Part shown: positions 1 through 64,000 of the stretch, piece by piece
Layout of the letters: the number at the start of each line of letters is the position of its first letter
Numbering within the stretch: the first letter of the stretch is position 1
Origin: Sinorhizobium fredii
Lineage (GTDB): Bacteria; Pseudomonadota; Alphaproteobacteria; Rhizobiales; Rhizobiaceae
Direction of reading: 5' to 3'
Assembly (NCBI RefSeq): GCF_002944405.1
Contig: NZ_CP024310.1
Span: forward strand, 186,001 to 250,000
Length of the DNA stretch: 64,000 nucleotides
Made by a program: the position numbers and the translations under genes
Notes under the pieces: generated by a model
Seen by the model: the letters and a program-made list of their open reading frames with translations, nothing else
Told to the model about the DNA's origin: nothing
Databases searched by the model: none

Positions 1-2
1 GG

Positions 3-755
3 CCGTTGAAGGGAAAAACCGTCATTGCGACCTCGCAATCGGGCGAAAGTGCCGAAGCCGTCCGCTGGCTGAGCGAGGCCGCTGAACGGGACGATTGCTT
101 CGGCATGACGATGGAAGCGGGCTCGACCCTGGCAACAAGCGTTCCCTCTGTGATCGGATGCGGCGGCACCGAGATTGCGGTCGCGGCCACGCGCAGCTTT
201 ACCATCGCATTTGCCCAGCACCTCGCCATTCTGGAGGCGCTCGGCGCCGACCCCGTGCAGGCGCTTGCCGCCTTATCCAAGTCGCACCCGGTCTCGCCTG
301 ACGAGGCGTTGGCGCATTTCTCCAAGGTCTCTGCCGTGATCACCTGCGGCCGCAGGATGCGCGGTCTGGCTGAAGGACTGGCGCTCGGGATCGCCGAACT
401 TGCAAGGCTGCCCTCCTTCTCGATCGAAGGCGGCCAGATGCGGCATGGACCGCTTGAAATGCTTGGACCCGATCGCGGCGTCATTCTGCTTCGATCCTCG
501 GAAACCGGCGGAGAACGTTTTGCCGGTCTGACGGCGGCGGTTCGCAAGTGCAATTCGCCTGTTATCGTGTTCGACTGTTCAGGCGGGGAGCCGATCGGTG
601 ATGCCATCAACATCCGCCTGCCCAGGAGCTCGGATATGGCGGCGATCTTCTTTCTCCTGCCGGTTCTCCAACGCTTCATGCTGGAATTTGGCAGCCGGCA
701 CGTGGCGAATGTCGGCACGCCGATGCATATCGCCAAGGTCACACGCGTCGAGTAG
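3..755 (+). CDS. SIS-domain sugar-phosphate isomerase/deaminase-like protein (5' partial)
   Basis: The reading frame is already open at the window edge, so the true start lies to the left and only the last 250 or so residues are seen; GlmS-type SIS proteins are usually about 340 residues. A TSQSGES motif (sugar-phosphate binding) occurs near the visible N-terminus, an IGCGGTEIAVAATRSFT stretch follows, and the second SIS half contains EGGQMRHGPLEML, a GlmS/AgaS/FrlB-like signature. The family isomerises or deaminates amino-sugar or glycosylamine phosphates in the cytosol. The next gene on the same strand is a cupin phosphoglucose isomerase, and two sugar kinases and an ABC importer converge from the right, so an amino-sugar or modified-hexose pathway is likely. 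The exact substrate is not determinable. Confidence 0.8.
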   Translation, partial: PLKGKTVIATSQSGESAEAVRWLSEAAERDDCFGMTMEAGSTLATSVPSVIGCGGTEIAVAATRSFTIAFAQHLAILEALGADPVQALAALSKSHPVSPDEALAHFSKVSAVITCGRRMRGLAEGLALGIAELARLPSFSIEGGQMRHGPLEMLGPDRGVILLRSSETGGERFAGLTAAVRKCNSPVIVFDCSGGEPIGDAINIRLPRSSDMAAIFFLLPVLQRFMLEFGSRHVANVGTPMHIAKVTRVE

Positions 756-916
756 GGCATATTGCACCGTCGTCGCGCCATCCCGCAGCATGAGCCAGAG
801 CGTACTGCACGAGGAACAAGCGCCTTGGAGCGCCAGCAAACGGCGCGGCCTTTGGACCGGACGGTTAGTCGCGCGACAGCGAACGGGCGACACGGGGAGA
901 GCAGATAGGAACCGAG

Positions 917-1474
917 ATGACGTACCCGGAAAATGTCGCGATCGATGCTGCGACTGGGGCGATTGCGCCGATGGTCGAGCACTACGAAAAGCGCCTCGCT
1001 GATCTCAGAGACGTCTTTTCCGACAGGCAAGCCGTCGACCGGATGCTTGCCGAAGATCAAAATATCCTCGTTTATCAGGTCCGGGCCTTCAAGAGAGAGG
1101 GATGCGACTTATGGTTCGGCACGACAACCATCGAGCCGGGCCAGGTCGGGCGCGAATATTTCATGACCCGCGGTCATTTCCACAAGAGGCGCGACATGGG
1201 GGAGGTGTATTACACTCAGGCTGGCGAGGGATTGCTTCTCCTGCAATCGCGAGACCGCCAGATTGAGACCATGGAGATGCGGCCGGGCACCTCATCGCTT
1301 ATTCCCCCAGATTGGGCGCACCGCTCAATCAATGTTGGCACCGATCCCCTCGTCTTTGTCTGGGTGTGCAACATCGAGGCTGGCAACGACTACGGCGAGA
1401 TCCTCGAAAAAGGGATGCTGAGACACGTTATCGCGGGCGCCGCAAGCCCCGAGATAATCGACCCGCTCGCTTGA
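917..1474 (+). CDS. cupin-type (metal-dependent) glucose-6-phosphate isomerase
   Basis: A 185-residue single-domain cupin. The motif TRGHFH at residues 84-89 provides His87 and His89, Glu96 follows in GEVYY, and His135 sits in PPDWAHRSIN; together these are the metal ligands expected of the cupin phosphoglucose isomerase family, which interconverts glucose-6-phosphate and fructose-6-phosphate and is unrelated to classical Pgi. The length is typical. The ATG start follows a GATAGGA-like Shine-Dalgarno. It lies about 160 bases behind the SIS gene on the same strand and converges with a PfkB kinase gene 20 bases beyond its stop. Together with the SIS protein it would feed a sugar phosphate into central metabolism. 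The family call is strong; the physiological sugar is inferred. Confidence 0.85.
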   Translation: MTYPENVAIDAATGAIAPMVEHYEKRLADLRDVFSDRQAVDRMLAEDQNILVYQVRAFKREGCDLWFGTTTIEPGQVGREYFMTRGHFHKRRDMGEVYYTQAGEGLLLLQSRDRQIETMEMRPGTSSLIPPDWAHRSINVGTDPLVFVWVCNIEAGNDYGEILEKGMLRHVIAGAASPEIIDPLA

Positions 1475-1494
1475 CGTCACGCCCGATAGCGTCG

Positions 1495-2421
1495 TCACAC
1501 CAGGTCGAGCGCCTCCTGCGGGGAGAGAATCCGCGCTTCCTTCGGCTTCCTGAGTACGGCCGTTGCAACCCGGCTGCCCAGCCTTGCTGCATCCGACCAC
1601 CCCATCCCCTTCGATAGCCCGTACAAAAGCCCGGCGTTGAAACTGTCGCCGGCGCCGGTTGTGTCGGCGCAGGCAACAGGCTCCGTCGCATGACGGAAAT
1701 ATTCCCCGCCGGGACCGACGCCCGCACATCCCTCCTTGCCGAGCTTGGCAATCAGCCAACCGCCGCAGAGTTTACCGACATGCTCCAATGCGTCGTCGAC
1801 ATTGCTGCACCCGCTGATGGCGACAAGTTCCTGAGCGTTGGGAATGAAACAGTCGACGATCGCCAGGTAAGATCTCAGATCTGCCAGGACGGCTTCAGAC
1901 CAGCCGAACTGATCGGAACCGGGATCGAAGAAGCTGAGCGCGCCTGACGCCTTGATCAGTCTGAGCTGACGCAGCGTGCTCTTCTGAAGCGCCGGCGTGG
2001 TAAAGTAGCCGGTCAGAAGCACGAGATCTGACTGGTAGGCCGAATGGGCGATATCCTCGAACGCAAAATGCTCCAGATGGCCGCGTGCCGCAATGAAGCT
2101 TCGATCCTTGGCATCCGACTCGAATGCAAGTGAAATCGTCGTTGGCAATTCCGGCACGACTTTAAGCAACGAGAGATCGACGCCGGCTTCCGCGAGGCCT
2201 GCTCTCACCGCGCGGCCGACAACATCGTCACCGATCGTGGCATGCAGCTGAACAGCTGCACCCATCGAAGCCAGGACAGCCGCCGTTGTTCCAGCGGCCC
2301 CGCCCGCACGGAAACAGATGGAATCGACCAGCATTTCCGCGCCTGGCGCCGGCCATTCGTCGACCGCTCTCGACACGATATCGGCCGCGACATTGCCGAT
2401 GACAGAAATTGTTTTCAGCAT
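1495..2421 (-). CDS. PfkB-family carbohydrate kinase (first copy)
   Basis: A 308-residue ribokinase-fold kinase. It begins MLKTISVIGNVAADIV, has the sugar-site glycines FRAGGAAGTTAAVLA, and ends with DTTGAGDSFNAGLLYG, which holds the catalytic Asp and anion hole of PfkB enzymes. The open frame extends upstream to 2574 but that part overlaps the ATPase gene and has no kinase homology, so ATG at 2421 is chosen. It is the last gene of the minus-strand ABC operon, 64 bases after the ATPase. A second PfkB (5405-6400) in the same operon is clearly paralogous (IGNVQADLV, FRPGGSGGVTGMVLA, DTTGAGDSFNAGLALG), so the pathway may need two phosphorylations or two related substrates. The substrate is not predictable. 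Confidence 0.85.
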   Translation of the reverse strand: MLKTISVIGNVAADIVSRAVDEWPAPGAEMLVDSICFRAGGAAGTTAAVLASMGAAVQLHATIGDDVVGRAVRAGLAEAGVDLSLLKVVPELPTTISLAFESDAKDRSFIAARGHLEHFAFEDIAHSAYQSDLVLLTGYFTTPALQKSTLRQLRLIKASGALSFFDPGSDQFGWSEAVLADLRSYLAIVDCFIPNAQELVAISGCSNVDDALEHVGKLCGGWLIAKLGKEGCAGVGPGGEYFRHATEPVACADTTGAGDSFNAGLLYGLSKGMGWSDAARLGSRVATAVLRKPKEARILSPQEALDLV

Positions 2422-2485
2422 GGAAAGACGTCCGCTTCTTCTGGCAGGATTGCCGGGGAGACCAATGACCAAGCTCTGCTCGGAA

Positions 2486-3550
2486 CTACAGTCGCAGCCC
2501 TTGCGAAGCCTCGAAGAAATGCAGTCCTTGGGGCGCGATGCTGAGCCGGACCATCTGCCCTGGCTTGACGTCAATGCTCGCGGGCGCCGTCAGGATCAGG
2601 TCCTGCCCCCCGACGCGTGTCGAGATAAGTTGCTCTGGACCGGTCAGCTCGACGAGATTGACATTGGCTTCGATCTCAATGCCGGAGGCCGAGCCGTTTG
2701 CGCCGACACCGATTGCCTCCGGCCGGACGCCGATCACAATCTCCGAAGATCCAGCCGATCCCCTGAAGTCGAATTCGATCGGGCAGGTATCGCCCCGAAA
2801 TCGGCCGTTCAAGACCTTCCCCGCAATGAAGTTCATTGGCGGCGAACCGACAAAGTCGGCGACACGCATCGTTCTTGGCTGGTCGTAGATCTGTGAGGGC
2901 GTTCCCTGCTGTTCCACCTGTCCGTTATGCATCAAGACAAGTTGGGTGGCCAACGTCATGGCCTCGACCTGGTCGTGCGTCACATAGACGATCGTCGTTC
3001 CGAGGATACCGTGCAGTCGCTTGATCTCGTGGCGCATCTCGGATCTCAGCCGCGCATCGAGATTGGAGAGCGGTTCATCGAACAGGAAGAGCTTTGGTTT
3101 GCGCACCAGTGCCCGACCGATGGCCACGCGCTGACGCTGGCCGCCGGAGAGTTGAGCGGGCTTGCGCTCGAGCAAACTCTCGATGCGAAGCAACTTTGCC
3201 ACTTCCGCCACTGCCTTTTCCCGGTCGGCGCGTGGCACGTTGCGCATTTCCAGGGGGAACGCGATGTTACGGGCCACAGACAGGTTTGGGTAAAGGGCGT
3301 AGGACTGGAACACCATGGCGATGTCGCGATCCTTGGGATGGACGCCGACGATGGATTTGTCATCCAGTCGCACGTCGCCCGAGGTCGGCTCGGCTAGCCC
3401 GGCGATGATGCTGAGCAGCGTCGACTTTCCGCATCCGGAAGATCCGAGCAGCACCAGGAACCCACCATCGTCAAGAGCGATGTCAACGCCCTTGAGAACC
3501 TGTAGGGTTCCGTACTCCTTCTTGATCTGGCTAATCGTTAGAGCTCCCAT
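2486..3550 (-). CDS. ABC transporter ATP-binding protein, UgpC/MalK type
   Basis: A 354-residue ATPase of the carbohydrate uptake transporter-1 class. The Walker A motif GSSGCGKST lies at residues 36-44, followed by the Q-loop, the signature LSGGQRQRVAIGRAL, Walker B LFLFDEPLSNLD and the H-loop VTHDQVEAMTLA. The last 120 or so residues form the TOBE regulatory domain (VIGVRPEAI) typical of MalK/UgpC. It energises the two permeases encoded upstream (3591-4433 and 4433-5314), 40 bases away. Length and domain order match the family. No gene for a binding protein occurs in this operon within the window. Confidence 0.92.
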   Translation of the reverse strand: MGALTISQIKKEYGTLQVLKGVDIALDDGGFLVLLGSSGCGKSTLLSIIAGLAEPTSGDVRLDDKSIVGVHPKDRDIAMVFQSYALYPNLSVARNIAFPLEMRNVPRADREKAVAEVAKLLRIESLLERKPAQLSGGQRQRVAIGRALVRKPKLFLFDEPLSNLDARLRSEMRHEIKRLHGILGTTIVYVTHDQVEAMTLATQLVLMHNGQVEQQGTPSQIYDQPRTMRVADFVGSPPMNFIAGKVLNGRFRGDTCPIEFDFRGSAGSSEIVIGVRPEAIGVGANGSASGIEIEANVNLVELTGPEQLISTRVGGQDLILTAPASIDVKPGQMVRLSIAPQGLHFFEASQGLRL

Positions 3551-3590
3551 TGATCCTCCCGAAGCGGATTGTGGCTGTAGGCGTTTGGGC

Positions 3591-4433
3591 TCATCCCTTC
3601 ACTCCGCCCTGGGTGAGCCCGGAGATCAGTGCCTTTTGCAGGACGAGACCGATGAAGACCGGCGGAAGGGCAGCGATGACGCCGGCTGCGGCGATGGCCC
3701 CATAATTTGTCTCTCTCCCACCGGAAATTTCTGCGATCGCAACCGTGACGGTCTTTGCCTGGACGCCTGACGTGAAGAGAAGGGCGTAAAAGAACTCGTC
3801 CCAGGCGAGCAAGAGCGCGAAGATGGCCGCCGTTGAGATGATCGGCGCGATCAGCGGAATGCTGATCAGCCTCAGCATCTGATCAAGCCTGGCCCCATCC
3901 ATCGAGGCGGCGCTCTCGATTTCTCCCGGCAGCGCATCGAAGCCGGACTTGATCAGCCAGGTGGTGAATGGCGCCAGGATCGCGAGATAGATCGCGGCAA
4001 GCCCCAGAACCGAATTGAGCATTCCGAGGCGGGCGAGCACCATATAGAGAGGGACGGCTAAAGCCACGGGCGGCAGCATATAGAGCAACACCACCACGCT
4101 GAGCGACCACCCCATGGACCGTACCCGCGACACCACCCATGCGGCAGGAACGGCGACGATGAGCGCCAGCAGCGTCGCGGCGCCGGAGGCGCGAATGCTG
4201 TTGAACAGCGCCGAGAGGAAATCGCGTCCCTTGCCGCCGGTATAGTCGAGCAGCTGATGGTAGTTGGAGAAGTCCACCTCGGAGGGCCACCACCGAAGCG
4301 GCTTCTGCGATAGAGCCTCTGCGGGCGAGATGCTCATGATGACCAGCCAGATAAACGGCGCAACGACGATCAGAAAGACGACGTTGGCCGCGAGGTAGGT
4401 CAGGACGGTGGCTAGGGTCGATCGCCGCTCCAT
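3591..4433 (-). CDS. carbohydrate ABC transporter permease (MalG/UgpE type)
   Basis: A 280-residue inner-membrane permease starting MERRSTLATVLTYLAANVVFLIVVAPF, with about six hydrophobic segments and a binding-protein-dependent transport loop (EIESAASMDGARLDQMLRLISIPLI, the EAA-type motif) that contacts the ATPase. The frame is open far upstream, but that extension reads as Arg-rich shadow over the neighbouring permease. ATG at 4433 overlaps the upstream stop as TAATG, so the two permeases are translationally coupled. With its partner and the ATPase it forms a CUT1-type importer for an oligosaccharide, polyol or glycerol-phosphate-like compound; specificity would lie in the missing binding protein. 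Confidence 0.9.
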   Translation of the reverse strand: MERRSTLATVLTYLAANVVFLIVVAPFIWLVIMSISPAEALSQKPLRWWPSEVDFSNYHQLLDYTGGKGRDFLSALFNSIRASGAATLLALIVAVPAAWVVSRVRSMGWSLSVVVLLYMLPPVALAVPLYMVLARLGMLNSVLGLAAIYLAILAPFTTWLIKSGFDALPGEIESAASMDGARLDQMLRLISIPLIAPIISTAAIFALLLAWDEFFYALLFTSGVQAKTVTVAIAEISGGRETNYGAIAAAGVIAALPPVFIGLVLQKALISGLTQGGVKG

Positions 4434-5314
4434 TACTTCATCTCCTCGGTGCGCCGCACAAGGCGGGCGTAGAACACGGCAAGCATGGTGATGATCAGCG
4501 TGACGATCAGGGCCAGCGACGCGCCTGAGCCGGCCCGCTGGAAGGCGAATGCTTCCTGATAGACCAGGAGCGACAGCGTGCGGGTGGCGTTCGCCGGTCC
4601 GCCTCGGGTCAGCACCCAGACGATGTCGAAGACCTTGAAAGCTTCGATTGTTCTGAGAACGACGGCGACCATCAATGGCCCGGCGAGATAGGGCAGGGTG
4701 ACGTAGCGGAAGCGCCTGATGACGCCGGCGCCGTCGATCAGCGCGGCTGCCTGAATATCGCGAGGGACCGCCTGGAGTGCTGCGAGCGAGATCAGCGCGA
4801 CGAGCGAGAAGTTCTTCCAGACGTCGGCGACGATGATCGCCCAGATCGCCGAGTCCGGCTGGCCCAGCCACGACTGGTAGCTGTCGAGGATGCCAAGCTG
4901 CGTCAGAGCTGCGTTGAGCGCGCCGTATTCAGGATTGTAGATCAGCCGCCACAACATGGCGTTGACCACTGTCGGCAGTGCCCAGGGCAAGATCATCACG
5001 GCGCGCAAAAATGTCCGGCCGACAAAGTGCTGCTGCAGCAACAGTGCCGTGAGCACCCCGAGCACGATCTCGGCGCTGACCGAGACGACGGTGAAGATCG
5101 CTGTTGTCGTCAAGGCGTGGAGAAAATCGGAGCGCGACAGAAGCTTGGCGAAGTTGTCGAGACCGACGAAATTGCCGGTGCTGCCGATCAGCCGGGCGTC
5201 CGTCAGCGACAGCCGGATGGTATCGACCAAGGGGTAACCGATCACAGCCGCCATCACAATCATGAGCGGCAGGGCCAACAGCCATGCTTGGCGGGGAATC
5301 CAGGCGGTATTCAA
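4433..5314 (-). CDS. carbohydrate ABC transporter permease (MalF/UgpA type)
   Basis: A 293-residue membrane protein beginning MNTAWIPRQAWLLALPLMIVMAAVIGYPLVDTI. It has the conserved TDARLIGS and FVGLDNFAKLL region after the first membrane segment, as in UgpA/MalF-like proteins, and an EAA loop (IQAAALIDGAGVIRRFRYVTLPYLAG). It pairs with the downstream permease through a TAATG overlap. In most loci of this type a periplasmic binding-protein gene stands directly upstream; here the upstream neighbour is a PfkB kinase and the 90-base gap holds a strong hairpin. Confidence 0.9.
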   Translation of the reverse strand: MNTAWIPRQAWLLALPLMIVMAAVIGYPLVDTIRLSLTDARLIGSTGNFVGLDNFAKLLSRSDFLHALTTTAIFTVVSVSAEIVLGVLTALLLQQHFVGRTFLRAVMILPWALPTVVNAMLWRLIYNPEYGALNAALTQLGILDSYQSWLGQPDSAIWAIIVADVWKNFSLVALISLAALQAVPRDIQAAALIDGAGVIRRFRYVTLPYLAGPLMVAVVLRTIEAFKVFDIVWVLTRGGPANATRTLSLLVYQEAFAFQRAGSGASLALIVTLIITMLAVFYARLVRRTEEMK

Positions 5315-5358
5315 GTTCGGTCCACCCTAAACAAAGTTCAAACGGATAAAGGCTCGAA

Positions 5359-5387
5359 GGGATGGCGCAGCAGGGCCGCGCCATCCC
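5359..5387 (-). other. 10-bp-stem RNA hairpin between kinase and permease genes
   Basis: GGGATGGCGC at 5359-5368 and its exact complement GCGCCATCCC at 5378-5387 are separated by nine bases. The structure lies in the 90-base gap between the kinase stop (5405) and the permease start (5314) and has no U-run after it on the minus strand, so it is more likely an mRNA-stabilising or partial-termination element than a full terminator. Similar hairpins follow the binding-protein genes elsewhere in this window (near 20,975, 29,907 and 43,111). Confidence 0.6.
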
Positions 5388-5404
5388 CCCGGGAGGGCGG
5401 ACCG

Positions 5405-6400
5405 CTATTGCAGTCCGCGTCTTACACCCTCGATTTCCAGCGGCGCTGACCTGCCCCCACGCGCCAGATCAAGCCTCGCCAGGTCACGGGGTGTAAGGTA
5501 GCGGCGCGCGGCAGGCTGCCTGAGCACTTCTGAAGCAAGGGCGGTCGCCAGATGCGCCGATGCGACCCAATCGAGCCCGCGGGAAAGGCCCAGGGCCAGC
5601 CCCGCATTGAAGCTGTCGCCAGCGCCCGTCGTGTCAGGCGCCTCCACGGGGTCAGGGCGGATTGCGGCAGGCGTGCCGCCGCCCGTGTCGGCGACAAGGC
5701 AGCCCTTTGCCCCGGTTTTGACGACGATGCAGCCATCGAAGCGGCGCCTTAGCCTTGCCAATGCATCGCCCACGTCGGTGCAGCCCGTCAAAGCGAGAAG
5801 CTCCGCCTCGTTGGGCAGGAAGCAGTCGCATTCCTCGAGAATCGAGCACAGCATCTCGCGCACCGCATCGGACCAGCCAAACTGGTCCGAGCCGGGATCG
5901 AAAAGGACGATACTGCCATTTCGGCGAGCCCGGCTGGCGAGCCCGGCAATGTCGGCCTGTAAGGCCGGTGTCGTGAAAAAGCCGGTCAGCAGCGTAATTT
6001 CAGCCGTGAGCGCCTCGTCGGCCAAATCGTATTTCGAAAAGGCCTCCATGTGTCCGCGTGAGGTCAGGAAGGAGCGCTCCCGCTCGGCAGCCTCGAGCGC
6101 GACCGTGATACTCGTCGGCAGCTCGACCTCGCGGATGTCGGAGGTCTCAACGCCAACCTCCGCAAGCATCGAGCGGATGACCGCGCCGATCGGATCTCGA
6201 CCGAGCGTGCCGAACAGGCGAACCGGAGCTCCGGCGGCCGCCAGCACCATCCCGGTGACACCCCCGCTACCGCCCGGCCGAAAGCTGACATCGTCGACGA
6301 ACCTTTCCTCGCCCGGCGGAGGCAAGGCCGCTACTGGCCGCAGCACGAGGTCAGCCTGGACGTTGCCGATCACCGCCACCGTTCTTGACTGGTCTCGCAT
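5405..6400 (-). CDS. PfkB-family carbohydrate kinase (second copy)
   Basis: A 331-residue ribokinase-like kinase with the N-terminal IGNVQADLVLRP region, substrate-site glycines in FRPGGSGGVTG, a DPGSDQFGWSDAV segment almost identical to the first PfkB (1495-2421), and the C-terminal catalytic DTTGAGDSFNAG. GTG at 6403 and ATG at 6400 are adjacent possible starts; the ATG is preferred. Its start lies only a few bases after the Gfo/Idh stop, so the two are cotranscribed. The family transfers phosphate from ATP to a sugar hydroxyl in the cytosol. It has about 20 residues more at its C-terminus than its paralogue. Confidence 0.85.
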   Translation of the reverse strand: MRDQSRTVAVIGNVQADLVLRPVAALPPPGEERFVDDVSFRPGGSGGVTGMVLAAAGAPVRLFGTLGRDPIGAVIRSMLAEVGVETSDIREVELPTSITVALEAAERERSFLTSRGHMEAFSKYDLADEALTAEITLLTGFFTTPALQADIAGLASRARRNGSIVLFDPGSDQFGWSDAVREMLCSILEECDCFLPNEAELLALTGCTDVGDALARLRRRFDGCIVVKTGAKGCLVADTGGGTPAAIRPDPVEAPDTTGAGDSFNAGLALGLSRGLDWVASAHLATALASEVLRQPAARRYLTPRDLARLDLARGGRSAPLEIEGVRRGLQ

Positions 6401-6405
6401 CACTT

Positions 6406-7461
6406 TTACGCGCTTTTCCGCTGATCAGGCTCTTCGCGAGCCGTGAGCGCGTTGACCGTTTCGACGATCTCCAGCGCCTTGAGACCATCGCGCGCGTTGG
6501 GCTCGACGGCGCTTCCCTCAAGAATTGCCGCAGCGAAGGCCTCGACTTGCAGCTTGTAGGCGTCGGTGTCGCCGTAGATCGGCTCCTCATAGCTGGATTG
6601 TTCGGAACGGAAGATGCGCACGCGGCTTGCCGCCCGGGAGAATGGGAAAGGTATCTCGGCGCTGATATGCCCCTTGCTGCCGTAGATCTGGAAGCCCTCG
6701 GTCCATTCGGCATGAACGCTGGCGGTAATCTCGAAAGAGGCGGCGGCGCCGGCATCCGTGGTCGCGATGCCGTGCCAGGAGTGATCAACGCCGTCAACGG
6801 CCATGGTCGCGGCCGACACCGTGAGCTCGCCGAGCAGGAAGCGCATCAGGTCGAACGTATGGATGCCATGGGTCGCCAGAAGGTGGGTCTTGCGGTTAGC
6901 CGCCTTGAGCGCCGTTTCCCGGTTGCGAACGTCCTGGTCGACAAGCATCGCAGGAAACAGCGTGGCTTCGATCGGTGGACGCAGTTCGGACATGACCCGA
7001 TACCAGCAGCGCGCACTCAGGATGCGGCCAATCCCGCCCTCGGCGATAACCTGCTGCGCCCGCGCAATGCCGGGATCAAACCGCTTCATGCTGCCGACCT
7101 GCAATTGGAGCCCCGTCTTGCCCAGAACCTCGATCAGCGTCTTCGCTTCCGCAGCGGTCACGGCGACCGGCTTTTCGACAAGCACATGCCTGCCCGCCTG
7201 AAGTGCGGCGATTGATACCGGCACGTGGAAGCGGTCCGGAATGGCAATCAGCACCGCGTCGATGTCGGCGTTTAGAAACTCCTGCTGGTCGGTGTAAGCC
7301 GGAACACCGAGCCGCAAGCCCGCGCCCTTGGCCAGCAACCCACTTGGATCGAACACCGCCGCCAGCTCCACGTTCCTGGCCTTCTGAACGGCCGGAAAAT
7401 GCGCCGCCTGGGCGATACGCCCGCAGCCGATCACGCCGAGTTTCAGCTTCTCTTTTGTCAC
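6406..7461 (-). CDS. Gfo/Idh/MocA-family NAD(P)-dependent oxidoreductase
   Basis: A 351-residue protein starting with GTG at 7461 (VTKEKLKLGVIGCGRIAQAAH), which has GGAGAG seven to eight bases ahead; the longer frame to 7653 runs through the regulatory region and is rejected. The Rossmann GxGxxA motif (GCGRIA) is near residue 10, and the family EKP motif (VLVEKPVAVTAAEA) near residue 95. The C-terminal alpha/beta dimerisation domain contains GIHTFDLMRFLLGE. Members oxidise or reduce sugars, inositols and aminated sugars. It is the first gene of the minus-strand operon, behind a candidate operator at 7517-7547. Confidence 0.88.
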   Translation of the reverse strand: MTKEKLKLGVIGCGRIAQAAHFPAVQKARNVELAAVFDPSGLLAKGAGLRLGVPAYTDQQEFLNADIDAVLIAIPDRFHVPVSIAALQAGRHVLVEKPVAVTAAEAKTLIEVLGKTGLQLQVGSMKRFDPGIARAQQVIAEGGIGRILSARCWYRVMSELRPPIEATLFPAMLVDQDVRNRETALKAANRKTHLLATHGIHTFDLMRFLLGELTVSAATMAVDGVDHSWHGIATTDAGAAASFEITASVHAEWTEGFQIYGSKGHISAEIPFPFSRAASRVRIFRSEQSSYEEPIYGDTDAYKLQVEAFAAAILEGSAVEPNARDGLKALEIVETVNALTAREEPDQRKSA

Positions 7462-7882
7462 TTCGTCTCTCCGGAACGATTGATCGAACTTGTCCGGGAC
7501 TATGAAGCATGCGCGATATCGTGCAGTCAAGTGGGAAATGCACGATAGTGTGCAGTTTTTCCGAAGGCAGGAAGCCGGCAGATGGGCATCAGCAAGCGAG
7601 ATCAGGCGCGAAAAGATTACGAGGGCGGCGGATGCAAGGCTCAAAAGGTCCAAGTCTTACGTCCGGCAGGCGAGAGTTCCCTTGAAGATGACGCGCCGGT
7701 CCGATCCGCGGACATCGCGATCCACGGGGCGAAGAATCACGGACGCTCCAGGTGTCGACACCCTCGACGGAAGATGGCGTAACTAGCGGCGCCCTCGCGT
7801 AGGATGGAATTCTGACCGTTGGTCGCAGAGTGGGTGGGGAGAGTGAACGTCGACCCGTATATGGGTTGAAATCTAACGCCAG
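7462..7882. other. intergenic control region of the sugar operon
   Basis: These 420 bases separate the DeoR-type regulator from the Gfo/Idh gene and contain no credible gene; short open frames on both strands have no recognisable product. The notable content is the perfect inverted repeat at 7517-7547, about 55-85 bases upstream of the Gfo/Idh GTG, where an operator for the minus-strand operon would be expected. I see nothing else. Confidence 0.6.
7517..7547 (-). promoter_or_regulatory. candidate operator: perfect 9-bp inverted repeat
   Basis: TATCGTGCA at 7517-7525 is repeated as its exact complement TGCACGATA at 7539-7547 with 13 bases between. It stands in the only sizeable control region of the ABC operon, next to a DeoR-family gene (7883-8647), which makes that regulator the likely binder. 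A third partial half-site (GTGTGCAG) follows at 7548-7555. The palindrome is directly visible; regulator assignment is inference. Confidence 0.55.
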
Positions 7883-8647
7883 TTAGACCTCGACGATCTT
7901 CAGTTTCTTGCCAAATGCCCTTCGCTGTTCTGGCGTGACGCGGCTATCAGTGATAATTTGCGAGAGTTCTTCGATGCCGCAGACCCTTGCGAAGGATCTT
8001 TTCCCCAACTTGGAACTGTCGGCGACCAGGACTGCGCAGTCGGCTGCCCGGATCATCGCCTGTTTCACCGGAACTTCGATGACATTGACGTTGCTTACAC
8101 CAAGTTCCACATCCACCGCCTCCGCTCCGATGAAGGCAATATCAACGTGAATCTTGCTGATGTAGTCGACGGTGTTTGGACCGACCAGCGTGTAAACTGT
8201 ATTGACCTGAACGCCACCCGTGACATGCAGGTTGATGTTGCTGCTGTCCGAGAGCAGCAGAGCAATCTGGAGATCATTCGTGATGACGGTCAGGTTCTGC
8301 TTCGATTTGAGGCTATTGGCCACATGCCACGTGGTTGAGCCGCTGTCGACAAGAACGGTCTGGCCATCCTTGATCAAGCTCGCTGCGTACTCACCAAGAT
8401 GGCTCTTGGCCGATGACCGAAACTGCCGCCGCGGCTCATAGGGATAGTCGAAGCTTCCCTTGCTCTCGGCCGGAAGGAAACCTCCCTGTGTGCGAAGGAC
8501 CAGTCCATCTGCTTCCAACCGGGCGAGATCGCGTCTGATCGTCGAGCTGTCGACGCCAAATTCATCCTCGATCACCTTAGAGGGCACATAGCCGGTCTTG
8601 CGTGCGCGCTCGACCATCATGCGGCGCCTCTCGGAAGCGTTAGTCAT
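7883..8647 (-). CDS. DeoR/GlpR-family transcriptional regulator
   Basis: A 254-residue repressor starting MTNASERRRMMVERARKTG. An N-terminal winged helix-turn-helix (EDEFGVDSSTIRRDLARLEADGLVLRTQGGFLP) is followed by the DeoRC sugar-phosphate-binding domain with VDSGSTTWHVA and TNDLQIALLL motifs and a C-terminal VLVADSSKLGKRSF. The frame extends to 8704, but ATG at 8647 gives the normal family N-terminus. DeoR-type proteins sense phosphorylated sugars, consistent with the kinases and isomerases encoded alongside. It is in the same orientation as the ABC operon and probably controls it through the palindrome at 7517-7547. Confidence 0.88.
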   Translation of the reverse strand: MTNASERRRMMVERARKTGYVPSKVIEDEFGVDSSTIRRDLARLEADGLVLRTQGGFLPAESKGSFDYPYEPRRQFRSSAKSHLGEYAASLIKDGQTVLVDSGSTTWHVANSLKSKQNLTVITNDLQIALLLSDSSNINLHVTGGVQVNTVYTLVGPNTVDYISKIHVDIAFIGAEAVDVELGVSNVNVIEVPVKQAMIRAADCAVLVADSSKLGKRSFARVCGIEELSQIITDSRVTPEQRRAFGKKLKIVEV

Positions 8648-9077
8648 AGGGGCTCTCTTCGAATCCTTTTGCACGTTTTCGTGTATCCAGCAGCATTTGT
8701 CCATAATGGCACGCCGTCAAGCGCGCAATGGCTGCCACAATGCGATCACGGCCGTTCCATTGAGGAGATGGGCCGTCGCCGCTCGGGTACTTCCCGTGCC
8801 GGGTCAAGGTGAGACGCCGCTCAGGCCTGAGGGCGACTAGCATGCTGTTTGGGCACGTCGCATTCGACCAATTGCAGGAATCGTTGGTTGCGAGCCCGCG
8901 CAACCAACGCAGAGCCGAATTCGATTCCGACTCATGGAGCCGAGCTTCATACCGTCACGTCTGTGAAAATATCAATAGATCTCAGCCACGCGATCGCGGT
9001 TACCGCCGTCCGCCTCTTGATCCTCGTGATCCCGCTTCATTAACGACAGGCCGCCCATAGCCGCGGCCGGCGACAAG
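8648..9077. other. non-coding stretch at the border of the sugar locus
   Basis: Upstream of the DeoR gene there are some 430 bases without a supported gene. Short frames on both strands (for example plus-strand frames around 8809-9060) have arginine-rich, low-complexity translations typical of shadows. The stretch merges into the decayed MFS transporter relic and probably contains the DeoR promoter; no clear -35/-10 pair was identified. Confidence 0.5.
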
Positions 9078-9654
9078 TTGAGATTGCCCGCCACCATGCT
9101 GCCCTGGTTGGTCGGCGCGATCGCGCCCTTTGCAACGATACCGGAAGGGGAGGTGCTCGACTGGGGTGCGCTCTATCCGAGAAGCGAGCTCGGTGCGCCC
9201 GCCGAGTTCTCGGGCCTGGCCTTTGCCGGGCGACGATGGCGGCGATGCGATTCGCCGGCGATCATGTACGCGACCTCTTCGGCGCCGTGAAGACGCTCCG
9301 CATCTCAGCCCTCATGGCCATCATCGGTTTCCTCATCGCGGGTCTAGCACCGAGTGCCACGGTCGCGATCCTCGGCTTTGCCGTGGCCGGCTTCGGCATT
9401 TCGAACATGGCGCCGATTGCCTTCTCGGCCGGTGGCAATAATCCGGGTGTTGGCCCGGGCGTCGGTCTCGCGTCGCCACCACGCTGGGCTACTCCGGTAT
9501 GCTCGTGGCGCCGGCGCTGATCGGCTTCATAGCTGGGGCGCACCGGTTTTTCCATGGCCTTCGCCTGGCTCCCGTTGCTATTCATCGTCGTCTTGGCTCT
9601 GTCGCACTACGTCGTTTATGCGGATCGCGGCCGGGACGCCGGACGCCGACAATA
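9078..9654 (+). pseudogene. MFS transporter relic (several frameshifts)
   Basis: Fragments of one major-facilitator protein are spread over different frames. The first reads PEGEVLDWGALYPRSELGAPAEFSG. Then comes MAAMRFAGDHVRDLFGAVK followed by membrane-like LRISALMAIIGFLIAGLA. Then a segment that reads GYSGMLVAPALIGFIAGA once one base is restored near 9471. The end reads AFAWLPLLFIVVLALSHYV and stops at 9654. At least three frameshifts (near 9225, 9471 and 9558) and the absence of the N-terminal half show it is dead. A second, shorter relic of the same family occurs at 53,330-53,500. Identification rests on motif-level similarity to rhizobial MFS transporters. Confidence 0.7.
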
Positions 9655-10139
9655 GAGTTCGCTCCGTTCCCTCCTGTGGCTGCGTAATGCTGTGGAACAC
9701 AGCGTCGGTGGCGACGCTGACGCGAATTGGAATATGCTTCACGGTTGTCATGGTTGCTTTGGTTAACAAGGTTGGGTAGGCGCCTATATTCACAGGCATC
9801 GAAGGTGAGCACGATGGCACAAAAAGCGCTCTCCAATTCACCAAAGCGTGTCACCAGAACACGCGCGGAAAACCTAAAGACATCATGAAACGGGAGGCGG
9901 CCAAGGCTCTCGCGGGCTATGAACTGCCCGCCGGCGCGGAGCTTGCGATTGTCTCCAGAAAGCCGGAGTCGAAAAAAAATCGAAAAAACATTCAGCGGTC
10001 GATACGCACAGGTTGCCGAAGTCGTGGCACGCGAGCTTGCCTCGTCGCGTGATGAGGTCAAGCCGGTCGTCGACAAGCGCGCGTTCGAGCCCGACGCGGC
10101 CAGCCGCGCAGTCCTTGAAGGCGTTCGCATCGCGCAAGA
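9655..10139. other. unassigned decayed sequence
   Basis: About 480 bases with no supported gene. Two overlapping plus-strand frames give protein-like pieces (AKALAGYELPAGAELAIVSR near 9890-9960, and YAQVAEVVARELASSRDEV near 10,000-10,050) that may belong to one frameshifted gene, but I do not recognise the family. It lies between the MFS relic and an adenylate-kinase-like relic and is best regarded as degraded coding sequence. Confidence 0.4.
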
Positions 10140-10477
10140 AGATCTGCGCGAAGCTGGAGCAGCTGCTCCAGAGCATGCAGGTGCCACTCGATCGCGTCAT
10201 CCTGTTCGATGTTCCTCTAAGCCTCCTTGAAGAGCGGATTGCCAAAAGAGCCGAAGAGTCGCGCGCCACAGGCGCGCCGCCGCGTTCGGATGACAGCCCG
10301 GAGGTCCTGAAGAAACGAGTGGGAGAGTTTGTGCGCGCGACGGCGGCGTTGTCGCCATTTTATGAGCAAAAAGCACTACTTCGTCGGGTTGATGCAGCGG
10401 AAGACATCGAACGCGTTGCAACTCAGATCCGGGATTTCTTGGAGCTAAACCCAAGGCCCCATCAGCGGCAACCCTGA
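10140..10477 (+). pseudogene. adenylate-kinase-like C-terminal fragment
   Basis: A plus-strand frame ending at 10477 reads KLEQLLQSMQVPLDRVILFDV, then LLEERIAKRAEESRATGAPPR, then DDSPEVLKKRVGEFVRATAAL and SPFYEQKALLRRVDAAEDIE. This order matches the second half of adenylate kinase: the strand before the LID, LID arginines, the DDNPE-like motif and the terminal helices. The N-terminal P-loop half (GxPGxGKGT) is absent upstream, so it is a truncated remnant rather than a functional kinase. It lies among other relics (MFS, thioesterase, chemoreceptor). Confidence 0.6.
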
Positions 10478-10739
10478 GCGCGTATATGTTTGCGATGGCT
10501 TCTTGTATTCATCCCTTAGGATGGCTCCGGGCTTTTGTCCTGGTGACTGAAGTCTGACATCCTGCGCCACGTCTGCGCATCTCTCGTCGACGAAGCTCCA
10601 GTTGTCCTTGTTGCGTCGGCCGAGGTCCGAGAAGGGGAAGCTCGGTCGAGGACAAACCCTGCCTTCAACAATGTTGCATCAAGCGGCGTTGGGGGCCGAC
10701 CGCACGCGTGACGGCCAATTGAGCAGGGTGGAGGAGACA

Positions 10740-10985
10740 TGGACGCGCAGCGACGCGGAAATGACCTTCCCGGACATGGTCACCGCTGACATCCGTGTTG
10801 CCAGACTCGGAAATTCATCCGTCCGGTATGAAATCGGACTCTTTCGAAACGACGAAGAGACCGTGGCGGCCGAGGACTTTTTCGTCCATGTGAACGTCGA
10901 CCACCTGGCGCGGCGTCCCGTGCATTTCGGGCATGTCGTCAGACGCGTGCTTGAGCCGCTGCTGGGCAGCGATGTGTTCCATAAC
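10740..10985 (+). pseudogene. acyl-CoA thioesterase-like fragment (hot-dog fold)
   Basis: The frame covering this stretch reads DMVTADIRVARLGNSSVRYE, then IGLFRNDEETVAAEDFFVHV and NVDHLARRPVHFGHVVRRVL. This resembles the C-terminal half of 4-hydroxybenzoyl-CoA-thioesterase-like hot-dog proteins (central strands, then the VHV...D..tRRPV segment). The N-terminal half with the catalytic Asp/His region is missing and the frame runs directly into a chemoreceptor remnant, so it is a truncated relic. The family call is by eye only. Confidence 0.5.
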
Positions 10986-10989
10986 CGCC

Positions 10990-11099
10990 AAGGTGGGCTG
11001 CTTGGCAAAGAGGTCCGGAATTGGCGGAGCGGTTCGCCAGTGCCGCTAAGGACATCAAAGGACTATTGTAACCTCCCAACAGCACGCAGGCCAAGGCGT
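10990..11099 (+). pseudogene. chemoreceptor (MCP) signalling-domain relic, left copy
   Basis: After a one-base frameshift near 11017 the sequence reads ELAERFASAAKDIKGLL and then a stop, matching the hallmark hairpin-tip region of methyl-accepting chemotaxis proteins (VRELAQRSAxAAKEIKxLI). DNA at 11018-11099 is about 90 percent identical by my hand alignment to 54908-54988, where a second MCP relic lies. Only some 35 codons remain. It is distinct from the intact chemoreceptor gene at 49537-51417. Confidence 0.65.
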
Positions 11100-11490
11100 A
11101 GTCGTCCGTGAACTATCCGTACGCCTCTGATAACGTTCGCTGGTCTTTTATGACGCCGTCGGCAAAGCCATCCAGACCTGCTTCGCGCCTTGCCAAATTG
11201 ATGGGAAGGAAAACGAGCTTGTCTACGGCTGCCTGTGGACTCGCGATTGGCCGTTGACCGCAGCTTGGCCGTTGACCGCAGCTTGGCGCAGATCGAGGAT
11301 CACGAGATCGCGATAGCCTTCCAGGTTGTTGGCACGGCTCAGCAAGCGCCTTGCCAACGCCTTCACACCGGCCGCCTGCTTCAACCACAATGACTTTCTT
11401 CCGAGATAGTTGGCGTTGTTCCGCCCGGTAGCTCGGAGCTTCAACGCCGCAGTGTGTGCCCTTTTATGAAACGTGAAACCACCAACAGCG
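11100..11490. other. non-coding or decayed stretch before the catabolic island
   Basis: No gene can be supported. Minus-strand frames across 11223-11576 and 11113-11388 have no recognisable family. The stretch contains an 18-bp tandem duplication (11247-11282) and leads into the first regulon promoter at 11491. Confidence 0.45.
11247..11282. repeat. 18-bp tandem duplication
   Basis: TTGGCCGTTGACCGCAGC occurs twice in direct succession (11247-11264 and 11265-11282), and a third partial unit (TTGGCGCAG) follows. It lies in non-coding sequence and looks like a simple slippage duplication; no function is suggested. Confidence 0.8.
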
Positions 11491-11520
11491 ATTGACAGAT
11501 TATCATACAATCTGCCAAGA
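11491..11520 (+). promoter_or_regulatory. regulon promoter/operator site 1
   Basis: TTGACA at 11492-11497 is followed by the 17-base spacer GATTATCATACAATCTG (11498-11514), a divergent version of the island's common GATTGTCTGATAATCTG element; a weak -10 (CCAAGA) would follow. It sits 24 to 47 bases upstream of the MBL-fold gene at 11538 and would drive the three-gene unit of MBL hydrolase, alcohol dehydrogenase and MBL hydrolase. Confidence 0.6.
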
Positions 11521-11537
11521 AGTTGTAGAGGAACACG

Positions 11538-12446
11538 ATGGGAGGAAAATCGGTGTCTCTTAACAAACATCACCAAGCGAAGCTTCCCTACTTTTATCCA
11601 TTTGGATTCGGCGACGGAAAAATCACTATCCTGTCCGACGGGCCGCTAGCGCTAGGCGACCCAGGAACGAACTTTTTAGGCGTAGACGAAAGCACGGTCA
11701 GCGGAATGCTAGAACGCAATTTTCTGCCGACGAACAATGTCGTGCTTGAGCAGAACGTGCCGCTTGTTGAAATAAATGGGAGGACAATTTTGTTCGATAC
11801 CGGGATGGGTTCCTCCAAGGTTTTTGGCCCTACCACGGGTCGACTCTTAACCAGCCTTGAGGAAGCGGGCCGAGATCCGACGGAGATCGATGCCGTAGTT
11901 CTGTCGCACGCTCATATCGATCATATTGGCGGGCTCTGCGATGCGAGTGGCAATCTTAATTTCCCAAACGCCGAGATATTCATCAGTGAGCGAGACTTCA
12001 CAGACTGGACGGATGGGTCGTCGATCGACTCTTCTTTTCACTTTCAGATCGAAAATGCCCGGAGAAACCTGCTCCCGCACAAGGACCGCACCTTCTTTTT
12101 CAAGGATGGGGAGGAGTTCTTGCCCGGTATCCAGGCGATTTCCGCCCCCGGCCACACGCTCGGCCATCACTGCTTTATGATTCAATCCGGAAACGATCGC
12201 CTCTGCTTCCTCGGCGATCTTACACATCATCATATCCTATTGATGGAGCGGCCGATGATGGAATTCAAATATGATACGGACCCGAAGTTGTCAGCGATAT
12301 CTCGTACGCGCGTGCTGGACATGCTTGCGAAAGATCGAATTGCGGTGATGTCCTATCACTTCGCATGGCCGGGTGCTGGTCACGTGGTGCGGAATGGAGA
12401 CGGATTCCGCTACATCCCGGCTCCAATGCAGTTGCTTGCAAATTGA
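11538..12446 (+). CDS. metallo-beta-lactamase-fold hydrolase
   Basis: A 302-residue MBL-fold protein. The zinc motif SHAHIDHIGG lies at residues 123-132, an earlier strand has LFDTGMG, and later metal ligands are in SAPGHTLGHH and CFLGDLTHHH. The fold covers lactonases, thioesterases and other hydrolases that use one or two zinc ions. ATG at 11538 is used; GTG at 11553 is an attractive alternative because GGGAGGA stands eight bases before it, as at many starts here. It is the first gene of a unit with a zinc alcohol dehydrogenase and a second MBL protein, behind regulon site 1. Lactone or ester hydrolysis is the likely role; the substrate is unknown. Confidence 0.82.
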   Translation: MGGKSVSLNKHHQAKLPYFYPFGFGDGKITILSDGPLALGDPGTNFLGVDESTVSGMLERNFLPTNNVVLEQNVPLVEINGRTILFDTGMGSSKVFGPTTGRLLTSLEEAGRDPTEIDAVVLSHAHIDHIGGLCDASGNLNFPNAEIFISERDFTDWTDGSSIDSSFHFQIENARRNLLPHKDRTFFFKDGEEFLPGIQAISAPGHTLGHHCFMIQSGNDRLCFLGDLTHHHILLMERPMMEFKYDTDPKLSAISRTRVLDMLAKDRIAVMSYHFAWPGAGHVVRNGDGFRYIPAPMQLLAN

Positions 12447-12458
12447 TAGGAATCAGAC

Positions 12459-13586
12459 ATGCAAACGCGTTCGGCAATCCTCAGGGAGTCGGGTCTGCCG
12501 AAGCCCTACTCCGATTCGAAACCCCTCAAAATCGAGCTTGTGGAACTAACGCCGCCTGGCCCTATGGAGGTCCTAGTCAAGATCAAGGCTGCCGGGGTCT
12601 GCCACTCCGACCTATCCGCAATCAATGGCGACAGACCGCGTCCTCTTCCAGTCGCTCTCGGCCATGAGGCATCTGGCGTCGTCGAAGCAACCGGGCCGGG
12701 CGTGGAGAACGTCGATGTTGGTGACCACGTGGTCATGTCATTTTTACCGGTCTGCGGTCATTGTTCATTCTGCGTTGAAGGCCGGGCAAGCCTCTGCGAA
12801 CCGGGTTATGAGGCCAATGCTGCGGGGACGCTTCTGTCGGGCAGCAAGCATATCCGTCTGAAAGGATACGAAATTAACCATCACAGTGGAGTCTCTGCCT
12901 TTTCCGAGTATTCTGTTGTGTCGGCGAACTCGGTTGTCAAAGTGACCAAGGATATTGACTTGGCAGAAGCCGCGCTTTTCGGTTGCGCGGTTTTGACTGG
13001 CGTTGGAGCGGTGATGAACACCTGCGATGTCCGCCCAGGCCAAAGTGTCGCGGTAATCGGCCTCGGCGGTGTCGGCCTTTCGGCGATCCTCGGCGCCGTC
13101 GCGAGTGGAGCTGGCAATATCATTGCGATCGACCTCGTCCAAGCCAAGCTTGACCTTGCCAAGGAGCTGGGGGCGACCAAAACCTTTCTGGCGAGCTCGC
13201 CAGACATTGTGGCTCAGGTAAAAAGCGCGACGAGCGGTGGGGTAGATTACGCAATCGAGATGGCTGGATCCAAAAAGGCGTTCGAACTCGCATATGAGAT
13301 TACCCGGCGGGGCGGGATGACCGCAACCGCAGGACTGGCCAATGTCAATTCCCGTTTCGAGATCTCGCCTTTGCCGTTGGTCGGAGAAGAGAGAACGATC
13401 AAGGGGAGCTATATGGGCTCGTGCGTGCCATCGCGCGACATACCCCGGTATATCGAAATGTATCTCAAAGGGAAGCTGCCAGTTGTCAAATTGCTGTCGA
13501 GCACCGGTCCCCTTGACGAGATTAACGAAGCGTTTGACCGCCTCGATCGAGCCGAGATCAATCGACACCTCGTCGTTATGAGCTGA
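12459..13586 (+). CDS. zinc-dependent alcohol dehydrogenase (MDR superfamily)
   Basis: A 375-residue medium-chain dehydrogenase. Catalytic zinc ligands are in AAGVCHSDLS and GHEASGVVEA, the structural-zinc lobe is CGHCSFCVEGRASLC, and the NAD-binding fold has VIGLGGVGLSAIL. The length and extra loop place it near the class III/NDMA-like alcohol dehydrogenases. It starts 12 bases after the MBL stop and is followed 18 bases later by a second MBL gene, so the three are one operon. It would oxidise an alcohol intermediate, or reduce an aldehyde, in the putative pathway. It is one of four MDR dehydrogenases in the island. Confidence 0.88.
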   Translation: MQTRSAILRESGLPKPYSDSKPLKIELVELTPPGPMEVLVKIKAAGVCHSDLSAINGDRPRPLPVALGHEASGVVEATGPGVENVDVGDHVVMSFLPVCGHCSFCVEGRASLCEPGYEANAAGTLLSGSKHIRLKGYEINHHSGVSAFSEYSVVSANSVVKVTKDIDLAEAALFGCAVLTGVGAVMNTCDVRPGQSVAVIGLGGVGLSAILGAVASGAGNIIAIDLVQAKLDLAKELGATKTFLASSPDIVAQVKSATSGGVDYAIEMAGSKKAFELAYEITRRGGMTATAGLANVNSRFEISPLPLVGEERTIKGSYMGSCVPSRDIPRYIEMYLKGKLPVVKLLSSTGPLDEINEAFDRLDRAEINRHLVVMS

Positions 13587-13604
13587 TATTGGGGGAGACT
13601 TCTC

Positions 13605-14381
13605 TTGCACGAGTGGAAAGCACTGGCCATCCATTATGGCACCGCGCAACGGCCAGTGAGTGATCTGGCGCTTGAGATCAATGACCTTCACGAAGCTGCA
13701 TCACGCATCGATTATTTCGTGTGGCTAATCCGCCTTCCAAACCGCCTCATCCTCGTTGACACCGGTTTTAACGCCGAGGAGGGGGCAGCCAGAGGACGGA
13801 CTCTGTTGATCCATCCGGTCGCAGCTCTGAGCCGCCTTGGCATCGAACACAGCGATATTACAGATGTCGTCGTGACGCACCTGCATTACGATCATGCAGG
13901 AAACCTTCCAGCCTTCCCCAAAGCTACTTTTCATATCCAGGACCGGGAAATGGCTTATGGCACGGGGCGATGTATGTGCCATGAGCGAATGCGTCGGCCC
14001 TTTGCCGCAGAAGGGGTCGTCGACGCGGTTCGGCTCGTTTTCCAGTCAAGGGTTTGCTTCCATGACGGTGAAGCCGAAATCGCTCCGGGATGCAAGTTAC
14101 ACTTGGTGGGCGGGCACTCGAAGGGGCTGCAGGTTGTCACCCTGACGGCAGGCGACGCCTTGCTCGTCATCGCCTCGGACGCGCTTCATTTTCAAAGCTA
14201 CCTTACGAACGATAACGCGTTTCCTTTATTTGCCGACTACGCAGAGGTAATGGAAGCATATAACAAACTTCGCATTCTCGCGGGGCGGAATGGCCTCATC
14301 ATTCCAGGGCACGACCCTGTGGTACTCGACAGATTTTCGGCTTTGGCGACGGACCTCCCATTCGCTAGGGTCCTTCTCTAA
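13605..14381 (+). CDS. metallo-beta-lactamase-fold protein, AHL-lactonase-like
   Basis: A 258-residue MBL-fold hydrolase starting with TTG at 13605, seven bases after GGGGGAGA. The zinc motif THLHYDHAGN, the QDREMAY segment, a GRCMCH stretch, LVGGHSKGLQ and a final IPGHDP give the arrangement seen in the N-acyl-homoserine lactonase-like branch. Such enzymes open lactone rings. The protein is distinct from the MBL protein at 11538, so this operon encodes two hydrolases flanking an alcohol dehydrogenase. Genuine quorum quenching is possible, but the catabolic neighbourhood favours a pathway lactone as substrate. Confidence 0.8.
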   Translation: MHEWKALAIHYGTAQRPVSDLALEINDLHEAASRIDYFVWLIRLPNRLILVDTGFNAEEGAARGRTLLIHPVAALSRLGIEHSDITDVVVTHLHYDHAGNLPAFPKATFHIQDREMAYGTGRCMCHERMRRPFAAEGVVDAVRLVFQSRVCFHDGEAEIAPGCKLHLVGGHSKGLQVVTLTAGDALLVIASDALHFQSYLTNDNAFPLFADYAEVMEAYNKLRILAGRNGLIIPGHDPVVLDRFSALATDLPFARVLL

Positions 14382-14419
14382 CGGCCATCCGCCCAACCGT
14401 TCAGATTTTTCGCTGTTTC

Positions 14420-14442
14420 GCAGACAATCGGGTTGTCCTACG
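14420..14442 (+). promoter_or_regulatory. candidate autoregulatory operator of GntR-1 (site 2)
   Basis: CAGACAAT at 14421-14428, then CGGG, then TTGTCCTA at 14433-14440 form an imperfect inverted repeat (GACAA/TTGTC arms). CAGACAAT is the complement of the ATTGTCTG half of the regulon element. It lies about 50-70 bases upstream of the first GntR gene, a usual place for autoregulation. Confidence 0.45.
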
Positions 14443-14492
14443 AAACGAACGCGCGGTATACATTGAACCTGTGGCTTTGGGTTTGAATGTGA

Positions 14493-15182
14493 ATGGGAAC
14501 GATGGACCTTCAGATTGCGCGTAAGAACGCCTCCTTGCGGATCCAGGTCGAGGATAAGCTCCGGCAGGCAATTTCAAGCGGCCGTTTCCAGCCCGGGCAG
14601 CGGCTGGTGGAGCGAGAGCTGTGCGAACTTATCGGGGTCGGCCGAACCTCAATTCGAGAAGCCTTGCGCCAGCTGGAGGCCGAAGGGCTTATAACCAGCT
14701 ATCCACATCGCGGCCCGGTCGTCAGCACCATCAGCTACGACGAGGCCGTACAGCTCTATAGAGTGCGGGCGCTACTCGAGAGCTTCGCCGGACAGGAGTT
14801 CGCCGAAAAAGGTTCGGACGAAGATATCGCTGCTCTGCTCAACACCGTCGAAGAATTTGCGGCTGCTGCTGATCGCGGTTCCTCAACGCGAATCATTGAA
14901 GCGAAGACCGCCTTCTACGATTGCTTGATGACCGGCAGTAAGAACGTGTTCGTCAAGCAAATGCTAACATCGCTGCACAACCGTGTCACACTGTTGCGGC
15001 TGACGTCGATGACCCAGCCCGGTCGTCTGCAACACAGCGTTTCCGAGATAAGAGGAATCGCTGCCGCTATTCAGCAGCGTGATGGCGAAAAGGCCGCTGC
15101 GCTTTGCAAGCAGCATATCGAAACCGCGGCTAAAGTGGCCTTGGACTACCTGAGCAAGAACCCAGTCGAAACCCCAGAGTAA
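14493..15182 (+). CDS. GntR-family regulator with FCD domain (GntR-1)
   Basis: A 229-residue regulator. The N-terminal winged helix has LRQAISSGRFQPGQRLVERE and the recognition-helix sequence GVGRTSIREALRQLEAEGLI (residues about 25-65); the rest is an all-helical FCD effector domain. ATG at 14493 is used, with ATG at 14502 an equally good start. It is strongly similar over its whole length to the second regulator at 25158-25847, for example in the GRFxPGQRLVERELCE, HRGPVVSTI and TSMTQPGRL segments. Proteins of this class are usually repressors released by a carboxylate or sugar-acid ligand. It is the best candidate, with its paralogue, to bind the repeated GATTGTCTG element upstream of genes across 11.5-41.9 kb. 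Confidence 0.9.
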   Translation: MGTMDLQIARKNASLRIQVEDKLRQAISSGRFQPGQRLVERELCELIGVGRTSIREALRQLEAEGLITSYPHRGPVVSTISYDEAVQLYRVRALLESFAGQEFAEKGSDEDIAALLNTVEEFAAAADRGSSTRIIEAKTAFYDCLMTGSKNVFVKQMLTSLHNRVTLLRLTSMTQPGRLQHSVSEIRGIAAAIQQRDGEKAAALCKQHIETAAKVALDYLSKNPVETPE

Positions 15183-15215
15183 ATCGACATAAACCGGCAT
15201 GTTCGACCGGTTGAG

Positions 15216-15246
15216 ATTGACAGATTGTCTGCCAATCTGCTTACGT
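15216..15246 (+). promoter_or_regulatory. regulon promoter/operator site 3
   Basis: TTGACA at 15217-15222 is followed by GATTGTCTGCCAATCTG (15223-15239), then CTTACG where a -10 box would stand. The spacer contains the palindromic arms CAGATT and AATCTG. It lies about 70-95 bases upstream of the fused SCP2-hydrolase gene. Confidence 0.7.
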
Positions 15247-15312
15247 TTCCTTGGGAGGGTGAAGCGCGAGCAGGATGGCCTCCCGGCAACGTCATTTTCT
15301 TAGGGAGGACCT

Positions 15313-16542
15313 ATGGGCGCCCATGCCGAGCTAAATAAACGCATAGCCCTTGCGATTGATGATCCGGAATTGCCGCGACTGACTCCAGGTCTGACGACAC
15401 GAATCTCGTTTCATGTTGGATCAGGAGCGTCGACGCTTGCTGTAGAGAACGGACTGGTTGCGTTCGATAGGGCGGTCGGAGATGCTGAGGTTAATCTGAG
15501 GGCCGCAGAGGAAGCCTGGGAAAAGGTGATGCAGGTGCCGCCGCCCGCAACCTTTCACTCGTTCACTGCCTTTCAACTAGCCAACCCCGAATTCACACTA
15601 TCCGGTTCTCCTGTAGCAATCGCTCAAGCCCGCCCGGCTATAGAACGACTGTTCGAAATCGTTGTGGCGTCTCCGCCGATCGTTGTCGCAAAGGTCGATC
15701 GAAACATCGAACAGGTGACCGGACGATATAAACAGGTAAACATCGGTGGCGTGGAGCACGACATCTACTACGAGGAAGCTGGAGCAGGGACGCCGATCCT
15801 CTTCCTCCATACGGCTGGGGCAGACAGCCGCCAGTTTCTGCCACAACTTTCCGACACCGGGCTCGCTCGCTCGAACCGAATGATTGCAGTTGATCTACCA
15901 TTTCATGGACGCTCGATGCCACCGTTGAGTTGGGATGGCTCGCCCTATCAGCTCACGAAGGAACTCTATCTGTCCTGGTGCACAGCGATACTTGACCAAA
16001 TTGTCGGGGACAGAGCAGTTGTCATCGGAGGATCGATGGGGGCTGCGATGAGCATGGTACTAGCCGCGGAGCGGCCGGAACGGTTGCTGGGAGTGATCGC
16101 CATAGAACCACCTTTCAGGTCAAAGGGGCGTCGCAATCCTTTTCAGCACAACGTCAATGTTCATGGGTCGCTTCACAACTCAGCCTATGTCCGCGGAATT
16201 ATGAGTCCACTCAGCCCTCAAGCTGAGCGACGCCGTGCCAGTTGGATCTACTCGCAGGGTGCCCCAGGGGTTTATCCAGGCGATCTTTCCTTCTACAGCG
16301 ACGAATTTGATGGGGCCGTCGTCGGTCCGAAGATCGACGCCAAGCGAACGCCGACCGTTCTCCTTTCCGGAACATATGATTACTCTGCGACGCCTGCAGA
16401 CGGAGAAAAGCTCGCGGATCTTATTCCCGGGAGCCGTCATGTCGTCATGGACGGCCTCGGGCATTTCCCAATGTGCGAAAATCCCGATTATTTCCGTAGC
16501 TTTTTGGAAGACGCTATTCGGTTCGTCGAAGACAATGCCTAA
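15313..16542 (+). CDS. alpha/beta-hydrolase fused to an N-terminal SCP2-like domain
   Basis: A 409-residue two-domain protein starting ATG after AGGGAGGACCT. Residues 1-130 resemble a small SCP2-like domain (VENGLVAFDRAVGDAEVNLR, AEEAWEKVMQ, then a helical end). From about residue 140 an alpha/beta-hydrolase follows: oxyanion region LFLHTAGADSRQF, VDLPFHGRS, the nucleophile elbow GGSMGAAMS, an acid in GTYDYS and the catalytic His in GLGHFP. The hydrolase half aligns clearly with the protein at 27806-28702, which is encoded separately from an SCP2-like protein by an adjacent gene, so this is a fusion of the same module. It probably cleaves an ester, lactone or C-C bond of a hydrophobic intermediate. 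It stands alone behind site 3. Confidence 0.82.
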   Translation: MGAHAELNKRIALAIDDPELPRLTPGLTTRISFHVGSGASTLAVENGLVAFDRAVGDAEVNLRAAEEAWEKVMQVPPPATFHSFTAFQLANPEFTLSGSPVAIAQARPAIERLFEIVVASPPIVVAKVDRNIEQVTGRYKQVNIGGVEHDIYYEEAGAGTPILFLHTAGADSRQFLPQLSDTGLARSNRMIAVDLPFHGRSMPPLSWDGSPYQLTKELYLSWCTAILDQIVGDRAVVIGGSMGAAMSMVLAAERPERLLGVIAIEPPFRSKGRRNPFQHNVNVHGSLHNSAYVRGIMSPLSPQAERRRASWIYSQGAPGVYPGDLSFYSDEFDGAVVGPKIDAKRTPTVLLSGTYDYSATPADGEKLADLIPGSRHVVMDGLGHFPMCENPDYFRSFLEDAIRFVEDNA

Positions 16543-16546
16543 AAAA

Positions 16547-16570
16547 GGGGCGGCATGAAAATGCCGCCCC
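16547..16570 (-). terminator. intrinsic terminator between convergent genes
   Basis: GGGGCGGCAT (16547-16556), the loop GAAA and ATGCCGCCCC (16561-16570) form a perfect 10-bp GC-rich stem. Six A residues at 16541-16546 give a U-run for the minus-strand transcript of the SDR gene; for the plus-strand hydrolase transcript there is no U-run, so termination in that direction would be weaker. Confidence 0.85.
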
Positions 16571-16575
16571 TCCGT

Positions 16576-17343
16576 TCACTTCACCAAGTGGTTTCCGATC
16601 GAAGAACCACCGTCGACAGTCAAGATGCTTCCGGTCGCGAAAGTGGAGCGATCGGAGGCAAGAAAGAGCATTGCTTCAGCGATCTCTTCAGGTGTTCCCA
16701 TTCGATCCATAGCGGCGCGTGCGTTGAAATCGCTACGAAGTTTCACCGGGTCTTCCGATTCGGCGAAGATCTTTGTGAAATAAGGCGAGTCGATCGTACC
16801 AGGGGCGACCGCGTTAACACGGATCCCTTCTTTCGCGTGATCCAAGGCCATCGCCCGCGTTAGCGAAGATATCGCCCCTTTTGACGCGACGTAGGCCGTC
16901 CTGTCCGCGATCGCTGAGGTCGCTGTGTAGGAAGTCGTGTTAACGATGGAACCTCCACCATTCCGACGCATCACAGGAATAACATACTTGGCGCAAAGGA
17001 AGATACCTTTGACGTTGACTGACATGATTCGGTCCCAAGTTTCCTCAGTGATAGTCACGACATTACCGGTCGTTCCGAAGCCGGCATTGTTGACGAGCAC
17101 GTCGATCCGACTCCACCTCCCGACAGTCTTCTGAACCATGCTCTCCACGTCCTGAGCCGAAGAAACGTCGACGCGAATACCGAAGGCATTTGGACCGATC
17201 TCGCCCGCCACCCTATGCGCTGCGTTTTCGTTGACATCAGCGACGGCTACGTAGGCGCCGTGGTTCGCGAAGAGGAGCGCCGTTGCTCGGCCTATTCCGC
17301 TACCTCCCCCTGTGACGATGCAAACTTTTTGATTCAAATCCAT
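16576..17343 (-). CDS. short-chain dehydrogenase/reductase (SDR)
   Basis: A 255-residue classical SDR. The Rossmann motif TGGGSGIGRA is near residue 12, NNAG in VLVNNAGFGTTG, the catalytic Ser in VNTTSYTATS, YxxxK in TAYVASKGA and the C-terminal GSILTVDGGSS. Its ATG at 17343 faces a divergent promoter region with two copies of the regulon element (sites 4 and 5) shared with the flavin-reductase operon. Members oxidise secondary alcohols or reduce ketones with NAD(P)H. It converges on the fused hydrolase gene through the terminator at 16547-16570. Confidence 0.9.
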   Translation of the reverse strand: MDLNQKVCIVTGGGSGIGRATALLFANHGAYVAVADVNENAAHRVAGEIGPNAFGIRVDVSSAQDVESMVQKTVGRWSRIDVLVNNAGFGTTGNVVTITEETWDRIMSVNVKGIFLCAKYVIPVMRRNGGGSIVNTTSYTATSAIADRTAYVASKGAISSLTRAMALDHAKEGIRVNAVAPGTIDSPYFTKIFAESEDPVKLRSDFNARAAMDRMGTPEEIAEAMLFLASDRSTFATGSILTVDGGSSIGNHLVK

Positions 17344-17372
17344 CGCGGCTCTCCTCTTATTTCGATGACGTG

Positions 17373-17402
17373 AGAGAACAGTTTTGCAGACAATCTGTCA
17401 AT
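17373..17402 (-). promoter_or_regulatory. regulon promoter/operator site 4 (toward the SDR gene)
   Basis: On the minus strand, TTGACA (complement of 17396-17401) is followed by GATTGTCTGCAAAACTG and a weak -10 (TTCTCT). The left arm of the consensus palindrome is intact and the right arm is AAACTG in place of AATCTG. It is back to back with site 5, giving a divergent control region of about 70 bases. Confidence 0.65.
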
Positions 17403-17415
17403 CACGATAAACTGG

Positions 17416-17444
17416 TTGACAGATTGTCTGCTAATCTGTTTATT
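17416..17444 (+). promoter_or_regulatory. regulon promoter/operator site 5 (toward the flavin-reductase operon)
   Basis: TTGACA at 17416-17421, the 17-base spacer GATTGTCTGCTAATCTG (17422-17438) and TTTATT at 17439-17444 make a well-spaced promoter whose spacer is the operator. It lies about 35 bases before the flavin-reductase ATG. Confidence 0.75.
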
Positions 17445-17477
17445 CGGCTCTACTGAGTTCGACCGCGGGGGGATGAT

Positions 17478-17987
17478 ATGGCCGATACCAGCACCGACGC
17501 GCAGTCGGCATTCAAGGCGGCTATGCGCCGGTTCACATCAACCATTTGCTTGATCACGACCGAGCTTGGCGGCGTTCGTCACGGTATGGCTGCGACCGCA
17601 GTTCAGTCGGTTACGGCCGAGCCACCGACTGTTCTCGTCTGCATCAACCAGTCTGCTTCGATAAGCCAGCCTTTGAAGGCTTCTGGAAAATTCGCCGTCA
17701 ACATGTTGCACCTTTCACATGCGGGCCTTGTGCCGCTGTTCAGTGGAAAGCTGAAGGGTGAAGAGCGCTTCCACCACGGCGAGTGGCTGTCTCTCGACGG
17801 TATGCCGGTCCTGTCCGATGCGCAGGCCGCGTTTGTCTGTCAGCTAAAGGATGTTGTTCACGTTGGAACCCATGATGTTGTGCTCGGAGAAGTCCTCGAA
17901 GCACGGTTCATCGAGTCGATCGCACCGCTTCTCTACGAGAACGGCCAACTCGTCAGGTCGTCGTCCATCAGCGGACCGGCGGCATAA
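17478..17987 (+). CDS. flavin reductase, DIM6/NTAB (RutF/HpaC-like) family
   Basis: A 169-residue FMN-binding split-barrel protein beginning MADTSTDAQSAFKAAMRRFTST. Typical family segments are GMAATAVQSVTAEPPTVLVC, FAVNMLHLSH and a terminal HDVVLGEVLEARF. These enzymes reduce FMN or FAD with NAD(P)H and pass free reduced flavin to a partner monooxygenase. The partner is probably the LLM-family enzyme at 18527-19648, two genes downstream on the same strand. It is the first gene of the site-5 operon. Confidence 0.88.
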   Translation: MADTSTDAQSAFKAAMRRFTSTICLITTELGGVRHGMAATAVQSVTAEPPTVLVCINQSASISQPLKASGKFAVNMLHLSHAGLVPLFSGKLKGEERFHHGEWLSLDGMPVLSDAQAAFVCQLKDVVHVGTHDVVLGEVLEARFIESIAPLLYENGQLVRSSSISGPAA

Positions 17988-18052
17988 CAGGTCGCCTTGA
18001 CGACCAATCAAACCACTCATGGAGAGCCCAACGGGCGACAAGGAGATAAAGG

Positions 18053-18466
18053 GTGAGCAACACAGCAACCGCAAGAGTGAATGGACGTGAAATCAGTGAA
18101 CGCTTTGAGCGTGGGCTAAAGACCAGGCGCGAAGTTCTGGGAGGCGCCTATGTCGATGCGTCGGTCAGCAAGGCAACCGACTTCAATTGGCCGATGCAGG
18201 CCCTTGTTACGGAATACTGCTGGGACGAAATTTGGAACCGGCCCGGGCTGGAGCGCAAGCAGCGCAGCATTCTTAATCTAGGAATGATCTCGGCACTCAA
18301 TCGTCCCCATGAGCTGAAGCTGCATGTTCGCGGGGCGATCAACAACGGTCTTACCAAAGAAGAGATCCGGGAGATTTTCCTCCAGGTTTCTATCTACTGC
18401 GGTGTTCCTGCGGCAATCGACAGCTTCCGCGTGGCGGCGGAAGTCTTCGAAGAAATGGGCATCTGA
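18053..18466 (+). CDS. carboxymuconolactone decarboxylase-like protein (PcaC family), copy 1
   Basis: A 137-residue helical protein starting with GTG behind AAGGAG. Family segments are GLKTRREVLGGAYVDAS, the TEYCWDEIWNRPGLERKQRS block, HVRGAINNGLTKEEIREIFL and a C-terminal YCGVPAAIDSFRVA, which follow the PcaC pattern (W-IW-RPGL then LHVR-A-NGL). PcaC removes CO2 from gamma-carboxymuconolactone in the protocatechuate pathway. No protocatechuate dioxygenase is visible here, so the substrate probably differs. The product is closely similar to copy 2 at 26921-27349. It sits between the flavin reductase and the monooxygenase. Confidence 0.85.
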   Translation: MSNTATARVNGREISERFERGLKTRREVLGGAYVDASVSKATDFNWPMQALVTEYCWDEIWNRPGLERKQRSILNLGMISALNRPHELKLHVRGAINNGLTKEEIREIFLQVSIYCGVPAAIDSFRVAAEVFEEMGI

Positions 18467-18526
18467 TTATCCAAGTCTTTTATGCGCGGCTGAGCACCAT
18501 ATGGTGCCAGCCGGAGGAGGAACCAA

Positions 18527-19648
18527 GTGACTGCACAAGAAGATTTCCGCTCTGCGGGAAACCCAATGTTTAATGACAACAAGCTCAAGCTTGGAGTGTT
18601 CGGAACCAACTGCTCGAATGCTTGCGCTATCACGCTCGCCGAGACGACGTTTGAGCCCACTTTCGACCACAATGTTGACATTGCCAAGAAGCTCGAGGCT
18701 GCCGGTTGGGAGTGCATGGTGCCGATTGCGCGCTGGCGTGGTTTTGGCGGTCTCTCGAACTTCAATGGCGTGAACATGGATACGTTCACCTGGGCAGCCG
18801 CTCTCGCTGCGGTCACCACGAAGCTCCAGTTCTTTTCAACGACGCACATTCCGACCCTGAACCCGATCGTCGCAACCAAGATGGCGACAACAATCGACCA
18901 CATCTCGAAGGGGCGTTACGGCCTCAATCTCGTTACCGGCTGGTTCACTCCCGAAATGGAGATGTTCGGTGTTCCGATGATGGAACACGACACACGCTAT
19001 GAATACGCCACCGAATGGATGGAGATCGTTGAAACTCTCTGGAAACGGAATGGCGTCACCTTCGAAGGTGAATTCCTCAAAGTCAGGGACGCCTTCAGTG
19101 AGCCCAAGCCTTACAATAAGGCGGGTCGACCGCTTCTGATCTGCGCCGGCGCCTCTGGCAAGGGAATGCACTTCACCGCCAAGTTCTGCGATTTCAACTT
19201 CGGCTTCATGCAAGACATGGAATCCGGTGCCGCCTGGGTCAAAAAGGTGAAGGACCTGGCGCGCACTGAGTACGACCGTGATCTCGGTACGTTTACGGCC
19301 TGCCCTGTCGTCGTTCGCGAAACGGAACAGGAAGCGAAGGAATATTACGACTACTACGTTAATCAGAAGGGTGACTGGGAGGCGTGCGAGAACATCTGCG
19401 AAGTCCTCCAGGTGCAGTCTCAGAACCACTCCGCCGAAATGTATCAAAAATTCAAGGAGCGCTTCATCGCCGGTTGGGGTGGATACCCGATCGTCGGCAA
19501 TCCAGAACAAGTTGCCGACAAGCTCGTGGCTCTCAGCAACACAGGTGTCAACGGCGCCTTGCTGACGATGGTCGACTACAATGAGGAGCTTCCCTTCTTC
19601 AATGAGCGGGTCATGCCGCTGCTCAAGCAGGCCGGCCTGCGCAAGTGA
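18527..19648 (+). CDS. LLM-class flavin-dependent monooxygenase (RutA/SfnG-like)
   Basis: A 373-residue bacterial-luciferase-like TIM barrel starting with GTG at 18527, four bases behind GGAGGAGG. Family marks are LKLGVFGTNCSN, the FFSTTHIPTLNPIVATKMAT block, HISKGRYGLNLVTGW (the NxVTGW flavin-site motif), AGASGKGMHF and GNPEQVADKLVAL. Members of this branch (pyrimidine RutA, alkanesulfonate and dimethylsulfone monooxygenases) use reduced FMN from a separate reductase and O2 to cleave rings or C-S or C-N bonds. The reductase and RibBA encoded nearby fit this. It is the most probable entry enzyme of the pathway. Confidence 0.88.
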   Translation: MTAQEDFRSAGNPMFNDNKLKLGVFGTNCSNACAITLAETTFEPTFDHNVDIAKKLEAAGWECMVPIARWRGFGGLSNFNGVNMDTFTWAAALAAVTTKLQFFSTTHIPTLNPIVATKMATTIDHISKGRYGLNLVTGWFTPEMEMFGVPMMEHDTRYEYATEWMEIVETLWKRNGVTFEGEFLKVRDAFSEPKPYNKAGRPLLICAGASGKGMHFTAKFCDFNFGFMQDMESGAAWVKKVKDLARTEYDRDLGTFTACPVVVRETEQEAKEYYDYYVNQKGDWEACENICEVLQVQSQNHSAEMYQKFKERFIAGWGGYPIVGNPEQVADKLVALSNTGVNGALLTMVDYNEELPFFNERVMPLLKQAGLRK

Positions 19649-19775
19649 ACACGTCTGCGGGATGGCGACTGCCGTCCCGCCACGAGCTCCGCCGGAGTTC
19701 CGGCAAGACTTCCGCGGCTGGCGACCAAAAGGGTCGGCGGTTTGAGCGGACCACAAAGGGGGAGGAGGCCCTATA

Positions 19776-20945
19776 ATGCTGAAGAAAGTCGTTGCAGCGC
19801 TTTTTGCGCTGTCGAGTCTTTATCAAATGAACGGAGTGGCGAGGGCTGACGGGCTCGATTCGCTGCCGCCCGACCAGAAGGCGCTCTACGAGAATATTGA
19901 TCCTGCAATTCCGCTTGGGGGAACGGTATGGAAGGATTTTGTCGCGAAGCGTCCACCGCCGTGGAAAATTGGCTATGCGTCCACATATGCCGGTAACACC
20001 TGGCGTGCGAACATCCTGGACGAATTCACGAACGTATTGCTGCCGAAATACAAGGAGGCAGGCCTAGTCTCCGAGCTTATCGTCACGCAGTCTGACCTCA
20101 AGGACGCTGTCCAAATCCAGCAGATGCGGCAGATGGTTGACGATGGTGTTGATGCGATCATCATTTGCTGCTCGAACATCACCGCCCTCAACAAAACCAT
20201 CGAGTATGCCCATTCCCAAGGCGTCCCGGTCTTTTCAGTGTCGGGTTATGTCACATCCCCATATGCGATTAACGCCACCGAGAACAACACGGACGGTGGC
20301 TACAAGGCTGCTGAGTGGCTTGCCAAGGAAATTGGCGAAAAGGGCAACATCCTGATGGTGTCCGGTATTCCCGGTTTCGCGTCATCGGACAGCTTCGACA
20401 TTGGCGCGAAAAAGGCCTTCGAACAGTTCCATGATATCAGCATTGTAGGGAATGTAGCAGGGAAGTGGACCGATCAGGTTGCCCAGGTCGAGGTTCAGAA
20501 GTTTCTTGCCACGAATCCTGCTAAGATTGACGGCATCCTTGTTCAGTCCGCGTCTGAGAACGGTGTCCTTAACGCCGTACAGCAATCCGGTCGCGATATG
20601 ATGCCTATCGTGCTTGGTGGCGAAGCTTCCGCCGCCTGCTATTGGCGGAAAAATCCCGACTTTATCAGCAAGAGCTTCCATTTCTGGCCGCCGCGCTCTG
20701 ATGCCCGCCTCGTGTGGGATGTAATGATGCGGACGCTAGAAGGCCAGGGACCGAAAATTCAGTCCATTCTTCGCCCTGCTCTTCCTTACACGATCGATGA
20801 TGTGAAAGGGGTACTGACGGACGATTGCGATCCAAACTCAACCGATTGGATTGAGCCGAAGGATAACGGCTGGTGGCCCGCAGACGTCGCCGCAAAGTAC
20901 TTCGAACGCCCTGAAGATCCGTTGGCTTGGAGGCCGAAGAAGTAA
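19776..20945 (+). CDS. sugar-type ABC periplasmic substrate-binding protein, copy 1
   Basis: A 389-residue secreted binding protein. An N-terminal signal peptide (MLKKVVAALFALSSLYQM, cleavage probably after VARA) precedes a type-1 periplasmic-binding (Peripla_BP_4, RbsB-like) fold with WKIGYAST, VDAIIICCSN, VSGIPGFASSDSF and LGGEASAACYWRK. ATG at 19776 has GGGGGAGGAGG upstream. It is highly similar to copy 2 (28728-29894) over its whole length, yet no permease or ATPase gene follows it; it may share the importer at 29984-33543. The double Cys in IICCSN is conserved in both copies. It follows the monooxygenase in the site-5 operon. Confidence 0.88.
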   Translation: MLKKVVAALFALSSLYQMNGVARADGLDSLPPDQKALYENIDPAIPLGGTVWKDFVAKRPPPWKIGYASTYAGNTWRANILDEFTNVLLPKYKEAGLVSELIVTQSDLKDAVQIQQMRQMVDDGVDAIIICCSNITALNKTIEYAHSQGVPVFSVSGYVTSPYAINATENNTDGGYKAAEWLAKEIGEKGNILMVSGIPGFASSDSFDIGAKKAFEQFHDISIVGNVAGKWTDQVAQVEVQKFLATNPAKIDGILVQSASENGVLNAVQQSGRDMMPIVLGGEASAACYWRKNPDFISKSFHFWPPRSDARLVWDVMMRTLEGQGPKIQSILRPALPYTIDDVKGVLTDDCDPNSTDWIEPKDNGWWPADVAAKYFERPEDPLAWRPKK

Positions 20946-20974
20946 CCAGGTTTCTCCTGCTGGAGACCTCCCGG

Positions 20975-21009
20975 CCTTCCGCGTCGGTTGCAACAACCGG
21001 CGCGGAAGG
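20975..21009 (+). other. long two-part RNA hairpin after binding-protein copy 1
   Basis: CCTTCCGCG (20975-20983) pairs exactly with CGCGGAAGG (21001-21009), and inside it GGTTG (20986-20990) pairs with CAACC (20994-20998) around a CAA loop, with a 2-by-2 internal mismatch. A smaller hairpin (TCTCC/GGAGA, 20953-20966) precedes it. There is no U-run. It lies between the binding-protein stop and the aminotransferase start and could stabilise the binding-protein mRNA or reduce readthrough. Confidence 0.7.
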
Positions 21010-21018
21010 AAACTAGAC

Positions 21019-22296
21019 ATGGCTGGAAACAGTGTGCCGGACTTTCACAGAATCCAACGTCTACCACCTTATGTTTTCGAACAGGTCAACCGTTTGAAAG
21101 CAAGCGCGCGAGCCGCCGGTGCTGACATCGTCGACCTCGGCATGGGCAATCCCGACCTTCCCACTCCCCAGTCGATCGTCGACAAGCTCTGCGAGGTGGT
21201 GCAGGACCCGCGCACCCATCGCTATTCCTCGTCCAAGGGTATTCCGGGGCTGCGTCGCGCCCAGGCGGCCTATTATGCCCGCCGTTTCGGTGTCAAGCTC
21301 AATCCCGAGACCCAGGTCGTCGCGACACTCGGCTCGAAGGAAGGCTTTGCCAACATGGCGCAGGCGATCACCGCGCCGGGCGACGTGGTCCTGTGTCCTA
21401 ACCCCACCTATCCGATCCACGCTTTCGGCTTCCTGATGGCCGGCGGCGTCATCCGCTCGATCTCGGTGGAGCCGGACGAGAGCTTCTTCCCGCCGCTCGA
21501 GCGGGCCGTGAAGCACTCGATCCCGAAGCCTCTGGCGCTGATCCTCAATTATCCGTCCAACCCGACGGCCCAGGTCGCGACGCTCGATTTCTACAAGGAC
21601 GTCATCGCATTTGCGAAGAAGCACGACATCATCGTGCTGTCGGACCTCGCCTATTCGGAAATCTATTTCGACGACGTGCCGCCGCCCTCAGTTCTGGAAG
21701 TGCCGGGCGCGATCGACGTGACGGTCGAATTCACCTCGATGTCGAAGACCTTTTCGATGCCCGGCTGGCGCATGGGCTTCGCGGTCGGCAACGAGCGGCT
21801 GATCGCGGCGCTGACGCGGGTCAAGTCCTATCTCGATTACGGCGCCTTCACGCCGATCCAGGTGGCCGCGACGCAGGCGCTGAACGGCGACGGCAGCGAC
21901 ATCGCCGAGGTCCGCAACATCTACAAGCGCCGCCGTGACGTGATGGTCGACAGCTTCGGCAAGGCCGGCTTCGAGGTGCCGCCGCCGCCGGCGACGATGT
22001 TCGCCTGGGCGAAGATCCCGGAGAAGTTTCGCCATCTCGGCTCGCTGGAATTTTCCAAGCTGCTCGTCGAGAAGGCGGATGTCGCGGTCGCTCCGGGCAT
22101 CGGCTTCGGCGAGCAGGGCGACGACTATGTGCGGCTGGCGCTCGTCGAAAACGAGCACCGCATCCGCCAGGCGGCGCGCAATATGAAACGCTGGCTGGGC
22201 CTCGCGCATGAAAAAGACGATCTCAACGCAATTAACAGTGAAAGGACACCCGATGCCGATCTTGGGATCATGTCAATGCAAGGGCGTTACATATGA
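21019..22296 (+). CDS. pyridoxal-phosphate aminotransferase, AlaC/LL-diaminopimelate type, with extended C-terminus
   Basis: A 425-residue class I/II aminotransferase starting MAGNSVPDFHRIQRLPPYVFEQVN. It has the MGNPDLPTPQ segment, CPNPTYPIHAFGF, the NYPSNPTA stretch, the PLP-lysine motif SMSKTFSMPGWRMGF and the carboxylate-binding VRLALVEN. It closely resembles the conserved alphaproteobacterial AlaC-type enzymes that transaminate pyruvate/glutamate or 2-oxo acids. The base composition is visibly GC-richer than the neighbouring genes, and after the usual end (NMKRWLG) about 20 residues read into the start of the next gene, suggesting a captured chromosomal-type gene with an altered 3' end. 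Role in this operon is uncertain. Confidence 0.85.
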   Translation: MAGNSVPDFHRIQRLPPYVFEQVNRLKASARAAGADIVDLGMGNPDLPTPQSIVDKLCEVVQDPRTHRYSSSKGIPGLRRAQAAYYARRFGVKLNPETQVVATLGSKEGFANMAQAITAPGDVVLCPNPTYPIHAFGFLMAGGVIRSISVEPDESFFPPLERAVKHSIPKPLALILNYPSNPTAQVATLDFYKDVIAFAKKHDIIVLSDLAYSEIYFDDVPPPSVLEVPGAIDVTVEFTSMSKTFSMPGWRMGFAVGNERLIAALTRVKSYLDYGAFTPIQVAATQALNGDGSDIAEVRNIYKRRRDVMVDSFGKAGFEVPPPPATMFAWAKIPEKFRHLGSLEFSKLLVEKADVAVAPGIGFGEQGDDYVRLALVENEHRIRQAARNMKRWLGLAHEKDDLNAINSERTPDADLGIMSMQGRYI

Positions 22297-22651
22297 GGTT
22301 CAGGAAATCGACGGACCGATGTGGAATTGCTTCTGCCAAACATGTCGAAAGTCACACGCCGCTGACCATAATACCGCTGCAAAGGTGAAAAGCGAGCACT
22401 TCAAGATCCTGACAGGTCAAGACATGCTCAAGAGTTTCGAATCGACGCCTGGAAAGCTACGATGGTTTTGTTCAACATGCGGCTCACATGTTTATGCGGA
22501 GCGGCCGGCTAGCCCAGAGCTCAAAGTCCTTAGAGCTGGCACCTTTGACACTGATCCTGGCAACGTGCCGATGTCAAACGTGTGGGTCTCCCATGCGAAA
22601 GCCTGGTTGGGGCATGATCCGTCGAAACCAAGCTCACCCGAGTTCCCGTAA
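22253..22651 (+). CDS. GFA-family zinc protein (glutathione-dependent formaldehyde-activating-like)
   Basis: A 132-residue protein starting MPILGSCQCKGVTYEVQEI; the ATG at 22253 has AAAGGA upstream and overlaps the aminotransferase 3' end by 44 bases. The zinc ligands of the family are present: CxC in SCQCKG, CxxC in CFCQTC and CxxC in WFCSTCGSHVY. GFA-fold proteins bind zinc and in a few cases glutathione-aldehyde adducts; most are uncharacterised. A role in handling an aldehyde such as formaldehyde released by the monooxygenase would fit but is speculative. Confidence 0.82.
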   Translation: MPILGSCQCKGVTYEVQEIDGPMWNCFCQTCRKSHAADHNTAAKVKSEHFKILTGQDMLKSFESTPGKLRWFCSTCGSHVYAERPASPELKVLRAGTFDTDPGNVPMSNVWVSHAKAWLGHDPSKPSSPEFP

Positions 22652-23003
22652 GCGACCTGGATTATCCTATCGGTTCGGAACTGAGGTGGAGATCGTGATC
22701 GGTTGCGTGCTTCAGAACGAGCGGCAAGACATCTTTCTTTTCCGCCCCAGTTTTCGGAGAAGCTTTCGCGCGCAGGACGGCTTGTGCAATGGGGACTTCG
22801 TAAAGCTCGTGGGTGTCGGCGCGCACCTGAAGGGAGCCCGACGCCGGCTGGGGCTGAATGACGAGCCATTCACATCGAGCTCTGGAGGCGTAACCCAGTC
22901 AGAGTTTCGCTGTGACGTCTCTGAAAACGGCATTCAAGACCATCCAGAATTTAATGCGTGTAGAGTGCGGTTCCAGCTTCAAGACTATTTTAGCCGTTGT
23001 GAA
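22652..23003. other. intergenic stretch without supported gene
   Basis: About 350 bases between the GFA gene and regulon site 6. Frames on both strands (plus 22488-23009, minus 22492-22869 and 22712-22933) give no recognisable product and overlap the GFA gene or have shadow-like composition. The 3' end contains the site-6 promoter; otherwise I see nothing. Confidence 0.5.
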
Positions 23004-23032
23004 TTGTAGGATTGTCTGATAATTTTATTGCT
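23004..23032 (+). promoter_or_regulatory. regulon promoter/operator site 6
   Basis: TTGTAG (23004-23009) is followed by GATTGTCTGATAATTTT (23010-23026) and ATTGCT. The left arm and centre of the operator are exact; the right arm has decayed from AATCTG to AATTTT and the -35 is weaker. It lies about 20-50 bases ahead of the FMN-reductase ATG. Confidence 0.6.
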
Positions 23033-23053
23033 GCGTAGAAGTGGGCTCCAAAA

Positions 23054-23608
23054 ATGAAAATTGTTGCGATAACAGGGAATTTAACGCGTCCATCGAAAAC
23101 TCGGGCTGTCGCGGACTACGTGGTCGGCCGAGCTCGATCATGTGGAGACGTTGTGAACTGCTGGGATCTTGTCGACCTTCATCCGCACCTTGGGGCGACA
23201 ATCTGGCCTTCCGATGCCGCTGAGAATGTTAAAGCCGCCCTTGAAGATGTTGCGACCAGCGACCTTCTCATCGTCGGTAGCCCTGTCTACAAGGCATCCT
23301 ATACCGGCTTGCTGAAGCACTTTTTCGATCTCATCGACATGAAGGCGCTTAAGGGCCGCCATATTATAGCTTTCGCGACGGGGAAAGCTCCGGCTCACGG
23401 GCCGCTGGTGGAGGTCTCGATGCGGGCCTTATTCGATTTTTTCGATGCGCAGATTGACGGTAAGTTCATATTTGCCCTCGACGAAGACTTTGATAATGCA
23501 GTGCTCTCCGAGAACCTGCGCGCGGCCGTGGATGACACGTTCGATAACGCACGCCGGGCCGTTAGCGCCTGGCGTGCAGGAGGTTACCAATGGCCTTTTC
23601 CAGCATAG
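23054..23608 (+). CDS. NADPH-dependent FMN reductase (SsuE/MsuE-like flavodoxin fold)
   Basis: A 184-residue flavodoxin-like reductase: MKIVAITGNLTRPSKTRAVAD supplies the phosphate-binding loop after strand 1 and SDLLIVGSPVYKASYTGLLKHFFDL is the characteristic second motif. SsuE-type enzymes make reduced FMN for two-component monooxygenases. It overlaps the RibBA start by 19 bases, so flavin synthesis and flavin reduction are coupled in one transcript. The window thus encodes two structurally different flavin reductases (also 17478-17987), suggesting two flavin-consuming steps or redundancy. Confidence 0.88.
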   Translation: MKIVAITGNLTRPSKTRAVADYVVGRARSCGDVVNCWDLVDLHPHLGATIWPSDAAENVKAALEDVATSDLLIVGSPVYKASYTGLLKHFFDLIDMKALKGRHIIAFATGKAPAHGPLVEVSMRALFDFFDAQIDGKFIFALDEDFDNAVLSENLRAAVDDTFDNARRAVSAWRAGGYQWPFPA

Positions 23609-24870
23609 ATGATGCTATCCAGGCGATCGCGGCGGGCAAGATGGTCATCGTGGTCGATGATGAAAACCGCGAAAACGAGGGCGACATAGTCGTTGCCGCT
23701 GAAAAAACAACAGCTGAGCATGTTGCTTTCATGATGCGGTACGCGAGAGGGTTGATCTGCGCGCCTCTTGCGGCCGAACGCCTCGACGACCTCGAGATCC
23801 CGCTGATGGTGACGCGGAACTCGGATTCGATGCAGACGGCATTTACGGTCTCGGTCGACTACAAACGCGGCACCACCACAGGTATCTCCGCCGAAGACCG
23901 CGCCGCGACCATAACTTCACTCGTTGATCCCGCCACGCGCCCAGAAGACCTTTCGCGACCAGGCCACATCTTTCCTTTGCGCGCAAACCGCCTTGGCGTC
24001 CTGGGCCGTCCGGGCCATACCGAGGCTGCCGTGGATCTTGCACGCCTAGCGGGTCTTGCACCGGCTGGCGTCATCTGTGAAATTGCCAATGACGACGGAA
24101 CCATGTCGCGGCTGCCCGAACTCGAGAGTTTCGCGAGCGAACATGGTCTTCATATCATAACGATTGATTCCCTGGTTGAGCACTGCCGGAGCCGCGGTGC
24201 ACAGGTCAAGCGATACGCGCAGTCTCGGATGCCGACCCGCTTTGGCGAATTCGATGCGATCGCTTATCGCCACGCTGCGACCGGAATTGAACACATTGCT
24301 CTAGTCCTTGGGGATCTCACCGAGAGGGAGAATGTCCTGGTTCGCGTGCATTCGGAATGTCTGACGGGTGAAGCATTCCGCTCTTTGCGGTGCGATTGTG
24401 GGCAGCAACTCGAAATGGCTCTACGGGCGGTTCAGTTGGCGGGTGCCGGTTGCGTGATCTACATGCGCGGCCAGGAAGGCCGTGGTATCGGGCTTGGAAA
24501 CAAGATCGCAGCGTATCGCCTGCAGGATCACGGTTCCGATACTCTCGAAGCAAATCACAGGCTCGGCTTTGCGTCCGATTCTCGGGACTATGACGCAGCG
24601 GCGCAAATGATCCGCGACCTAGGCATTAACACGGTTCGTCTTCTCACAAACAACCCGGCAAAAATCCAGGCGCTTCGAAGCGCAGGCGTGAATGTATCAT
24701 CCAGACAAAGTTTAATCGCCACGTCCAGTGCATCCAATGTCAGTTATCTTCGGACTAAGCGAGATCGGTTGGGTCACCTTCTCGACCACGACATACCAGC
24801 TGAACAGGCTGGTAGCGACAACATTGTTTCAATGTGGAGTTCGCAGGTCTTTTCGGGGCCACTTGGTTAG
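23590..24870 (+). CDS. ribBA: RibBA: 3,4-dihydroxy-2-butanone-4-phosphate synthase / GTP cyclohydrolase II
   Basis: A 426-residue bifunctional riboflavin-biosynthesis enzyme. The N-terminal RibB domain has VDDENRENEGDIVVAAE (catalytic acid loop), KRGTTTGISAEDRAATI and GHIFPLRAN plus GHTEAAVDL. From about residue 210 the RibA domain shows VRVHSECLTGEAF, LRCDCGQQLEMA (zinc cysteines), YMRGQEGRGIGLGNK and RLLTNNPAKI. All key motifs look intact, so both activities are likely. A pathway-linked ribBA outside the housekeeping rib genes, overlapping an FMN-reductase gene, points to high flavin demand by the LLM monooxygenase. The C-terminal 30-40 residues after the core are divergent. Confidence 0.9.
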   Translation: MAFSSIDDAIQAIAAGKMVIVVDDENRENEGDIVVAAEKTTAEHVAFMMRYARGLICAPLAAERLDDLEIPLMVTRNSDSMQTAFTVSVDYKRGTTTGISAEDRAATITSLVDPATRPEDLSRPGHIFPLRANRLGVLGRPGHTEAAVDLARLAGLAPAGVICEIANDDGTMSRLPELESFASEHGLHIITIDSLVEHCRSRGAQVKRYAQSRMPTRFGEFDAIAYRHAATGIEHIALVLGDLTERENVLVRVHSECLTGEAFRSLRCDCGQQLEMALRAVQLAGAGCVIYMRGQEGRGIGLGNKIAAYRLQDHGSDTLEANHRLGFASDSRDYDAAAQMIRDLGINTVRLLTNNPAKIQALRSAGVNVSSRQSLIATSSASNVSYLRTKRDRLGHLLDHDIPAEQAGSDNIVSMWSSQVFSGPLG

Positions 24871-25063
24871 CCGGGCCACCAGAGTACGGGGATGCCGTCC
24901 GTCTCTAGCCAGCGATGAGAACTGGAGACCTAGTTTTTAGCGGACGTACTCTCGCCGGAGCAGACGGCTGCCATTGGATCTCGCGACATGCGGGATGCGT
25001 GAAAAATCCAGCGGAGTTGAATCAACCGGGTAGACACGCGGGCTCGAGTCAGACCGGCCAGCC

Positions 25064-25085
25064 GATTATCAGCTCTCAGACAATC
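25064..25085 (+). promoter_or_regulatory. candidate autoregulatory operator of GntR-2 (site 7, split arms)
   Basis: GATTATCAG (25064-25072), CTCT, then CAGACAATC (25077-25085). Read on the minus strand this is GATTGTCTG-AGAG-CTGATAATC, the two halves of the regulon consensus separated further than at other sites. It lies about 75-95 bases upstream of the second GntR gene. Confidence 0.45.
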
Positions 25086-25157
25086 CGCATTGATATCTTG
25101 TCCGAAAGCCGCCATATGTAGCCGAACGGTGGCATGGCATATAGCCTTTATTTGGTG

Positions 25158-25847
25158 ATGGTGATGGAGTCAGATCTACAGATTGCGAGACAGAATGCGA
25201 CCTTGCGCGTCAAGGTCGAAGATACCCTGCGACAGGCGATTGCAAAAGGCCGTTTCAAACCCGGGCAGCGCCTTGTCGAGCGCGAGCTCTGTGAGATGCT
25301 CGGCGTCGGAAGGACTTCAGTTCGTGAGGCTCTGCGTCAGCTGGAGGCCGAAGGTATCATCACCAGTTTCCCTCACAAGGGACCGGTCGTGAGCACGATC
25401 ACCTATGAGGAAGCTGCGCAACTGTATACGGTGCGCGCGCTGCTCGAGGGTTTCGCCGGGCAGCAATTTGCGGAAAACGGCACGGCGGCAGATATTGCAA
25501 CACTTCAGGCTGCGGTAGTCGAGTTCGAGGCCGCCGCTGCAAGCGACGTAGGAAGCCGATTAATCGACGCGAAGAACGCTTTTTACAATTGCTTGATGGA
25601 CGGCAGCAAGAATGTGTTCGTCAGGCAACTGCTCACATCTCTCCACAACCGGATCAACTTGCTGCGCATGACCTCGATGACACAGCCGGGCCGCCTTGCT
25701 CACAGCATTGAAGAGATCAAAGAAATCGCGGAAGCCATCAAGAATCGCAACGGTCCGCTGGCTGCGGCTGCCTGCAAGCACCACATCGATCAAGCTGCGA
25801 AGGTAGCTTTGGAATATCTCCGGAAGAACGCCGCTCACGAATCTTGA
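25158..25847 (+). CDS. GntR-family regulator with FCD domain (GntR-2)
   Basis: A 229-residue paralogue of GntR-1. The frame is open from ATG at 25134, but ATG at 25158 (or 25164) aligns with the GntR-1 start and is preferred. The recognition-helix segment GVGRTSVREALRQLEAEGII differs from GntR-1 only by conservative changes, so both proteins probably recognise the same DNA; the FCD half has changed more (VVEFEAAAASDVGSRLIDA), so ligands may differ. It stands between ribBA and the beta-hydroxyacid dehydrogenase, with a split copy of the operator upstream. Conserved TSLHNRxxLLRxTSMTQPGRL is shared by both. Confidence 0.9.
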   Translation: MVMESDLQIARQNATLRVKVEDTLRQAIAKGRFKPGQRLVERELCEMLGVGRTSVREALRQLEAEGIITSFPHKGPVVSTITYEEAAQLYTVRALLEGFAGQQFAENGTAADIATLQAAVVEFEAAAASDVGSRLIDAKNAFYNCLMDGSKNVFVRQLLTSLHNRINLLRMTSMTQPGRLAHSIEEIKEIAEAIKNRNGPLAAAACKHHIDQAAKVALEYLRKNAAHES

Positions 25848-25856
25848 AAATTAAGA

Positions 25857-25885
25857 TTGACAGATTGTCTGATAATCCGTTTACT
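25857..25885 (+). promoter_or_regulatory. regulon promoter/operator site 8
   Basis: TTGACA (25857-25862), GATTGTCTGATAATCCG (25863-25879) and TTTACT (25880-25885). One base of the right arm differs from the consensus. It begins about 80 bases ahead of the dehydrogenase TTG start. Confidence 0.75.
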
Positions 25886-25938
25886 TCACTCAGAAGAAGA
25901 GCAGGCGTTTTGATGCCTGTCTGAAGTCGGAGGAAGAA

Positions 25939-26826
25939 TTGTCAACGACAGTCAAGGCAGCGCGCGTGGCCTTCATCGGTCTCGGCGCGATGGGTCAGCC
26001 TATGGCCCAACACCTCATCTCGGCGGGTTTTGAAGTCCTCGGATTCGATCTCTCGCAGGATGCGCGGCAGGAACTTGCAAAAGCAGGCGGCCGAGCCGCG
26101 GAGACGATTTCAGACGCCATGAAAGGCGCCGATTACGTCATTACCATGCTTCCCAACGGCAAGATCGTCCGGGGTGCCCTCCTGACCGGAAATGCCTGCG
26201 ACGGCCTGAAGCCAGGTGCTCTTGTCATCGACATGAGCTCTTCTGCGCCGAACGACACTCGTGAACTCGGGGTTGAACTCGCTGCGCGAGGGTTTAGGCT
26301 GGTGGACGCGCCAGTATCCGGCGGCGTCAAACGCGCCGTTTCGGGGACTCTGACCATCATGGCGGGCGGCGTCGAAACCGACATAGAAGAGGCGGAGCCG
26401 TTCCTCAAGGCGATCGGATCGCAGGTGTTTAAGACGGGTCCGGTCGGATCGGGCCATGCTATGAAGGCAATCAATAACTTCGTTTCTGGCGCAGGGGTAC
26501 TCGCGGCAATAGAGGCCGTGGTTCTCGGCCGTTCGTTCGGCTTAGAGCCTAATACGATCGTGGACATTCTGAATTCCTCGTCGGGCAAAAACAATGCGAC
26601 GGAGGTGAAGATGAAGCAGTTCATCCTGTCCGAAACATTCGGCTCCGGTTTCGCGCTTGGACTGATGGCGAAAGATATCCGTATCGCTGCCGACCTCGCT
26701 ACGACGCTCGGCCTGCGCCTGGAAGCTCTTGCAAGCACCGCTGATGCTTGGGACGCGGCGCAGAAGGAGCTCGGTCCCGCGGAGGATCACACCCGCATCA
26801 TCCAGTACGTGACGGACCACGCGTAG
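25939..26826 (+). CDS. beta-hydroxyacid dehydrogenase (3-hydroxyisobutyrate/tartronate-semialdehyde type)
   Basis: A 295-residue NAD(P)-dependent enzyme starting with TTG at 25939 behind GGAGGAAG. The Rossmann signature FIGLGAMGQPMAQHL is near residue 12, the substrate motif DAPVSGGVKRAVSGTLT near 120, and the catalytic Lys in GHAMKAINNF near 170. The family includes GarR, LtnD and 3-hydroxyisobutyrate dehydrogenases. It is a monocistronic unit between sites 8 and 9, transcribed like the following operon. It would oxidise a beta-hydroxy acid or reduce a semialdehyde late in the pathway. Confidence 0.9.
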   Translation: MSTTVKAARVAFIGLGAMGQPMAQHLISAGFEVLGFDLSQDARQELAKAGGRAAETISDAMKGADYVITMLPNGKIVRGALLTGNACDGLKPGALVIDMSSSAPNDTRELGVELAARGFRLVDAPVSGGVKRAVSGTLTIMAGGVETDIEEAEPFLKAIGSQVFKTGPVGSGHAMKAINNFVSGAGVLAAIEAVVLGRSFGLEPNTIVDILNSSSGKNNATEVKMKQFILSETFGSGFALGLMAKDIRIAADLATTLGLRLEALASTADAWDAAQKELGPAEDHTRIIQYVTDHA

Positions 26827-26858
26827 ACCCGCTGCGGCGATGAAAACCCACAATCAAA

Positions 26859-26887
26859 TTGACAGATTGTCTGATAATCTGTAAAAA
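26859..26887 (+). promoter_or_regulatory. regulon promoter/operator site 9 (best consensus)
   Basis: TTGACA (26859-26864), GATTGTCTGATAATCTG (26865-26881), TAAAAA (26882-26887). Both palindrome arms (CAGATT and AATCTG) are perfect. It lies 34-62 bases upstream of the decarboxylase ATG and would drive the longest operon of the island (26921 to about 35412). Confidence 0.8.
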
Positions 26888-26920
26888 GTATGGAAACGAA
26901 AAGCTAGGGAGCTTTGTTGA

Positions 26921-27349
26921 ATGACCGTTTTGGAAACAGCGACAGTCAGGACCAGCGGTACGGATCGGCCAGTGCCGTCTGAGCAATTCGCCCACGGCCT
27001 CGCGACCCGTCGTGAAGTTATGGGTGACGAGTATGTCGACGCCGCTCTTGGGAAAGCGACCGACTTCACCTGGCCTATGCAGCAACTTGTGACTGAGTAC
27101 TGCTGGGACAACATCTGGAACCGGCCAGGCCTCGACAGGCGTTCTCGGTCGATTCTCAACCTGGGCATGATCTCGGTTCTCAACCGTCCTCACGAACTCA
27201 GGGGACACGTTCGGGGTGCGATCAACAACGGCCTCACGAAAGAAGAGATCCAGGAGATTTTCCTACAGGTCGCGATCTATGTCGGGGTCCCCGCAGGGAT
27301 CGACAGTTTCCGGCATGCCCAAGACGTTTTCAACGAGATGGGCATCTGA
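26921..27349 (+). CDS. carboxymuconolactone decarboxylase-like protein (PcaC family), copy 2
   Basis: A 142-residue paralogue of the protein at 18053. Shared blocks are FAHGLATRREVMGDEYVDAA, TEYCWDNIWNRPGLDRRSRS, LNLGMISVLNRPHEL and HVRGAINNGLTKEEIQEIFL. The N-terminal 20 residues differ. It is the first gene of the site-9 operon and precedes the SCP2-like and hydrolase genes, which mirrors the PcaC-PcaD (decarboxylase plus enol-lactone hydrolase) succession of the beta-ketoadipate pathway. Substrate unknown. Confidence 0.85.
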   Translation: MTVLETATVRTSGTDRPVPSEQFAHGLATRREVMGDEYVDAALGKATDFTWPMQQLVTEYCWDNIWNRPGLDRRSRSILNLGMISVLNRPHELRGHVRGAINNGLTKEEIQEIFLQVAIYVGVPAGIDSFRHAQDVFNEMGI

Positions 27350-27425
27350 ATTTGCCGTCCTAAGAAGTGCCGGCAGCACCGTAGGCGCGGATTGACCGCA
27401 CCGATTAACCAGGGAGGAGCCGAAG

Positions 27426-27809
27426 ATGGCTATAGATCTCGACAAGTTCAAGAAACTTGCGCTGGAGGACTTCGAGTTCAAGCGCGAAACCCGCTATCTC
27501 AACGGCATCATCAAATGCGACTTTCCGACCCGCAGCGTCGCCCTTCATTTCGATGACGGCAAGCTGCTGAAGATTGAAGAAGCGGAATACGAAGACGACA
27601 AGTGCACAATCGTCATCCGCGGCACGGCCGAACAGTGGGAAGCTCTGCTCCAGCACAAACCACTTCCGTTCTACCAGTGCCTGCAGTCGTCGAACATCAA
27701 GCACGGCCTCTATCTCAGCAACAACAACGAAACCTTCGCGTATCTGCCAGCTCTCAACCGCATGACGACCCTGATGCGCAACGCCCGTCCGGAAGGAGTA
27801 GCAGCATGA
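27426..27809 (+). CDS. SCP2-like small protein
   Basis: A 127-residue protein starting MAIDLDKFKKLALEDFEFKR after GGGAGGAG. The pattern ALHFDDGKLLKIEEAE, then TIVIRGTAEQWEALLQHKPL, then a helix ending LNRMTTLMRNARPEG, resembles the SCP2 sterol-transfer fold, which binds hydrophobic ligands. Its stop overlaps the next ATG (ATGA), so it is translationally coupled to the alpha/beta-hydrolase, and the paralogous hydrolase at 15313 carries an equivalent domain fused at its N-terminus. It probably presents a substrate or acts as a subunit of the hydrolase. The family call is moderate. Confidence 0.7.
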   Translation: MAIDLDKFKKLALEDFEFKRETRYLNGIIKCDFPTRSVALHFDDGKLLKIEEAEYEDDKCTIVIRGTAEQWEALLQHKPLPFYQCLQSSNIKHGLYLSNNNETFAYLPALNRMTTLMRNARPEGVAA

Positions 27810-28702
27810 CCAAGCACGATCCCATCACCGGCCGTTACATCTATCTGACGATCGAAGACATCGAATACCGCGTCTACTACGAAGAAGCAGGGCAAGGTAT
27901 CCCGCTCCTCGTCGGCCACACGGCCGGTTCTGATGGACGTCAGTACCGACATTTGCTGTGCGATGAGGAGGTGACGAAGAATTTCCGGGTAATTGCTTTT
28001 GACCTGCCCTATCACGGCAAATCGCTCCCCCCTTACGGCGTTCGCTGGTGGGAGAAGGAATACAACATGACGAAGAAGTTCATGATGGACTTCCAGCTTG
28101 TGTTCTCAAAAGCGCTGGGTCTCGATCGTCCTGTTTACATGGGCAGCTCGATGGGTGGCCACCTCGCCATCGACCTGGCGTCGAACTACCCGGACAATTT
28201 CCGAGCGACGATCTCGGTCGAAGGCGCCTTGCGTTCCGCCGCAGAGTATGTCGACGTAGGTATGGCGGGTATTCGCAAAGAGTTCGACAATCCCAATGTC
28301 AACCGCACCTCCATCGGCGCGGCGATGATGCTGAACATCTCACCTTATTCGCCGGAGGCAAATGTCCGGGAAATCCAGTGGGAGTACAGCTGCGGCGGTC
28401 CCGGTATCTTCGCGGGCGATCTCTATTACTACTATTACGATCACAACGTTTCGCAGGAAGAAGCAAGCAGGATCGATACGTCGAAGTGCATGCTCTACTT
28501 CCTTACCGGCGAATACGATCCCAACACATCGCCAGCCGACACCAAAATCGCCGCTGACCTCGTCAAGGGTTCCAAGTTCTGGACGATGGAAAAACTTGGG
28601 CACTTCCCGGTCACCGAGGACTACACGGAGTTCCGAAAATACCTGCTGCCGATCCTCGAGGAGATCCAGCAGTCATCCGCGTCGCCGGCGAAGGTCGCCT
28701 GA
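27806..28702 (+). CDS. alpha/beta-hydrolase (split partner of an SCP2-like protein)
   Basis: A 298-residue alpha/beta-hydrolase starting MTKHDPITGRYIYLTIEDIE with AAGGAG upstream; longer upstream frames are shadows. The oxyanion loop is LVGHTAGSDGRQY, then FDLPYHGKS, the nucleophile elbow GSSMGGHLA, the acid in TGEYDPN and the catalytic His in KLGHFP. It aligns with the second domain of the fused protein at 15313. In the operon it lies between the decarboxylase/SCP2 genes and the binding-protein gene, so hydrolysis of an imported or early intermediate is likely. Confidence 0.87.
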   Translation: MTKHDPITGRYIYLTIEDIEYRVYYEEAGQGIPLLVGHTAGSDGRQYRHLLCDEEVTKNFRVIAFDLPYHGKSLPPYGVRWWEKEYNMTKKFMMDFQLVFSKALGLDRPVYMGSSMGGHLAIDLASNYPDNFRATISVEGALRSAAEYVDVGMAGIRKEFDNPNVNRTSIGAAMMLNISPYSPEANVREIQWEYSCGGPGIFAGDLYYYYYDHNVSQEEASRIDTSKCMLYFLTGEYDPNTSPADTKIAADLVKGSKFWTMEKLGHFPVTEDYTEFRKYLLPILEEIQQSSASPAKVA

Positions 28703-28727
28703 AAGCGGTTTTGGGAGGAGCATGTCA

Positions 28728-29894
28728 ATGAAAAAGATTTCTAAAACGATTCTTGGGGCGCTGGTTTCCGTCAGCGCCCTGGCGAGCGCGGCCTACGCTG
28801 ACGGCGTCGACCAGTTGCCCGAAACCGAAAAGAAAATCTACGAGATCGTCGATCCGCAGATTCCGCTTGGCCCGAGCGCCTACAAGGACTTTAAGCCCAA
28901 GAAAGGTCCGCCGTGGAAGATCGGTTACGCGAGCAGCTACGCAGGGAACACCTGGCGCGCGGCCGCCCTCGATGCTGTGATGAACGAACTTCTTCCCCGC
29001 TCGAAGCAAGCAGGCCTTGTTTCGGAGGTCGTGGTCACGCAGTCCGATCTCAAGGATTCAGTGCAGATCCAGCAGATGCGCCAGATGGTGGATGACGGTG
29101 TCGACGCTATCATCATTTGCTGCTCGAACGTCACGGCGCTCAACCAGACCATCGAATATGCCTACAAAGCGGGTGTTCCGGTCTTCTCCTTCTCCGGTTA
29201 CGTGACCTCGCCGTACGCTATAAACGGCGCTGCAAACCACGCACAGGGTGGCGGCGAAATGGCAACTTGGCTTGCCGAGAAGATTGGAAAGAAGGGCAAC
29301 GTTCTTCTCGTTTCCGGTATTCCCGGCTTCGCCTCATCTGACAGCTTCGACAAGGCTGCCAAGGAGGCCCTTGCCAAGTATCCAGACATCAACATCGTGG
29401 GCGAAGTGGCTGGAAAGTGGACCGACCAGGTCGCTCAGGTTGAAGTTCAGAAGTTCCTGGCGACGAACCCGACCCAAATCGATGGTATCCTCACGCAAGG
29501 CGCACAGGAAAACGGCGTTCTCAACGCTATGCTGCAGTCGGGACGCTCGATGGTACCAATCACGCTCGGCGGCGAAGCTTCGGCCGCGTGCTATTGGCGG
29601 AAGAACCCCGAGTGGATCGATGCAGGCTTTCACATCTGGCCGCCGCGCCGCGAGATGCAGCAGATGTGGGAGATCATGCTCCGCACGCTTCAGGGACAGG
29701 GGCCTAAAGTGCAGTCCTTCCTGCGACCGGTTCTGCCATTCACGATCGACGAGGTGCGTGCAGCTATCCCCGAAGATTGCGACCTTAACTCGACGGACTT
29801 CATCGAGCCAAAGGCTGACGGATGGTTCCCGGCTGCCGTAGCGGACAAGTATTTCGAGCGACCAGCCGACCCTTGGAAGCCCGTGGCCAACTAA
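28728..29894 (+). CDS. sugar-type ABC periplasmic substrate-binding protein, copy 2
   Basis: A 388-residue binding protein with signal peptide MKKISKTILGALVSVSALA ending near AYA. ATG at 28728 is preferred to ATG at 28722 because GGGAGGAG is only one base from the latter. The type-1 fold shows WKIGYASSYAG, IIICCSNVTALNQ, VSGIPGFASSDSF and LGGEASAACYWRKNPEW, all shared with copy 1 (19776). It is followed at once by ATPase and two permease genes, so it is the cognate receptor of that importer. The many aromatic residues (CYWRKNPEW, FHIWPPRR) suggest a ring-containing or sugar ligand. Confidence 0.9.
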   Translation: MKKISKTILGALVSVSALASAAYADGVDQLPETEKKIYEIVDPQIPLGPSAYKDFKPKKGPPWKIGYASSYAGNTWRAAALDAVMNELLPRSKQAGLVSEVVVTQSDLKDSVQIQQMRQMVDDGVDAIIICCSNVTALNQTIEYAYKAGVPVFSFSGYVTSPYAINGAANHAQGGGEMATWLAEKIGKKGNVLLVSGIPGFASSDSFDKAAKEALAKYPDINIVGEVAGKWTDQVAQVEVQKFLATNPTQIDGILTQGAQENGVLNAMLQSGRSMVPITLGGEASAACYWRKNPEWIDAGFHIWPPRREMQQMWEIMLRTLQGQGPKVQSFLRPVLPFTIDEVRAAIPEDCDLNSTDFIEPKADGWFPAAVADKYFERPADPWKPVAN

Positions 29895-29906
29895 ACCTCA
29901 AGCCGC

Positions 29907-29926
29907 CCGGCGAATAAGATTGCCGG
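29907..29926 (+). other. short hairpin after binding-protein copy 2
   Basis: CCGGC (29907-29911) and GCCGG (29922-29926) are separated by ten bases in the 90-base gap between the binding-protein stop and the ATPase start. It is weaker than its counterparts at 20975 and 43111 but in the same genetic position, suggesting mRNA processing that favours the binding protein. Confidence 0.45.
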
Positions 29927-29983
29927 CCGGATGACAATGAGGAGTGACCGCCGGCGGCGGAGCTTGCGGGTGGAGGTTCTGCA

Positions 29984-31540
29984 ATGAACAATGAAATCAC
30001 TATCAAAATGGTCGAGGTCGCCAAGGCATTCGGAGAGACGAGGGCGTTGAAGAAGTGCGACTTCGAGGCCCGGGCCGGCGAGGTCCACGCGATCGTCGGT
30101 GAGAACGGTAGCGGCAAGAGCACCATGGCAAAAATCATGTCTGGCGTGCTGCATCCCGACGCCGGTAAGGTAGCAATTCTCGGGGAGCGCGTTGCATCGC
30201 CAATCGACGCGAAACGCGTCGGCCTCGCCACGATATTCCAGGAAGTCCTGGTGGCTGAAGAAGCCAGTGTCTTCGACAACCTCTATGTTGGACGCGATGG
30301 TATCTTTAGGCCCGAGAAGAACAAGGGCGATCGGAAGCTTGAGGCGCAGAATATTCTAACGCGCCTTGTCGGCAAACCAGTCGATATCGAGCAGATTGTC
30401 GGCAGCCTGCCATTGAGCGTCAAGCAATGGATCGTAATTGCGCGCGCTATCCTTCGAAAACCGAAGGTTCTGATCCTCGATGAATCCTCTGCGGCTCTTG
30501 ACCTCGATTCTACGATCCGCCTTCACGAAGAAATCGACCGTCTGCGAGCGGGTGGAGCGACGGTGCTGATCGTCACTCACCGCATCGCTGAGCTCGTCCG
30601 CATCGCCGATCGCGCGACTATCCTTCGGGACGGGGTCACCGTTGGGGTGCTGGAAAAGCATGAGATCACCGAAGAGAACCTGTTGGCGATGATGACCCCA
30701 GCCGACCGGCGGGCGAGTGAGGCGACAGAGTACGCATCTAAAAAGGACCGCGAAGTAGCACCGGCGATCCTGTCGGTGCGAAACCTCGCCGCTCACAGGG
30801 CGGCGGCTCCCTTCGACTTCGACCTCCCGAGGGGAGCAATCGTCGGCGTGGCGGGTCTTGACGGACAGGGGCAGGATGCGTTCGTGCGCGCTGTCGCGGG
30901 AATCCTTCAGCCTTTCGGAGGCGATGTCCAAGTCCGATCTGCCGACACAGGCAAAATGACCTCGATAACTACTCTCGATGAGGCGACCAAGTTTGGCATT
31001 TCTTACGTGTCTGGAGATCGAAAGCGGGAAGGCATCTTCCCGCAGCAGAGCATCTTCGAGAACTTGGCGATCGGCGTCTACAGGAAGAACCTAGGACCGC
31101 TTGGCGTTATCAAAAAACAATCGCTTAAGCCGATGTTCAAGCGGGAAGTTGATCGCCTGCGCATCAAGATCGGCAGCCCCTCTAATAAGATAACGTCCCT
31201 TTCTGGAGGCAATCAGCAAAAGGTGCTGATTGGACGGGCATTTGCGAACGATCCCCAAGTCATTGTCCTCAATGATCCGGCACGCGGTGTCGACCTCGGA
31301 ACCAAACGAGACCTTTACCGCGAGCTGCGCTCCTTCGCCGACAAGGGCGGAAGCGTCATCTATCTTTCCAGTGAGATCGAGGAGTTTCTCGGCTTCGCCG
31401 ACCGCGTCGACGTCTTCTTCGCCGGCAAGCTCTTCCGGTCGCTTGCTGGTGACGATATCGCCGAAGAGCCCATCCTCGCGGCGATGTTCGGAAAGTCTAA
31501 AAACGCCTCCGTTGAGTTCGAAGTGGAAAGGACCGCATAA
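29984..31540 (+). CDS. sugar ABC transporter ATPase with two nucleotide-binding domains (RbsA/MglA type)
   Basis: A 518-residue double ATPase. In domain 1, Walker A is GENGSGKST (near residue 40) and Walker B is LILDESSAALD, but the usual LSxGQ signature reads LPLSVKQWIVIARAI, which is degenerate. Domain 2 has a degenerate Walker A (GLDGQGQDAF), as usual in this family, a good signature LSGGNQQKVLIGRA and Walker B VIVLNDPARGVDLG. It drives import with the permeases at 31540 and 32524; its TAA overlaps the next ATG (TAATG). Length and layout match RbsA-like proteins. Confidence 0.92.
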   Translation: MNNEITIKMVEVAKAFGETRALKKCDFEARAGEVHAIVGENGSGKSTMAKIMSGVLHPDAGKVAILGERVASPIDAKRVGLATIFQEVLVAEEASVFDNLYVGRDGIFRPEKNKGDRKLEAQNILTRLVGKPVDIEQIVGSLPLSVKQWIVIARAILRKPKVLILDESSAALDLDSTIRLHEEIDRLRAGGATVLIVTHRIAELVRIADRATILRDGVTVGVLEKHEITEENLLAMMTPADRRASEATEYASKKDREVAPAILSVRNLAAHRAAAPFDFDLPRGAIVGVAGLDGQGQDAFVRAVAGILQPFGGDVQVRSADTGKMTSITTLDEATKFGISYVSGDRKREGIFPQQSIFENLAIGVYRKNLGPLGVIKKQSLKPMFKREVDRLRIKIGSPSNKITSLSGGNQQKVLIGRAFANDPQVIVLNDPARGVDLGTKRDLYRELRSFADKGGSVIYLSSEIEEFLGFADRVDVFFAGKLFRSLAGDDIAEEPILAAMFGKSKNASVEFEVERTA

Positions 31541-32511
31541 TGTCCGGCAACGCAATTCGACAAGTCACGCAGGATCGATCGCTCTTTGTTCCTGCGGCAC
31601 TTTTCCTAGTCCTGCTGGTCGCTGTGGCGATCCGCGGGCCTAGCTTGTTCACCACCAACGGTCTGGCGGGCGCAATCCTGGTCGCTTCGCCCCTAATTCT
31701 CACTGCGCTTGCGATTACACCAATCGTGATGGCGGGCAGGGGAGCAGTGGACCTCTCTGTCGGTCCGTTGATGGGCTTTATCAACGTCACCGTGATAACT
31801 TGGCTCGTCGGCAATGGGATCACCAATCCCGTCGTTGTAATTTGCTGGGCAGTCGTTCTCGGTGCGGCGTTCCAATTGCTGCAGGCACTAATCATCATCT
31901 ACGTGCGCGTGGCCCCGATCATTGTGACACTATCAGGCTTCCTCGTCCTGTCCGGCGTCAATTTGATGGTAATGTCTCGTCCTGGTGGCGTTGCGCCAGA
32001 CTGGATGATGTCGTGGGGTGCAGGCACGAGCGTCATGTCGCCTGTGCTGGCGCTCCTGATCGTAGCCTACGCGCTCTGGGTGGTCATAAGACGCACAATG
32101 TTCTATCGGAACCTGTGCATGACAGGTGCCGATGAACGCATGGCCTACACGAGCGGTGTTCAGGTCGACCTGGTGCGCATCATTGCCCACGTTATCGGCG
32201 GCGTCTTCGCAGGTTTGGCAGCTCTGAGCTACACGGCTCTGATTTCCTCCGGCGACCCGACACAAGGCAGTACTTACACGCTACAGGCGGTCACCGCTCT
32301 CGTCCTTGGCGGAGCGAGCCTTTCCGGCGGTCGGGGCGGGGCGCTCGGTTCAACGCTTGGCGCGATCAATATGTTCATGATCTCGTATGTCCTCTCCACA
32401 TTCAACTTTGGCACGGTTTCCGGGTTCGTCACTCAGATGGCCTTTGGTCTGATCCTCGTCGGATCGCTCCTCGTGAATGTCTTCGTCATCAGCCGCCGCT
32501 CCGCCGCTTGA
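31540..32511 (+). CDS. sugar ABC transporter permease (RbsC type), first of pair
   Basis: A 323-residue hydrophobic protein with roughly eight to ten membrane segments. The family motif MAGRGAVDLSVGPLMG is near residue 65, and VTALVLGGASLSGGRGGALGS near residue 250 is the permease loop that meets the ATPase. Start overlaps the ATPase stop. It forms a heterodimer with the product of the next gene, which begins after a 12-base gap. Confidence 0.9.
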   Translation: MSGNAIRQVTQDRSLFVPAALFLVLLVAVAIRGPSLFTTNGLAGAILVASPLILTALAITPIVMAGRGAVDLSVGPLMGFINVTVITWLVGNGITNPVVVICWAVVLGAAFQLLQALIIIYVRVAPIIVTLSGFLVLSGVNLMVMSRPGGVAPDWMMSWGAGTSVMSPVLALLIVAYALWVVIRRTMFYRNLCMTGADERMAYTSGVQVDLVRIIAHVIGGVFAGLAALSYTALISSGDPTQGSTYTLQAVTALVLGGASLSGGRGGALGSTLGAINMFMISYVLSTFNFGTVSGFVTQMAFGLILVGSLLVNVFVISRRSAA

Positions 32512-32523
32512 GGGAATAAGGAA

Positions 32524-33543
32524 ATGGTTACCAAGGTCATGACTTCTGAGATCGTCTCAGCACAGCGCTCAAATCCAATCGGTACGCACAAGAGCATCTC
32601 GATCGGCTTCGCGCTTCTTGCCTGTCTTCTGCTGCTTGGTGCACTGCTGGTCCCCGGCTTCGTCTCGTCGCAGAACGCGCGCTCGATACTTCTCCTGGCT
32701 GCGTTCCTCGGACTCGCGTCTGTCGGACAGACGCTGTGCGCTCTAGTGGGCGCGCTCGATCTTTCGATCCCGTACATCATCGGGGGTGCCAACATCCTTC
32801 TACCAAGCCTAATGGTGGCAGGACTGCCGGCTCCTGTAGCCATGCTTTTGGTGGTGTTGCTGGGCGCCCTCATCGGCGCTGGGAATGGCGCTCTGAGTTT
32901 CAAGCTCCAAGGCCAGGCACTGATCATGTCGCTCGGAGTCGGCTTCGCCGCGGTTGGCGCGGTACAGATCTACACGTCGCTCGGCTCGCAGTTCGGCGGG
33001 ACAGTGTTCGCGCCCGTCCCCGGATGGCTGCGCAACATTTCAGCATTCAACGGGACATTCTTTGGTCTGCCGATTCCCCCTGTCATCATCATCTGGGCTG
33101 TCGTCGCCATCGCGCTGGGTTGGGTCATGTACAATACTTGGTTTGGTCGTAGCATCTACGCCATCGGAGGAAGTCGGACTGCCGCCGCGCGCCTTGGAAT
33201 CTCCGAGTTCAAGGTTTGGACGGTTATCCATAGCGTCAGCGGTGCGATGTCCGCGATCACAGGCATGCTACTCCTCGGTTTTTCGGGCGGCGGGTTCGTC
33301 GGGGTCGGCGATCCGTATCTGTTCACCACCGTCGCTGCGGTCGTAATTGGTGGAACATCACTGCTTGGTGGGGCAGGCGGTTACGGCGCCACCGTTCTCG
33401 GCGTACTCGTGCTTACCGTGTTGACGTCCCTTCTCGTGGGACTGGGCCTCAGTTTCCCTGCGCAGCAGGCCGTCGTCGGTCTGCTGATCGTGCCGATGGT
33501 CGCGATCTATGCCCGATCGCCCCACATCCGAAACCAGATCTGA
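32524..33543 (+). CDS. sugar ABC transporter permease (RbsC type), second of pair
   Basis: A 339-residue permease starting MVTKVMTSEIVSAQRSNPIG; a GAGGGAATAAGGAA ribosome site precedes it. The motif LVGALDLSIPYIIGG near residue 80 and AAVVIGGTSLLGGAGGYGAT near 275 are typical. With the preceding permease and ATPase it completes an importer for the ligand of binding-protein copy 2 and possibly copy 1. The aldehyde dehydrogenase gene follows after 31 bases, so uptake and oxidation are in one transcript. Confidence 0.9.
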   Translation: MVTKVMTSEIVSAQRSNPIGTHKSISIGFALLACLLLLGALLVPGFVSSQNARSILLLAAFLGLASVGQTLCALVGALDLSIPYIIGGANILLPSLMVAGLPAPVAMLLVVLLGALIGAGNGALSFKLQGQALIMSLGVGFAAVGAVQIYTSLGSQFGGTVFAPVPGWLRNISAFNGTFFGLPIPPVIIIWAVVAIALGWVMYNTWFGRSIYAIGGSRTAAARLGISEFKVWTVIHSVSGAMSAITGMLLLGFSGGGFVGVGDPYLFTTVAAVVIGGTSLLGGAGGYGATVLGVLVLTVLTSLLVGLGLSFPAQQAVVGLLIVPMVAIYARSPHIRNQI

Positions 33544-33574
33544 AATCTCACATAGGCATTCGAAAGGAACACTG

Positions 33575-35062
33575 ATGGCCGTCTCCAACACTCTGCGCAA
33601 CCGTCTAAAAGATGCCTCTCTCGTACGTGAAGAAATGCTCGTGGGAGGCGTCTGGCAACGGCAGGGAGCAGGCGGTGAGCGGATCGAGGTGCAGAATCCC
33701 TCCACTCTCGACATCCTTGCATCTCTTCCCAGCGCCGGCCTGGAGGACGTGCGTGTTGCCATTGCCGTCGCGAAGGAGGCACAGAAAAAGTGGGCAAACC
33801 GCTCCGGGAAGGAGCGGGCCGGGATCATGCGGAAGTTTTATGAAGCCGTTGTGGAGAACGCTGAAGACCTTGCCGTGATCCTAACGTCTGAGATGGGCAA
33901 GCCGCTTGCCGAAGCTCGCGGCGAGGTCGCTTACGGCGCATCTTACATCGAATGGTTCGGTGAAGAGGCGAAACGCGTCTACGGTGACACGATACCGGGA
34001 CACCATGCCGATAAGCGTCTTCTCGTCCTGAAACAGCCAGTCGGTGTCGTCGCCGCTATTGCGCCCTGGAACTTTCCATCAGCGATGGTCGCCCGCAAGG
34101 TCGCGCCGGCTCTCGCTTCCGGCTGCGCCATCGTATTCAAGCCCGCCGCGGAAACTCCGCTTTCGGCTGTCGCGCTTGCAATCCTGGCCGAACGTGCGGG
34201 AGTTCCTTCCGGTCTATTCAGCGTGATCCCGACAAGAAACGCGAGGATGTTTGGGGAGGAAGTCTGCTCGAACCCAATCGTTAAGAAGCTTACGTTTACC
34301 GGTTCGACGGAAGTCGGACGCATCTTGATGGCGCAGGGAGCACAGAAGATCATGAAGCTGAGTCTCGAACTCGGCGGCAACGCTCCTTTCATTGTCTTCG
34401 ACGACGCGGACCTCGACGAAGCGGTGGAAGGAGCGATGCTATCCAAATTCCGCAACGCCGGGCAAACATGCGTCTGCGCGAATCGTCTGTATGTTCAGAG
34501 CGGCATCTACGACAAGTTCGTCGAAAAGCTTGCCAGCCGCGTCGCCGGGCTTAAAGTCTCAGACGGATTTGAAGATGGAGCGACGATCGGCCCGTTGATC
34601 AATGACGAGGCGGTGACGAAGCTTTACAACCATATCGAGGACGCGGTTGACCACGGAGCATCCGTCGTTGTCGGCGGCAAAAGACATGAGAACGGTGGGA
34701 CCTTTGTCCAGCCGACCCTTCTGTCTGGAGCGACGAAGGATATGAAGGTCGCCCGCGAGGAAACCTTCGCGCCGCTGGCACCGGTCTTTAAGTTCGAGAC
34801 CGCCGATGAAGTCATTGAGCTCGCCAATGATACCGAGTTTGGTCTTGCCGCCTATTTCTATGCGAACGACCTTCGTAACGTCTGGAAGGTCACCGAGGCG
34901 CTTGAGTACGGCATGGTCGGCGTCAATACGGGCCTAATCTCGACCGAAGTGGCTCCGTTCGGTGGCGTAAAGCAGTCGGGTTTCGGTCGCGAGGGCTCGA
35001 AGTATGGCATGGAAGACTTCTTGTCCATGAAATACGTCTGCCTCGGCGGCATGAGCGCTTGA
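33575..35062 (+). CDS. NAD(P)-dependent aldehyde dehydrogenase (succinate-semialdehyde dehydrogenase-like)
   Basis: A 495-residue enzyme starting MAVSNTLRNRLKDASLVREE behind GAAAGGAA; the longer frame from 33509 is not used. Conserved segments are PWNFPSAMVARKVAPALASG, the catalytic Glu in LELGGNAPFIVFDDADL, the catalytic Cys in NAGQTCVCANRLYV and the C-terminal FGGVKQSGFGREG. The closest family is GabD-like semialdehyde dehydrogenase. It would turn an aldehyde product of the pathway into an acid for central metabolism. It is the penultimate gene of the site-9 operon. Confidence 0.92.
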   Translation: MAVSNTLRNRLKDASLVREEMLVGGVWQRQGAGGERIEVQNPSTLDILASLPSAGLEDVRVAIAVAKEAQKKWANRSGKERAGIMRKFYEAVVENAEDLAVILTSEMGKPLAEARGEVAYGASYIEWFGEEAKRVYGDTIPGHHADKRLLVLKQPVGVVAAIAPWNFPSAMVARKVAPALASGCAIVFKPAAETPLSAVALAILAERAGVPSGLFSVIPTRNARMFGEEVCSNPIVKKLTFTGSTEVGRILMAQGAQKIMKLSLELGGNAPFIVFDDADLDEAVEGAMLSKFRNAGQTCVCANRLYVQSGIYDKFVEKLASRVAGLKVSDGFEDGATIGPLINDEAVTKLYNHIEDAVDHGASVVVGGKRHENGGTFVQPTLLSGATKDMKVAREETFAPLAPVFKFETADEVIELANDTEFGLAAYFYANDLRNVWKVTEALEYGMVGVNTGLISTEVAPFGGVKQSGFGREGSKYGMEDFLSMKYVCLGGMSA

Positions 35063-35214
35063 GCAAGTCGAGGAGGTGCGTCGAAGGCGTGCCTCCCTGT
35101 GAGAGCTCGCAATCAGGTGAATAGGCGATCTCCCAAAACACAGCTGCGGATGCCACCTTTTTCTAATCTCTTGGACAGGTCCTGGAGCTGAACCGCTCTT
35201 CAATGAGGTTCCAC

Positions 35215-35412
35215 ATGACAGAACAAGCATCGGCCGAACACTTCAAGAAAGTCACCGGGAGCGATCGCGATTTCTCGGCATTCTACAACTTTGACGACTT
35301 CACCCAAGAAAAAGCCGATAGTGTCGATCTCACCGCTCGTGCAAGCATCGAAGGCGCCAATGGCTTCGGTCGGGTAAATGCATCGCGCGTGAAGATCGCT
35401 GACGACGAATGA
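35215..35412 (+). CDS. small hypothetical protein (65 residues)
   Basis: A short frame starting MTEQASAEHFKKVTGSDRDF, with GAGG five bases before the ATG (an alternative ATG is at 35203). It is acidic and polar, with no signal peptide, membrane segment or recognisable motif, and ends ASRVKIADDE. It lies 150 bases after the aldehyde dehydrogenase on the same strand. Coding status is suggested by the ribosome site and non-repetitive composition but is not certain. Confidence 0.45.
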   Translation: MTEQASAEHFKKVTGSDRDFSAFYNFDDFTQEKADSVDLTARASIEGANGFGRVNASRVKIADDE

Positions 35413-35588
35413 GCCTAAATATCCCGTCTGGGGAGACGCGGCAGCTTTGCAGGATTCCTCACTGGCGTGGAACCGCTCCGGGCGCCAGCGGGGCAGGGAA
35501 TAGCATCGTTAGATGGCCGTTAGAGAAATAGTCGGGCGAGAAGGCCATGCACTACGCGCCATCCCCGCCCGACCACGCCTTGGGAGCG

Positions 35589-36464
35589 TTACACGTACGA
35601 TTGCTGCCCCTCGGCAAGGGCCACCTCGATCAGGTAGTGTCCGTTCTTGGTCGTGCGGCTCGGATACATCTTCGTCATCGCGGGCTCATGTGGTATGAGA
35701 ACTCGACGGATGTCGAAGTCGGCGCACTTCATGATCTCGTGCGTCGCAAAAATGAGCTTCGTTTGACTGCCAAAGGCAAGGCCGACCGGAAGATACATCG
35801 GGTCACCGGCGATCCCACCGTGCAGATTGTCATGGCGATAGAGTAGGTCGCCCGGGTACACGAAGACGTCGTCGCTGTCAGATTTCCCGTCGTTGCGGAT
35901 GACCACATATTGCGATCCTGCGGTATGAGTGTCCCGCGCGATCCTGACGTCGATGCCGGGTAAAATGTTGTCGACATTGCCGTCAATGCCGCGCATTCGT
36001 CCCTCGCGGGCGAGTTGGACAGCGTAGAGCATGTCGCCCGTATCAGTGGCGGTGAGCAGCCATCGGAAGCGGCGGTCGAGCGCCATAATCGAAACCCAAG
36101 CCGCGAGTTCTTCCTGCTGGATGTGGAAGGTCGCGTTGGGGAAAAGTTCCAAACCGCCCATGTGGTCGAAATGCGCATGCGTCAGGATAACGTGGTCGAT
36201 CTGCTCGGGAGTACAGCCGACCTCAGCGAGCACTTCCTTTGGCGAGAACCAGTTCTGAACGTTGAAGCGCTCCAGGAACTCGCGGCCATGGGATGCATAG
36301 TTCACGCCACAGTCCACCAGGATTGTCTTCCCGTGACCCTTCAGAAGGGTGTAGCAGTAAGGAAGCTTTTCATTCCCCATGTTGTGTCGACCGTAGACGA
36401 GAGAGCTGGTAGGTGCGTCCGGTACCCACGCGAACTCAAGCATCCATATTGAGTAGTCAGGCAA
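35589..36464 (-). CDS. metallo-beta-lactamase-fold hydrolase (third in island)
   Basis: About 291 residues. TTG at 36464 is preferred as start because GGAGGAG ends three bases before it; the frame also opens at TTG 36488, where it would overlap the upstream stop. Motifs are TILVDCGVN, the zinc motif LTHAHFDHMGG, a later RDTHTAGSQYVV with a metal His, and FVYPGDLLYRHDN. It resembles the AHL-lactonase-like hydrolase branch but is longer. It is the last gene of the site-10 operon (alcohol dehydrogenase, GMC oxidoreductase, unknown protein, MBL), where a lactone made by oxidation of a cyclic alcohol could be hydrolysed. Confidence 0.82.
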   Translation of the reverse strand: MPDYSIWMLEFAWVPDAPTSSLVYGRHNMGNEKLPYCYTLLKGHGKTILVDCGVNYASHGREFLERFNVQNWFSPKEVLAEVGCTPEQIDHVILTHAHFDHMGGLELFPNATFHIQQEELAAWVSIMALDRRFRWLLTATDTGDMLYAVQLAREGRMRGIDGNVDNILPGIDVRIARDTHTAGSQYVVIRNDGKSDSDDVFVYPGDLLYRHDNLHGGIAGDPMYLPVGLAFGSQTKLIFATHEIMKCADFDIRRVLIPHEPAMTKMYPSRTTKNGHYLIEVALAEGQQSYV

Positions 36465-36484
36465 GGTCTCCTCCCAATCCTGAT

Positions 36485-36967
36485 TCAACTGATAACGGTT
36501 TTATGAAGCGCGCAGCACGAATGCTGTAAGTCCACCAGCACAAACCCCGGTAGGCATTTCGACGCCTTTCTTAATTCCGACCACGCTGCCTGTAGAGGCG
36601 CGAGCGGATCACGGGCGGATGCCAAGCCTGCCAGCGTGCGGTCTATATCCTCCATCGCGACCCGCAGGAGTTTCCCGGCGTTGGCGAGATGCCCGTGAAA
36701 ATGCTGGCTGCGAGGTGTGGACCGTAGTGCGCGGAACTCCTCATTTCCCGCCTTTATGAGCCCGGCTGCGGCGGCATGGACCTCCGCGTCAAGCACATGG
36801 CGGGACCTCGCGATGGCGAGAAGGACCAGCAGCCCGGCCAGTCGGTTGGCCGCACCATGGAAATTTTCGAAGCACACCTGGGCTGAAATAGTATAGGCCG
36901 ATGTTGCGTCGTCCAGCACCTCGACGACGCGCATCGAGTTCGTCTGGGATACGGCCACGCTCCTCAT
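36485..36967 (-). CDS. hypothetical protein coupled to a GMC oxidoreductase
   Basis: A 160-residue protein that I do not recognise. It is largely alpha-helical in composition (CFENFHGAANRLAGLLVLLA, AEVHAAAAGLIKAGNEEFRA), with a few Cys and His (SQHFHGHLANAG, LQHSCCALHKT). Its start overlaps the GMC stop as ATGA and its stop lies at the start region of the MBL gene, so its place in the operon is tight and conserved-looking. It could be an accessory subunit of the GMC dehydrogenase or a small enzyme. Confidence 0.65.
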   Translation of the reverse strand: MRSVAVSQTNSMRVVEVLDDATSAYTISAQVCFENFHGAANRLAGLLVLLAIARSRHVLDAEVHAAAAGLIKAGNEEFRALRSTPRSQHFHGHLANAGKLLRVAMEDIDRTLAGLASARDPLAPLQAAWSELRKASKCLPGFVLVDLQHSCCALHKTVIS

Positions 36968-38628
36968 GCGGCATGTTCCTCCCGGGTTTCGAGCGGCGCG
37001 GCGCGCCGCCCCAAGATAAGATCAGCCGCCTTCTCCGCGATCATCAGCGTCGTGGCGTTGGTGTTGGCAGACGGCATCAAAGGCATGATGGAAGCATCTG
37101 CGATCCGAAGGCCGGACAGCCCATGTACCCGCAGCTGTGAGTCAACCACAGTCCCGGGGGTGGAGCGCGGCCCCATCCGGGTGGTGCCGATCATGTGGTA
37201 GACAGTCGTGCCCTTCTGGCGCGCAAAGTCGAGGAGCTCGTCGTCGCTCTCGAGATTTGGCGTCGGAGACGTCTCAGCATCCATATATCTGCTGAGAGCG
37301 TTGGTCCGGAACAACTGTCGCGCTAGCCGCATGCCGCCAAGCAGTGCCATTTGATCTGTCTTGTGCGTGAGATAGTTGGGCTGGATCGCCGGAGGCTCGA
37401 AGACGTTCGACGACTTGATATGGGCGAACCCGAGGCTCTCAGGGCGCTCCTGCCAGACGCCGAGCGTCAGGCCAGGATGCGTGTCCAGCAACCCGACTAC
37501 GCCTTCGCGGAAGCTTGCCGGCGCGCACGCGAACTCAAGATCTGGCCTGGGCAACGAAGGATCGGACTTCCAGAAGATGTGAACAAGTGACGGGCTGACC
37601 GCAAGTATGCTCGGCTTCCCGAAAGCCCAGCGAGCGATCTGGCCAAGCAGGGCAGGGCCGTAGGCTAAATCGTTGATGGTCGTTGAGCCTTTTACGCGGG
37701 CAACCATGCGAACGGCGTAGTGATCGCGGAGGTTGTTGCCCACGCCCCAGAGCTCATGGAAAACCTTGACCCCGGCGCGCCGCAGAACGTCCGCTGGTCC
37801 GATCCCCGACAGTTGGAGAAGCTTGGGCGTATTGAGCGCGCCTGCGGTGAGGATTACCTCTCGCGTCGCGCGGAGTTCGCGTCGAGCTCCGCCTGGTCCT
37901 CCCGTGATATATGCGACGCCAACAGCCTTTGTGCCCTCAAAGAGTATGGAGGTGGCTTGGCTATTCGTGCGGACGTCCACGTTGCCACGCTTCATTGCCC
38001 TGCGAAGGAAGGCTCTGGCGGAGCTGTGCCTGAATCCTTTGTAGATCGTCCGCTGAAAATATCCTGCGCCATCCTGGCTAGCGCCGTTATAGTCCGGATT
38101 CCGGGGAATTCCCAACTCTATTGCCGCATCGATCAAGGCCTCGCTGACGGGATGGTGCCAGTCCAAATCGGTGATCGGCAACTCACCGTCGCGTCCGCGA
38201 TAGCGTTCATCGGCATTACCGATACGACGCTCCGATCGTTTGAAGTAGTGCAGGATTTCCTTATAGCTCCATCCAGGATTTCCTTCAGCGGCCCAGTTGT
38301 CGTAGTCTACGGCCTGCCCCCGGACGTAATTAAGACCGTTGATCGAGCTTGATCCGCCAAGTACTCGTCCCTGTGGCAGGGAAAAACTCCTGTTGTTCGT
38401 GCCCGGATTCGGTTCGGACATGAAGTTCCAGGTGAGTTTTTTGCTGTAGATGTTCTTGATATACCCGGCGGGGACATGAATCATTGGATTGTTGTCCTTT
38501 GGACCCGCTTCCAGAAGACAGACTTTGAAACCTGCGTCGCTCAATCGATTCGTAACGACACACCCGGAAGTTCCGCCTCCGACTACGACGTAATCGAACG
38601 TCTCTCCTTCAGCCTGCGCGTTTGCCAT
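36964..38628 (-). CDS. GMC-family FAD-dependent oxidoreductase (choline dehydrogenase-like)
   Basis: A 554-residue flavoprotein starting MANAQAEGETFDYVVVGGGT with GGAGGAG upstream. The FAD Rossmann motif VVGGGTSGCVV and LEAGP are N-terminal; the GMC signature GRVLGGSSSINGLNYVRG follows near residue 80; the C-terminus has the active-site VYHMIGTTRMG (His) and NTNATTLMIAEKAADLI (Asn). GMC enzymes oxidise primary or secondary alcohols and sugars. It follows an alcohol dehydrogenase gene by 70 bases in the site-10 operon, so two alternative alcohol oxidations are encoded together. Confidence 0.9.
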   Translation of the reverse strand: MANAQAEGETFDYVVVGGGTSGCVVTNRLSDAGFKVCLLEAGPKDNNPMIHVPAGYIKNIYSKKLTWNFMSEPNPGTNNRSFSLPQGRVLGGSSSINGLNYVRGQAVDYDNWAAEGNPGWSYKEILHYFKRSERRIGNADERYRGRDGELPITDLDWHHPVSEALIDAAIELGIPRNPDYNGASQDGAGYFQRTIYKGFRHSSARAFLRRAMKRGNVDVRTNSQATSILFEGTKAVGVAYITGGPGGARRELRATREVILTAGALNTPKLLQLSGIGPADVLRRAGVKVFHELWGVGNNLRDHYAVRMVARVKGSTTINDLAYGPALLGQIARWAFGKPSILAVSPSLVHIFWKSDPSLPRPDLEFACAPASFREGVVGLLDTHPGLTLGVWQERPESLGFAHIKSSNVFEPPAIQPNYLTHKTDQMALLGGMRLARQLFRTNALSRYMDAETSPTPNLESDDELLDFARQKGTTVYHMIGTTRMGPRSTPGTVVDSQLRVHGLSGLRIADASIMPLMPSANTNATTLMIAEKAADLILGRRAAPLETREEHAA

Positions 38629-38701
38629 CTCTCCTCCGAATGCAAATGCTGTCCCATGGTGCCGCAAGCGTCGTCGCGGCCCCTGTATGTCTCGGACGTG
38701 A

Positions 38702-39817
38702 CTATGAAGCCCTATGGTTCATGCGCAGGATTGGCTTAATTATCTTCCCGCTTTCTGAGTCGGCCATCGCCTCGTTGATGTCGTCGAGATCGTAAAACTG
38801 GACGAGCTTGTCGAACGGGAATCGACCTTGCTGCCAGTACTCAATCAGGCGGGGAACGAATTCAGACGGAATGCTTTGTCCTTCGACGATCCCGACGAGG
38901 GTGCGGCCAAACAGGAAGTTGCCGATGTCGATGGTGCCTTCGGTGCCGAGCGCGGAAGAGCCGACGAGTCCGCAAGTTCCCGGCGTGCCGAGGCAATCGA
39001 CGGCCTGCCGGAAAACCTTAGGCGAGCTCGTGCATTCCAGGCTGAAGTCCACGCCGGCCGGAGCTAGTTCCTTGATGGCCTTGACACTGTCTTCCTTGCG
39101 GGCGTTGATTGTATGTGTCGCGCCGAGTTCAAGGGCAAGCTCGAGACGCTCATCGTTGAGATCGACGACGATAACGGTCGTGCACCCTGCGATCCTGGAG
39201 GCCATGACTGCCGCCATCCCGACCGCTCCTGCACCGAAGATCGCGATTGAGGACCCGGGCTTCGGCTTGAGGCAGTTTAAGACCGCGCCCGCGCCGGTCT
39301 GGAGTCCGCAACCGAGCGGGCCGATAAGCTCGAGGGGGACGTCCTTGGGAACCTTGACCGCGTTACGCTCGCTGGCGATGGCGTATGTTGCGAACGAGGA
39401 CTGTTCGAAAAAGCAACCGCTGATCTGCTTGCCATGGGAATCGTGGATGGGGCAGGTGCCGTCGGGACGAGTGCCGCGGAAGTTTCTTCCGAAGAAATCC
39501 TCGCAATAATAGGGCGTGCCGGTAAGACACTTTTCGCACTTGCCGCAGTAGGCGTAGCTAAGGGCTACGTGGTCACCGGGAACGAGTCCCGTGACTTCGC
39601 TCCCGATCGCCTCGACGACGCCGGAGCCTTCATGTCCGAGGACGACCGGTTGCGGTACGTCGTATCCCTGATCTCGGACGACCATGTCCGTATGGCAGAC
39701 GCCGGAGGCGACGATTCGTACTAGGATTTCGTCCGCCCGCGGTTCATCAATCCCAATGCACTCCAAGACGAGAGCCTTCGCCTTCTCTCTCGAAATTGCA
39801 GCATACGCTTGCTTCAT
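38702..39817 (-). CDS. zinc-dependent alcohol dehydrogenase, aryl/benzyl-alcohol type
   Basis: A 371-residue MDR enzyme starting MKQAYAAISREKAKALVLEC. Catalytic-zinc segments are SGVCHTDMVVRD and GHEGSGVVEAIG; the structural-zinc lobe is CGKCEKCLTGTPYYC; the nucleotide fold has IFGAGAVGMAAVMASRIAG. Its GCGLQTGAGAVLNCLKP segment is typical of aryl-alcohol dehydrogenases. It resembles the enzyme at 46714-47811. It is the first gene of the minus-strand operon driven by site 10. Confidence 0.9.
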   Translation of the reverse strand: MKQAYAAISREKAKALVLECIGIDEPRADEILVRIVASGVCHTDMVVRDQGYDVPQPVVLGHEGSGVVEAIGSEVTGLVPGDHVALSYAYCGKCEKCLTGTPYYCEDFFGRNFRGTRPDGTCPIHDSHGKQISGCFFEQSSFATYAIASERNAVKVPKDVPLELIGPLGCGLQTGAGAVLNCLKPKPGSSIAIFGAGAVGMAAVMASRIAGCTTVIVVDLNDERLELALELGATHTINARKEDSVKAIKELAPAGVDFSLECTSSPKVFRQAVDCLGTPGTCGLVGSSALGTEGTIDIGNFLFGRTLVGIVEGQSIPSEFVPRLIEYWQQGRFPFDKLVQFYDLDDINEAMADSESGKIIKPILRMNHRAS

Positions 39818-39858
39818 AGAATGAGCTCCTCCAGTGCGCCTCAGCGCAATAGTGCGCG

Positions 39859-39887
39859 AAACTACGCATCATCAGACAATCAGTCAA
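39859..39887 (-). promoter_or_regulatory. regulon promoter/operator site 10
   Basis: On the minus strand TTGACT (complement of 39882-39887), GATTGTCTGATGATGCG and TAGTTT. The left arm is exact; the right arm has drifted. It stands about 45-70 bases upstream of the alcohol dehydrogenase ATG at 39817. The remaining gap to the divergent gene at 40111 holds only site 11. Confidence 0.65.
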
Positions 39888-40030
39888 TAATTTTTGGAAG
39901 TGCCCTGCCGAGATCTATGCTGCCAGAGCCCTTTTTCATCTTTGTGTCGAGAGAACGCCGTGGTTACGGTAGCTGGTCCACATCTTACGAGCGGTCTGGT
40001 TCCCCGGCTCGCCAGCGGCAAGGTATAATA

Positions 40031-40059
40031 TTGACAGATTGACAGACGACCACTACCCA
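40031..40059 (+). promoter_or_regulatory. regulon-like promoter site 11 (half operator)
   Basis: TTGACAGATT (40031-40040) is followed by GACAGACGACC, so the -35 and the first arm match but the second arm is replaced by a repeat of GACAGA. It lies about 50-80 bases upstream of the dehydrogenase ATG at 40111. Weaker than other sites. Confidence 0.45.
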
Positions 40060-40110
40060 TTTCCCAGTCGGGAAAGCAACGTCACCTGCAAATGTCAGGA
40101 GGAGGCCGGA

Positions 40111-41220
40111 ATGTTCGAAGCGCCGAAAGCGTGGTCTAGTCGCTCAATGAAAGCCGCGCAGATTGAGGGGGTAAGGGGACGAATCGCGGTTGCGGAGGTA
40201 AGGGTTCCGGAACTGGAGCCAGATGACGCTCTCGTTAGGGTCGTCGCGTCGGGTATTTGCCGCAGTGACTGGCATTTGTGGAACGGCGACTGGGAATGGG
40301 TCGGCATGAAACTTCAGCCCGGAGCCGTTCTCGGGCATGAGATCGGCGGCGTTGTCGAAGCCGTCGGATCAAACGTCAAGTCCGTCCGCCCAGGGCAACG
40401 CGTCACGGTGCCGTTCAATCTGGCGTGCGGGCACTGCCACCATTGCTCTCGCGGGGAACAGAACATCTGCGACAACGCGGCTGTCCCGCATCTCATCCCA
40501 GGATCAGGCGGTTGGGCGCAGTACATGCGCGCGCCCAACGCGAACCTGAACTGCGTACCGCTTCCGGAGGGGGTGGACGAACTTACTGCTGCGGCGCTTG
40601 GTTGCCGCTACATGACTGCGTGGCGTGCGATCCAGAGCCGAGGCGCCCTGCGCGGTGGAGAGAGTGTCGCCGTTTTTGGGTGTGGTGGCGTCGGGCAGGC
40701 CGCGATCGAAATCGCAGCATCGCTCGGCGGACGTGTCATCGCTGTCGATGTCGATGATGCAAAGCTCGCGAAGGCAAAGGAAATCGGCGCGCATGCCGTC
40801 GTCAATGCTAAGGGTCTTTCTTCTGAGCAGGCCGGCGGAGCAGTTAGGAGAAACACCGAACGAGACGCCGGGGTCGACCTTGCGGTCGATGCGCTCGGTA
40901 GCGTCGCGACGGTACACGGCGCTCTCCATTCGCTACGCAAAGGCGGCCGCCTGTCCCAGGTTGGTCTAACATCCCAGGAGGAGAAAGGCGTCGTGGCGGT
41001 TCCGATGGATATGATCGTGCTAAAAGAGCTTGAAATTCGCGGCAGTCTCGGCAACCCCCAGAGCGAGTACGACGACCTCCTCAGCCTCGTCGCATCGAGG
41101 AAACTCAACCCGACTTCACTGGTCAGTCGAACGGTTTCGCTCGGTGACGTCGAATCGGTTCTACATGACATGGATAGCTTTAAAACGAGCGGCTACGTGG
41201 TCATCACGGACTTCGATTGA
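40111..41220 (+). CDS. zinc-binding alcohol dehydrogenase (MDR superfamily)
   Basis: A 369-residue protein starting MFEAPKAWSSRSMKAAQIEG after AGGAGGCC; the frame from 40039 begins inside the operator region and is rejected. Motifs are SGICRSDWHLWNG, GHEIGGVVEAVG, the structural-zinc lobe CGHCHHCSRGEQNIC and FGCGGVGQAAIEIA. The CRSDWHxWxGDWxW pattern marks the branch of threonine/sorbitol-like and alcohol dehydrogenases often found in catabolic clusters. It is divergent from the aryl-alcohol dehydrogenase operon. Downstream lies a gpmA relic, so it is probably monocistronic. Confidence 0.88.
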   Translation: MFEAPKAWSSRSMKAAQIEGVRGRIAVAEVRVPELEPDDALVRVVASGICRSDWHLWNGDWEWVGMKLQPGAVLGHEIGGVVEAVGSNVKSVRPGQRVTVPFNLACGHCHHCSRGEQNICDNAAVPHLIPGSGGWAQYMRAPNANLNCVPLPEGVDELTAAALGCRYMTAWRAIQSRGALRGGESVAVFGCGGVGQAAIEIAASLGGRVIAVDVDDAKLAKAKEIGAHAVVNAKGLSSEQAGGAVRRNTERDAGVDLAVDALGSVATVHGALHSLRKGGRLSQVGLTSQEEKGVVAVPMDMIVLKELEIRGSLGNPQSEYDDLLSLVASRKLNPTSLVSRTVSLGDVESVLHDMDSFKTSGYVVITDFD

Positions 41221-41288
41221 GGCTGACGGCGAGGTGGTCCGGCCGCGGCATCATTCGTCTTCGGTCAGAACGAACTTGTCGGTAAGAG

Positions 41289-41747
41289 TCAGGACGTTTC
41301 CAGTGCGAACGAACTGCCCTCATCGAGTTCCCGTGAGCTACAAGTATTACCGTTTGCCCCCTCAGCAGCAACGGAATGACCTCGCAAAGTAAGAACGGTA
41401 CAAAGCTCGTGCGCTGGTGTCGCGGATGCCACCGGGTGGCCGGGTGCTAAAGGAGCGCCGCAAACCCAACGTTTTCGCGCCTCATCCTTGTTCATCCCTG
41501 TCAGCTCGCCGTAATCTCGCTCGTTCAATGCCTCGGTCTGAGACAGCTCCAAGCGGTCGCCTTGCGTTTCGCGTAGGATTACAGAACGCCGCGTCGAAAA
41601 CGAACCGATTGCCGCGAGTCTTTCGCTAGCCTGACGACTTTCGTAGCGCCCTTTCAATGAAAGTGGCGCGTCCTTCCAACCCGTGAATTCGTTCCGCTCA
41701 TTCCCCTCGCTTTGCCTATGGCGGACGATGACGAAGGTTGATGACAA
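41289..41747 (-). pseudogene. gpmA: phosphoglycerate mutase (gpmA-like) relic
   Basis: The minus-strand frame begins MSSTFVIVRHRQSEGNERNE with FTGWKDAPLSLKG, close to the RHGQSEWN...FTGW start of GpmA but with the catalytic RHG changed to RHR. ALNERDYGELTGMNKDEARK then matches the family, after a shortened middle. A further piece (PPGGIRDTSARAL) is in another frame, so at least one frameshift and deletions are present, and the C-terminal half is missing. It is a dead remnant between two active transcription units. Confidence 0.75.
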
Positions 41748-41883
41748 TTAAGTGCCTTCGCGTTCCGCAAGTTACATGATTGTCTTATTGTCTCACTTGT
41801 TGGCAGATCATTGAAAAGTAGAAGACATATCAATCTGATAGGAACTTTCATGGCCCACATTCATTAGTTTCTGACCGAGCTTA

Positions 41884-41912
41884 TTGACAGATTGTCTGAA
41901 GATTTATAAGGA
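41884..41912 (+). promoter_or_regulatory. regulon promoter/operator site 12
   Basis: TTGACA (41884-41889), GATTGTCTGAAGATTTA (41890-41906), TAAGGA. The left half is exact while the right half has decayed. It lies about 105-130 bases upstream of the Tat-exported binding-protein gene and would drive the second importer operon (42015 to at least 47811). Partial half-sites (GATTGTCTTATTGTCTC) occur further upstream at 41768-41784. Confidence 0.65.
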
Positions 41913-42014
41913 TGCAACTGCCGTGCTGAGGAGCGTCCGGCAACAGCTGGAGACAGGCGGCTCTCGCGCTAGCAGACAAAATTGGCCGCCCAGGGCGGTA
42001 GAGGAGGAGCTTTT

Positions 42015-43103
42015 ATGAAAAGACGCACATTCCTACAGGCGGGCAGTGCTTTGCTCGCCGCCGGCACGTTCGGGGTGCCGAACATTCTTCGCGCCGCGAA
42101 CGATATCCACATCCTTCCCGACACTTGGCCCTCCGAGGGCGATAACCCGATCGTTGAGGCGGGCGAATTCGCGAAGCCTGGTCCCTGGAAAATTGGCCAC
42201 AGTCATTATGGTCTCGCAGGGTCGACCCACACCTACCAGACTGCCTTCGAAGCGGAATTCGAAATCACACGCAATAAGGACCGCGTCACCGATTACCAGT
42301 TCCGCAGTGCGGACTTGAACCCATCAAAGCAGGTGGCCGATATCGAAGACCTCATCGCGCAGAAAGTGGACGCGATTGTCATCGCTCCGCTAACCACGGG
42401 TTCGGCCGTAGAGGGTATCAAGAAGGCCAAGGCAGCGGGCATACCAACCGTGGTCTACCTCGGCCGCGTCGATACCGACGATTTCACTGTTCAGGTGCAG
42501 GGCGACGACTTCTACTTCGGGCGCGTTATGGCCCAGTTCCTCGTCGACAAGCTCGGTAACAAGGGCAAAGTTTGGGTCCTGCGCGGCGTTGCCGGCCATC
42601 CAATCGATGCCGACCGCTACAACGGCGCCATGGAAGTCTTCAGCAAGTCCGGTCTCGAGATCACTTCGACGCAGCACGGCAGCTGGTCCTACGAAGATTC
42701 CAAGAAGATCGCGGAAAATCTCTATCTCTCCGACCCTGACGTCGCAGGCGTTTGGACCGATGGCGCGAATATGTCGCTCGGCGTTCTGGATGCTCTTCAG
42801 GAAGCCGGTGCGTCAACGATCCCACCGATCACCGGCGAAGCCCTCAATGGTTGGATGCGTCGTTGGAACGACGAAAAGCTATCGTCGATTGGACCGATTT
42901 GCCCGCCGGCACTTTCCACAGCCGCGCTGCGCGCCGCGTTCGCGCTTCTCGAGGGAAGGCCGATCAATCGCAACTGGACGAATCGTCCCAAGCCAATCAC
43001 CGACGAGACGCTCTCCCAGTTCTACAGGGCAGATCTCACCGACGCGTATTGGGCTCCTACGGAAATGCCGGACGAGAAGCTCCTTGAGTACTTCAGGGCC
43101 TGA
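42015..43103 (+). CDS. sugar-type ABC substrate-binding protein with Tat signal
   Basis: A 362-residue binding protein starting MKRRTFLQAGSALLAAGTFG behind AGGAGG. The RRTFLQ motif at residues 3-8 followed by a hydrophobic stretch is a twin-arginine signal, so the protein is probably exported folded. The body has a type-1 fold (WKIGHSHYG, DAIVIAPLTTGSAVEGIKKA, VLRGVAGHPIDADRYNG, VWTDGANMSLGVLDALQ). It is only distantly related to copies 1 and 2. It precedes its own ATPase and two permeases. Confidence 0.88.
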   Translation: MKRRTFLQAGSALLAAGTFGVPNILRAANDIHILPDTWPSEGDNPIVEAGEFAKPGPWKIGHSHYGLAGSTHTYQTAFEAEFEITRNKDRVTDYQFRSADLNPSKQVADIEDLIAQKVDAIVIAPLTTGSAVEGIKKAKAAGIPTVVYLGRVDTDDFTVQVQGDDFYFGRVMAQFLVDKLGNKGKVWVLRGVAGHPIDADRYNGAMEVFSKSGLEITSTQHGSWSYEDSKKIAENLYLSDPDVAGVWTDGANMSLGVLDALQEAGASTIPPITGEALNGWMRRWNDEKLSSIGPICPPALSTAALRAAFALLEGRPINRNWTNRPKPITDETLSQFYRADLTDAYWAPTEMPDEKLLEYFRA

Positions 43104-43110
43104 AGCAAGC

Positions 43111-43133
43111 CGGGCGCGGGTTTTCCGCGCCCG
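43111..43133 (+). other. 9-bp-stem hairpin after the Tat-exported binding protein
   Basis: CGGGCGCGG (43111-43119), loop GTTTT, CCGCGCCCG (43125-43133): a perfect GC-rich stem eight bases after the binding-protein stop and about 27 before the ATPase start, with no following U-run. It is likely to protect the binding-protein transcript from 3' decay or to attenuate readthrough. Confidence 0.7.
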
Positions 43134-43159
43134 CAACTCAAACACATACGGAAGTTCTC

Positions 43160-44689
43160 ATGAGCATGCTTGTCGAAATGGTCGGCATCAATAAGTCGTT
43201 TGGCGCCACGAAGGTCCTATCCGACGTTCGCTTCTCGCTGGAGTCCGGCTCGGTGCACGCTCTGATGGGCGAGAATGGCGCGGGTAAATCTACGCTGATG
43301 CGAATTCTGTCAGGCGTTTATCAGCCCACCTCTGGAACCGTTCGGCTTCGAGGTCAGGAGGTCAGATTTCGCGCTCCCAAGGAAGCACGTCTCGCCGGGG
43401 TATCGACAGTATTCCAAGAATTTACTCTCGTACCCAATCTAACCGTCGCTGAGAACATGTTCCTCGGTCACGAGCCACGGCGTGCCGACGGCTCCATCGA
43501 CAGGGCGGAGGTAATCGACAGGTCACGCCGTCTGCTATCAGACGTGTTCCCCCAGCTCGACCCAACGGCAATCGTCGACACGCTGACGGTCGCTCAGCAA
43601 CAGGCTGTCGAAATCGCGAAAGGTCTCACATCGAATGCGGATGTCTTCATCTTCGACGAGCCGACGGCAGCGTTGAACTCGGCTGACGTCGAACACCTGT
43701 TCAAAGTGATCCGGGACCTGAAGGGTGCGGGTAAGGCCGTTGTCTACATCTCACATAGGATGAACGAAGTTTTCGAACTCTGTGACAAGATCACAGTCAT
43801 GAAGGACGGAGCGTGGGTCAAGACCGCGAGGGCGGAAGACTTCAACCTGCATTCCCTTGTCGCGACGATGGTCGGTCGCGAGCTACAGAACTTTTTCCCG
43901 TCGCGAGCCGGTGAAATGGGTGACCATATGCTGGAGGTTTCCAAACTTCGCCTCGACGCCGAAGGGCCGGAGGTTCAGTTCTCCGTAAAAAGAGGAGAAA
44001 TCCTCGGGCTTGCTGGGCTTGAGGGGCAAGGACAACGCGAAATTATGAGAGCGTTAGTCGGCGTGGAGTCAGCGAAATCCATCTCTGTCCGACGGAGCAT
44101 TGCCGACGCATCCATGCGTGCTGTAGACGTCTCTTCCGGCTTCTCCAACGCCATCTCCGCAGGCATCGGCTTCATACCTGAAGACCGTAAACAGGAAGGT
44201 CTGTTTCTCCGTCTGCCAATTTACGACAACATCGCGCTGGGCAAGCAACTAAACCGGCGCATGGCTAGTGTCGCGTGGAGATCCGTTTCGCGCGTCCGCG
44301 AAATCATCAAGTCGCTGCACGTGGCTGCAGCCGACCCGGACGCACCCGTTGGAAAGCTCTCCGGCGGAAACCAGCAAAAGGTCCTGCTCGGGCGCTGGCT
44401 TCTCTCAGGCGTAGACATTCTTGTGATCGAGGAGCCGACACGCGGCGTCGACGTCGGCGCGAAGGCTGAGATCTATCGCCTGCTCCGTGACTTCAGCGAG
44501 AGCGGCGGAGCTGTGATCGTCTCCTCCCGTGAACTCGCCGAACTCATCGGCCTCTGTGACAACATTCTGATCGTTCACGACAGGAAGATCGTGGGCCAGA
44601 CGCCAGCGGCGGGAGCCACCGAAGAAAGTATTCTTGGTACAGCGTTGGGTTCTCATTCCACGCATGATCAGCGCGCTGCGGTTCATTGA
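43160..44689 (+). CDS. sugar ABC transporter ATPase with two nucleotide-binding domains (second importer)
   Basis: A 509-residue RbsA/MglA-type ATPase. Domain 1 has Walker A GENGAGKST, signature-like LTVAQQQAVEIAKGL and Walker B VFIFDEPTAAL; domain 2 has the degenerate GLEGQGQREIM, signature KLSGGNQQKVLLGRW and Walker B ILVIEEPTRGVDVG. Unlike the ATPase at 29984, both halves look canonical for the family. It is separated from the binding-protein gene by the 43111 hairpin and followed by two permease genes. Confidence 0.92.
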   Translation: MSMLVEMVGINKSFGATKVLSDVRFSLESGSVHALMGENGAGKSTLMRILSGVYQPTSGTVRLRGQEVRFRAPKEARLAGVSTVFQEFTLVPNLTVAENMFLGHEPRRADGSIDRAEVIDRSRRLLSDVFPQLDPTAIVDTLTVAQQQAVEIAKGLTSNADVFIFDEPTAALNSADVEHLFKVIRDLKGAGKAVVYISHRMNEVFELCDKITVMKDGAWVKTARAEDFNLHSLVATMVGRELQNFFPSRAGEMGDHMLEVSKLRLDAEGPEVQFSVKRGEILGLAGLEGQGQREIMRALVGVESAKSISVRRSIADASMRAVDVSSGFSNAISAGIGFIPEDRKQEGLFLRLPIYDNIALGKQLNRRMASVAWRSVSRVREIIKSLHVAAADPDAPVGKLSGGNQQKVLLGRWLLSGVDILVIEEPTRGVDVGAKAEIYRLLRDFSESGGAVIVSSRELAELIGLCDNILIVHDRKIVGQTPAAGATEESILGTALGSHSTHDQRAAVH

Positions 44690-44700
44690 GGAGGAGTTTT

Positions 44701-45642
44701 ATGATTACCGTCGCAAGTTACCTTAGGGTTCCATATCGGGCAGGTGCGATCCGGCTTTCGATTGGGACGCTCCTCCTGATGGTCGTCGCATCAATTATCT
44801 TCCTGCCCGGCTTTCTCGCGGGCGAAAACCTCTCGAACCTGCTTGCGCAGTCGACCACGCTTGTCATCTCGGCGCTGGGCCAGACGTTCGTGATTCTGAC
44901 CGGTGGTCTTGACGTTTCGGTAGGCTCGATCATCAGCATGACGACTGCGATAATGACCCTGGACATGCCCGCCTTTATGCGAATCCTACTCTGCATCGCG
45001 GTTGCAACTGCGTTCGGCTTGGTCAACGGCTACGGCGTCGCACGCCTGAACGTCCACCCGATCATCATGACTCTCGCGACTATGGGAATTGGCCAGGGTC
45101 TTGCCCTAATCATACTTCCGATTCCTGGGGGTAGGGTGCCGGATTGGCTTTCGACGTCCGTGGCGGGCTCGATTGGCCCGGTGCCGAACACTTTGGTTTG
45201 GCTCATCGTTGCTTCGCTCGTCGCTGCCTGGATCCTCTATCGCCGACCGTTTGGGCTCTATCTTTTCGCCGCCGGTGGCAATGAATTCAACGCCCGTATG
45301 AACGGCGTGCCGGTGGAACGGACGATCATCAACGCCTATGTCCTGTCGGCCCTCTTCGCCTGCGCCGCAGGGATGTTCCTGACTGGGCGGCTCGCGTCGG
45401 GCGATCCCAAGGGCGGAGCCACTTTCGGGATCGAGTCGGTTACGGCGGTCGCACTCGGCGGCGTTCACCTCGCCGGCGGCATCGGAAGCGTCTTCGGTAC
45501 GGTCGTAGGAGCCGCGATCTTGGGTCTCATCAACAACGTAATGAACCTCGCGAATGTGTCCGCCTTCCTGCAATCGGTGGCTAAGGGCGGGCTGCTCCTC
45601 GTGCTCGTTGTATCGCAGCGACGCAAAACAATCGGACTTTGA
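44701..45642 (+). CDS. sugar ABC transporter permease (RbsC type), second importer
   Basis: A 313-residue membrane protein starting MITVASYLRVPYRAGAIRLS with GAGGAGGAG upstream; the frame from 44686 overlaps the ATPase stop and lacks a ribosome site. The family motif ILTGGLDVSVGSIISM is near residue 70 and VTAVALGGVHLAGGIGS near residue 245. It pairs with the next gene. Confidence 0.9.
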   Translation: MITVASYLRVPYRAGAIRLSIGTLLLMVVASIIFLPGFLAGENLSNLLAQSTTLVISALGQTFVILTGGLDVSVGSIISMTTAIMTLDMPAFMRILLCIAVATAFGLVNGYGVARLNVHPIIMTLATMGIGQGLALIILPIPGGRVPDWLSTSVAGSIGPVPNTLVWLIVASLVAAWILYRRPFGLYLFAAGGNEFNARMNGVPVERTIINAYVLSALFACAAGMFLTGRLASGDPKGGATFGIESVTAVALGGVHLAGGIGSVFGTVVGAAILGLINNVMNLANVSAFLQSVAKGGLLLVLVVSQRRKTIGL

Positions 45643-45659
45643 AAAAGAGGGACACCTCG

Positions 45660-46646
45660 ATGACCACCGTTAATTCCAAGCCGGGTGCGCCATCCGCCTC
45701 GTTTAACGGCAAGCGCGTTGTTTCCTGGATCAGCGGCTTGCCTCCGGCTTATTATGTGCTTTCCATCCTCATCGCCGTAGCGCCTGCCGTGAGCGCGACC
45801 CTTATCAACCCGAACTATTGGTTTGTGATCCTAAAGCAGTCCGCCCCACTTGGCATCGCGGTGCTGGCCCAGTCTCTGGTGATGAGAGTTCGGTCGATCG
45901 ACCTCTCGGTCAGCGGTGTATTCGCTTTCGCGATTTACCTCGCGAGTTCGGGCCTGTTGAACAGCTATCCGCCCCTCCTGACAGTGGCGATGCCTATCAT
46001 TGTCGGCTTGCTGGTCGGTATCATCAATGGTGTCCTTGTTGCCTATGTCCGCGCGTCCGCAGTAATCTCAACGCTAAGTGTCTCGGCAATGCTGATTGGT
46101 ATCATTCAGTATATGAGTGCGGGCAGGGCGCCGGGTTCTACGCCAACATGGTTGCGCGTGCTGACGAACGGCAACGTGTACGGACTGTCGTATTCCGTCA
46201 TCATCTGGGTCGCGACCTCGGTCCTTGTAGCCATCGCTTTCCGCTTCTTGATCATCGGTCGCTACTTCCGTGCAGTAGGTGATAACCCTCGCGCCGCCGA
46301 GACAACGGGCATTCCGCTTGCCCGAACGATATTCGTCTCGCATGTGACGGCTGGATTCCTGACTGGGATAGCCGCACTTGTTCAGATATCCGCCTTGGCC
46401 GTCGGCACAATAAAGCCAGGTTTCGACACCTTCATGAACGCATTGGCCGCAACGATCCTTGGCGGCGTCACGTTCGGCGTCGATCGTGGCGGCGTTGCTG
46501 GTCCGTTTGTCGCGGTGGTCGCCTTCAGCTTCCTGTTCGCAATGCTGACTGTTTTCGGCATCCAGGAACCAGGAAAGCTCATTGCTCAGGGCCTGATCAT
46601 CGCGCTGGCTGCGATCATCTACGGAGCTCGCGCAGGCCGCATCTGA
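45660..46646 (+). CDS. sugar ABC transporter permease (RbsC type), partner
   Basis: A 328-residue permease starting MTTVNSKPGAPSASFNGKRV; ATG at 45660 has AAAGAGGGACA upstream. The motif MRVRSIDLSVSGVFAF near residue 80 and AATILGGVTFGVDRGGVAG near 265 place it in the BPD_transp_2 family. It completes the second importer with the products of 42015-45642. An alcohol dehydrogenase gene follows after 67 bases. Confidence 0.9.
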   Translation: MTTVNSKPGAPSASFNGKRVVSWISGLPPAYYVLSILIAVAPAVSATLINPNYWFVILKQSAPLGIAVLAQSLVMRVRSIDLSVSGVFAFAIYLASSGLLNSYPPLLTVAMPIIVGLLVGIINGVLVAYVRASAVISTLSVSAMLIGIIQYMSAGRAPGSTPTWLRVLTNGNVYGLSYSVIIWVATSVLVAIAFRFLIIGRYFRAVGDNPRAAETTGIPLARTIFVSHVTAGFLTGIAALVQISALAVGTIKPGFDTFMNALAATILGGVTFGVDRGGVAGPFVAVVAFSFLFAMLTVFGIQEPGKLIAQGLIIALAAIIYGARAGRI

Positions 46647-46713
46647 GCCCGCGCACCGAGTTGTCGATTGGTTTCATTCCCGCGCCTTCGCTAGACAAAG
46701 CAGGAGAGAAGAA

Positions 46714-47811
46714 ATGGTCAAGATCACTGCGGCTGTTGCCGTGAAGCCGAAGGCTCCACTGGAGTTCCGGGACTTGGAACTGGCTGATCCTGAGGGGAAC
46801 GAGATCCTTGTCCGCACTGTCGCAACCGGTATTTGCCACACCGATTTGCTCCTGAGAGACGGCATCTTCGGCCCCGCGGCTCCCGTCATTCCGGGACACG
46901 AAGGCGTCGGGATTGTCGAGGCAACCGGGCCGGATGTGCAGGGATTGAAAGTAGGCGACGCTGTCGCCCTCAGTCAGAGTTCATGCGGATTCTGCCCAGA
47001 TTGCCGACGATCGCATCCCATGAACTGCCAGAACTACACGCAGTACAACTTGACGGGTCTGCGGGCAAACGGGAAGAGAGCCATCGTATGTGACGAGGTG
47101 GGCAGCAATTTCGTAGGGCAGTCTTCCTTCGCGACCCACATTCTGGCGACAGAGAACAACGCCGCTCTACTCCCCTCGGAGGGATTCGACCTGACAAATG
47201 CAGCCCCACTGGGCTGCGGCATGGCAACCGGGGCGGGCACTGTCATAAACGCCATGAAACCGGAGATCGGCTCTACGATTGCTATCTTCGGTGCGGGGGC
47301 CGTTGGTATGGCGGCAATCATGGCCGCCAGAGTGCGTCAATGCAGCAAGATCATAGTCGTCGATCTGAACCCACAGCGTCTCGAGATGGCCAAGGAGCTG
47401 GGCGCGACGCACGCCGTCAACGGCAAGGACGCCGATGTGGTGGAACAGATTCACGCGCTGACCGGCGGTGGCGCTGACTTCGCCGTTGAGGCCGTCGGTA
47501 TCATTCCAGTTATCCTAAGTTCCATCAAATGCACGCGGCCCGGCGGACATGTCGTTCTGCTCGGCCTGGATGCGCTCGGCAAGGACATCCCAATTCCGCT
47601 CGATCTCATGGTCTTCAACCGCAAAATTCAGGGCGCAATCCTTGGCGACCAAATCCCGCAATTGTTTATCCCGCAGATGGTTCAGCTCAATCAGGTAGGC
47701 CTGTTTCCATTTCAGAAGCTGATCACGAAGTATCCGTTCGAGAAGATCAACGAGGCTATCGCGGATGCCGAGGCGGGTCGCGTTATCAAGCCGGTCATCG
47801 TGTTCAACTAG
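46714..47811 (+). CDS. zinc-dependent alcohol dehydrogenase, aryl/benzyl-alcohol type (second)
   Basis: A 365-residue MDR enzyme starting MVKITAAVAVKPKAPLEFRD behind AGGAGAGAAG. Zinc segments are TGICHTDLLLRDG, GHEGVGIVEATG and the structural lobe CGFCPDCRRSHPMNC; the nucleotide fold has IFGAGAVGMAAIMAARV. It aligns with the enzyme at 38702-39817, including GCGMATGAGTVINAMKP. It is in the second importer operon and followed 10 bases later by an ABM-domain gene. Confidence 0.9.
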   Translation: MVKITAAVAVKPKAPLEFRDLELADPEGNEILVRTVATGICHTDLLLRDGIFGPAAPVIPGHEGVGIVEATGPDVQGLKVGDAVALSQSSCGFCPDCRRSHPMNCQNYTQYNLTGLRANGKRAIVCDEVGSNFVGQSSFATHILATENNAALLPSEGFDLTNAAPLGCGMATGAGTVINAMKPEIGSTIAIFGAGAVGMAAIMAARVRQCSKIIVVDLNPQRLEMAKELGATHAVNGKDADVVEQIHALTGGGADFAVEAVGIIPVILSSIKCTRPGGHVVLLGLDALGKDIPIPLDLMVFNRKIQGAILGDQIPQLFIPQMVQLNQVGLFPFQKLITKYPFEKINEAIADAEAGRVIKPVIVFN

Positions 47812-47821
47812 GAGCCAGTCG

Positions 47822-48133
47822 ATGTCATCCACGAAATCCGCGGAACAGCACCTCATCGTCGAATTCAAGACCACAACACTGAACAGGGGACGCGTGAAGG
47901 AACTCCTCCTGGAATTCATCGGACCGGCGCGTGAAGAGTCAGGGTGCCTTTATTACGACCTCTACCAGCGCTCGGACGAGCCCAACACGTTCTACATCCT
48001 TGATGGCTGGGCGAACGAGGAGGCGGTGGCCCGGCACGGCAAGCATCCCAACGTGGTCCGCGTTCTGGAACCGCTCCTGCCACTGCTCGTCAGTCCCCCG
48101 TCTATCATTGTGAATAGCCGAGTAAGCGACTGA
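47822..48133 (+). CDS. antibiotic-biosynthesis-monooxygenase (ABM) domain protein
   Basis: A 103-residue dimeric ferredoxin-like protein starting MSSTKSAEQHLIVEFKTTTL, ten bases after the dehydrogenase with AGGAGCC upstream. Family marks are a first strand with IVEFK, FIGPAREESGCLYYDLYQR and the WANEEAVARHGKHPN segment. ABM proteins include cofactor-less quinone-forming monooxygenases and small isomerase-like enzymes. A similar gene (59738-60064) occurs in the right-hand operon. Confidence 0.82.
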   Translation: MSSTKSAEQHLIVEFKTTTLNRGRVKELLLEFIGPAREESGCLYYDLYQRSDEPNTFYILDGWANEEAVARHGKHPNVVRVLEPLLPLLVSPPSIIVNSRVSD

Positions 48134-48206
48134 CGGACACTCGTTCGTGGCTCGTTCAAACGGCGCTTGGGGTGAGACGCACCCCGGCCATTCTCGTGGA
48201 GTGAAA

Positions 48207-49472
48207 ATGGCGCAACATCGCGTAGTGGTCGTAGGCGGAGGCTTCGCGGGTCTCCAACTCGCCAGGGACCTCAAGTGTCCCGAAACTTCCATCACGATCA
48301 TTGATCGGCGCAACCATCACCTGTTTCAACCGCTGCTGTACCAAGTCGCGACAACGGTGCTTGCGACATCGGAAATCGCTTGGCCGATAAGGACCCTGTT
48401 CCGCGAACGAAAGGACATCTCTACGCTGCTCGGCGAAGTCGTCGGGATCGACACAGAGCAACGCACGGTATTGCTAAAGGGCGGGCCTTCGGTGCCATAC
48501 GACACTCTCGTTCTGGCCACGGGAGCGCGCCACGCATACTTTGGGCGTGACGAGTGGGAGCCCTTTGCGCCCGGCCTGAAGGCGCTCGAGGATGCGACGA
48601 CGATACGGAGACGCCTCCTTCTAGCCTTTGAGAAAGCCGAATTGGAGGCTGACCCCGAGCGCAGGAAGGCCCTTCTGACCTTTAGCATCATCGGTGCCGG
48701 GCCGACTGGCGTAGAGATGGCGGGCATCATTGCCCAGCTCGCTCATAGAACTCTTGTGGAGGAGTTTCGAAGCATTGACACATCGTCGGCCCGCATTCTG
48801 TTGATCGAGGCTGGGCCGCGAGTTCTTCCGGTCTTTCCGCCCGCGCTGTCGGATTATGCCGCCAAGTCGTTAACGAAGATGGGTGTTGAAGTCTGTACCG
48901 GCCGCCCGGTGACCGCATGCGATGAAGAAGGCGTGACGATCGGAGACGAGTTCGTTCCAAGCCGGACGGTCATTTGGGCAGCAGGCGTTCAGGCGTCCAA
49001 GGCCGCCGAATGGGTTGGGGCAGAGAAGGATCGCGCGGGAAGGGCGCTCGTCGAACCAGACTTGACCGTTTCGGGGCACCCGGAAGTCTTCATCGTGGGC
49101 GACACCGCTTCCGTAAAAACCGACGACGGCAATCCAGTACCGGGCATCGCGCCCGCAGCGAAGCAACAGGGGAAGTACGTTGCCGCGGTCATAAAGGCGC
49201 GGCGTCTACAAAAACCAGCACCCGCGCCGTTCCGCTACAGACACCTCGGCAACCTGGCGACGATTGGCCCGAGTTCGGCTGTCATCCACTTCGGGAAACT
49301 TCAACTGAAGGGTTCTCTCGCTTGGTGGATATGGGGCTTGGCCCACATTTACTTCCTGATCGGCACGCGCAGCCGAATGGCCGTCGCACTCAGTTGGCTC
49401 TGGGTCTTCATGTCTGGACATCACTCGGCGCGCCTTATCACGCAAAAAGAGACACTCAAAGACGAAGTCTAA
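48207..49472 (+). CDS. type II NADH dehydrogenase (NDH-2)
   Basis: A 421-residue FAD-dependent dehydrogenase. ATG at 48207 follows GTGGAG and gives MAQHRVVVVGGGFAGLQLAR; the frame from 48147 is not needed. Two Rossmann motifs are visible (VVGGGFAG near residue 8 and IIGAGPTGVE near 175), then FIVGDTASV and the quinone-site segment GIAPAAKQQGKYVA. A hydrophobic end (SLAWWIWGLAHIYFLIG) anchors it to the inner membrane. It passes electrons from NADH to quinone without proton pumping and could recycle NADH from the many dehydrogenases in the island. Confidence 0.9.
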   Translation: MAQHRVVVVGGGFAGLQLARDLKCPETSITIIDRRNHHLFQPLLYQVATTVLATSEIAWPIRTLFRERKDISTLLGEVVGIDTEQRTVLLKGGPSVPYDTLVLATGARHAYFGRDEWEPFAPGLKALEDATTIRRRLLLAFEKAELEADPERRKALLTFSIIGAGPTGVEMAGIIAQLAHRTLVEEFRSIDTSSARILLIEAGPRVLPVFPPALSDYAAKSLTKMGVEVCTGRPVTACDEEGVTIGDEFVPSRTVIWAAGVQASKAAEWVGAEKDRAGRALVEPDLTVSGHPEVFIVGDTASVKTDDGNPVPGIAPAAKQQGKYVAAVIKARRLQKPAPAPFRYRHLGNLATIGPSSAVIHFGKLQLKGSLAWWIWGLAHIYFLIGTRSRMAVALSWLWVFMSGHHSARLITQKETLKDEV

Positions 49473-49536
49473 CGGCAACAGGCTGCGCGGCGCCTATCGC
49501 GTCTTCATTTATCAACGACATACAGGGGGCTTTACT

Positions 49537-51417
49537 ATGTCGTTTCTTGCAAATGTCAGCATCAAACTTAAAATGCTTCTGCTGGTGGCGCCGATCTGTG
49601 CGATCGGTATCGCCGGGCTGACGTTTGTGTCGCTCAATTATCGGACCGCTTCCCAGAGCTATGTCAGTTTCATTGCTGAGGACGAGGCAGCGGCTATTCA
49701 GATGGCGCGGGCGAGCCAACGTCTTACTGCGCTGAGTTACAACGCGTATCAAGTCATGTCCTATGACACCAAGGATCCGAGCATCAAGAAATTCGCTCTC
49801 TACTATGAGAACAACAAGGCGAAGCTGCTTTCGGAACTTCGAGCTGTCAAGCGGTTGGTTCCCGATCATAAGGAGAGCATCGATAAATTCATCTCTGCCG
49901 CAAATGGCATTCTCGAGCTGACCAACAAAGCGGTCCAACTGGCACTTAAAGGAGACACCGAAAACGCCAATGCGCTGCTGCGTCAGGCGGACCCGATGAT
50001 AGCGGATCAGGTTCTTGGTATTCGTGACTGGACTGATAATTTCACAAACGCGATCGATCTCAAGAGCCAGCAATTGGCGAACGGCGCCGACAAAACAAGC
50101 CTGTATTCGCTGGTCATCATCACAGGCCTGTTTGCTGTATTACTGGCGGTGTCGATCTTCATCGCCTCCCGGTACGTGACGTTGCCGCTTGTTCGCCTGA
50201 GGGATCGAATGATGTCACTGGCGGATGGCAACACGGACGACGAAGTTTCGGGCGAGGAGCGGCGGGACGAGTTGGGAAGCATGGCACGAGCGGTGTCCGT
50301 TTTCCGGAGGAACGCTATTGAGCGAGCACAACTCGAATACGAAAGCGAGGTAGTGCGCGACGCAGCGGAAAGAGACCGGCAAACCCGCGAGGTGCGTGAC
50401 GCGGCCGATGCGGGTGCGGCGAAGCTAGCTGTAAGCACACTTGGCTCGGCGCTTCAGCGGCTTTCGGACGGGGACCTGATCCACAGGATCGAGATACCTT
50501 TCAGAATGGATCTGGATGCACTTCGCTTCGACTACAATGCTTCGGTCGAGAAACTCCTTGCGGCGCTGTTGTCAGTGAATCAAAACGCCCGTCTGATCGA
50601 TAGCAGCTGCGAAGAAATCCGTTCGGCGTCCCATGACTTGTCCAGCAGAACGGAGCGGCAAGCGGCGTCGCTACAGGAAACCGCAACAGCGGTCGGACAG
50701 GTCACGTCCGCCATTCGTGACAGCGCCATTCGCGCTGCTGACGCGAAAGTCTTGGTCGCACAAGCGAAGGCGGGTGCGGAGGCGTCTGGTGTCGTCGTTC
50801 GGTCTGCGGTCGAGGCAATGCGCAACATCGAAAGATCTTCGGCCCAGATCACGACTATCATTGGGGTCATTGATGAGATCGCCTTCCAGACGAACCTCCT
50901 TGCCTTGAACGCGGGAGTTGAAGCCTCCCGCGCCGGCGAGGCGGGTCGAGGCTTCGCAGTGGTGGCTCAAGAGGTCAGAGAATTGGCGCAAAGATCCGCG
51001 ACAGCTGCCAGGGAAATCAAGCAACTGATTTCAAGTGCAAGCGCACAGGTGGAAAAAGGTGTCACTCTCGTAGATGAGACTGGGAGGAGCTTAGACCAGA
51101 TTATAGTTGGGGTCGCCGAGATCGATCGGCATGTTGCAGCGATTGCCGGGTCGGCCCAAGAGCAATCCATGACCTTGGCAAACATCAATACTACCGTCGC
51201 TTTAATCGATCAGGAAACTCAGAAAAACGCGGCGATGGCAGAGCAATCCGCGGCTGCTGGCAGCATGTTAGCGTCTCAGGCGGAAGAACTTACCGGTCTC
51301 TTACAGCAGTTCAAGATTCATCAAACCGTGCCCGAGGAAGACAATCCTCCGGCATCTTACGACGTAGCGAGCGCGGAGGTTGTCGTGTTGGATAGATCGC
51401 GCGTGATGGGAGCGTAG
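49537..51417 (+). CDS. methyl-accepting chemotaxis protein
   Basis: A 626-residue chemoreceptor. An N-terminal membrane segment (MLLLVAPICAIGIAGLTFVS) precedes a four-helix-bundle periplasmic domain of about 160 residues, a second membrane segment (LVIITGLFAVLLAVSIFIAS) near residue 200 and a HAMP domain. The signalling domain has the invariant tip EIAFQTNLLALNAGVEASRA and VRELAQRSATAAREI. Methylation-helix Gln/Glu repeats flank it. It starts 64 bases after NDH-2 on the same strand and may sense a substrate of the island. No C-terminal CheR-binding pentapeptide is seen. Confidence 0.93.
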   Translation: MSFLANVSIKLKMLLLVAPICAIGIAGLTFVSLNYRTASQSYVSFIAEDEAAAIQMARASQRLTALSYNAYQVMSYDTKDPSIKKFALYYENNKAKLLSELRAVKRLVPDHKESIDKFISAANGILELTNKAVQLALKGDTENANALLRQADPMIADQVLGIRDWTDNFTNAIDLKSQQLANGADKTSLYSLVIITGLFAVLLAVSIFIASRYVTLPLVRLRDRMMSLADGNTDDEVSGEERRDELGSMARAVSVFRRNAIERAQLEYESEVVRDAAERDRQTREVRDAADAGAAKLAVSTLGSALQRLSDGDLIHRIEIPFRMDLDALRFDYNASVEKLLAALLSVNQNARLIDSSCEEIRSASHDLSSRTERQAASLQETATAVGQVTSAIRDSAIRAADAKVLVAQAKAGAEASGVVVRSAVEAMRNIERSSAQITTIIGVIDEIAFQTNLLALNAGVEASRAGEAGRGFAVVAQEVRELAQRSATAAREIKQLISSASAQVEKGVTLVDETGRSLDQIIVGVAEIDRHVAAIAGSAQEQSMTLANINTTVALIDQETQKNAAMAEQSAAAGSMLASQAEELTGLLQQFKIHQTVPEEDNPPASYDVASAEVVVLDRSRVMGA

Positions 51418-51822
51418 GTTGTCGGGGCCGGAGGAAGCGACTAAGCCTCATCCTCGGCGATCAGCGCTTCACAAAATCACCGGTTCTATAAACCGCGTTA
51501 CCTTAAATGTTACAACGCAACAATACGATCACCAAATAGGAGAGTTTCCCCAGCCTCCTCCCGAGGCGCCTTGGCTGCCGCTGGACAGGTCCCCCGCGGC
51601 AGTCCTTTTTTCTCCGAGCATCTCCTCGAGAAGCCGGACTCGGCCATACAAAGGCTTATGTCGCGTCCATCCGGCAGGTAAGGGACGCCTATGAGGCAAC
51701 TGCAATATGACCGTTTGTCCCTAGAGTTTTTGGTTTCTCAATCAAAAACCAACCAAGCCGCTTCGAACCATAGCGGCGAGAGGATGGTCGTCGTGATCGC
51801 TCAAAGTTCCCGTCTGCCCGAA
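51418..51822. other. intergenic stretch left of the insertion element
   Basis: About 400 bases between the chemoreceptor and the left end of the IS element, without a supported gene. A plus-strand frame (51419-51694) has no recognisable product. CGGTTCTATAAACCG at about 51480 is a small hairpin without a T-run. Nothing else stands out. Confidence 0.5.
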
Positions 51823-53252
51823 GGGGTCGTGTCCCTACAGGTGGTGTAGCTCGGCGGTAGCGAAGCCGCTCGCGAGCGCGCCCTCAACAGCGCCGTAGTG
51901 AGCGGGCGGCGAAGCGGTGGTCATCGATGTTCTTCGGTAGGGTCGGGTTGCTGACACCAACCTGATTCGAAGGAACCACCGATGACCGACAACATGATGA
52001 ACCTGCGTGCGCTCGTGGAGAAGTCCCCCGACGCCGATCTTTTGCGCGAGATGATCGGCTTTGCCGCCGAGCGGCTGATGGAGCTGGAGGTGGGCGCTGC
52101 CACCGGTGCCGGCTATGGCGAGAAGAACCCGCTGCGGACGGCCCAGCGCAACGGCTACCGCGAGCGGGATTGGGAGACGCGCGCCGGAACCGTCGAGCTG
52201 CGCATTCCGAAGCTCAGGAAGGGCTCTTACTTTCCGGGCTTCCTGGAGCCGCGGCGCATGGCCGAGAAGGCGCTGACGGCGGTCATTCAAGAGGCCTATG
52301 TGCAGGGAATCTCGACCCGCTCGGTCGACGATCTGGTCAAGGCCATGGGTATGAGCGGCATCTCCAAGAGCCAGGTCAGCCGGCTGTGCGAGGAGATCGA
52401 CGGCAAGGTCAAGGCCTTCCTCGAGCGGCCGATCGAGGGCGACTGGCCATATCTGTGGATCGATGCCACCTACCTGAAGGTCCGCCGCGGCGGCCGCATC
52501 GTCTCCGTTGCCGTGATCATCGCCGTTGGTGTCAACAGCGACGGTCGCCGCGAGGTGCTGGGCATGGAGGTCGGCACCTCCGAAGCCGAGCCGATCTGGA
52601 CGGAGTTCCTACGCAAGCTGACCCGCCGTGGCCTCAGAGGCGTCAAGCTGGTTGTCTCCGACGCCCACGAAGGCCTGAAGGTCGCCGTCACTAAGGTGCT
52701 CAACGCAACCTGGCAGCGCTGCCGGGTCCACTTCATGCGCAACGTTCTTGCCCACGCCGGCAAGAGCGGTCGGCGTGTCGTCTCCGCCTTCATCGCCACC
52801 GCCTTCGCCCAGGAGACGCCGGAAGCCGCAAGCGCCCAATGGCGCGCCGTCGCCGACCAGATCCGGCCGAAGGTGCCCAAGCTCGCCGCCATCATGGATG
52901 ATGCCGAAGAAGACGTTCTCGCCTACATGACCTTCCCGAAGGAGCACCGCGCCAAGCTGCACAGCACCAACCCGATCGAGCGCCTCAACGGCGAAATCAA
53001 GCGCAGGACCGAGGTCGTCGGCATCTTCCCCAATGATGACGCCATCGTCCGCCTCGTCGGCGCGATCCTGCTCGAGCAGAACGACGAATGGGCTGTCCAA
53101 CGCGCCAGATACATGACGCTAGAAACCATCAGCCAGATGAGCGATGATCCGCTCATCAGCCTGCCAGCCGTGGCGCGCTGATCATCCCGGCCCATGCCGG
53201 AGAACGCGGCGACCAAAGCCGCCACCTACACCACTCCCTGGGACATGATCCG
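51823..53252 (+). mobile_element. IS256-family insertion sequence
   Basis: A complete-looking element of about 1.43 kb around one intact transposase gene. The left end contains TGTCCC (51830-51835) then GTGGTGTAG (51841-51849), and the right end reads in reverse complement TGTCCC (53245-53240) and GTGGTGTAG, with further matches inward (GGCGG), giving imperfect terminal inverted repeats of about 25-30 bases. The exact ends are uncertain by a few bases, and I could not identify a convincing 8-9-bp target duplication. Confidence 0.8.
51982..53181 (+). CDS. IS256-family (Mutator-type) transposase
   Basis: A 399-residue DDE transposase starting [20 protein letters not shown]. The N-terminal DNA-binding part has [19 protein letters not shown] and [20 protein letters not shown]. 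The catalytic core shows the first Asp in [14 protein letters not shown], the second in [11 protein letters not shown] with the nearby [13 protein letters not shown] motif, and the Glu in [19 protein letters not shown]. The length is normal and no frameshift is seen, so it may be active. It is GC-richer than the surrounding relics. Confidence 0.95.
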
Positions 53253-53329
53253 CGAAGGCAGCACCTGGGTGCCGCCACACAGGTCCCGGCGGCAACTTTT
53301 TTGAGGTCGCGGAGCAGCAGACGGTGGCA

Positions 53330-53520
53330 ATGCTCGGGGTGTTGGCCTCGGTCTTGCGGTCGCCACCACGATGGGCTACTCCGGCATGCCTCGTTGCGCC
53401 GGCGCTGATCGGCTTTATTGCCGAGCACATTAGCTTTGCTGTCGATTTCACCTGTTTGCCGCTGCTGTTCATCGTCGTCTTGGCTCTGTCGCACCACGCC
53501 TTTATGCCCGGGTTGCAACC
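53330..53520 (+). pseudogene. MFS transporter C-terminal relic, right copy
   Basis: Reading GLGLAVATTMGYSGM and then, after an extra C near 53391, LVAPALIGFIAEHISFAVDF and LPLLFIVVLALSHHAFM, this is the end of the same MFS family as the relic at 9078-9654. DNA is nearly identical over short blocks (for example around GCGCCGGCGCTGATCGGCTT and TTCATCGTCGTCTTGGCTCT). The frameshift differs from that in the left copy, so the two decayed separately. It begins 80 bases right of the IS element. Confidence 0.65.
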
Positions 53521-53662
53521 CCGGCTGCGGGATGTGGGCATCGGCGAAGAGCACCTGGCCGGAATGGCCCGCCATGCGATGAAGCAGACACAGTTGCTCT
53601 TGAACAATCCCCGGGAGGTGACCGAGGCGGACGCCCTCTCTATCTACAAGGCGGCCTGGTGA
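53521..53662 (+). pseudogene. iron-containing alcohol dehydrogenase C-terminal fragment
   Basis: The frame continues from the MFS relic into DVGIGEEHLAGMARHAMKQT and LLLNNPREVTEADALSIYKA, ending AAW-stop. This is the usual C-terminal helix pair of group III Fe-dependent alcohol dehydrogenases (...LAxxAMxQTxLLxNNPRExTxxDAxxIYxAA). Only about 45 residues remain and no N-terminal part exists nearby, so it is a fusion of two gene ends produced by deletion. Confidence 0.65.
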
Positions 53663-53907
53663 TGATGGAACGCAGGGACCTGGCGAGTGATCCGACTACA
53701 AGGTATTTCGGAATATTGGGCTGGATCCTCTTGTCACAATGTGAGGCTGAGCATGTCACATTCGCGCCTTGATGCCCTCGCTTTGGAAGCACCTCCGTCA
53801 CTCGGAGGAATGGAAGAGAAAATACTATACGGGGAACAGATCCGGATTATCTTTCCTCATTTATTTCGACGCCGCAAAGTTTATGTCAAGGGTCGTGTGC
53901 AGTAATT

Positions 53908-54822
53908 GTGGAGGAGCGAAGCCCGCTGGCGTTTGATTGCAGCTTTATATCGACAGATAAATTCGCGGTGGCTATCTCAAAATACGATGGAAAATTGTCA
54001 ATCTCGAGGGATGGAACAAGCGACAAAGTACACCTTTTTTTGCCCATTAGTGGGAGTGCACGGTTTAGCTGCTTTCGCGAGAGCATTGTATCAGTTCCTG
54101 GTCACGGCACCTTGTTGGAAGGGGAACGTACCTCCAGCAGTATGCAATTCAATGGCTCTCGTCATCACTTGGCGCTTATCGTAGATCGCCAATTCATTCG
54201 GAAGCAATTGGCCTTTCTGCTTGACAGAACAATAAGCGGCGACATGCACTTTCAACCTTACGTCAATCTGACGGAGGGAGCCGGCAGTGGATTCATGAAC
54301 ATTGCCATGGAAGTGTACCGCGGTCTGTCAAACGATTGCTGGCTGCAGAAATCGCCGATAAGTCTCAATTCCCTGTGTGAGACACTAGGGTATCTCCTTA
54401 TCGAAAACTGTTCGCATCAATATAGTGACGAGCTTTCGAGACCAGGTCCAGCACCCACACCTAAGCATGTCAAATGGGCGATCGAGTTCATGGAAGAGCA
54501 CATGTCCGCCCCAATTTCGTTAAACGATATTGCCTCCGCATCGAAGGTGAGTGCACGAGCGCTGCAACAAGGCTTTAAGCAATTCCGCAACACCACGCCC
54601 ATGTTATATTTGCGCGATCTCCGGATGTCGGCCGTTCATGAGGATCTGCTCCAGACAGGTGAACAGTCCAGTGTTACCGAGATAGCCAGAAAGTGGGGTT
54701 TTGCTCACCTTGGGCGTTTTGCTTCTGACTACAAGAGGCGTTTTGGACAGCTACCATCCGAGACGGCCAATGAACGGCGCGGGGTTTGCCGGAGACCCAA
54801 CTCGTCACAAGACGACGAATAA
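53908..54822 (+). CDS. AraC-family transcriptional regulator
   Basis: A 304-residue regulator with a divergent N-terminal sensing domain and, from about residue 195, a clear AraC DNA-binding domain: FMEEHMSAPISLNDIASASK, LQQGFKQFRNTTPMLYLRDL (first helix-turn-helix) and VTEIARKWGFAHLGRFASDY (second). GTG at 53908 is used. The frame is open another 45 codons upstream without a normal start codon, and the adjacent frame contains an ATG at 53752 (MSHSRLDALALEAPP), so the true N-terminus may be in another frame and the gene may be frameshifted. No target is evident; it is an isolated gene between relics. Confidence 0.8.
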   Translation: MEERSPLAFDCSFISTDKFAVAISKYDGKLSISRDGTSDKVHLFLPISGSARFSCFRESIVSVPGHGTLLEGERTSSSMQFNGSRHHLALIVDRQFIRKQLAFLLDRTISGDMHFQPYVNLTEGAGSGFMNIAMEVYRGLSNDCWLQKSPISLNSLCETLGYLLIENCSHQYSDELSRPGPAPTPKHVKWAIEFMEEHMSAPISLNDIASASKVSARALQQGFKQFRNTTPMLYLRDLRMSAVHEDLLQTGEQSSVTEIARKWGFAHLGRFASDYKRRFGQLPSETANERRGVCRRPNSSQDDE

Positions 54823-54889
54823 ATCCTCCCAAAGTCTGCGCCCGTGCCGTGCGAATGGTGACGGAGGATCAAGCGAGCATACCTCTCGC

Positions 54890-55092
54890 TGGGTAGCGAT
54901 GTGTGCGGGAATTGGCGGAGCGGTCCGCCAGTGCCGCTAAGGACATCAAAGGAATATTGAAACCTCCGAACAGCAGGTAGGCAAAAGGCGTTACTCTGGT
55001 TGCCGATACAGGCAAGGCTCAGGCTCGCATCGTGGCCAGAGTGCTGAAATAAATGCGATTGTGTCCGAAATTGCAGCTTCTCCACAGGAATA
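54890..55092 (+). pseudogene. chemoreceptor (MCP) signalling-domain relic, right copy
   Basis: The sequence reads RELAERSASAAKDIKGIL, then an in-frame stop near 54974, then AKGVTLVADTGKAQARIVA and, after a frameshift near 55045, EINAIVSEIAASPQE. This order is that of the MCP signalling domain (ELAQRSAxAAKEIKxLI, GVxLVxETGxAL, EINxxVxEIAASxxEQ). Its first 80 bases are about 90 percent identical to the left relic at 11018-11099. Not functional. Confidence 0.75.
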
Positions 55093-55615
55093 ATCGGTGA
55101 GCATTAACGAGGTAATCGCCGCCATTACCAAATTGATCAGTTTACCTAGCAAAATGCCGCAATGGTAGAAGAGTTCACGGCCACAAGTCATACCCTTCCA
55201 AGTGCTCCACCTCATAGGCAGGTTCCGGATTGGTGGCGAATTCAATACTCAGCAATTCCATAGCTTACTTTTTAAGTAGGCGGCTTAAGAACTCAGGACC
55301 TAGCACTACTTTGGGAGGTGAACGCATTGTTTTCCAAGATGGATTGATGCTGCGCGCTCCGATGAAGGGGGCGCGTCACGGTGGGGTGGCATGAGGTGTT
55401 CATGGACTGGCTTCAGCCGCTTCTGGCGCCGCTGGCACAAGCGGCGGCGCGCCGGATGGGGTGCCGTGTTGGGCTGTCGGTCATGGCGAGCTTTGACGTG
55501 GGACCCGGGAGTCAGGAAATCAGTTTCGATAAATCCGGACCCTACAGGCGTGCGCCCCCTTCCCAAAATGAAAATGTCCTCAAACACCGATGAGGCGCCC
55601 TCAACGCCCAAGTGT
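55093..55615. other. non-coding stretch with possible transposase remnant
   Basis: About 520 bases without a supported gene. A plus-strand frame from 55381 reads GWHEVFMDWLQPLLAPLAQA and then RRMG, faintly like the N-terminus of IS701-type DDE transposases (W...WL.PLL..L...AR.RM), but it degenerates at once. It is the likely 3' flank and terminator zone of the acid-sugar operon; no clear terminator hairpin was identified. Confidence 0.35.
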
Positions 55616-56257
55616 CTAAATGGACTTGGCGAGTTCTTCGCGCTGAGCCGGAGTCAATGGTCTCAGTTCCCGGCCTTGAAGCGTCAGGAACAGTTTCGCG
55701 GTTTCCTCCAGCTCCTCAGTCGCGTACTGCGCCTCCTCAAGCGACCTCCCAGCCACGACAGGTCCGTGATTCGCCATGAGGACGGCGTTGCTTGTCGCGG
55801 CGGCCTCCTGTACCGCCGCGGCCAGCTTCTCGTCTCCGGGACGGAAGTAGGGCACCAATGGCAGGGTGCCGACCCGCATCACGTAGTAGGCGGTCAGGGG
55901 AGGCAGCGCATCCTTTTCATCGATGTCTTTCAGGATGCTGACCGCCACCGAGTATGTTGAGTGGAGGTGGACAACGGCCTTGCCGTGCGGCCGTGCGCAA
56001 TACATGCAGCGGTGAAGGAAGGCCTCCTTGGTGGGCTTGTCCCCGCCGAGGTGAACGCCCTCCGCGGAGAAGAGCGAAAGTCGCTCAGGCACGAGGCTTC
56101 CGAGCGAAGCATTCGTGGGCGTCATCAACATCCGTCCATCCGACATCTTCACGCTTATGTTGCCGGTCGAACCGGATGTCAGGCCGCGGTCGAAAATGGA
56201 TTGTCCGGCCCGCACGATGTCGTCGCGGGTCCTGGTTTCCTCGGACAGTGTAGCCAT
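55616..56257 (-). CDS. otnC: class II aldolase family: 3-oxo-tetronate 4-phosphate decarboxylase-like (OtnC)
   Basis: A 213-residue class II aldolase/adducin protein. GSTGNISVKM (phosphate loop) is near residue 28, the zinc histidines are in VVHLHSTYSVAVS, and a later ANHGPVVAGRSLEEAQ completes the site. Its ATG overlaps the stop of the OtnK-like kinase gene as TGATG. Kinase-aldolase pairs of this kind convert 3-oxo-tetronates to the 4-phosphate and then to dihydroxyacetone phosphate plus CO2. It is the last gene of the right-hand operon. Fuculose-phosphate aldolase activity is the main alternative, but the kinase partner argues for OtnC. Confidence 0.85.
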   Translation of the reverse strand: MATLSEETRTRDDIVRAGQSIFDRGLTSGSTGNISVKMSDGRMLMTPTNASLGSLVPERLSLFSAEGVHLGGDKPTKEAFLHRCMYCARPHGKAVVHLHSTYSVAVSILKDIDEKDALPPLTAYYVMRVGTLPLVPYFRPGDEKLAAAVQEAAATSNAVLMANHGPVVAGRSLEEAQYATEELEETAKLFLTLQGRELRPLTPAQREELAKSI

Positions 56258-57531
56258 CAGAGTTTGTCCCAGGCGTGGACGAAGAAGTCGGGCGCGCCGA
56301 AGTTCCCTGACTTCAGCGCAAGCGAAATCCGGCCGGGCGCCGTCGGTGAGCTGACCCAGGGGACTCCGGGTGCGATCTCGTTTCCAATGTCCAGTTGGTT
56401 GATCCCAAGGGATTTCACGACGGCACCCGACGTTTCGCCACCCGCGACGATCAGCTCGGAGACCCCCCTGTCGACGAGTTCCTTGGCGATGTTGGACAGT
56501 GCACCTTCGACCATGGTCCCTGTCTCAGCCACCCCGAATTTCGCCTGGTTCGCCTTCACCTGGTCGGGCGCTGCGGTGGCGTAGAATAGGACGGGCTTTT
56601 GGCCAAGTCGGTCCTTGGCCCAATCGAGCGCTTCCTTGACGACGTCTTGGCCCCTGGCGAGTTGCTCGACGTCGATGCGAAAGCCCTCATGGTCCTGCAG
56701 CATCTTCTCCACCTGGCCGTTGGTCGCGGCAGAGCAACTTCCGGAGATCACGGCGCGGGAGCCTCCCTGCAGGGCTGAGGGTGCCAGCTCCCGCGCCGTC
56801 GCCGCACCACCTCCGACCATCGTCCTCGCAAGTCCATATGCGAGACCGGAAGCGCCTGTGAGGAGGGGCGCGTCGTCGAACGCGGCGGCGATGACCTCAA
56901 GGTCGGCGTCGTCCATGGCGTCGAGAACCGCGACCCCGTACCCGTCCGCGCGCGCCTTCGACACCCAGGCACGCACCGCGTCGACGCCTTGCTTGACGGT
57001 CTCGTGATAACACCCAGCGACTTTGTGCGACGTCTGCGGCGCGAGAACCCGCACCAGATTCGAATCCGTCATCGGAGTGAGCGGATGGTTCTTCATGCCG
57101 GATTCGCTGAGCGGGATGTCGCCGACGAAGAGGTTGCTCTTGTAAATGGTGCGGGCGTTCGCCGGGAACGCAGGGCACGCGGTTGTCAAGTCGCCCCCCA
57201 GCTCGGCGAGCATCGCGTCCAGTACCGGACCGATGTTGCCCCGTTCGGTGGAGTCGAATGTGGAGCAGTATTTGAAGTAGAACTTCGCCGCTCCCCGATG
57301 TTGAAGCCAGCGCAAGGCCGCGATGGATTGCGCGACGGCGTCGGATGGATCGATGGTCCTCGTCTTGAGAGCCACCACGATCGCGTCGGCATCGACTTCA
57401 AGTTCTTCATTGGGAACGTCGATGAGCACCGTGGTCTTCATTCCGCTCTTGGCGAAAATGCCCGCGACGTCGGTCGCTCCGGTAAAGTCGTCTGCCACGC
57501 AGCCGATCAGCAGCTTACGATCCTTCTTCAT
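56257..57531 (-). CDS. otnK: four-carbon acid-sugar kinase (DUF1537/OtnK family)
   Basis: A 424-residue kinase starting MKKDRKLLIGCVADDFTGAT. The N-terminal substrate motif VADDFTGATDVAG, the KYCSTFDSTERGNIGPV segment, AVISGSCSAATNGQV and the C-terminal nucleotide-site VAGGETSGAVVKSL are the marks of the DUF1537 acid-sugar kinases. It phosphorylates a 3-oxo-tetronate (or a tetronate) at C4 using ATP in the cytosol. It lies between aldehyde dehydrogenase and OtnC-like genes with almost no gaps. Length is normal. Confidence 0.9.
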   Translation of the reverse strand: MKKDRKLLIGCVADDFTGATDVAGIFAKSGMKTTVLIDVPNEELEVDADAIVVALKTRTIDPSDAVAQSIAALRWLQHRGAAKFYFKYCSTFDSTERGNIGPVLDAMLAELGGDLTTACPAFPANARTIYKSNLFVGDIPLSESGMKNHPLTPMTDSNLVRVLAPQTSHKVAGCYHETVKQGVDAVRAWVSKARADGYGVAVLDAMDDADLEVIAAAFDDAPLLTGASGLAYGLARTMVGGGAATARELAPSALQGGSRAVISGSCSAATNGQVEKMLQDHEGFRIDVEQLARGQDVVKEALDWAKDRLGQKPVLFYATAAPDQVKANQAKFGVAETGTMVEGALSNIAKELVDRGVSELIVAGGETSGAVVKSLGINQLDIGNEIAPGVPWVSSPTAPGRISLALKSGNFGAPDFFVHAWDKL

Positions 57532-57535
57532 CCCA

Positions 57536-59020
57536 TCACCTCATGATGAACGGGTTGGCGACACTCTCGGCTGTGGAGATCATGACGCTCTTGGTCTGCA
57601 GGTAGTTCTGAATGGACGCCATGCCGTTCTCCCGGCCGATGCCCGAGTGTTTGTAGCCACCGAGCGGTGACATGTAGCTGATGGTCCGGTAGGTGTTGAC
57701 CCAAACCGTGCCCGCCTGGATGGCAGCCGAGACCCGCAGCATGCGGCGCATGTCCTGAGTCCAAAAGCCGGCGGCCAAACCGTAATTCGTGTCGTTCGCG
57801 ATTTGGATCGCCTCTTCTTCGGTGTCGAACGGAATAACGGCGAGGACCGGACCGAAGACTTCCTCCTGCGCGATACGCATGGAATTCCGGACGCCGGCGA
57901 AAATAGTGGGCTCCACGAACCAGCCATTGCCGAGCTCGGGATTGGACGGGCGTCCGCCGCCCAGGAGGCACTCCGCGCCTTCGCCCTTGGCGATGTCGAT
58001 GTAGCCCAGGATTTTCTCGAGTTGGGGGGGCGTCGTAACCGGACCGACCTGCGTCGAGGTCGAGAGCGGATCGCCCATCCGGGCCGTTTTGGCGAGCGCT
58101 ATGACCCTCTCGAGAAACTGATCATGGATTTTGCGTTCGACAAGGAGGCGCGAGCCCGCGATGCAGGTCTGGCCCGTGGCGGCGAAGATGCCCGAAATGA
58201 CGCCGTTGACGGCGTTGTCTATTTCGGCGTCCGCGAAGACGATGTGCGGGCTCTTTCCGCCCAGCTCGAGCGTGACCTTCTTGAAGTTCCGGGCGGCCAA
58301 CTCTCCGATCTTGCGCCCCGTGCCTTCGCTTCCGGTGAACGCGATCTTCGCGACGTGTTTATGGGCCGTCAGCGTCTCGCCCAGGTCGGCCCCGAAGCCC
58401 GTGACGACGTTGAAGACGCCCGGGGGGAAGCCGGCCTGCTCAACGAGCTTGGCAAATTCCAGCGTTGAGGCCGAGGTGAACTCCGACGGTTTCGCGACGA
58501 AGGTGTTTCCCGCCGTGAGAGCGGGAGCCAACTTGTAGGACAGAAGCAGGAGAGGGGAGTTCCAGGGCGTGATGCCGACACAGACGCCCAGCGGCTCGTT
58601 GCGGGTGTAGTTGAAGGTCTCGGGCTTGTCGATCGGGATGACCGCGCCCTCTATCTTGTCCGCCAAGCCGCCGAAGTAATAGTACCACTGCGGGATATAC
58701 TTGAGCTGGAACAGCATCTCGTTGATGAGTTTGCCGTTGTCCGTCACCTCGATGCGGGCGAGGCGCTCGGCGTTCTCCGCGATCAAGTCGCCAAGGCGGC
58801 GGAGGAGGTGGCCGCGGTCGGTCGCGGTGAGCTTGGGCCAAGGCCCGCTGGTGAAAGCCTTATGCGCCGCCTCGACCGCCCGTTCAGCGTCTTCCTTCGT
58901 TCCCTTGGGTATGGCTGCCCAGACCTCCCCAGTATAGGGATTGCGGGTCTCGAACGTCTCGCCGAGCGCCGCGTCGACCCATTGGCCGTCGATCAACATC
59001 TTGTAGGTTTGCATTTGCAT
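57536..59020 (-). CDS. aldehyde dehydrogenase
   Basis: A 494-residue enzyme. Of two close starts, ATG 59020 is used, though ATG 59014 (MQTYKMLIDGQWVDAALGET) has better spacing from AGAAGGAAA. Conserved parts are PWNSPLLLLSYKLAPALTAG, the Glu motif TLELGGKSPHIVFADAEI, the Cys motif ATGQTCIAGSRLLV and the end GGYKHSGIGRENG. It would oxidise an aldose or aldehyde to an acid at the head of the acid-sugar route. It is between the HAD hydrolase and the kinase in the operon. It differs from the aldehyde dehydrogenase at 33575. Confidence 0.92.
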   Translation of the reverse strand: MQMQTYKMLIDGQWVDAALGETFETRNPYTGEVWAAIPKGTKEDAERAVEAAHKAFTSGPWPKLTATDRGHLLRRLGDLIAENAERLARIEVTDNGKLINEMLFQLKYIPQWYYYFGGLADKIEGAVIPIDKPETFNYTRNEPLGVCVGITPWNSPLLLLSYKLAPALTAGNTFVAKPSEFTSASTLEFAKLVEQAGFPPGVFNVVTGFGADLGETLTAHKHVAKIAFTGSEGTGRKIGELAARNFKKVTLELGGKSPHIVFADAEIDNAVNGVISGIFAATGQTCIAGSRLLVERKIHDQFLERVIALAKTARMGDPLSTSTQVGPVTTPPQLEKILGYIDIAKGEGAECLLGGGRPSNPELGNGWFVEPTIFAGVRNSMRIAQEEVFGPVLAVIPFDTEEEAIQIANDTNYGLAAGFWTQDMRRMLRVSAAIQAGTVWVNTYRTISYMSPLGGYKHSGIGRENGMASIQNYLQTKSVMISTAESVANPFIMR

Positions 59021-59027
59021 TTTCCTT

Positions 59028-59738
59028 CTAGCAGCCAAGCCGGCGCGCCAAGTCTTCGAGGTCGTCGGCGGCGTAGTCCCAATCTTGCTCGGCCTTGAGG
59101 TCCGTGGTCTGGCCCGGTCCGTATTCGTTGGGGCGGGCGATGAAGGCGGTCCTGAGGCCAAGCGCGCGCGCGGCCGCGAGGTCGTAATTGTGGGCGGCGC
59201 ACATCATCACCGCGGACGGTTCGAGGTAGAGCAGTTTGCAAACCCCGAGATAGGTTTCGGGGTCGGGCTTGTAGTGTCGGAAAAGCTCGCACGAAAACAC
59301 GTTGTCCCACGGGAGGTCCGCATGCTTGGCCATGTTCACCAGGATGGCGACGTTCGCGTTCGACAGCGGGCCGATGATGAACTTCGTCTTGAGGCGGTGA
59401 AGCCCACGAGAAGCGTCCGGCCAGCCGTTCAGTCGATGCCAGACCTTGTTGATGTGCATCATCCGCGCCTCATCGAGAAGCGGCAGGCCCATCCCGTCGA
59501 ACACAGACTTCAACGCGTCGAAGTGTAGCTCGTCGAGGTTCGTCCAAGGCAGCTCTCCCGAGCGCACCCGGGCTTTCTGCGGATTATAGCGGTCGCGCCA
59601 GCGGTCGACCACATCGGCCCAGTCGACGTTCAGACCTTGCTCCACGCCCCAAGACGTGAGGTCCGAAATGATAGAGCCACGCCAGTCGACGACGGTGCCG
59701 AACGTGTCGAAGACGATCGCTTTGATACCGTCCGCCAT
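59028..59738 (-). CDS. HAD-superfamily hydrolase, haloacid dehalogenase type II-like
   Basis: A 236-residue HAD protein. The nucleophile motif is FDTFGTVVDW near residue 11; IGPLSNANVAILVNMAKHAD is motif II, and MCAAHNYDLAAARALGLRTAFI near residue 190 is the terminal acidic motif. ATG at 59738 overlaps the upstream ABM stop (ATGA). Type II 2-haloacid dehalogenases share this layout, but many rhizobial members are of unknown substrate; in an acid-sugar operon a phosphatase-like or repair role is also possible. Confidence 0.8.
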   Translation of the reverse strand: MADGIKAIVFDTFGTVVDWRGSIISDLTSWGVEQGLNVDWADVVDRWRDRYNPQKARVRSGELPWTNLDELHFDALKSVFDGMGLPLLDEARMMHINKVWHRLNGWPDASRGLHRLKTKFIIGPLSNANVAILVNMAKHADLPWDNVFSCELFRHYKPDPETYLGVCKLLYLEPSAVMMCAAHNYDLAAARALGLRTAFIARPNEYGPGQTTDLKAEQDWDYAADDLEDLARRLGC

Positions 59739-60064
59739 CAATTTCCCCCGTTCGGCGCCGCGATGCGCTCAAAGGTCTGGACCTTCTTCTCAAGCACCCA
59801 TGGTTGGCTGGCTTCGCTGAAGCTAAGAAAGTGCGCCGACTTGAGATGGAAGTCGAAATCCGCTCGGCTCCCGTAAACCTCGTATAGATGGATGCGTTCG
59901 GGCTGTTCGGGGTTCTGGCAGACGTCAAACACTGAGCAGCCAGGCTCGTCGCGCAGGGACGTCGTAGCATTCTCCATCATCGCGTCGCGGAATTGGTTCA
60001 GGAAACCCCCGCGAACGAGGAATTCCACCACGACGACATAGCCATCGGTCTGCGGGCTGGTCAT
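59738..60064 (-). CDS. ABM-domain protein (putative monooxygenase or autoinducer-degradation-like)
   Basis: A 108-residue ferredoxin-like protein starting MTSPQTDGYVVVVEFLVRGG at 60064, overlapping the upstream stop as ATGA; the longer frame to 60247 is a shadow of the dehydrogenase gene. Marks are FLNQFRDAMMENATTSLRDE, PGCSVFDVCQNPEQPERIHL and YEVYGSRADFDFHLKSAHF. LsrG-like and quinol-monooxygenase-like proteins share this fold. Its place between dehydrogenase and HAD genes suggests a small auxiliary enzyme. Confidence 0.82.
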   Translation of the reverse strand: MTSPQTDGYVVVVEFLVRGGFLNQFRDAMMENATTSLRDEPGCSVFDVCQNPEQPERIHLYEVYGSRADFDFHLKSAHFLSFSEASQPWVLEKKVQTFERIAAPNGGN

Positions 60065-61176
60065 GCGACCTCCTTCCGGGCCGCGGAGAGCGAGGAGATG
60101 ACCGATCGGGTCATCTCGGCGCAGTTCGCGTTGCCGCCGTACTCCATGGGGATGGCCAGCTTGGTCGAGAGCGTGTGCTCCACCGCGCCTTCCATGAGGC
60201 GAGCAGCGTCCGCAAGCGTCGGTTGGCCGAACTTCGCCGCCAGCCAATCGAGCATCATCGCGGCCGAAAGGAACATGGCGCTGGGGTTCGCGCAGCCCTT
60301 GCCCGCAATGTCAGGGGCGGTGCCATGGGCGGGCTGGAACAGGCCGTGTTTGTCACCGATGTCGGCCGAAGGTGCCATGCCCATGCCCCCGATCAGTCCC
60401 GCGGCGAGATCGGAGAGGATGTCGCCGAACATGTTCTCGGTGACGAGGACATCGAAGGTCCAGGGCTTCTTGACCATGTTGAGCGCCAACGCGTCGACAT
60501 AGGCATGATCCTTCGTGAGACCTGGATGGCGGTCGGCCACTTCGTCGAACACCTTGCGGAAGAAAGCCATCGACTGGAAAACGTTCGCCTTGTCGACGCA
60601 GGTGACGTTGCCCGGCTTGCCGCGGCGCTTGCGCTGCCGCGCGATGTCGAAGGCGAACTCGGTCACGCGCGCCGTTCCCGACCGCGTGATCTGCATGGTG
60701 TCGTAGGCTTCTTCGTCATTCCGGATTTCCCCGCGCCCGCGGGCATAGAACAACCCTTCGGTCTGCTCGCGCACCAATACGAAGTCGATCTGTTCGGCCC
60801 GGGGATCGGTCAGGACCCGGGGCAATCCGGGAAACCAGCGAATTGGCCGAACGCCCGCGAAGAGACCAAGCTCCATGCGCAGGTCGAGCTGCGGAATGAT
60901 TTCCGTGCCATCGGGGAAGCGGATGTCGGGCCAGCCCATCGCCCCGAACAGAATCGCGTCTGACCTTCGGCAGGCCTCGAGCGTCGAGGCGGGCAGAGCG
61001 TCGCCGCTTTCGGCATAGTACTGCGCACCCGCATTGTGGGTTTCGAACGCGAGGGCGGGAGCGCCCGCCATTGTCGTGGCGGCGTTCACAAGCTCCAGGC
61101 ATGCGGGCATGACCTCCCGGCCGATGCCGTCGCCCGGAAGCACGGCGATCGTTAGCGTGTCATTCTTCATAGTCAT
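60061..61176 (-). CDS. isocitrate/isopropylmalate dehydrogenase family, tartrate dehydrogenase-like
   Basis: A 371-residue beta-decarboxylating dehydrogenase. ATG at 61176 (MTMKNDTLTIAVLPGDGIGR) is used; ATG at 61170 is also possible. Motifs are LPGDGIGREVMPACLEL, the substrate loop LVREQTEGLFYARGRGE, CVDKANVFQSMAFFRKVF and ENMFGDILSDLAAGLIGGMG. The QTEGLFYARG variant (in place of LTGGIYFG) suggests a tartrate or malate-like rather than isopropylmalate substrate. In this operon it may make the 3-oxo acid that the OtnK-like kinase uses. It overlaps the ABM gene by four bases. Confidence 0.87.
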   Translation of the reverse strand: MTMKNDTLTIAVLPGDGIGREVMPACLELVNAATTMAGAPALAFETHNAGAQYYAESGDALPASTLEACRRSDAILFGAMGWPDIRFPDGTEIIPQLDLRMELGLFAGVRPIRWFPGLPRVLTDPRAEQIDFVLVREQTEGLFYARGRGEIRNDEEAYDTMQITRSGTARVTEFAFDIARQRKRRGKPGNVTCVDKANVFQSMAFFRKVFDEVADRHPGLTKDHAYVDALALNMVKKPWTFDVLVTENMFGDILSDLAAGLIGGMGMAPSADIGDKHGLFQPAHGTAPDIAGKGCANPSAMFLSAAMMLDWLAAKFGQPTLADAARLMEGAVEHTLSTKLAIPMEYGGNANCAEMTRSVISSLSAARKEVA

Positions 61177-61188
61177 TTTTCGATCCAA

Positions 61189-61899
61189 TCAGAGATGGTT
61201 GAGGCCGAGGCGCTCGAGGAGGTCCAGGAGCTCGCGGCCAGCGCGCTGTCTGTGCTCGCGATGAATGGTGCCCGCCTTCTCGACGTCGCCGGCTCGTATG
61301 GCGTTGACGAGCTCCGCGTGGTCGCGCGTGGAGTTCACGGGTTTAGGCCGCATCTTGAGGGTCAGCATCCGGACGCGATGCGCGCGGTCGATGAAGTTGA
61401 GCACCACCGACTTGAGCATCTTGTTGCCGCTGAGCTCCAGCAGTTGCTCGTGGAACCGGGCGTCCGCTTGCGCCCACCTGTCGAGATCGTCGCGTTCGAG
61501 CGCCTTGTCCATGTCGGCCGTCGCGCGCTCCAAGCCCTTGAGCTGTTCCTCGGTCAGGTGGCGCGCCGCGGCCAGCTCGGCCGCGGTGCTTTCGAGGGAC
61601 GTCAGGATGTCGTAGATTTCCTTCATGTCCGACGGCGAGACGGGCAGCACACGCATGCCGTGCCGGGGGACGACAGAGACCAGGCCGTCCTGCTGGAGGC
61701 GCATCAAAGCCTCCCGGACCGGGGTGCGGCTCATTCCCAACGTGGACGCCACCTCCTGCTCGGTCGCCTGGTACCCCGGCGGCCATTTGTTATCCAGGAT
61801 CAGCTGACGGATTTTCAGATGGGCCGTAGCAGTCATCGTCTTGGCTGCCACCTCGTCCTTGATCCCTTCGCTCACTTCAATCGCCTTCTCAGCGGCCAT
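61189..61899 (-). CDS. GntR-family regulator with FCD domain (GntR-3)
   Basis: A 236-residue regulator encoded within the acid-sugar operon. The winged helix (ILDNKWPPGYQATEQEVAST, LGMSRTPVREALMRLQQDGL) is at residues about 30-75 and an all-helical FCD domain follows with the metal-site-like residues DARFHEQLLELSGN and HAELVNAIRAGD. It is not closely related to GntR-1 or GntR-2, and its recognition helix (MSRTPVREAL) differs, so it probably serves only its own operon. Its stop is close to the next gene start. Confidence 0.88.
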   Translation of the reverse strand: MAAEKAIEVSEGIKDEVAAKTMTATAHLKIRQLILDNKWPPGYQATEQEVASTLGMSRTPVREALMRLQQDGLVSVVPRHGMRVLPVSPSDMKEIYDILTSLESTAAELAAARHLTEEQLKGLERATADMDKALERDDLDRWAQADARFHEQLLELSGNKMLKSVVLNFIDRAHRVRMLTLKMRPKPVNSTRDHAELVNAIRAGDVEKAGTIHREHRQRAGRELLDLLERLGLNHL

Positions 61900-61910
61900 C
61901 TCGTCCCCCC

Positions 61911-62780
61911 TCAGTACCGCATCGAGCTGACGTACCGACGCCAGCCGTGCTCCGGTTTGTAACCCAGCACAGATTTCGCTTTTTCAATAGAAAGCAACGT
62001 CTCGTTCGGGCCGATCTCCCGCTTGAACGGCACGCCGGGATAGAAGCGCTCGACCAGGGTCTTGTTGGGAGTGGTCATCACCCCGTCTTCGTTGGCGATG
62101 ATGAACACCTCGGCCCCCTTGCCCTCCCATTCCAATGATCTGCGGATCGCCTGTGCGCCATCGCGGGCGTCGATGTAGGTCCACAGGTTGAAGCGGCGGC
62201 TGCCGGGATCGTTCTCGAAGTCAGGGAAGGCAGCATACTCGCTTTCGTCCATCACGTTCGAGAAGCGCAGGCAGACGATCTTGAGATCCCTGTCCCAACG
62301 GCAATATTGCTTCGCCATCTCCTCGCCCAGGTGTTTCGAGAGCGAGTATGAGGTCTCGGGGCGGGACTCGTATTCCTCGTCGGCGGGGAAATAATCCGGC
62401 TTGATGGTGTATGGGATGCCAAGCAGGGTCTCGCTTGAGGCCCAGACCACGTTCTTGATGCCGAGAAGTCTGCACGACTCGAAGACGTTGTAGGTCGACA
62501 TTGTGTTGATCCTGAAGACGTCTGCCGGTGGCACCCGGCCAGGCATCGGGATCGCCGCGAGATGAACTACGGCTTCGGTCTTGCGGTTGTGATCCCAATC
62601 GTAGCCAGTGGTCGCTTCAAGCGTCGCCTTCATATCCTCGAAATCGACCTTCACGAACGGGCAGAGGGCGTCCTTAGGCTCGACAGTATCGGCATTGATA
62701 ACGTCATGTCCATTTTCGAGAAGGTCCTTTATCGTAGCGCGCCCCAATTTGCCGCTGCCTCCAGTGACAAGAACTCTCAT
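61911..62780 (-). CDS. NAD(P)-dependent epimerase/dehydratase-family protein
   Basis: A 289-residue extended SDR. ATG at 62780 (MRVLVTGGSGKLGRATIKDL) is preferred because AAGGAG is too close to the ATG at 62786. The Rossmann motif is TGGSGKLG, LAAIPMPGRV is the sugar-epimerase-like loop, and the catalytic SYSLSKHLGEE provides Tyr and Lys. It may oxidise or epimerise the imported sugar in the first cytosolic step, similar to uronate or aldose dehydrogenases of this family. It lies between the permease and regulator genes of the operon. Confidence 0.85.
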   Translation of the reverse strand: MRVLVTGGSGKLGRATIKDLLENGHDVINADTVEPKDALCPFVKVDFEDMKATLEATTGYDWDHNRKTEAVVHLAAIPMPGRVPPADVFRINTMSTYNVFESCRLLGIKNVVWASSETLLGIPYTIKPDYFPADEEYESRPETSYSLSKHLGEEMAKQYCRWDRDLKIVCLRFSNVMDESEYAAFPDFENDPGSRRFNLWTYIDARDGAQAIRRSLEWEGKGAEVFIIANEDGVMTTPNKTLVERFYPGVPFKREIGPNETLLSIEKAKSVLGYKPEHGWRRYVSSMRY

Positions 62781-62811
62781 GTGCATTCTCCTTGCAAATT
62801 AACTTTAAATC

Positions 62812-63792
62812 TCAACGTCCGCGCCCGATGGCGACGGCGAGTATGATAAGCATCCCGCGGGCGATCAGCTGCTGGCTGTATTCCAGGCCTCCGAGGATGA
62901 GTCCGTTGTTGATGATCCCGATGAGGAGCGCGCCCACGATCGAGCCGACGACCGTCCCCCTTCCTCCGAAGAGGCTGGTGCCGCCCAGCACGACGGCCGC
63001 GATCACCGACAGCTCATCGCCTTCTCCGAGCTGGAAGCGGCCGGACTGCAGTCGGCCAGCGTAGAGCATCCCAGCGATGGCCGCAGCCACGCCCGTGATC
63101 ATCAGCACCTGAAACTTCACGCGCTTCACATTGACGCCGCTGTAAAGTGCGGCGACCGGATTGCCGCCCGCCGCCATGACCTTGCGACCGAACGGGGTCT
63201 TGCGGATCGCGAGATGCGCGATGGTGCCGAGAACGGCGACCCAGATCACGAGGACCGGGATGAGTCCGATGTTCCCGGAGCCAAAAGCGTAGATGAAGGT
63301 GTCGTCGATGACGGGGACGGGGGAGGTACCGCTCACCCACATGCCGACACCTCTGGCAATGCCCATCATACCGAGCGTGACCAGGAACGAGGGTATGTTG
63401 AGGTACGCCGTCAGCGCTCCGTTGATGGCTCCAACGACAAGACCGAGGCAGAGTCCCGCGACGATGCCGAACACAAGGCCATATTGCATCAGGACCATGC
63501 CCGCGACCACCGAGGTGAGGCCCGCGATCGCGCCGACCGAAAGATCGATTTCACCCGCCGAGAGCACGAAGGACATGGCCATCGCCATGATAGCGATGAT
63601 CGCCGTCTGGCGCAGGACGTTCAGCAGGTTGTTCGGAGACAGGAACCCGCGGTCATGGAGCAGGATGGCGAAGACAATGAAAATCACCACGAAGCCGATA
63701 TAGACGACGTAGTCGCGCCAGTTGCCGTACCAGGGCTTCGATGAAGTGGCCATGACCGGCTCCGCTTTCACGATGGTTGTTTCAGTGGACAT
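62812..63792 (-). CDS. sugar ABC transporter permease (RbsC type) of the acid-sugar operon
   Basis: A 326-residue membrane protein starting MSTETTIVKAEPVMATSSKP. The family motif VLSAGEIDLSVGAIAGL is near residue 80 and IAAVVLGGTSLFGGRGTVVG near 265. About eight to ten hydrophobic segments. Its start overlaps the end of the ATPase gene by about ten bases. A binding protein and perhaps a second permease are expected outside the window. Confidence 0.9.
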   Translation of the reverse strand: MSTETTIVKAEPVMATSSKPWYGNWRDYVVYIGFVVIFIVFAILLHDRGFLSPNNLLNVLRQTAIIAIMAMAMSFVLSAGEIDLSVGAIAGLTSVVAGMVLMQYGLVFGIVAGLCLGLVVGAINGALTAYLNIPSFLVTLGMMGIARGVGMWVSGTSPVPVIDDTFIYAFGSGNIGLIPVLVIWVAVLGTIAHLAIRKTPFGRKVMAAGGNPVAALYSGVNVKRVKFQVLMITGVAAAIAGMLYAGRLQSGRFQLGEGDELSVIAAVVLGGTSLFGGRGTVVGSIVGALLIGIINNGLILGGLEYSQQLIARGMLIILAVAIGRGR

Positions 63793-64000
63793 TTTGACTA
63801 GCTTTCTGGATGGCGACCTGGAGGCCGAGTTCCACGCGGATCATGCTCGACTGCGATTCGTCGCCCTCCGTGGTTGCCCAGGCGTCGATTTCCGATCGGC
63901 TGATCTCCCGGGCGAGGCAACCGTTGCTGAGCACCAGTATCCGGTCGCTGGTCGCCAACAGCTCGGCGGGCTCCGACGAGATCACGATCACGGACTTTCC
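63782..64000 (-). CDS. sugar ABC transporter ATPase, C-terminal part (runs off the window)
   Basis: The last 72 codons of a plausible RbsA/MglA-type ATPase, reading in from the right edge: GKSVIVISSEPAELLATSDR is the H-loop/D-loop end of the second nucleotide-binding domain, followed by ILVLSNGCLAREISRSEIDA. The Walker motifs are outside the window. It overlaps the permease start, consistent with an ATPase-permease order in the operon. Confidence 0.8.
   Translation of the reverse strand, partial: GKSVIVISSEPAELLATSDRILVLSNGCLAREISRSEIDAWATTEGDESQSSMIRVELGLQVAIQKASQNVH

Follow-up and report, generated by a model that had tools for sequence, protein, structure and literature searches.

A putative GntR-repressed catabolic regulon around the teu exudate-uptake genes of Sinorhizobium fredii

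In a 64,000-nucleotide stretch of Sinorhizobium fredii DNA (hereafter the window), we found a 19-bp operator, CAGATTGTCTGNNAATCTG, upstream of 10 of the 13 transcription units that we delineated between 11.5 and 48-51 kb, and weak versions upstream of two more. The operator is concentrated in this island, stands mostly directly behind a TTGACA box, is conserved at orthologous promoters and co-occurs with GntR proteins in related genomes, and one of the operons behind it corresponds, by a relative's annotation, to the transporter genes teuBAC1C2. We consider it likely that the island is a horizontally spread, GntR-repressed catabolic regulon of about 35 genes, built around teuBAC1C2 and directed at one or more compounds of bean (Phaseolus) root exudate.

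An operator within the promoters of the island

The sites (with matrix scores) and genes are as follows, in window coordinates.

11496..11514, no strand assigned, TTGACA on the plus-strand side: operator before the MBL1-ADH-MBL2 unit; 29.5; 8/8 orthologues
11538..14381, plus: MBL-fold hydrolase (PF00753), Zn alcohol dehydrogenase (PF00107/PF08240), MBL-fold hydrolase (PF00753)
14413..14431, minus: operator before GntR-1; 21.4; weaker in most relatives
14493..15182, plus: GntR-1, FCD-type GntR regulator (PF00392 + PF07729)
15221..15239, plus: operator-promoter before ABH1; 28.3; 9/9 orthologues
15313..16542, plus: alpha/beta hydrolase ABH1 (PF00561)
16576..17343, minus: SDR oxidoreductase (PF13561)
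17379..17397, minus: operator-promoter for the SDR; 27.6
17420..17438, plus: operator-promoter for the flavin reductase operon; 30.8; 8/8 orthologues
17478..22651, plus: flavin reductase (PF01613), CMD1 (PF02627), luciferase-like monooxygenase (PF00296), periplasmic binding protein (PF13407), aminotransferase (PF00155), GFA-family protein (PF04828)
23008..23026, plus: operator before FMN reductase-RibBA; 23.4; absent at the orthologue in 2/2 relatives
23054..24870, plus: NADPH-dependent FMN reductase (PF03358) and RibBA, DHBP synthase/GTP cyclohydrolase II (PF00926 + PF00925)
25069..25087, minus: weak operator-like site before GntR-2; 10.1; stronger, at the same place, in loci L085, L086 and L088
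25164..25847, plus: GntR-2, FCD-type GntR regulator (PF00392 + PF07729); start chosen by comparison with relatives, the ORF opening at 25134
25861..25879, plus: operator-promoter for the HIBADH-type dehydrogenase; 29.8; 7/7 orthologues
25939..26826, plus: 3-hydroxyisobutyrate-dehydrogenase-type protein (PF03446 + PF14833)
26863..26881, plus: operator-promoter for the CMD2 operon; 31.7; 6/7 orthologues
26921..35062, plus: CMD2, unknown 127-aa protein, alpha/beta hydrolase, periplasmic binding protein SBP2 (from about 28728), ATPase, two permeases, SSADH-type aldehyde dehydrogenase
35589..39817, minus: Zn alcohol dehydrogenase, GMC oxidoreductase, unknown 160-aa protein, MBL-fold hydrolase
39865..39883, minus: operator-promoter (TTGACT) for the leftward operon; 22.9; at least 19 in 3/5 orthologues
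40035..40051, no strand assigned: degenerate site, forward TTGACAGATTGACAG, before ADH2
40111..41220, plus: Zn alcohol dehydrogenase ADH2 (PF08240 + PF00107); start set by the length of the L086 relative, the ORF opening at 40039
41888..41906, plus: operator-promoter before teuB; 24.9; at least 19 in 3/5 and at least 15 in 5/5 orthologues
41982..46646, plus: teuB, teuA, teuC1, teuC2, a ribose-type ABC importer; 90.1, 83.9, 85.3 and 84.9% identity to S. fredii GR64 p64a genes so annotated
46714..48133, plus: Zn alcohol dehydrogenase (PF00107) and a small ORF, of the same place and size as the relatives' putative quinol monooxygenase
48147..51417, plus: FAD oxidoreductase (PF07992) and methyl-accepting chemotaxis protein (PF00015), possibly co-transcribed with the upstream unit

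An earlier note on this DNA had listed most of these sites, and each is present within a few bases; its statement that the motif precedes nearly every unit also holds. The set runs past 41.9 kb, where the note had placed its end, since the operon behind the 41888 site extends to 48.1 kb or further, and by our count the 12 units with a strong or a weak site comprise 35 genes rather than the note's 25 to 30. Of the two sites before the GntR genes that it described as arms only, the one at 14413 scores 21.4 and the one at 25069 only 10.1, and its half site at 40031 (at 40035) is the degenerate forward TTGACAGATTGACAG.

The earlier note had named beforehand, as an outcome speaking against a regulon, a motif equally frequent elsewhere in the genome; across all 6,557,702 bases (6.56 Mb), the motif is instead concentrated in the island. 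All four perfect copies of CAGATTNNCNNNNAATCTG in the genome lie inside the window, and TTGACAGATTGTCTG with no more than one mismatch occurs eight times, seven of them in the island (reversed control, 0). The island stretch likewise holds 10 of the 29 copies of GATTGTCTG (reversed control, 1) and 8/14 matches to GATTGTCTGNNAATC at 0-1 mismatch. On these counts we rejected chance repeats as the source of the sites. At 2-3 mismatches, patterns of the GATTGTCTGNNAATC and CAGATTNNCNNNNAATCTG types are common genome-wide (121 versus 15 and 1000 versus 311 for the reversed controls, respectively), so that weak sites outside the island are indistinguishable from background. Within the window, GATTGTCTGNNAATCTG with up to three mismatches gives 16 matches at 11 places, where 1.68 (sd 1.29) are expected, a number that none of 100 shuffles reaches. 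The ten window sites score 21.4-31.7 with a matrix built on these same ten sites, and a first-order Markov background yields a mean of 0.17 sites scoring at least 18 per 64 kb (6 simulated sequences).

The placement within the promoter is equally regular. At 7 of the 10 window sites, TTGACA lies immediately next to the operator on one strand, and at one more TTGACT does, much as the earlier note had described. Across 35 promoter classes, A+T content peaks at 0.74 for a spacer of 17 and is 0.50 at 22. The operator thus occupies the 17-bp spacer of a TTGACA promoter, a position that suggests steric repression, although the -10 boxes are weak, averaging 2.71 of 6 TATAAT matches at spacer 17 versus 2.29 at spacers 13 and 15.

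Conservation of the sites in relatives

The sites recur at orthologous promoters on plasmids of bean-nodulating Rhizobium and Sinorhizobium. An operator scoring at least 19 precedes 52/57 operon-first orthologues versus 0/49 operon-internal ones, counts that are not independent, as a single divergent region serves both the SDR and the flavin reductase and the 15 loci include several near-copies. These numbers exclude five CMD2 matches that we took for CMD1 paralogues (scores 1.3-5.1); all of the CMD1 row, three matches of which (24.3-29.0) are operon-heading CMD2 orthologues; the ATPase (29984) row, where three matches (30.8-31.7) belong to a third transporter that has a site of its own; both SBP rows (cross-matches, all at most 8.6); both GntR rows; the FMN reductase (7.3 in 2/2); ADH2 (one match, its 23.7 being the site of the divergent ADH); and one MBL2 match at a contig edge. 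The contrast supports the shared control of the units that the earlier note had proposed. In all 32 window-relative pairs, moreover, the 23-bp operator-promoter composite is better conserved than its flanks (mean 0.90 versus 0.61).

Speaking against the regulon, the sites of the GntR genes themselves are uneven, at 21.4 for GntR-1 and 10.1 for GntR-2 in the window and variable in relatives; that of GntR-1 scores only 10.6-13.0 in most Rhizobium relatives. Reduced clusters in Shinella and in A. rubi (GntR 53%) retain a GntR gene plus a site. More distant GntR relatives, by contrast, lack a clear operator copy, the best scores being 10.4 in Sodalis, 15.5 in Azospirillum, 17.2 in Agaricicola and 15.2 in a Burkholderiales MAG.

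Two GntR proteins as candidate regulators

Both GntR proteins match the GntR winged helix-turn-helix domain (PF00392) and the FCD effector domain (PF07729) above the gathering scores. They are paralogues rather than the nearly identical pair of the earlier note, with 71% identity over 219 aa and 51/63 identical positions in the winged helix. In a survey of 297 family genomes, in which the initial protein screen scored no more than 9 candidates in each genome, a GntR orthologue was found in five, three of them of one genus; the exact composite is present in 5/5 of these and in 1/292 genomes without this GntR. With one mismatch allowed, a composite match occurs in 51/297 genomes, mostly one each. 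Because of the co-occurrence of GntR and the exact composite, the two FCD-type proteins are the best candidate regulators of the operator.

Regulons of FCD-type (FadR-subfamily) GntR repressors offer a precedent, as they too combine this domain pair with a dyad operator that overlaps promoters; a site ahead of the regulator's own gene also belongs to them, a trait in which GntR-1 and GntR-2 differ here. FCD operators usually resemble TNGTNNNACNA, which TTGTCTGATAA of the island operator fits except for one base. The island differs from the usual circuit in comprising 12 units instead of one or two operons, in having two paralogous regulators, and in a 19-bp operator that fills a 17-bp promoter spacer. 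In our reading, one or both GntR proteins would bind the dyad CAGATTGTCTGNNAATCTG and, sitting between the -35 and -10 boxes, would shut the operons. An exudate compound or an early metabolite of it could then bind the FCD domain and release the repressor, which would allow joint expression of the uptake system, of hydrolases and dehydrogenases, and of a two-component flavin monooxygenase together with a dedicated flavin supply.

The two regulators might instead control partly separate regulons with look-alike operators, GntR-1 acting on module 1 (11.5-24.9 kb) and GntR-2 on module 2 and teu (25-48 kb). We regard this as rather unlikely, although each regulator is located in its own module, and the stretches shown of loci L086 and L088 hold GntR-2 and module 2 but lack a GntR-1 module. 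Within the window, GATTGTCTG is followed by C in 4/5 such module 1 sites and by A in 4/4 full module 2 sites; as a means of separating GntR-1 from GntR-2 targets, this preference breaks down in relatives, the ABH1 site of CIAT 899 having A and its teuB site C. In addition, the recognition segments of the two proteins differ by conservative changes only.

That another regulator (AraC, LysR or some further type) reads the operator, or that GntR acts as an activator, seems improbable. AraC or LysR genes do occur near several clusters, and dyad-like letters appear in gel-shift oligonucleotides in the portion seen of a Pseudomonas LysR study (PMC6422896), though there as a flank common to all the probes in that portion. 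However, no other regulator family is present in all of the stretches shown of L084, L085, L086, L087, L088 and L090, the composite tracks GntR across family genomes, and a site in the -35/-10 spacer favours repression over activation. Copied promoter DNA from gene duplication or transfer, with no shared regulation, would suit the duplicated genes (GntR 71%, CMD 74% and SBP 67% identity) and the island's G+C of 56-58% versus 61% in the flanks, but we give it almost no credence, as the sites precede unrelated genes and persist while flanks diverge, and we rejected it on their absence before operon-internal genes.

The teu genes, the bean link and the chemistry

The operon that site 41888 heads shares 84-90% identity with S. 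fredii GR64 genes that carry the annotation teuBAC1C2, and its order of binding protein, ATPase and two permeases matches teuB-A-C1-C2; the name rests on the GR64 record and not on the 1998 sequence. Clusters corresponding to this operon are found on pRtrCIAT899a and p42d. Citing papers and the GR64 annotation identify teuBAC1C2 as genes with which Rhizobium tropici takes up bean exudate (Rosenblueth et al. 1998), and in the relevant passages of PMC3557214, teu is a bean-exudate-induced uptake system needed for nodulation competitiveness. In R. phaseoli, according to section 15 of PMC8581550, the ABC genes of that report are upregulated in bean exudate; both observations come from relatives of this strain. 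The parts of this literature that we consulted treat teu as a transporter only, whereas here it is one unit of a set with an operator, candidate regulators and catabolic genes. The 'undescribed' of the earlier note therefore fits in part: a regulator, an operator and the rest of a regulon for teu were not found in the literature searched (RhizoBindingSites, outside that search, may hold a predicted motif), but one transporter bears, in a relative's annotation, the name of the already described teu system. Among the listed literature matches to the operator letters, the titles and abstract openings concern no rhizobial regulon, and neither PMC11387232, in its GntR passages, nor PMC7674921, in a term search, names the island genes.

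Among 50 plasmid records with an SBP2 relative of at least 89%, 43 list Phaseolus and 7 list no plant, in a collection in which bean strains are over-sampled. The strain's own NodC shares 97.8% identity with that of an S. americanum from a bean nodule and 97.6% with one of Vachellia origin; the teu operon sits on a contig other than that with nifH and nodC. As a counterpoint, module 2 is also present on two Agrobacterium plasmids and a Shinella plasmid whose records hold no bean link (one is from lavender), and both Agrobacterium plasmids carry teu-like genes too.

For the chemistry, a known parallel is the two-component pyrimidine oxygenase RutA/RutF, which resembles the island in pairing a luciferase-like enzyme with a flavin reductase in one operon. 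RutA is the best solved relative of the monooxygenase, and RutA and RutF are the best NCBIfam matches of the two proteins. Since their scores of 194.6 and 123.3 bits fall far under the curated equivalog cut-offs (498.3 and 254.75 bits), we rejected an assignment as RutA with RutF, and the island oxygenase probably has a different substrate. The MBL proteins also missed the cut-offs for AHL quorum-quenching lactonases (AidB, AttM, AiiA), the best being AidB at 126.9 of 360 bits; the third MBL protein reached 41.3 of 375 bits against an AHL lactonase cut-off, and we rejected this assignment too. For TeuB, SBP2, GntR-1, CMD1 and the monooxygenase, solved relatives name no substrate.

More speculatively, the island may be a complete, plasmid-mobile programme to 'taste, import and eat' a compound characteristic of Phaseolus, a reading that we hold only tentatively. 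The GntR pair would sense the compound, and one operator would command uptake and chemotaxis, the supply of flavin, an uncharacterised flavin-oxygenase pathway and, in some lineages, a glycosidase. The whole would have spread through both Rhizobium and Sinorhizobium as one step in the making of a bean symbiont. The logic would be comparable to that of opine catabolism.

In the parts of the literature consulted, teu is an exudate-induced transporter tied to nodulation competitiveness, for which they name neither a substrate nor a regulator or pathway. Our analysis adds a specific operator, a pair of candidate regulators, a set of some 35 listed genes and an initial look at the chemistry. The island's promoters may offer a ready exudate-responsive element for rhizosphere biosensors, and an old question, which bean compound symbionts compete for, becomes testable.

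Operator sites in the island

According to the earlier note, almost all transcription units of a 30-kb stretch share one upstream operator-promoter motif, and every position that it listed proved to be real. On the basis of ORFs and domains, we delineated 13 units between 11.5 kb and 48-51 kb, with the following gene content.

Gene content of the island (window positions)
11.5-24.9 kb, module 1: two MBL-fold hydrolases with a Zn alcohol dehydrogenase, the regulator GntR-1, an alpha/beta hydrolase (ABH1), an SDR
Module 1 operon: flavin reductase, CMD1 (carboxymuconolactone-decarboxylase-type), luciferase-like monooxygenase, periplasmic binding protein, aminotransferase, GFA protein
Module 1 end, after the flavin reductase operon: FMN reductase and RibBA
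25-41.2 kb, module 2: the regulator GntR-2, a 3-hydroxyisobutyrate-type dehydrogenase
Module 2 operon: CMD2, unknown protein, alpha/beta hydrolase, complete ribose-type ABC transporter, SSADH-type dehydrogenase
Module 2 leftward operon: alcohol dehydrogenase, GMC oxidoreductase, unknown protein, third MBL hydrolase
Module 2, further gene: another alcohol dehydrogenase
After module 2: second complete ABC transporter, alcohol dehydrogenase, small ORF, FAD oxidoreductase, chemoreceptor

A site scoring above 21 precedes 10 of the 13 units. Weak sites precede two more, GntR-2 (at 25069, score 10.1) and the second alcohol dehydrogenase (at 40035), and the remaining unit, a putative coding ORF at 41289-41747 on the minus strand, has no clear operator. 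With up to three mismatches, GATTGTCTGNNAATCTG has 16 matches at 11 places in the window, where 1.68 (sd 1.29) were expected, and none of 100 shuffles reached that number. The ten sites score 21.4-31.7 with a weight matrix derived from those same ten sites; a Markov background matched in composition yields a mean of 0.17 sites of at least 18 per 64 kb (six simulated sequences).

The earlier note had named equal frequency of the motif elsewhere as its refutation, and the claim came through this test, as scans of the genome (6.56 Mb in four contigs, of which C4 holds the window) show concentration in the island. All four perfect copies of CAGATTNNCNNNNAATCTG lie inside the window, as do, between 14.4 and 41.9 kb, 10 of the 29 copies of GATTGTCTG (reversed control, 1). 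When at most one mismatch is allowed, the island holds 8 of 14 places matching GATTGTCTGNNAATC and 7 of 8 matching the composite of -35 box and operator, TTGACAGATTGTCTG (reversed control for the latter, 0). Looser searches gave 121 genome-wide matches versus 15 for the reversed control (shorter pattern, 2 mismatches) and 1000 versus 311 (longer pattern, 3 mismatches), counts that neither demonstrate nor rule out weak sites elsewhere in the genome.

TTGACA directly abuts the operator on one strand at 7 of the 10 sites, and TTGACT does so at one more; in this arrangement, the operator fills exactly the 17 bases following the -35 box. We compared 35 promoter classes, drawn from sequences of the window and of relatives by the pattern TTGAC[AT]GATTGT[CA]TG and made non-redundant at 85% identity. 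Their A+T content is maximal at spacer 17 (0.74, versus 0.50 at 22), and likeness to TATAAT also peaks there, though modestly (2.71/6; no other spacer between 13 and 22 exceeds 2.29). Judging from this geometry, a repressor placed in the promoter spacer would obstruct polymerase.

The island has a G+C content of 56-58%, versus 61% in its flanks, and contains paralogous pairs of GntR (71%), CMD (74%), SBP (67%) and alpha/beta hydrolase (37%) genes. Two conserved proteins, encoded at 27426-27809 (127 aa) and 36485-36967 (160 aa) in regulon operons and also found in relatives, have no significant Pfam match. At the place in R. tropici CIAT 899 equivalent to site 23008 (within 22651-23054), an ABC ATPase and two permeases lie behind the site, and site 23008 may be the remnant of a lost transporter.

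Conservation and distribution among relatives

At 15 loci, we recorded the highest-scoring site in the 300 bases upstream of orthologues of eight operon-first and nine operon-internal genes; several rows are excluded from the counts, among them both GntR and both SBP rows and the FMN reductase row (7.3 in 2 of 2). A site of at least 19 precedes 52 of 57 operon-first orthologues (MBL1 8/8, ABH1 9/9, SDR 8/8, flavin reductase 8/8, HIBADH 7/7, CMD2 6/7, ADH 3/5, TeuB 3/5) and none of 49 operon-internal ones (maximum 11.8), although the effective numbers are below 57 and 49 because many of the 15 loci are near-copies. A comparison of 32 promoter pairs (window versus relative) gave 90% identity for the 23-bp composite, a value inflated by picking the pairs at sites, and 61% for the flanks; the site was ahead in every pair.

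A scan with two short conserved peptides, using one genome per species, found 27 loci: 24 in Rhizobium and one each in a Rhizobiaceae MAG, Agaricicola and a Burkholderiales MAG. All 24 Rhizobium loci have at least two sites of 19 or more; the best sites at the Agaricicola and Burkholderiales loci score 17.2 and 15.2. Within its own genus, the regulator occurs in 2 of 33 genomes, the present one included, so the island is accessory.

Candidate regulators

Orthologues of the GntR regulator (E no higher than 1e-60, with up to 9 candidates per genome scored) occur in 5 of 297 family genomes. The exact composite is present in all five (6, 7, 7, 7 and 1 copies), versus 1 of the 292 others, although three of the five belong to one genus and are thus not independent. 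Allowing one mismatch, the composite matches in 51 of the 297, mostly singly, and exact GATTGTCTGNNAATC is found in 33, including all five with GntR, with the highest number, four, in the present genome. Reduced clusters retain GntR together with the site: Shinella has GntR and a divergent operon with one strong site in between, and in A. rubi, with a 53% GntR, the composite precedes a divergent flavin reductase operon. The best sites score 10.4 in Sodalis, 15.5 in Azospirillum and 18.0 in Caballeronia (about 6 kb from its GntR). In Sodalis praecaptivus (L099:1970-6660), a 48% GntR relative lies beside two carboxymuconolactone-decarboxylase-family genes and NAD(P)-dependent oxidoreductases, which reads as a wider guild of this GntR subfamily.

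GntR-1 (14493-15182) and GntR-2 (25164-25847) have 51 of 63 winged-helix residues in common and differ little in the recognition segment, so it is probable that the two recognise one and the same operator. Where the FCD consensus has metal-binding D and H, both carry K and Y, so ligand binding by their FCD domains may be non-canonical.

Bean association and proposed working

The operon behind site 41888 is 90.1, 83.9, 85.3 and 84.9% identical to the genes named teuB, teuA, teuC1 and teuC2 in the record of plasmid p64a of S. fredii GR64, the annotation through which we assigned which transporter first bore the teu name. Excerpts of PMC3557214 place teu on pRtrCIAT899a in CIAT 899 and on pPRF81b in PRF 81, and describe a transporter that is inducible by exudate of bean or Macroptilium and needed for nodulation competitiveness. 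An excerpt of PMC4125696 has teu on sv. phaseoli symbiotic plasmids and reports that none was found in R. etli sv. mimosae Mim1, and one of PMC8581550 reports that R. phaseoli Ch24-10 in bean exudate upregulates ABC transporter genes earlier found to be exudate-induced in R. tropici. We found the cluster corresponding to teu on pRtrCIAT899a and p42d, and the GntR-1 part on pPRF81b.

Among 50 relatives of SBP2 (the module 2 periplasmic binding protein) of at least 89% identity in plasmid records, 43 list Phaseolus and 7 no plant, a share that is suggestive rather than proof since bean rhizobia are heavily sampled; at 60-89% there are two from Agrobacterium (one from lavender) and one from Shinella. 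In the present genome, nifH and nodC are on another contig (C3). Its NodC is 97.8% identical to that of S. americanum CCGM7 (bean nodules), 97.6% to that of S. americanum from Vachellia and 95.6% to that of GR64 from bean, which makes a bean-compatible symbiosis plausible. A Mutator/IS256-type transposase gene (51982-53181) belongs to a segment that matches an element of a GR64 symbiotic plasmid at 99.9% identity, which points to recent exchange with bean strains. Another catabolic block (otnK-like kinase, dehydrogenases, GntR, ABC genes) occupies 56257-64000; its DNA matches several of the bean plasmids above at about 77% identity.

In CIAT 899 (L084:45786), a site separates a chemoreceptor gene from a GH3 glycosidase gene. 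Both are possible further regulon members, and no counterpart of this pair was seen in the window. R. giardinii has a similar site at the corresponding place (L070:4281), where the genes are unannotated. Given the R. tropici arrangement, the inducing compound may, speculatively, arrive as a glycoside.

Local FCD-GntR catabolic regulons are well known as a kind. What appears to be new is this particular regulon with its operator, together with the assignment of the bean-exudate teu genes to it; in the open-licence papers that we searched, we found no description of it. A motif database, RhizoBindingSites, exists for R. etli. We consider it likely that the island is a regulon under GntR repression. 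Without a plant, GntR would sit on the promoter spacers; with bean exudate present, an exudate compound or early metabolite would be bound by the FCD domain, and transporters, flavin-dependent oxygenase and flavin supply, decarboxylase-like and lactonase-like enzymes and dehydrogenases would then be expressed jointly.
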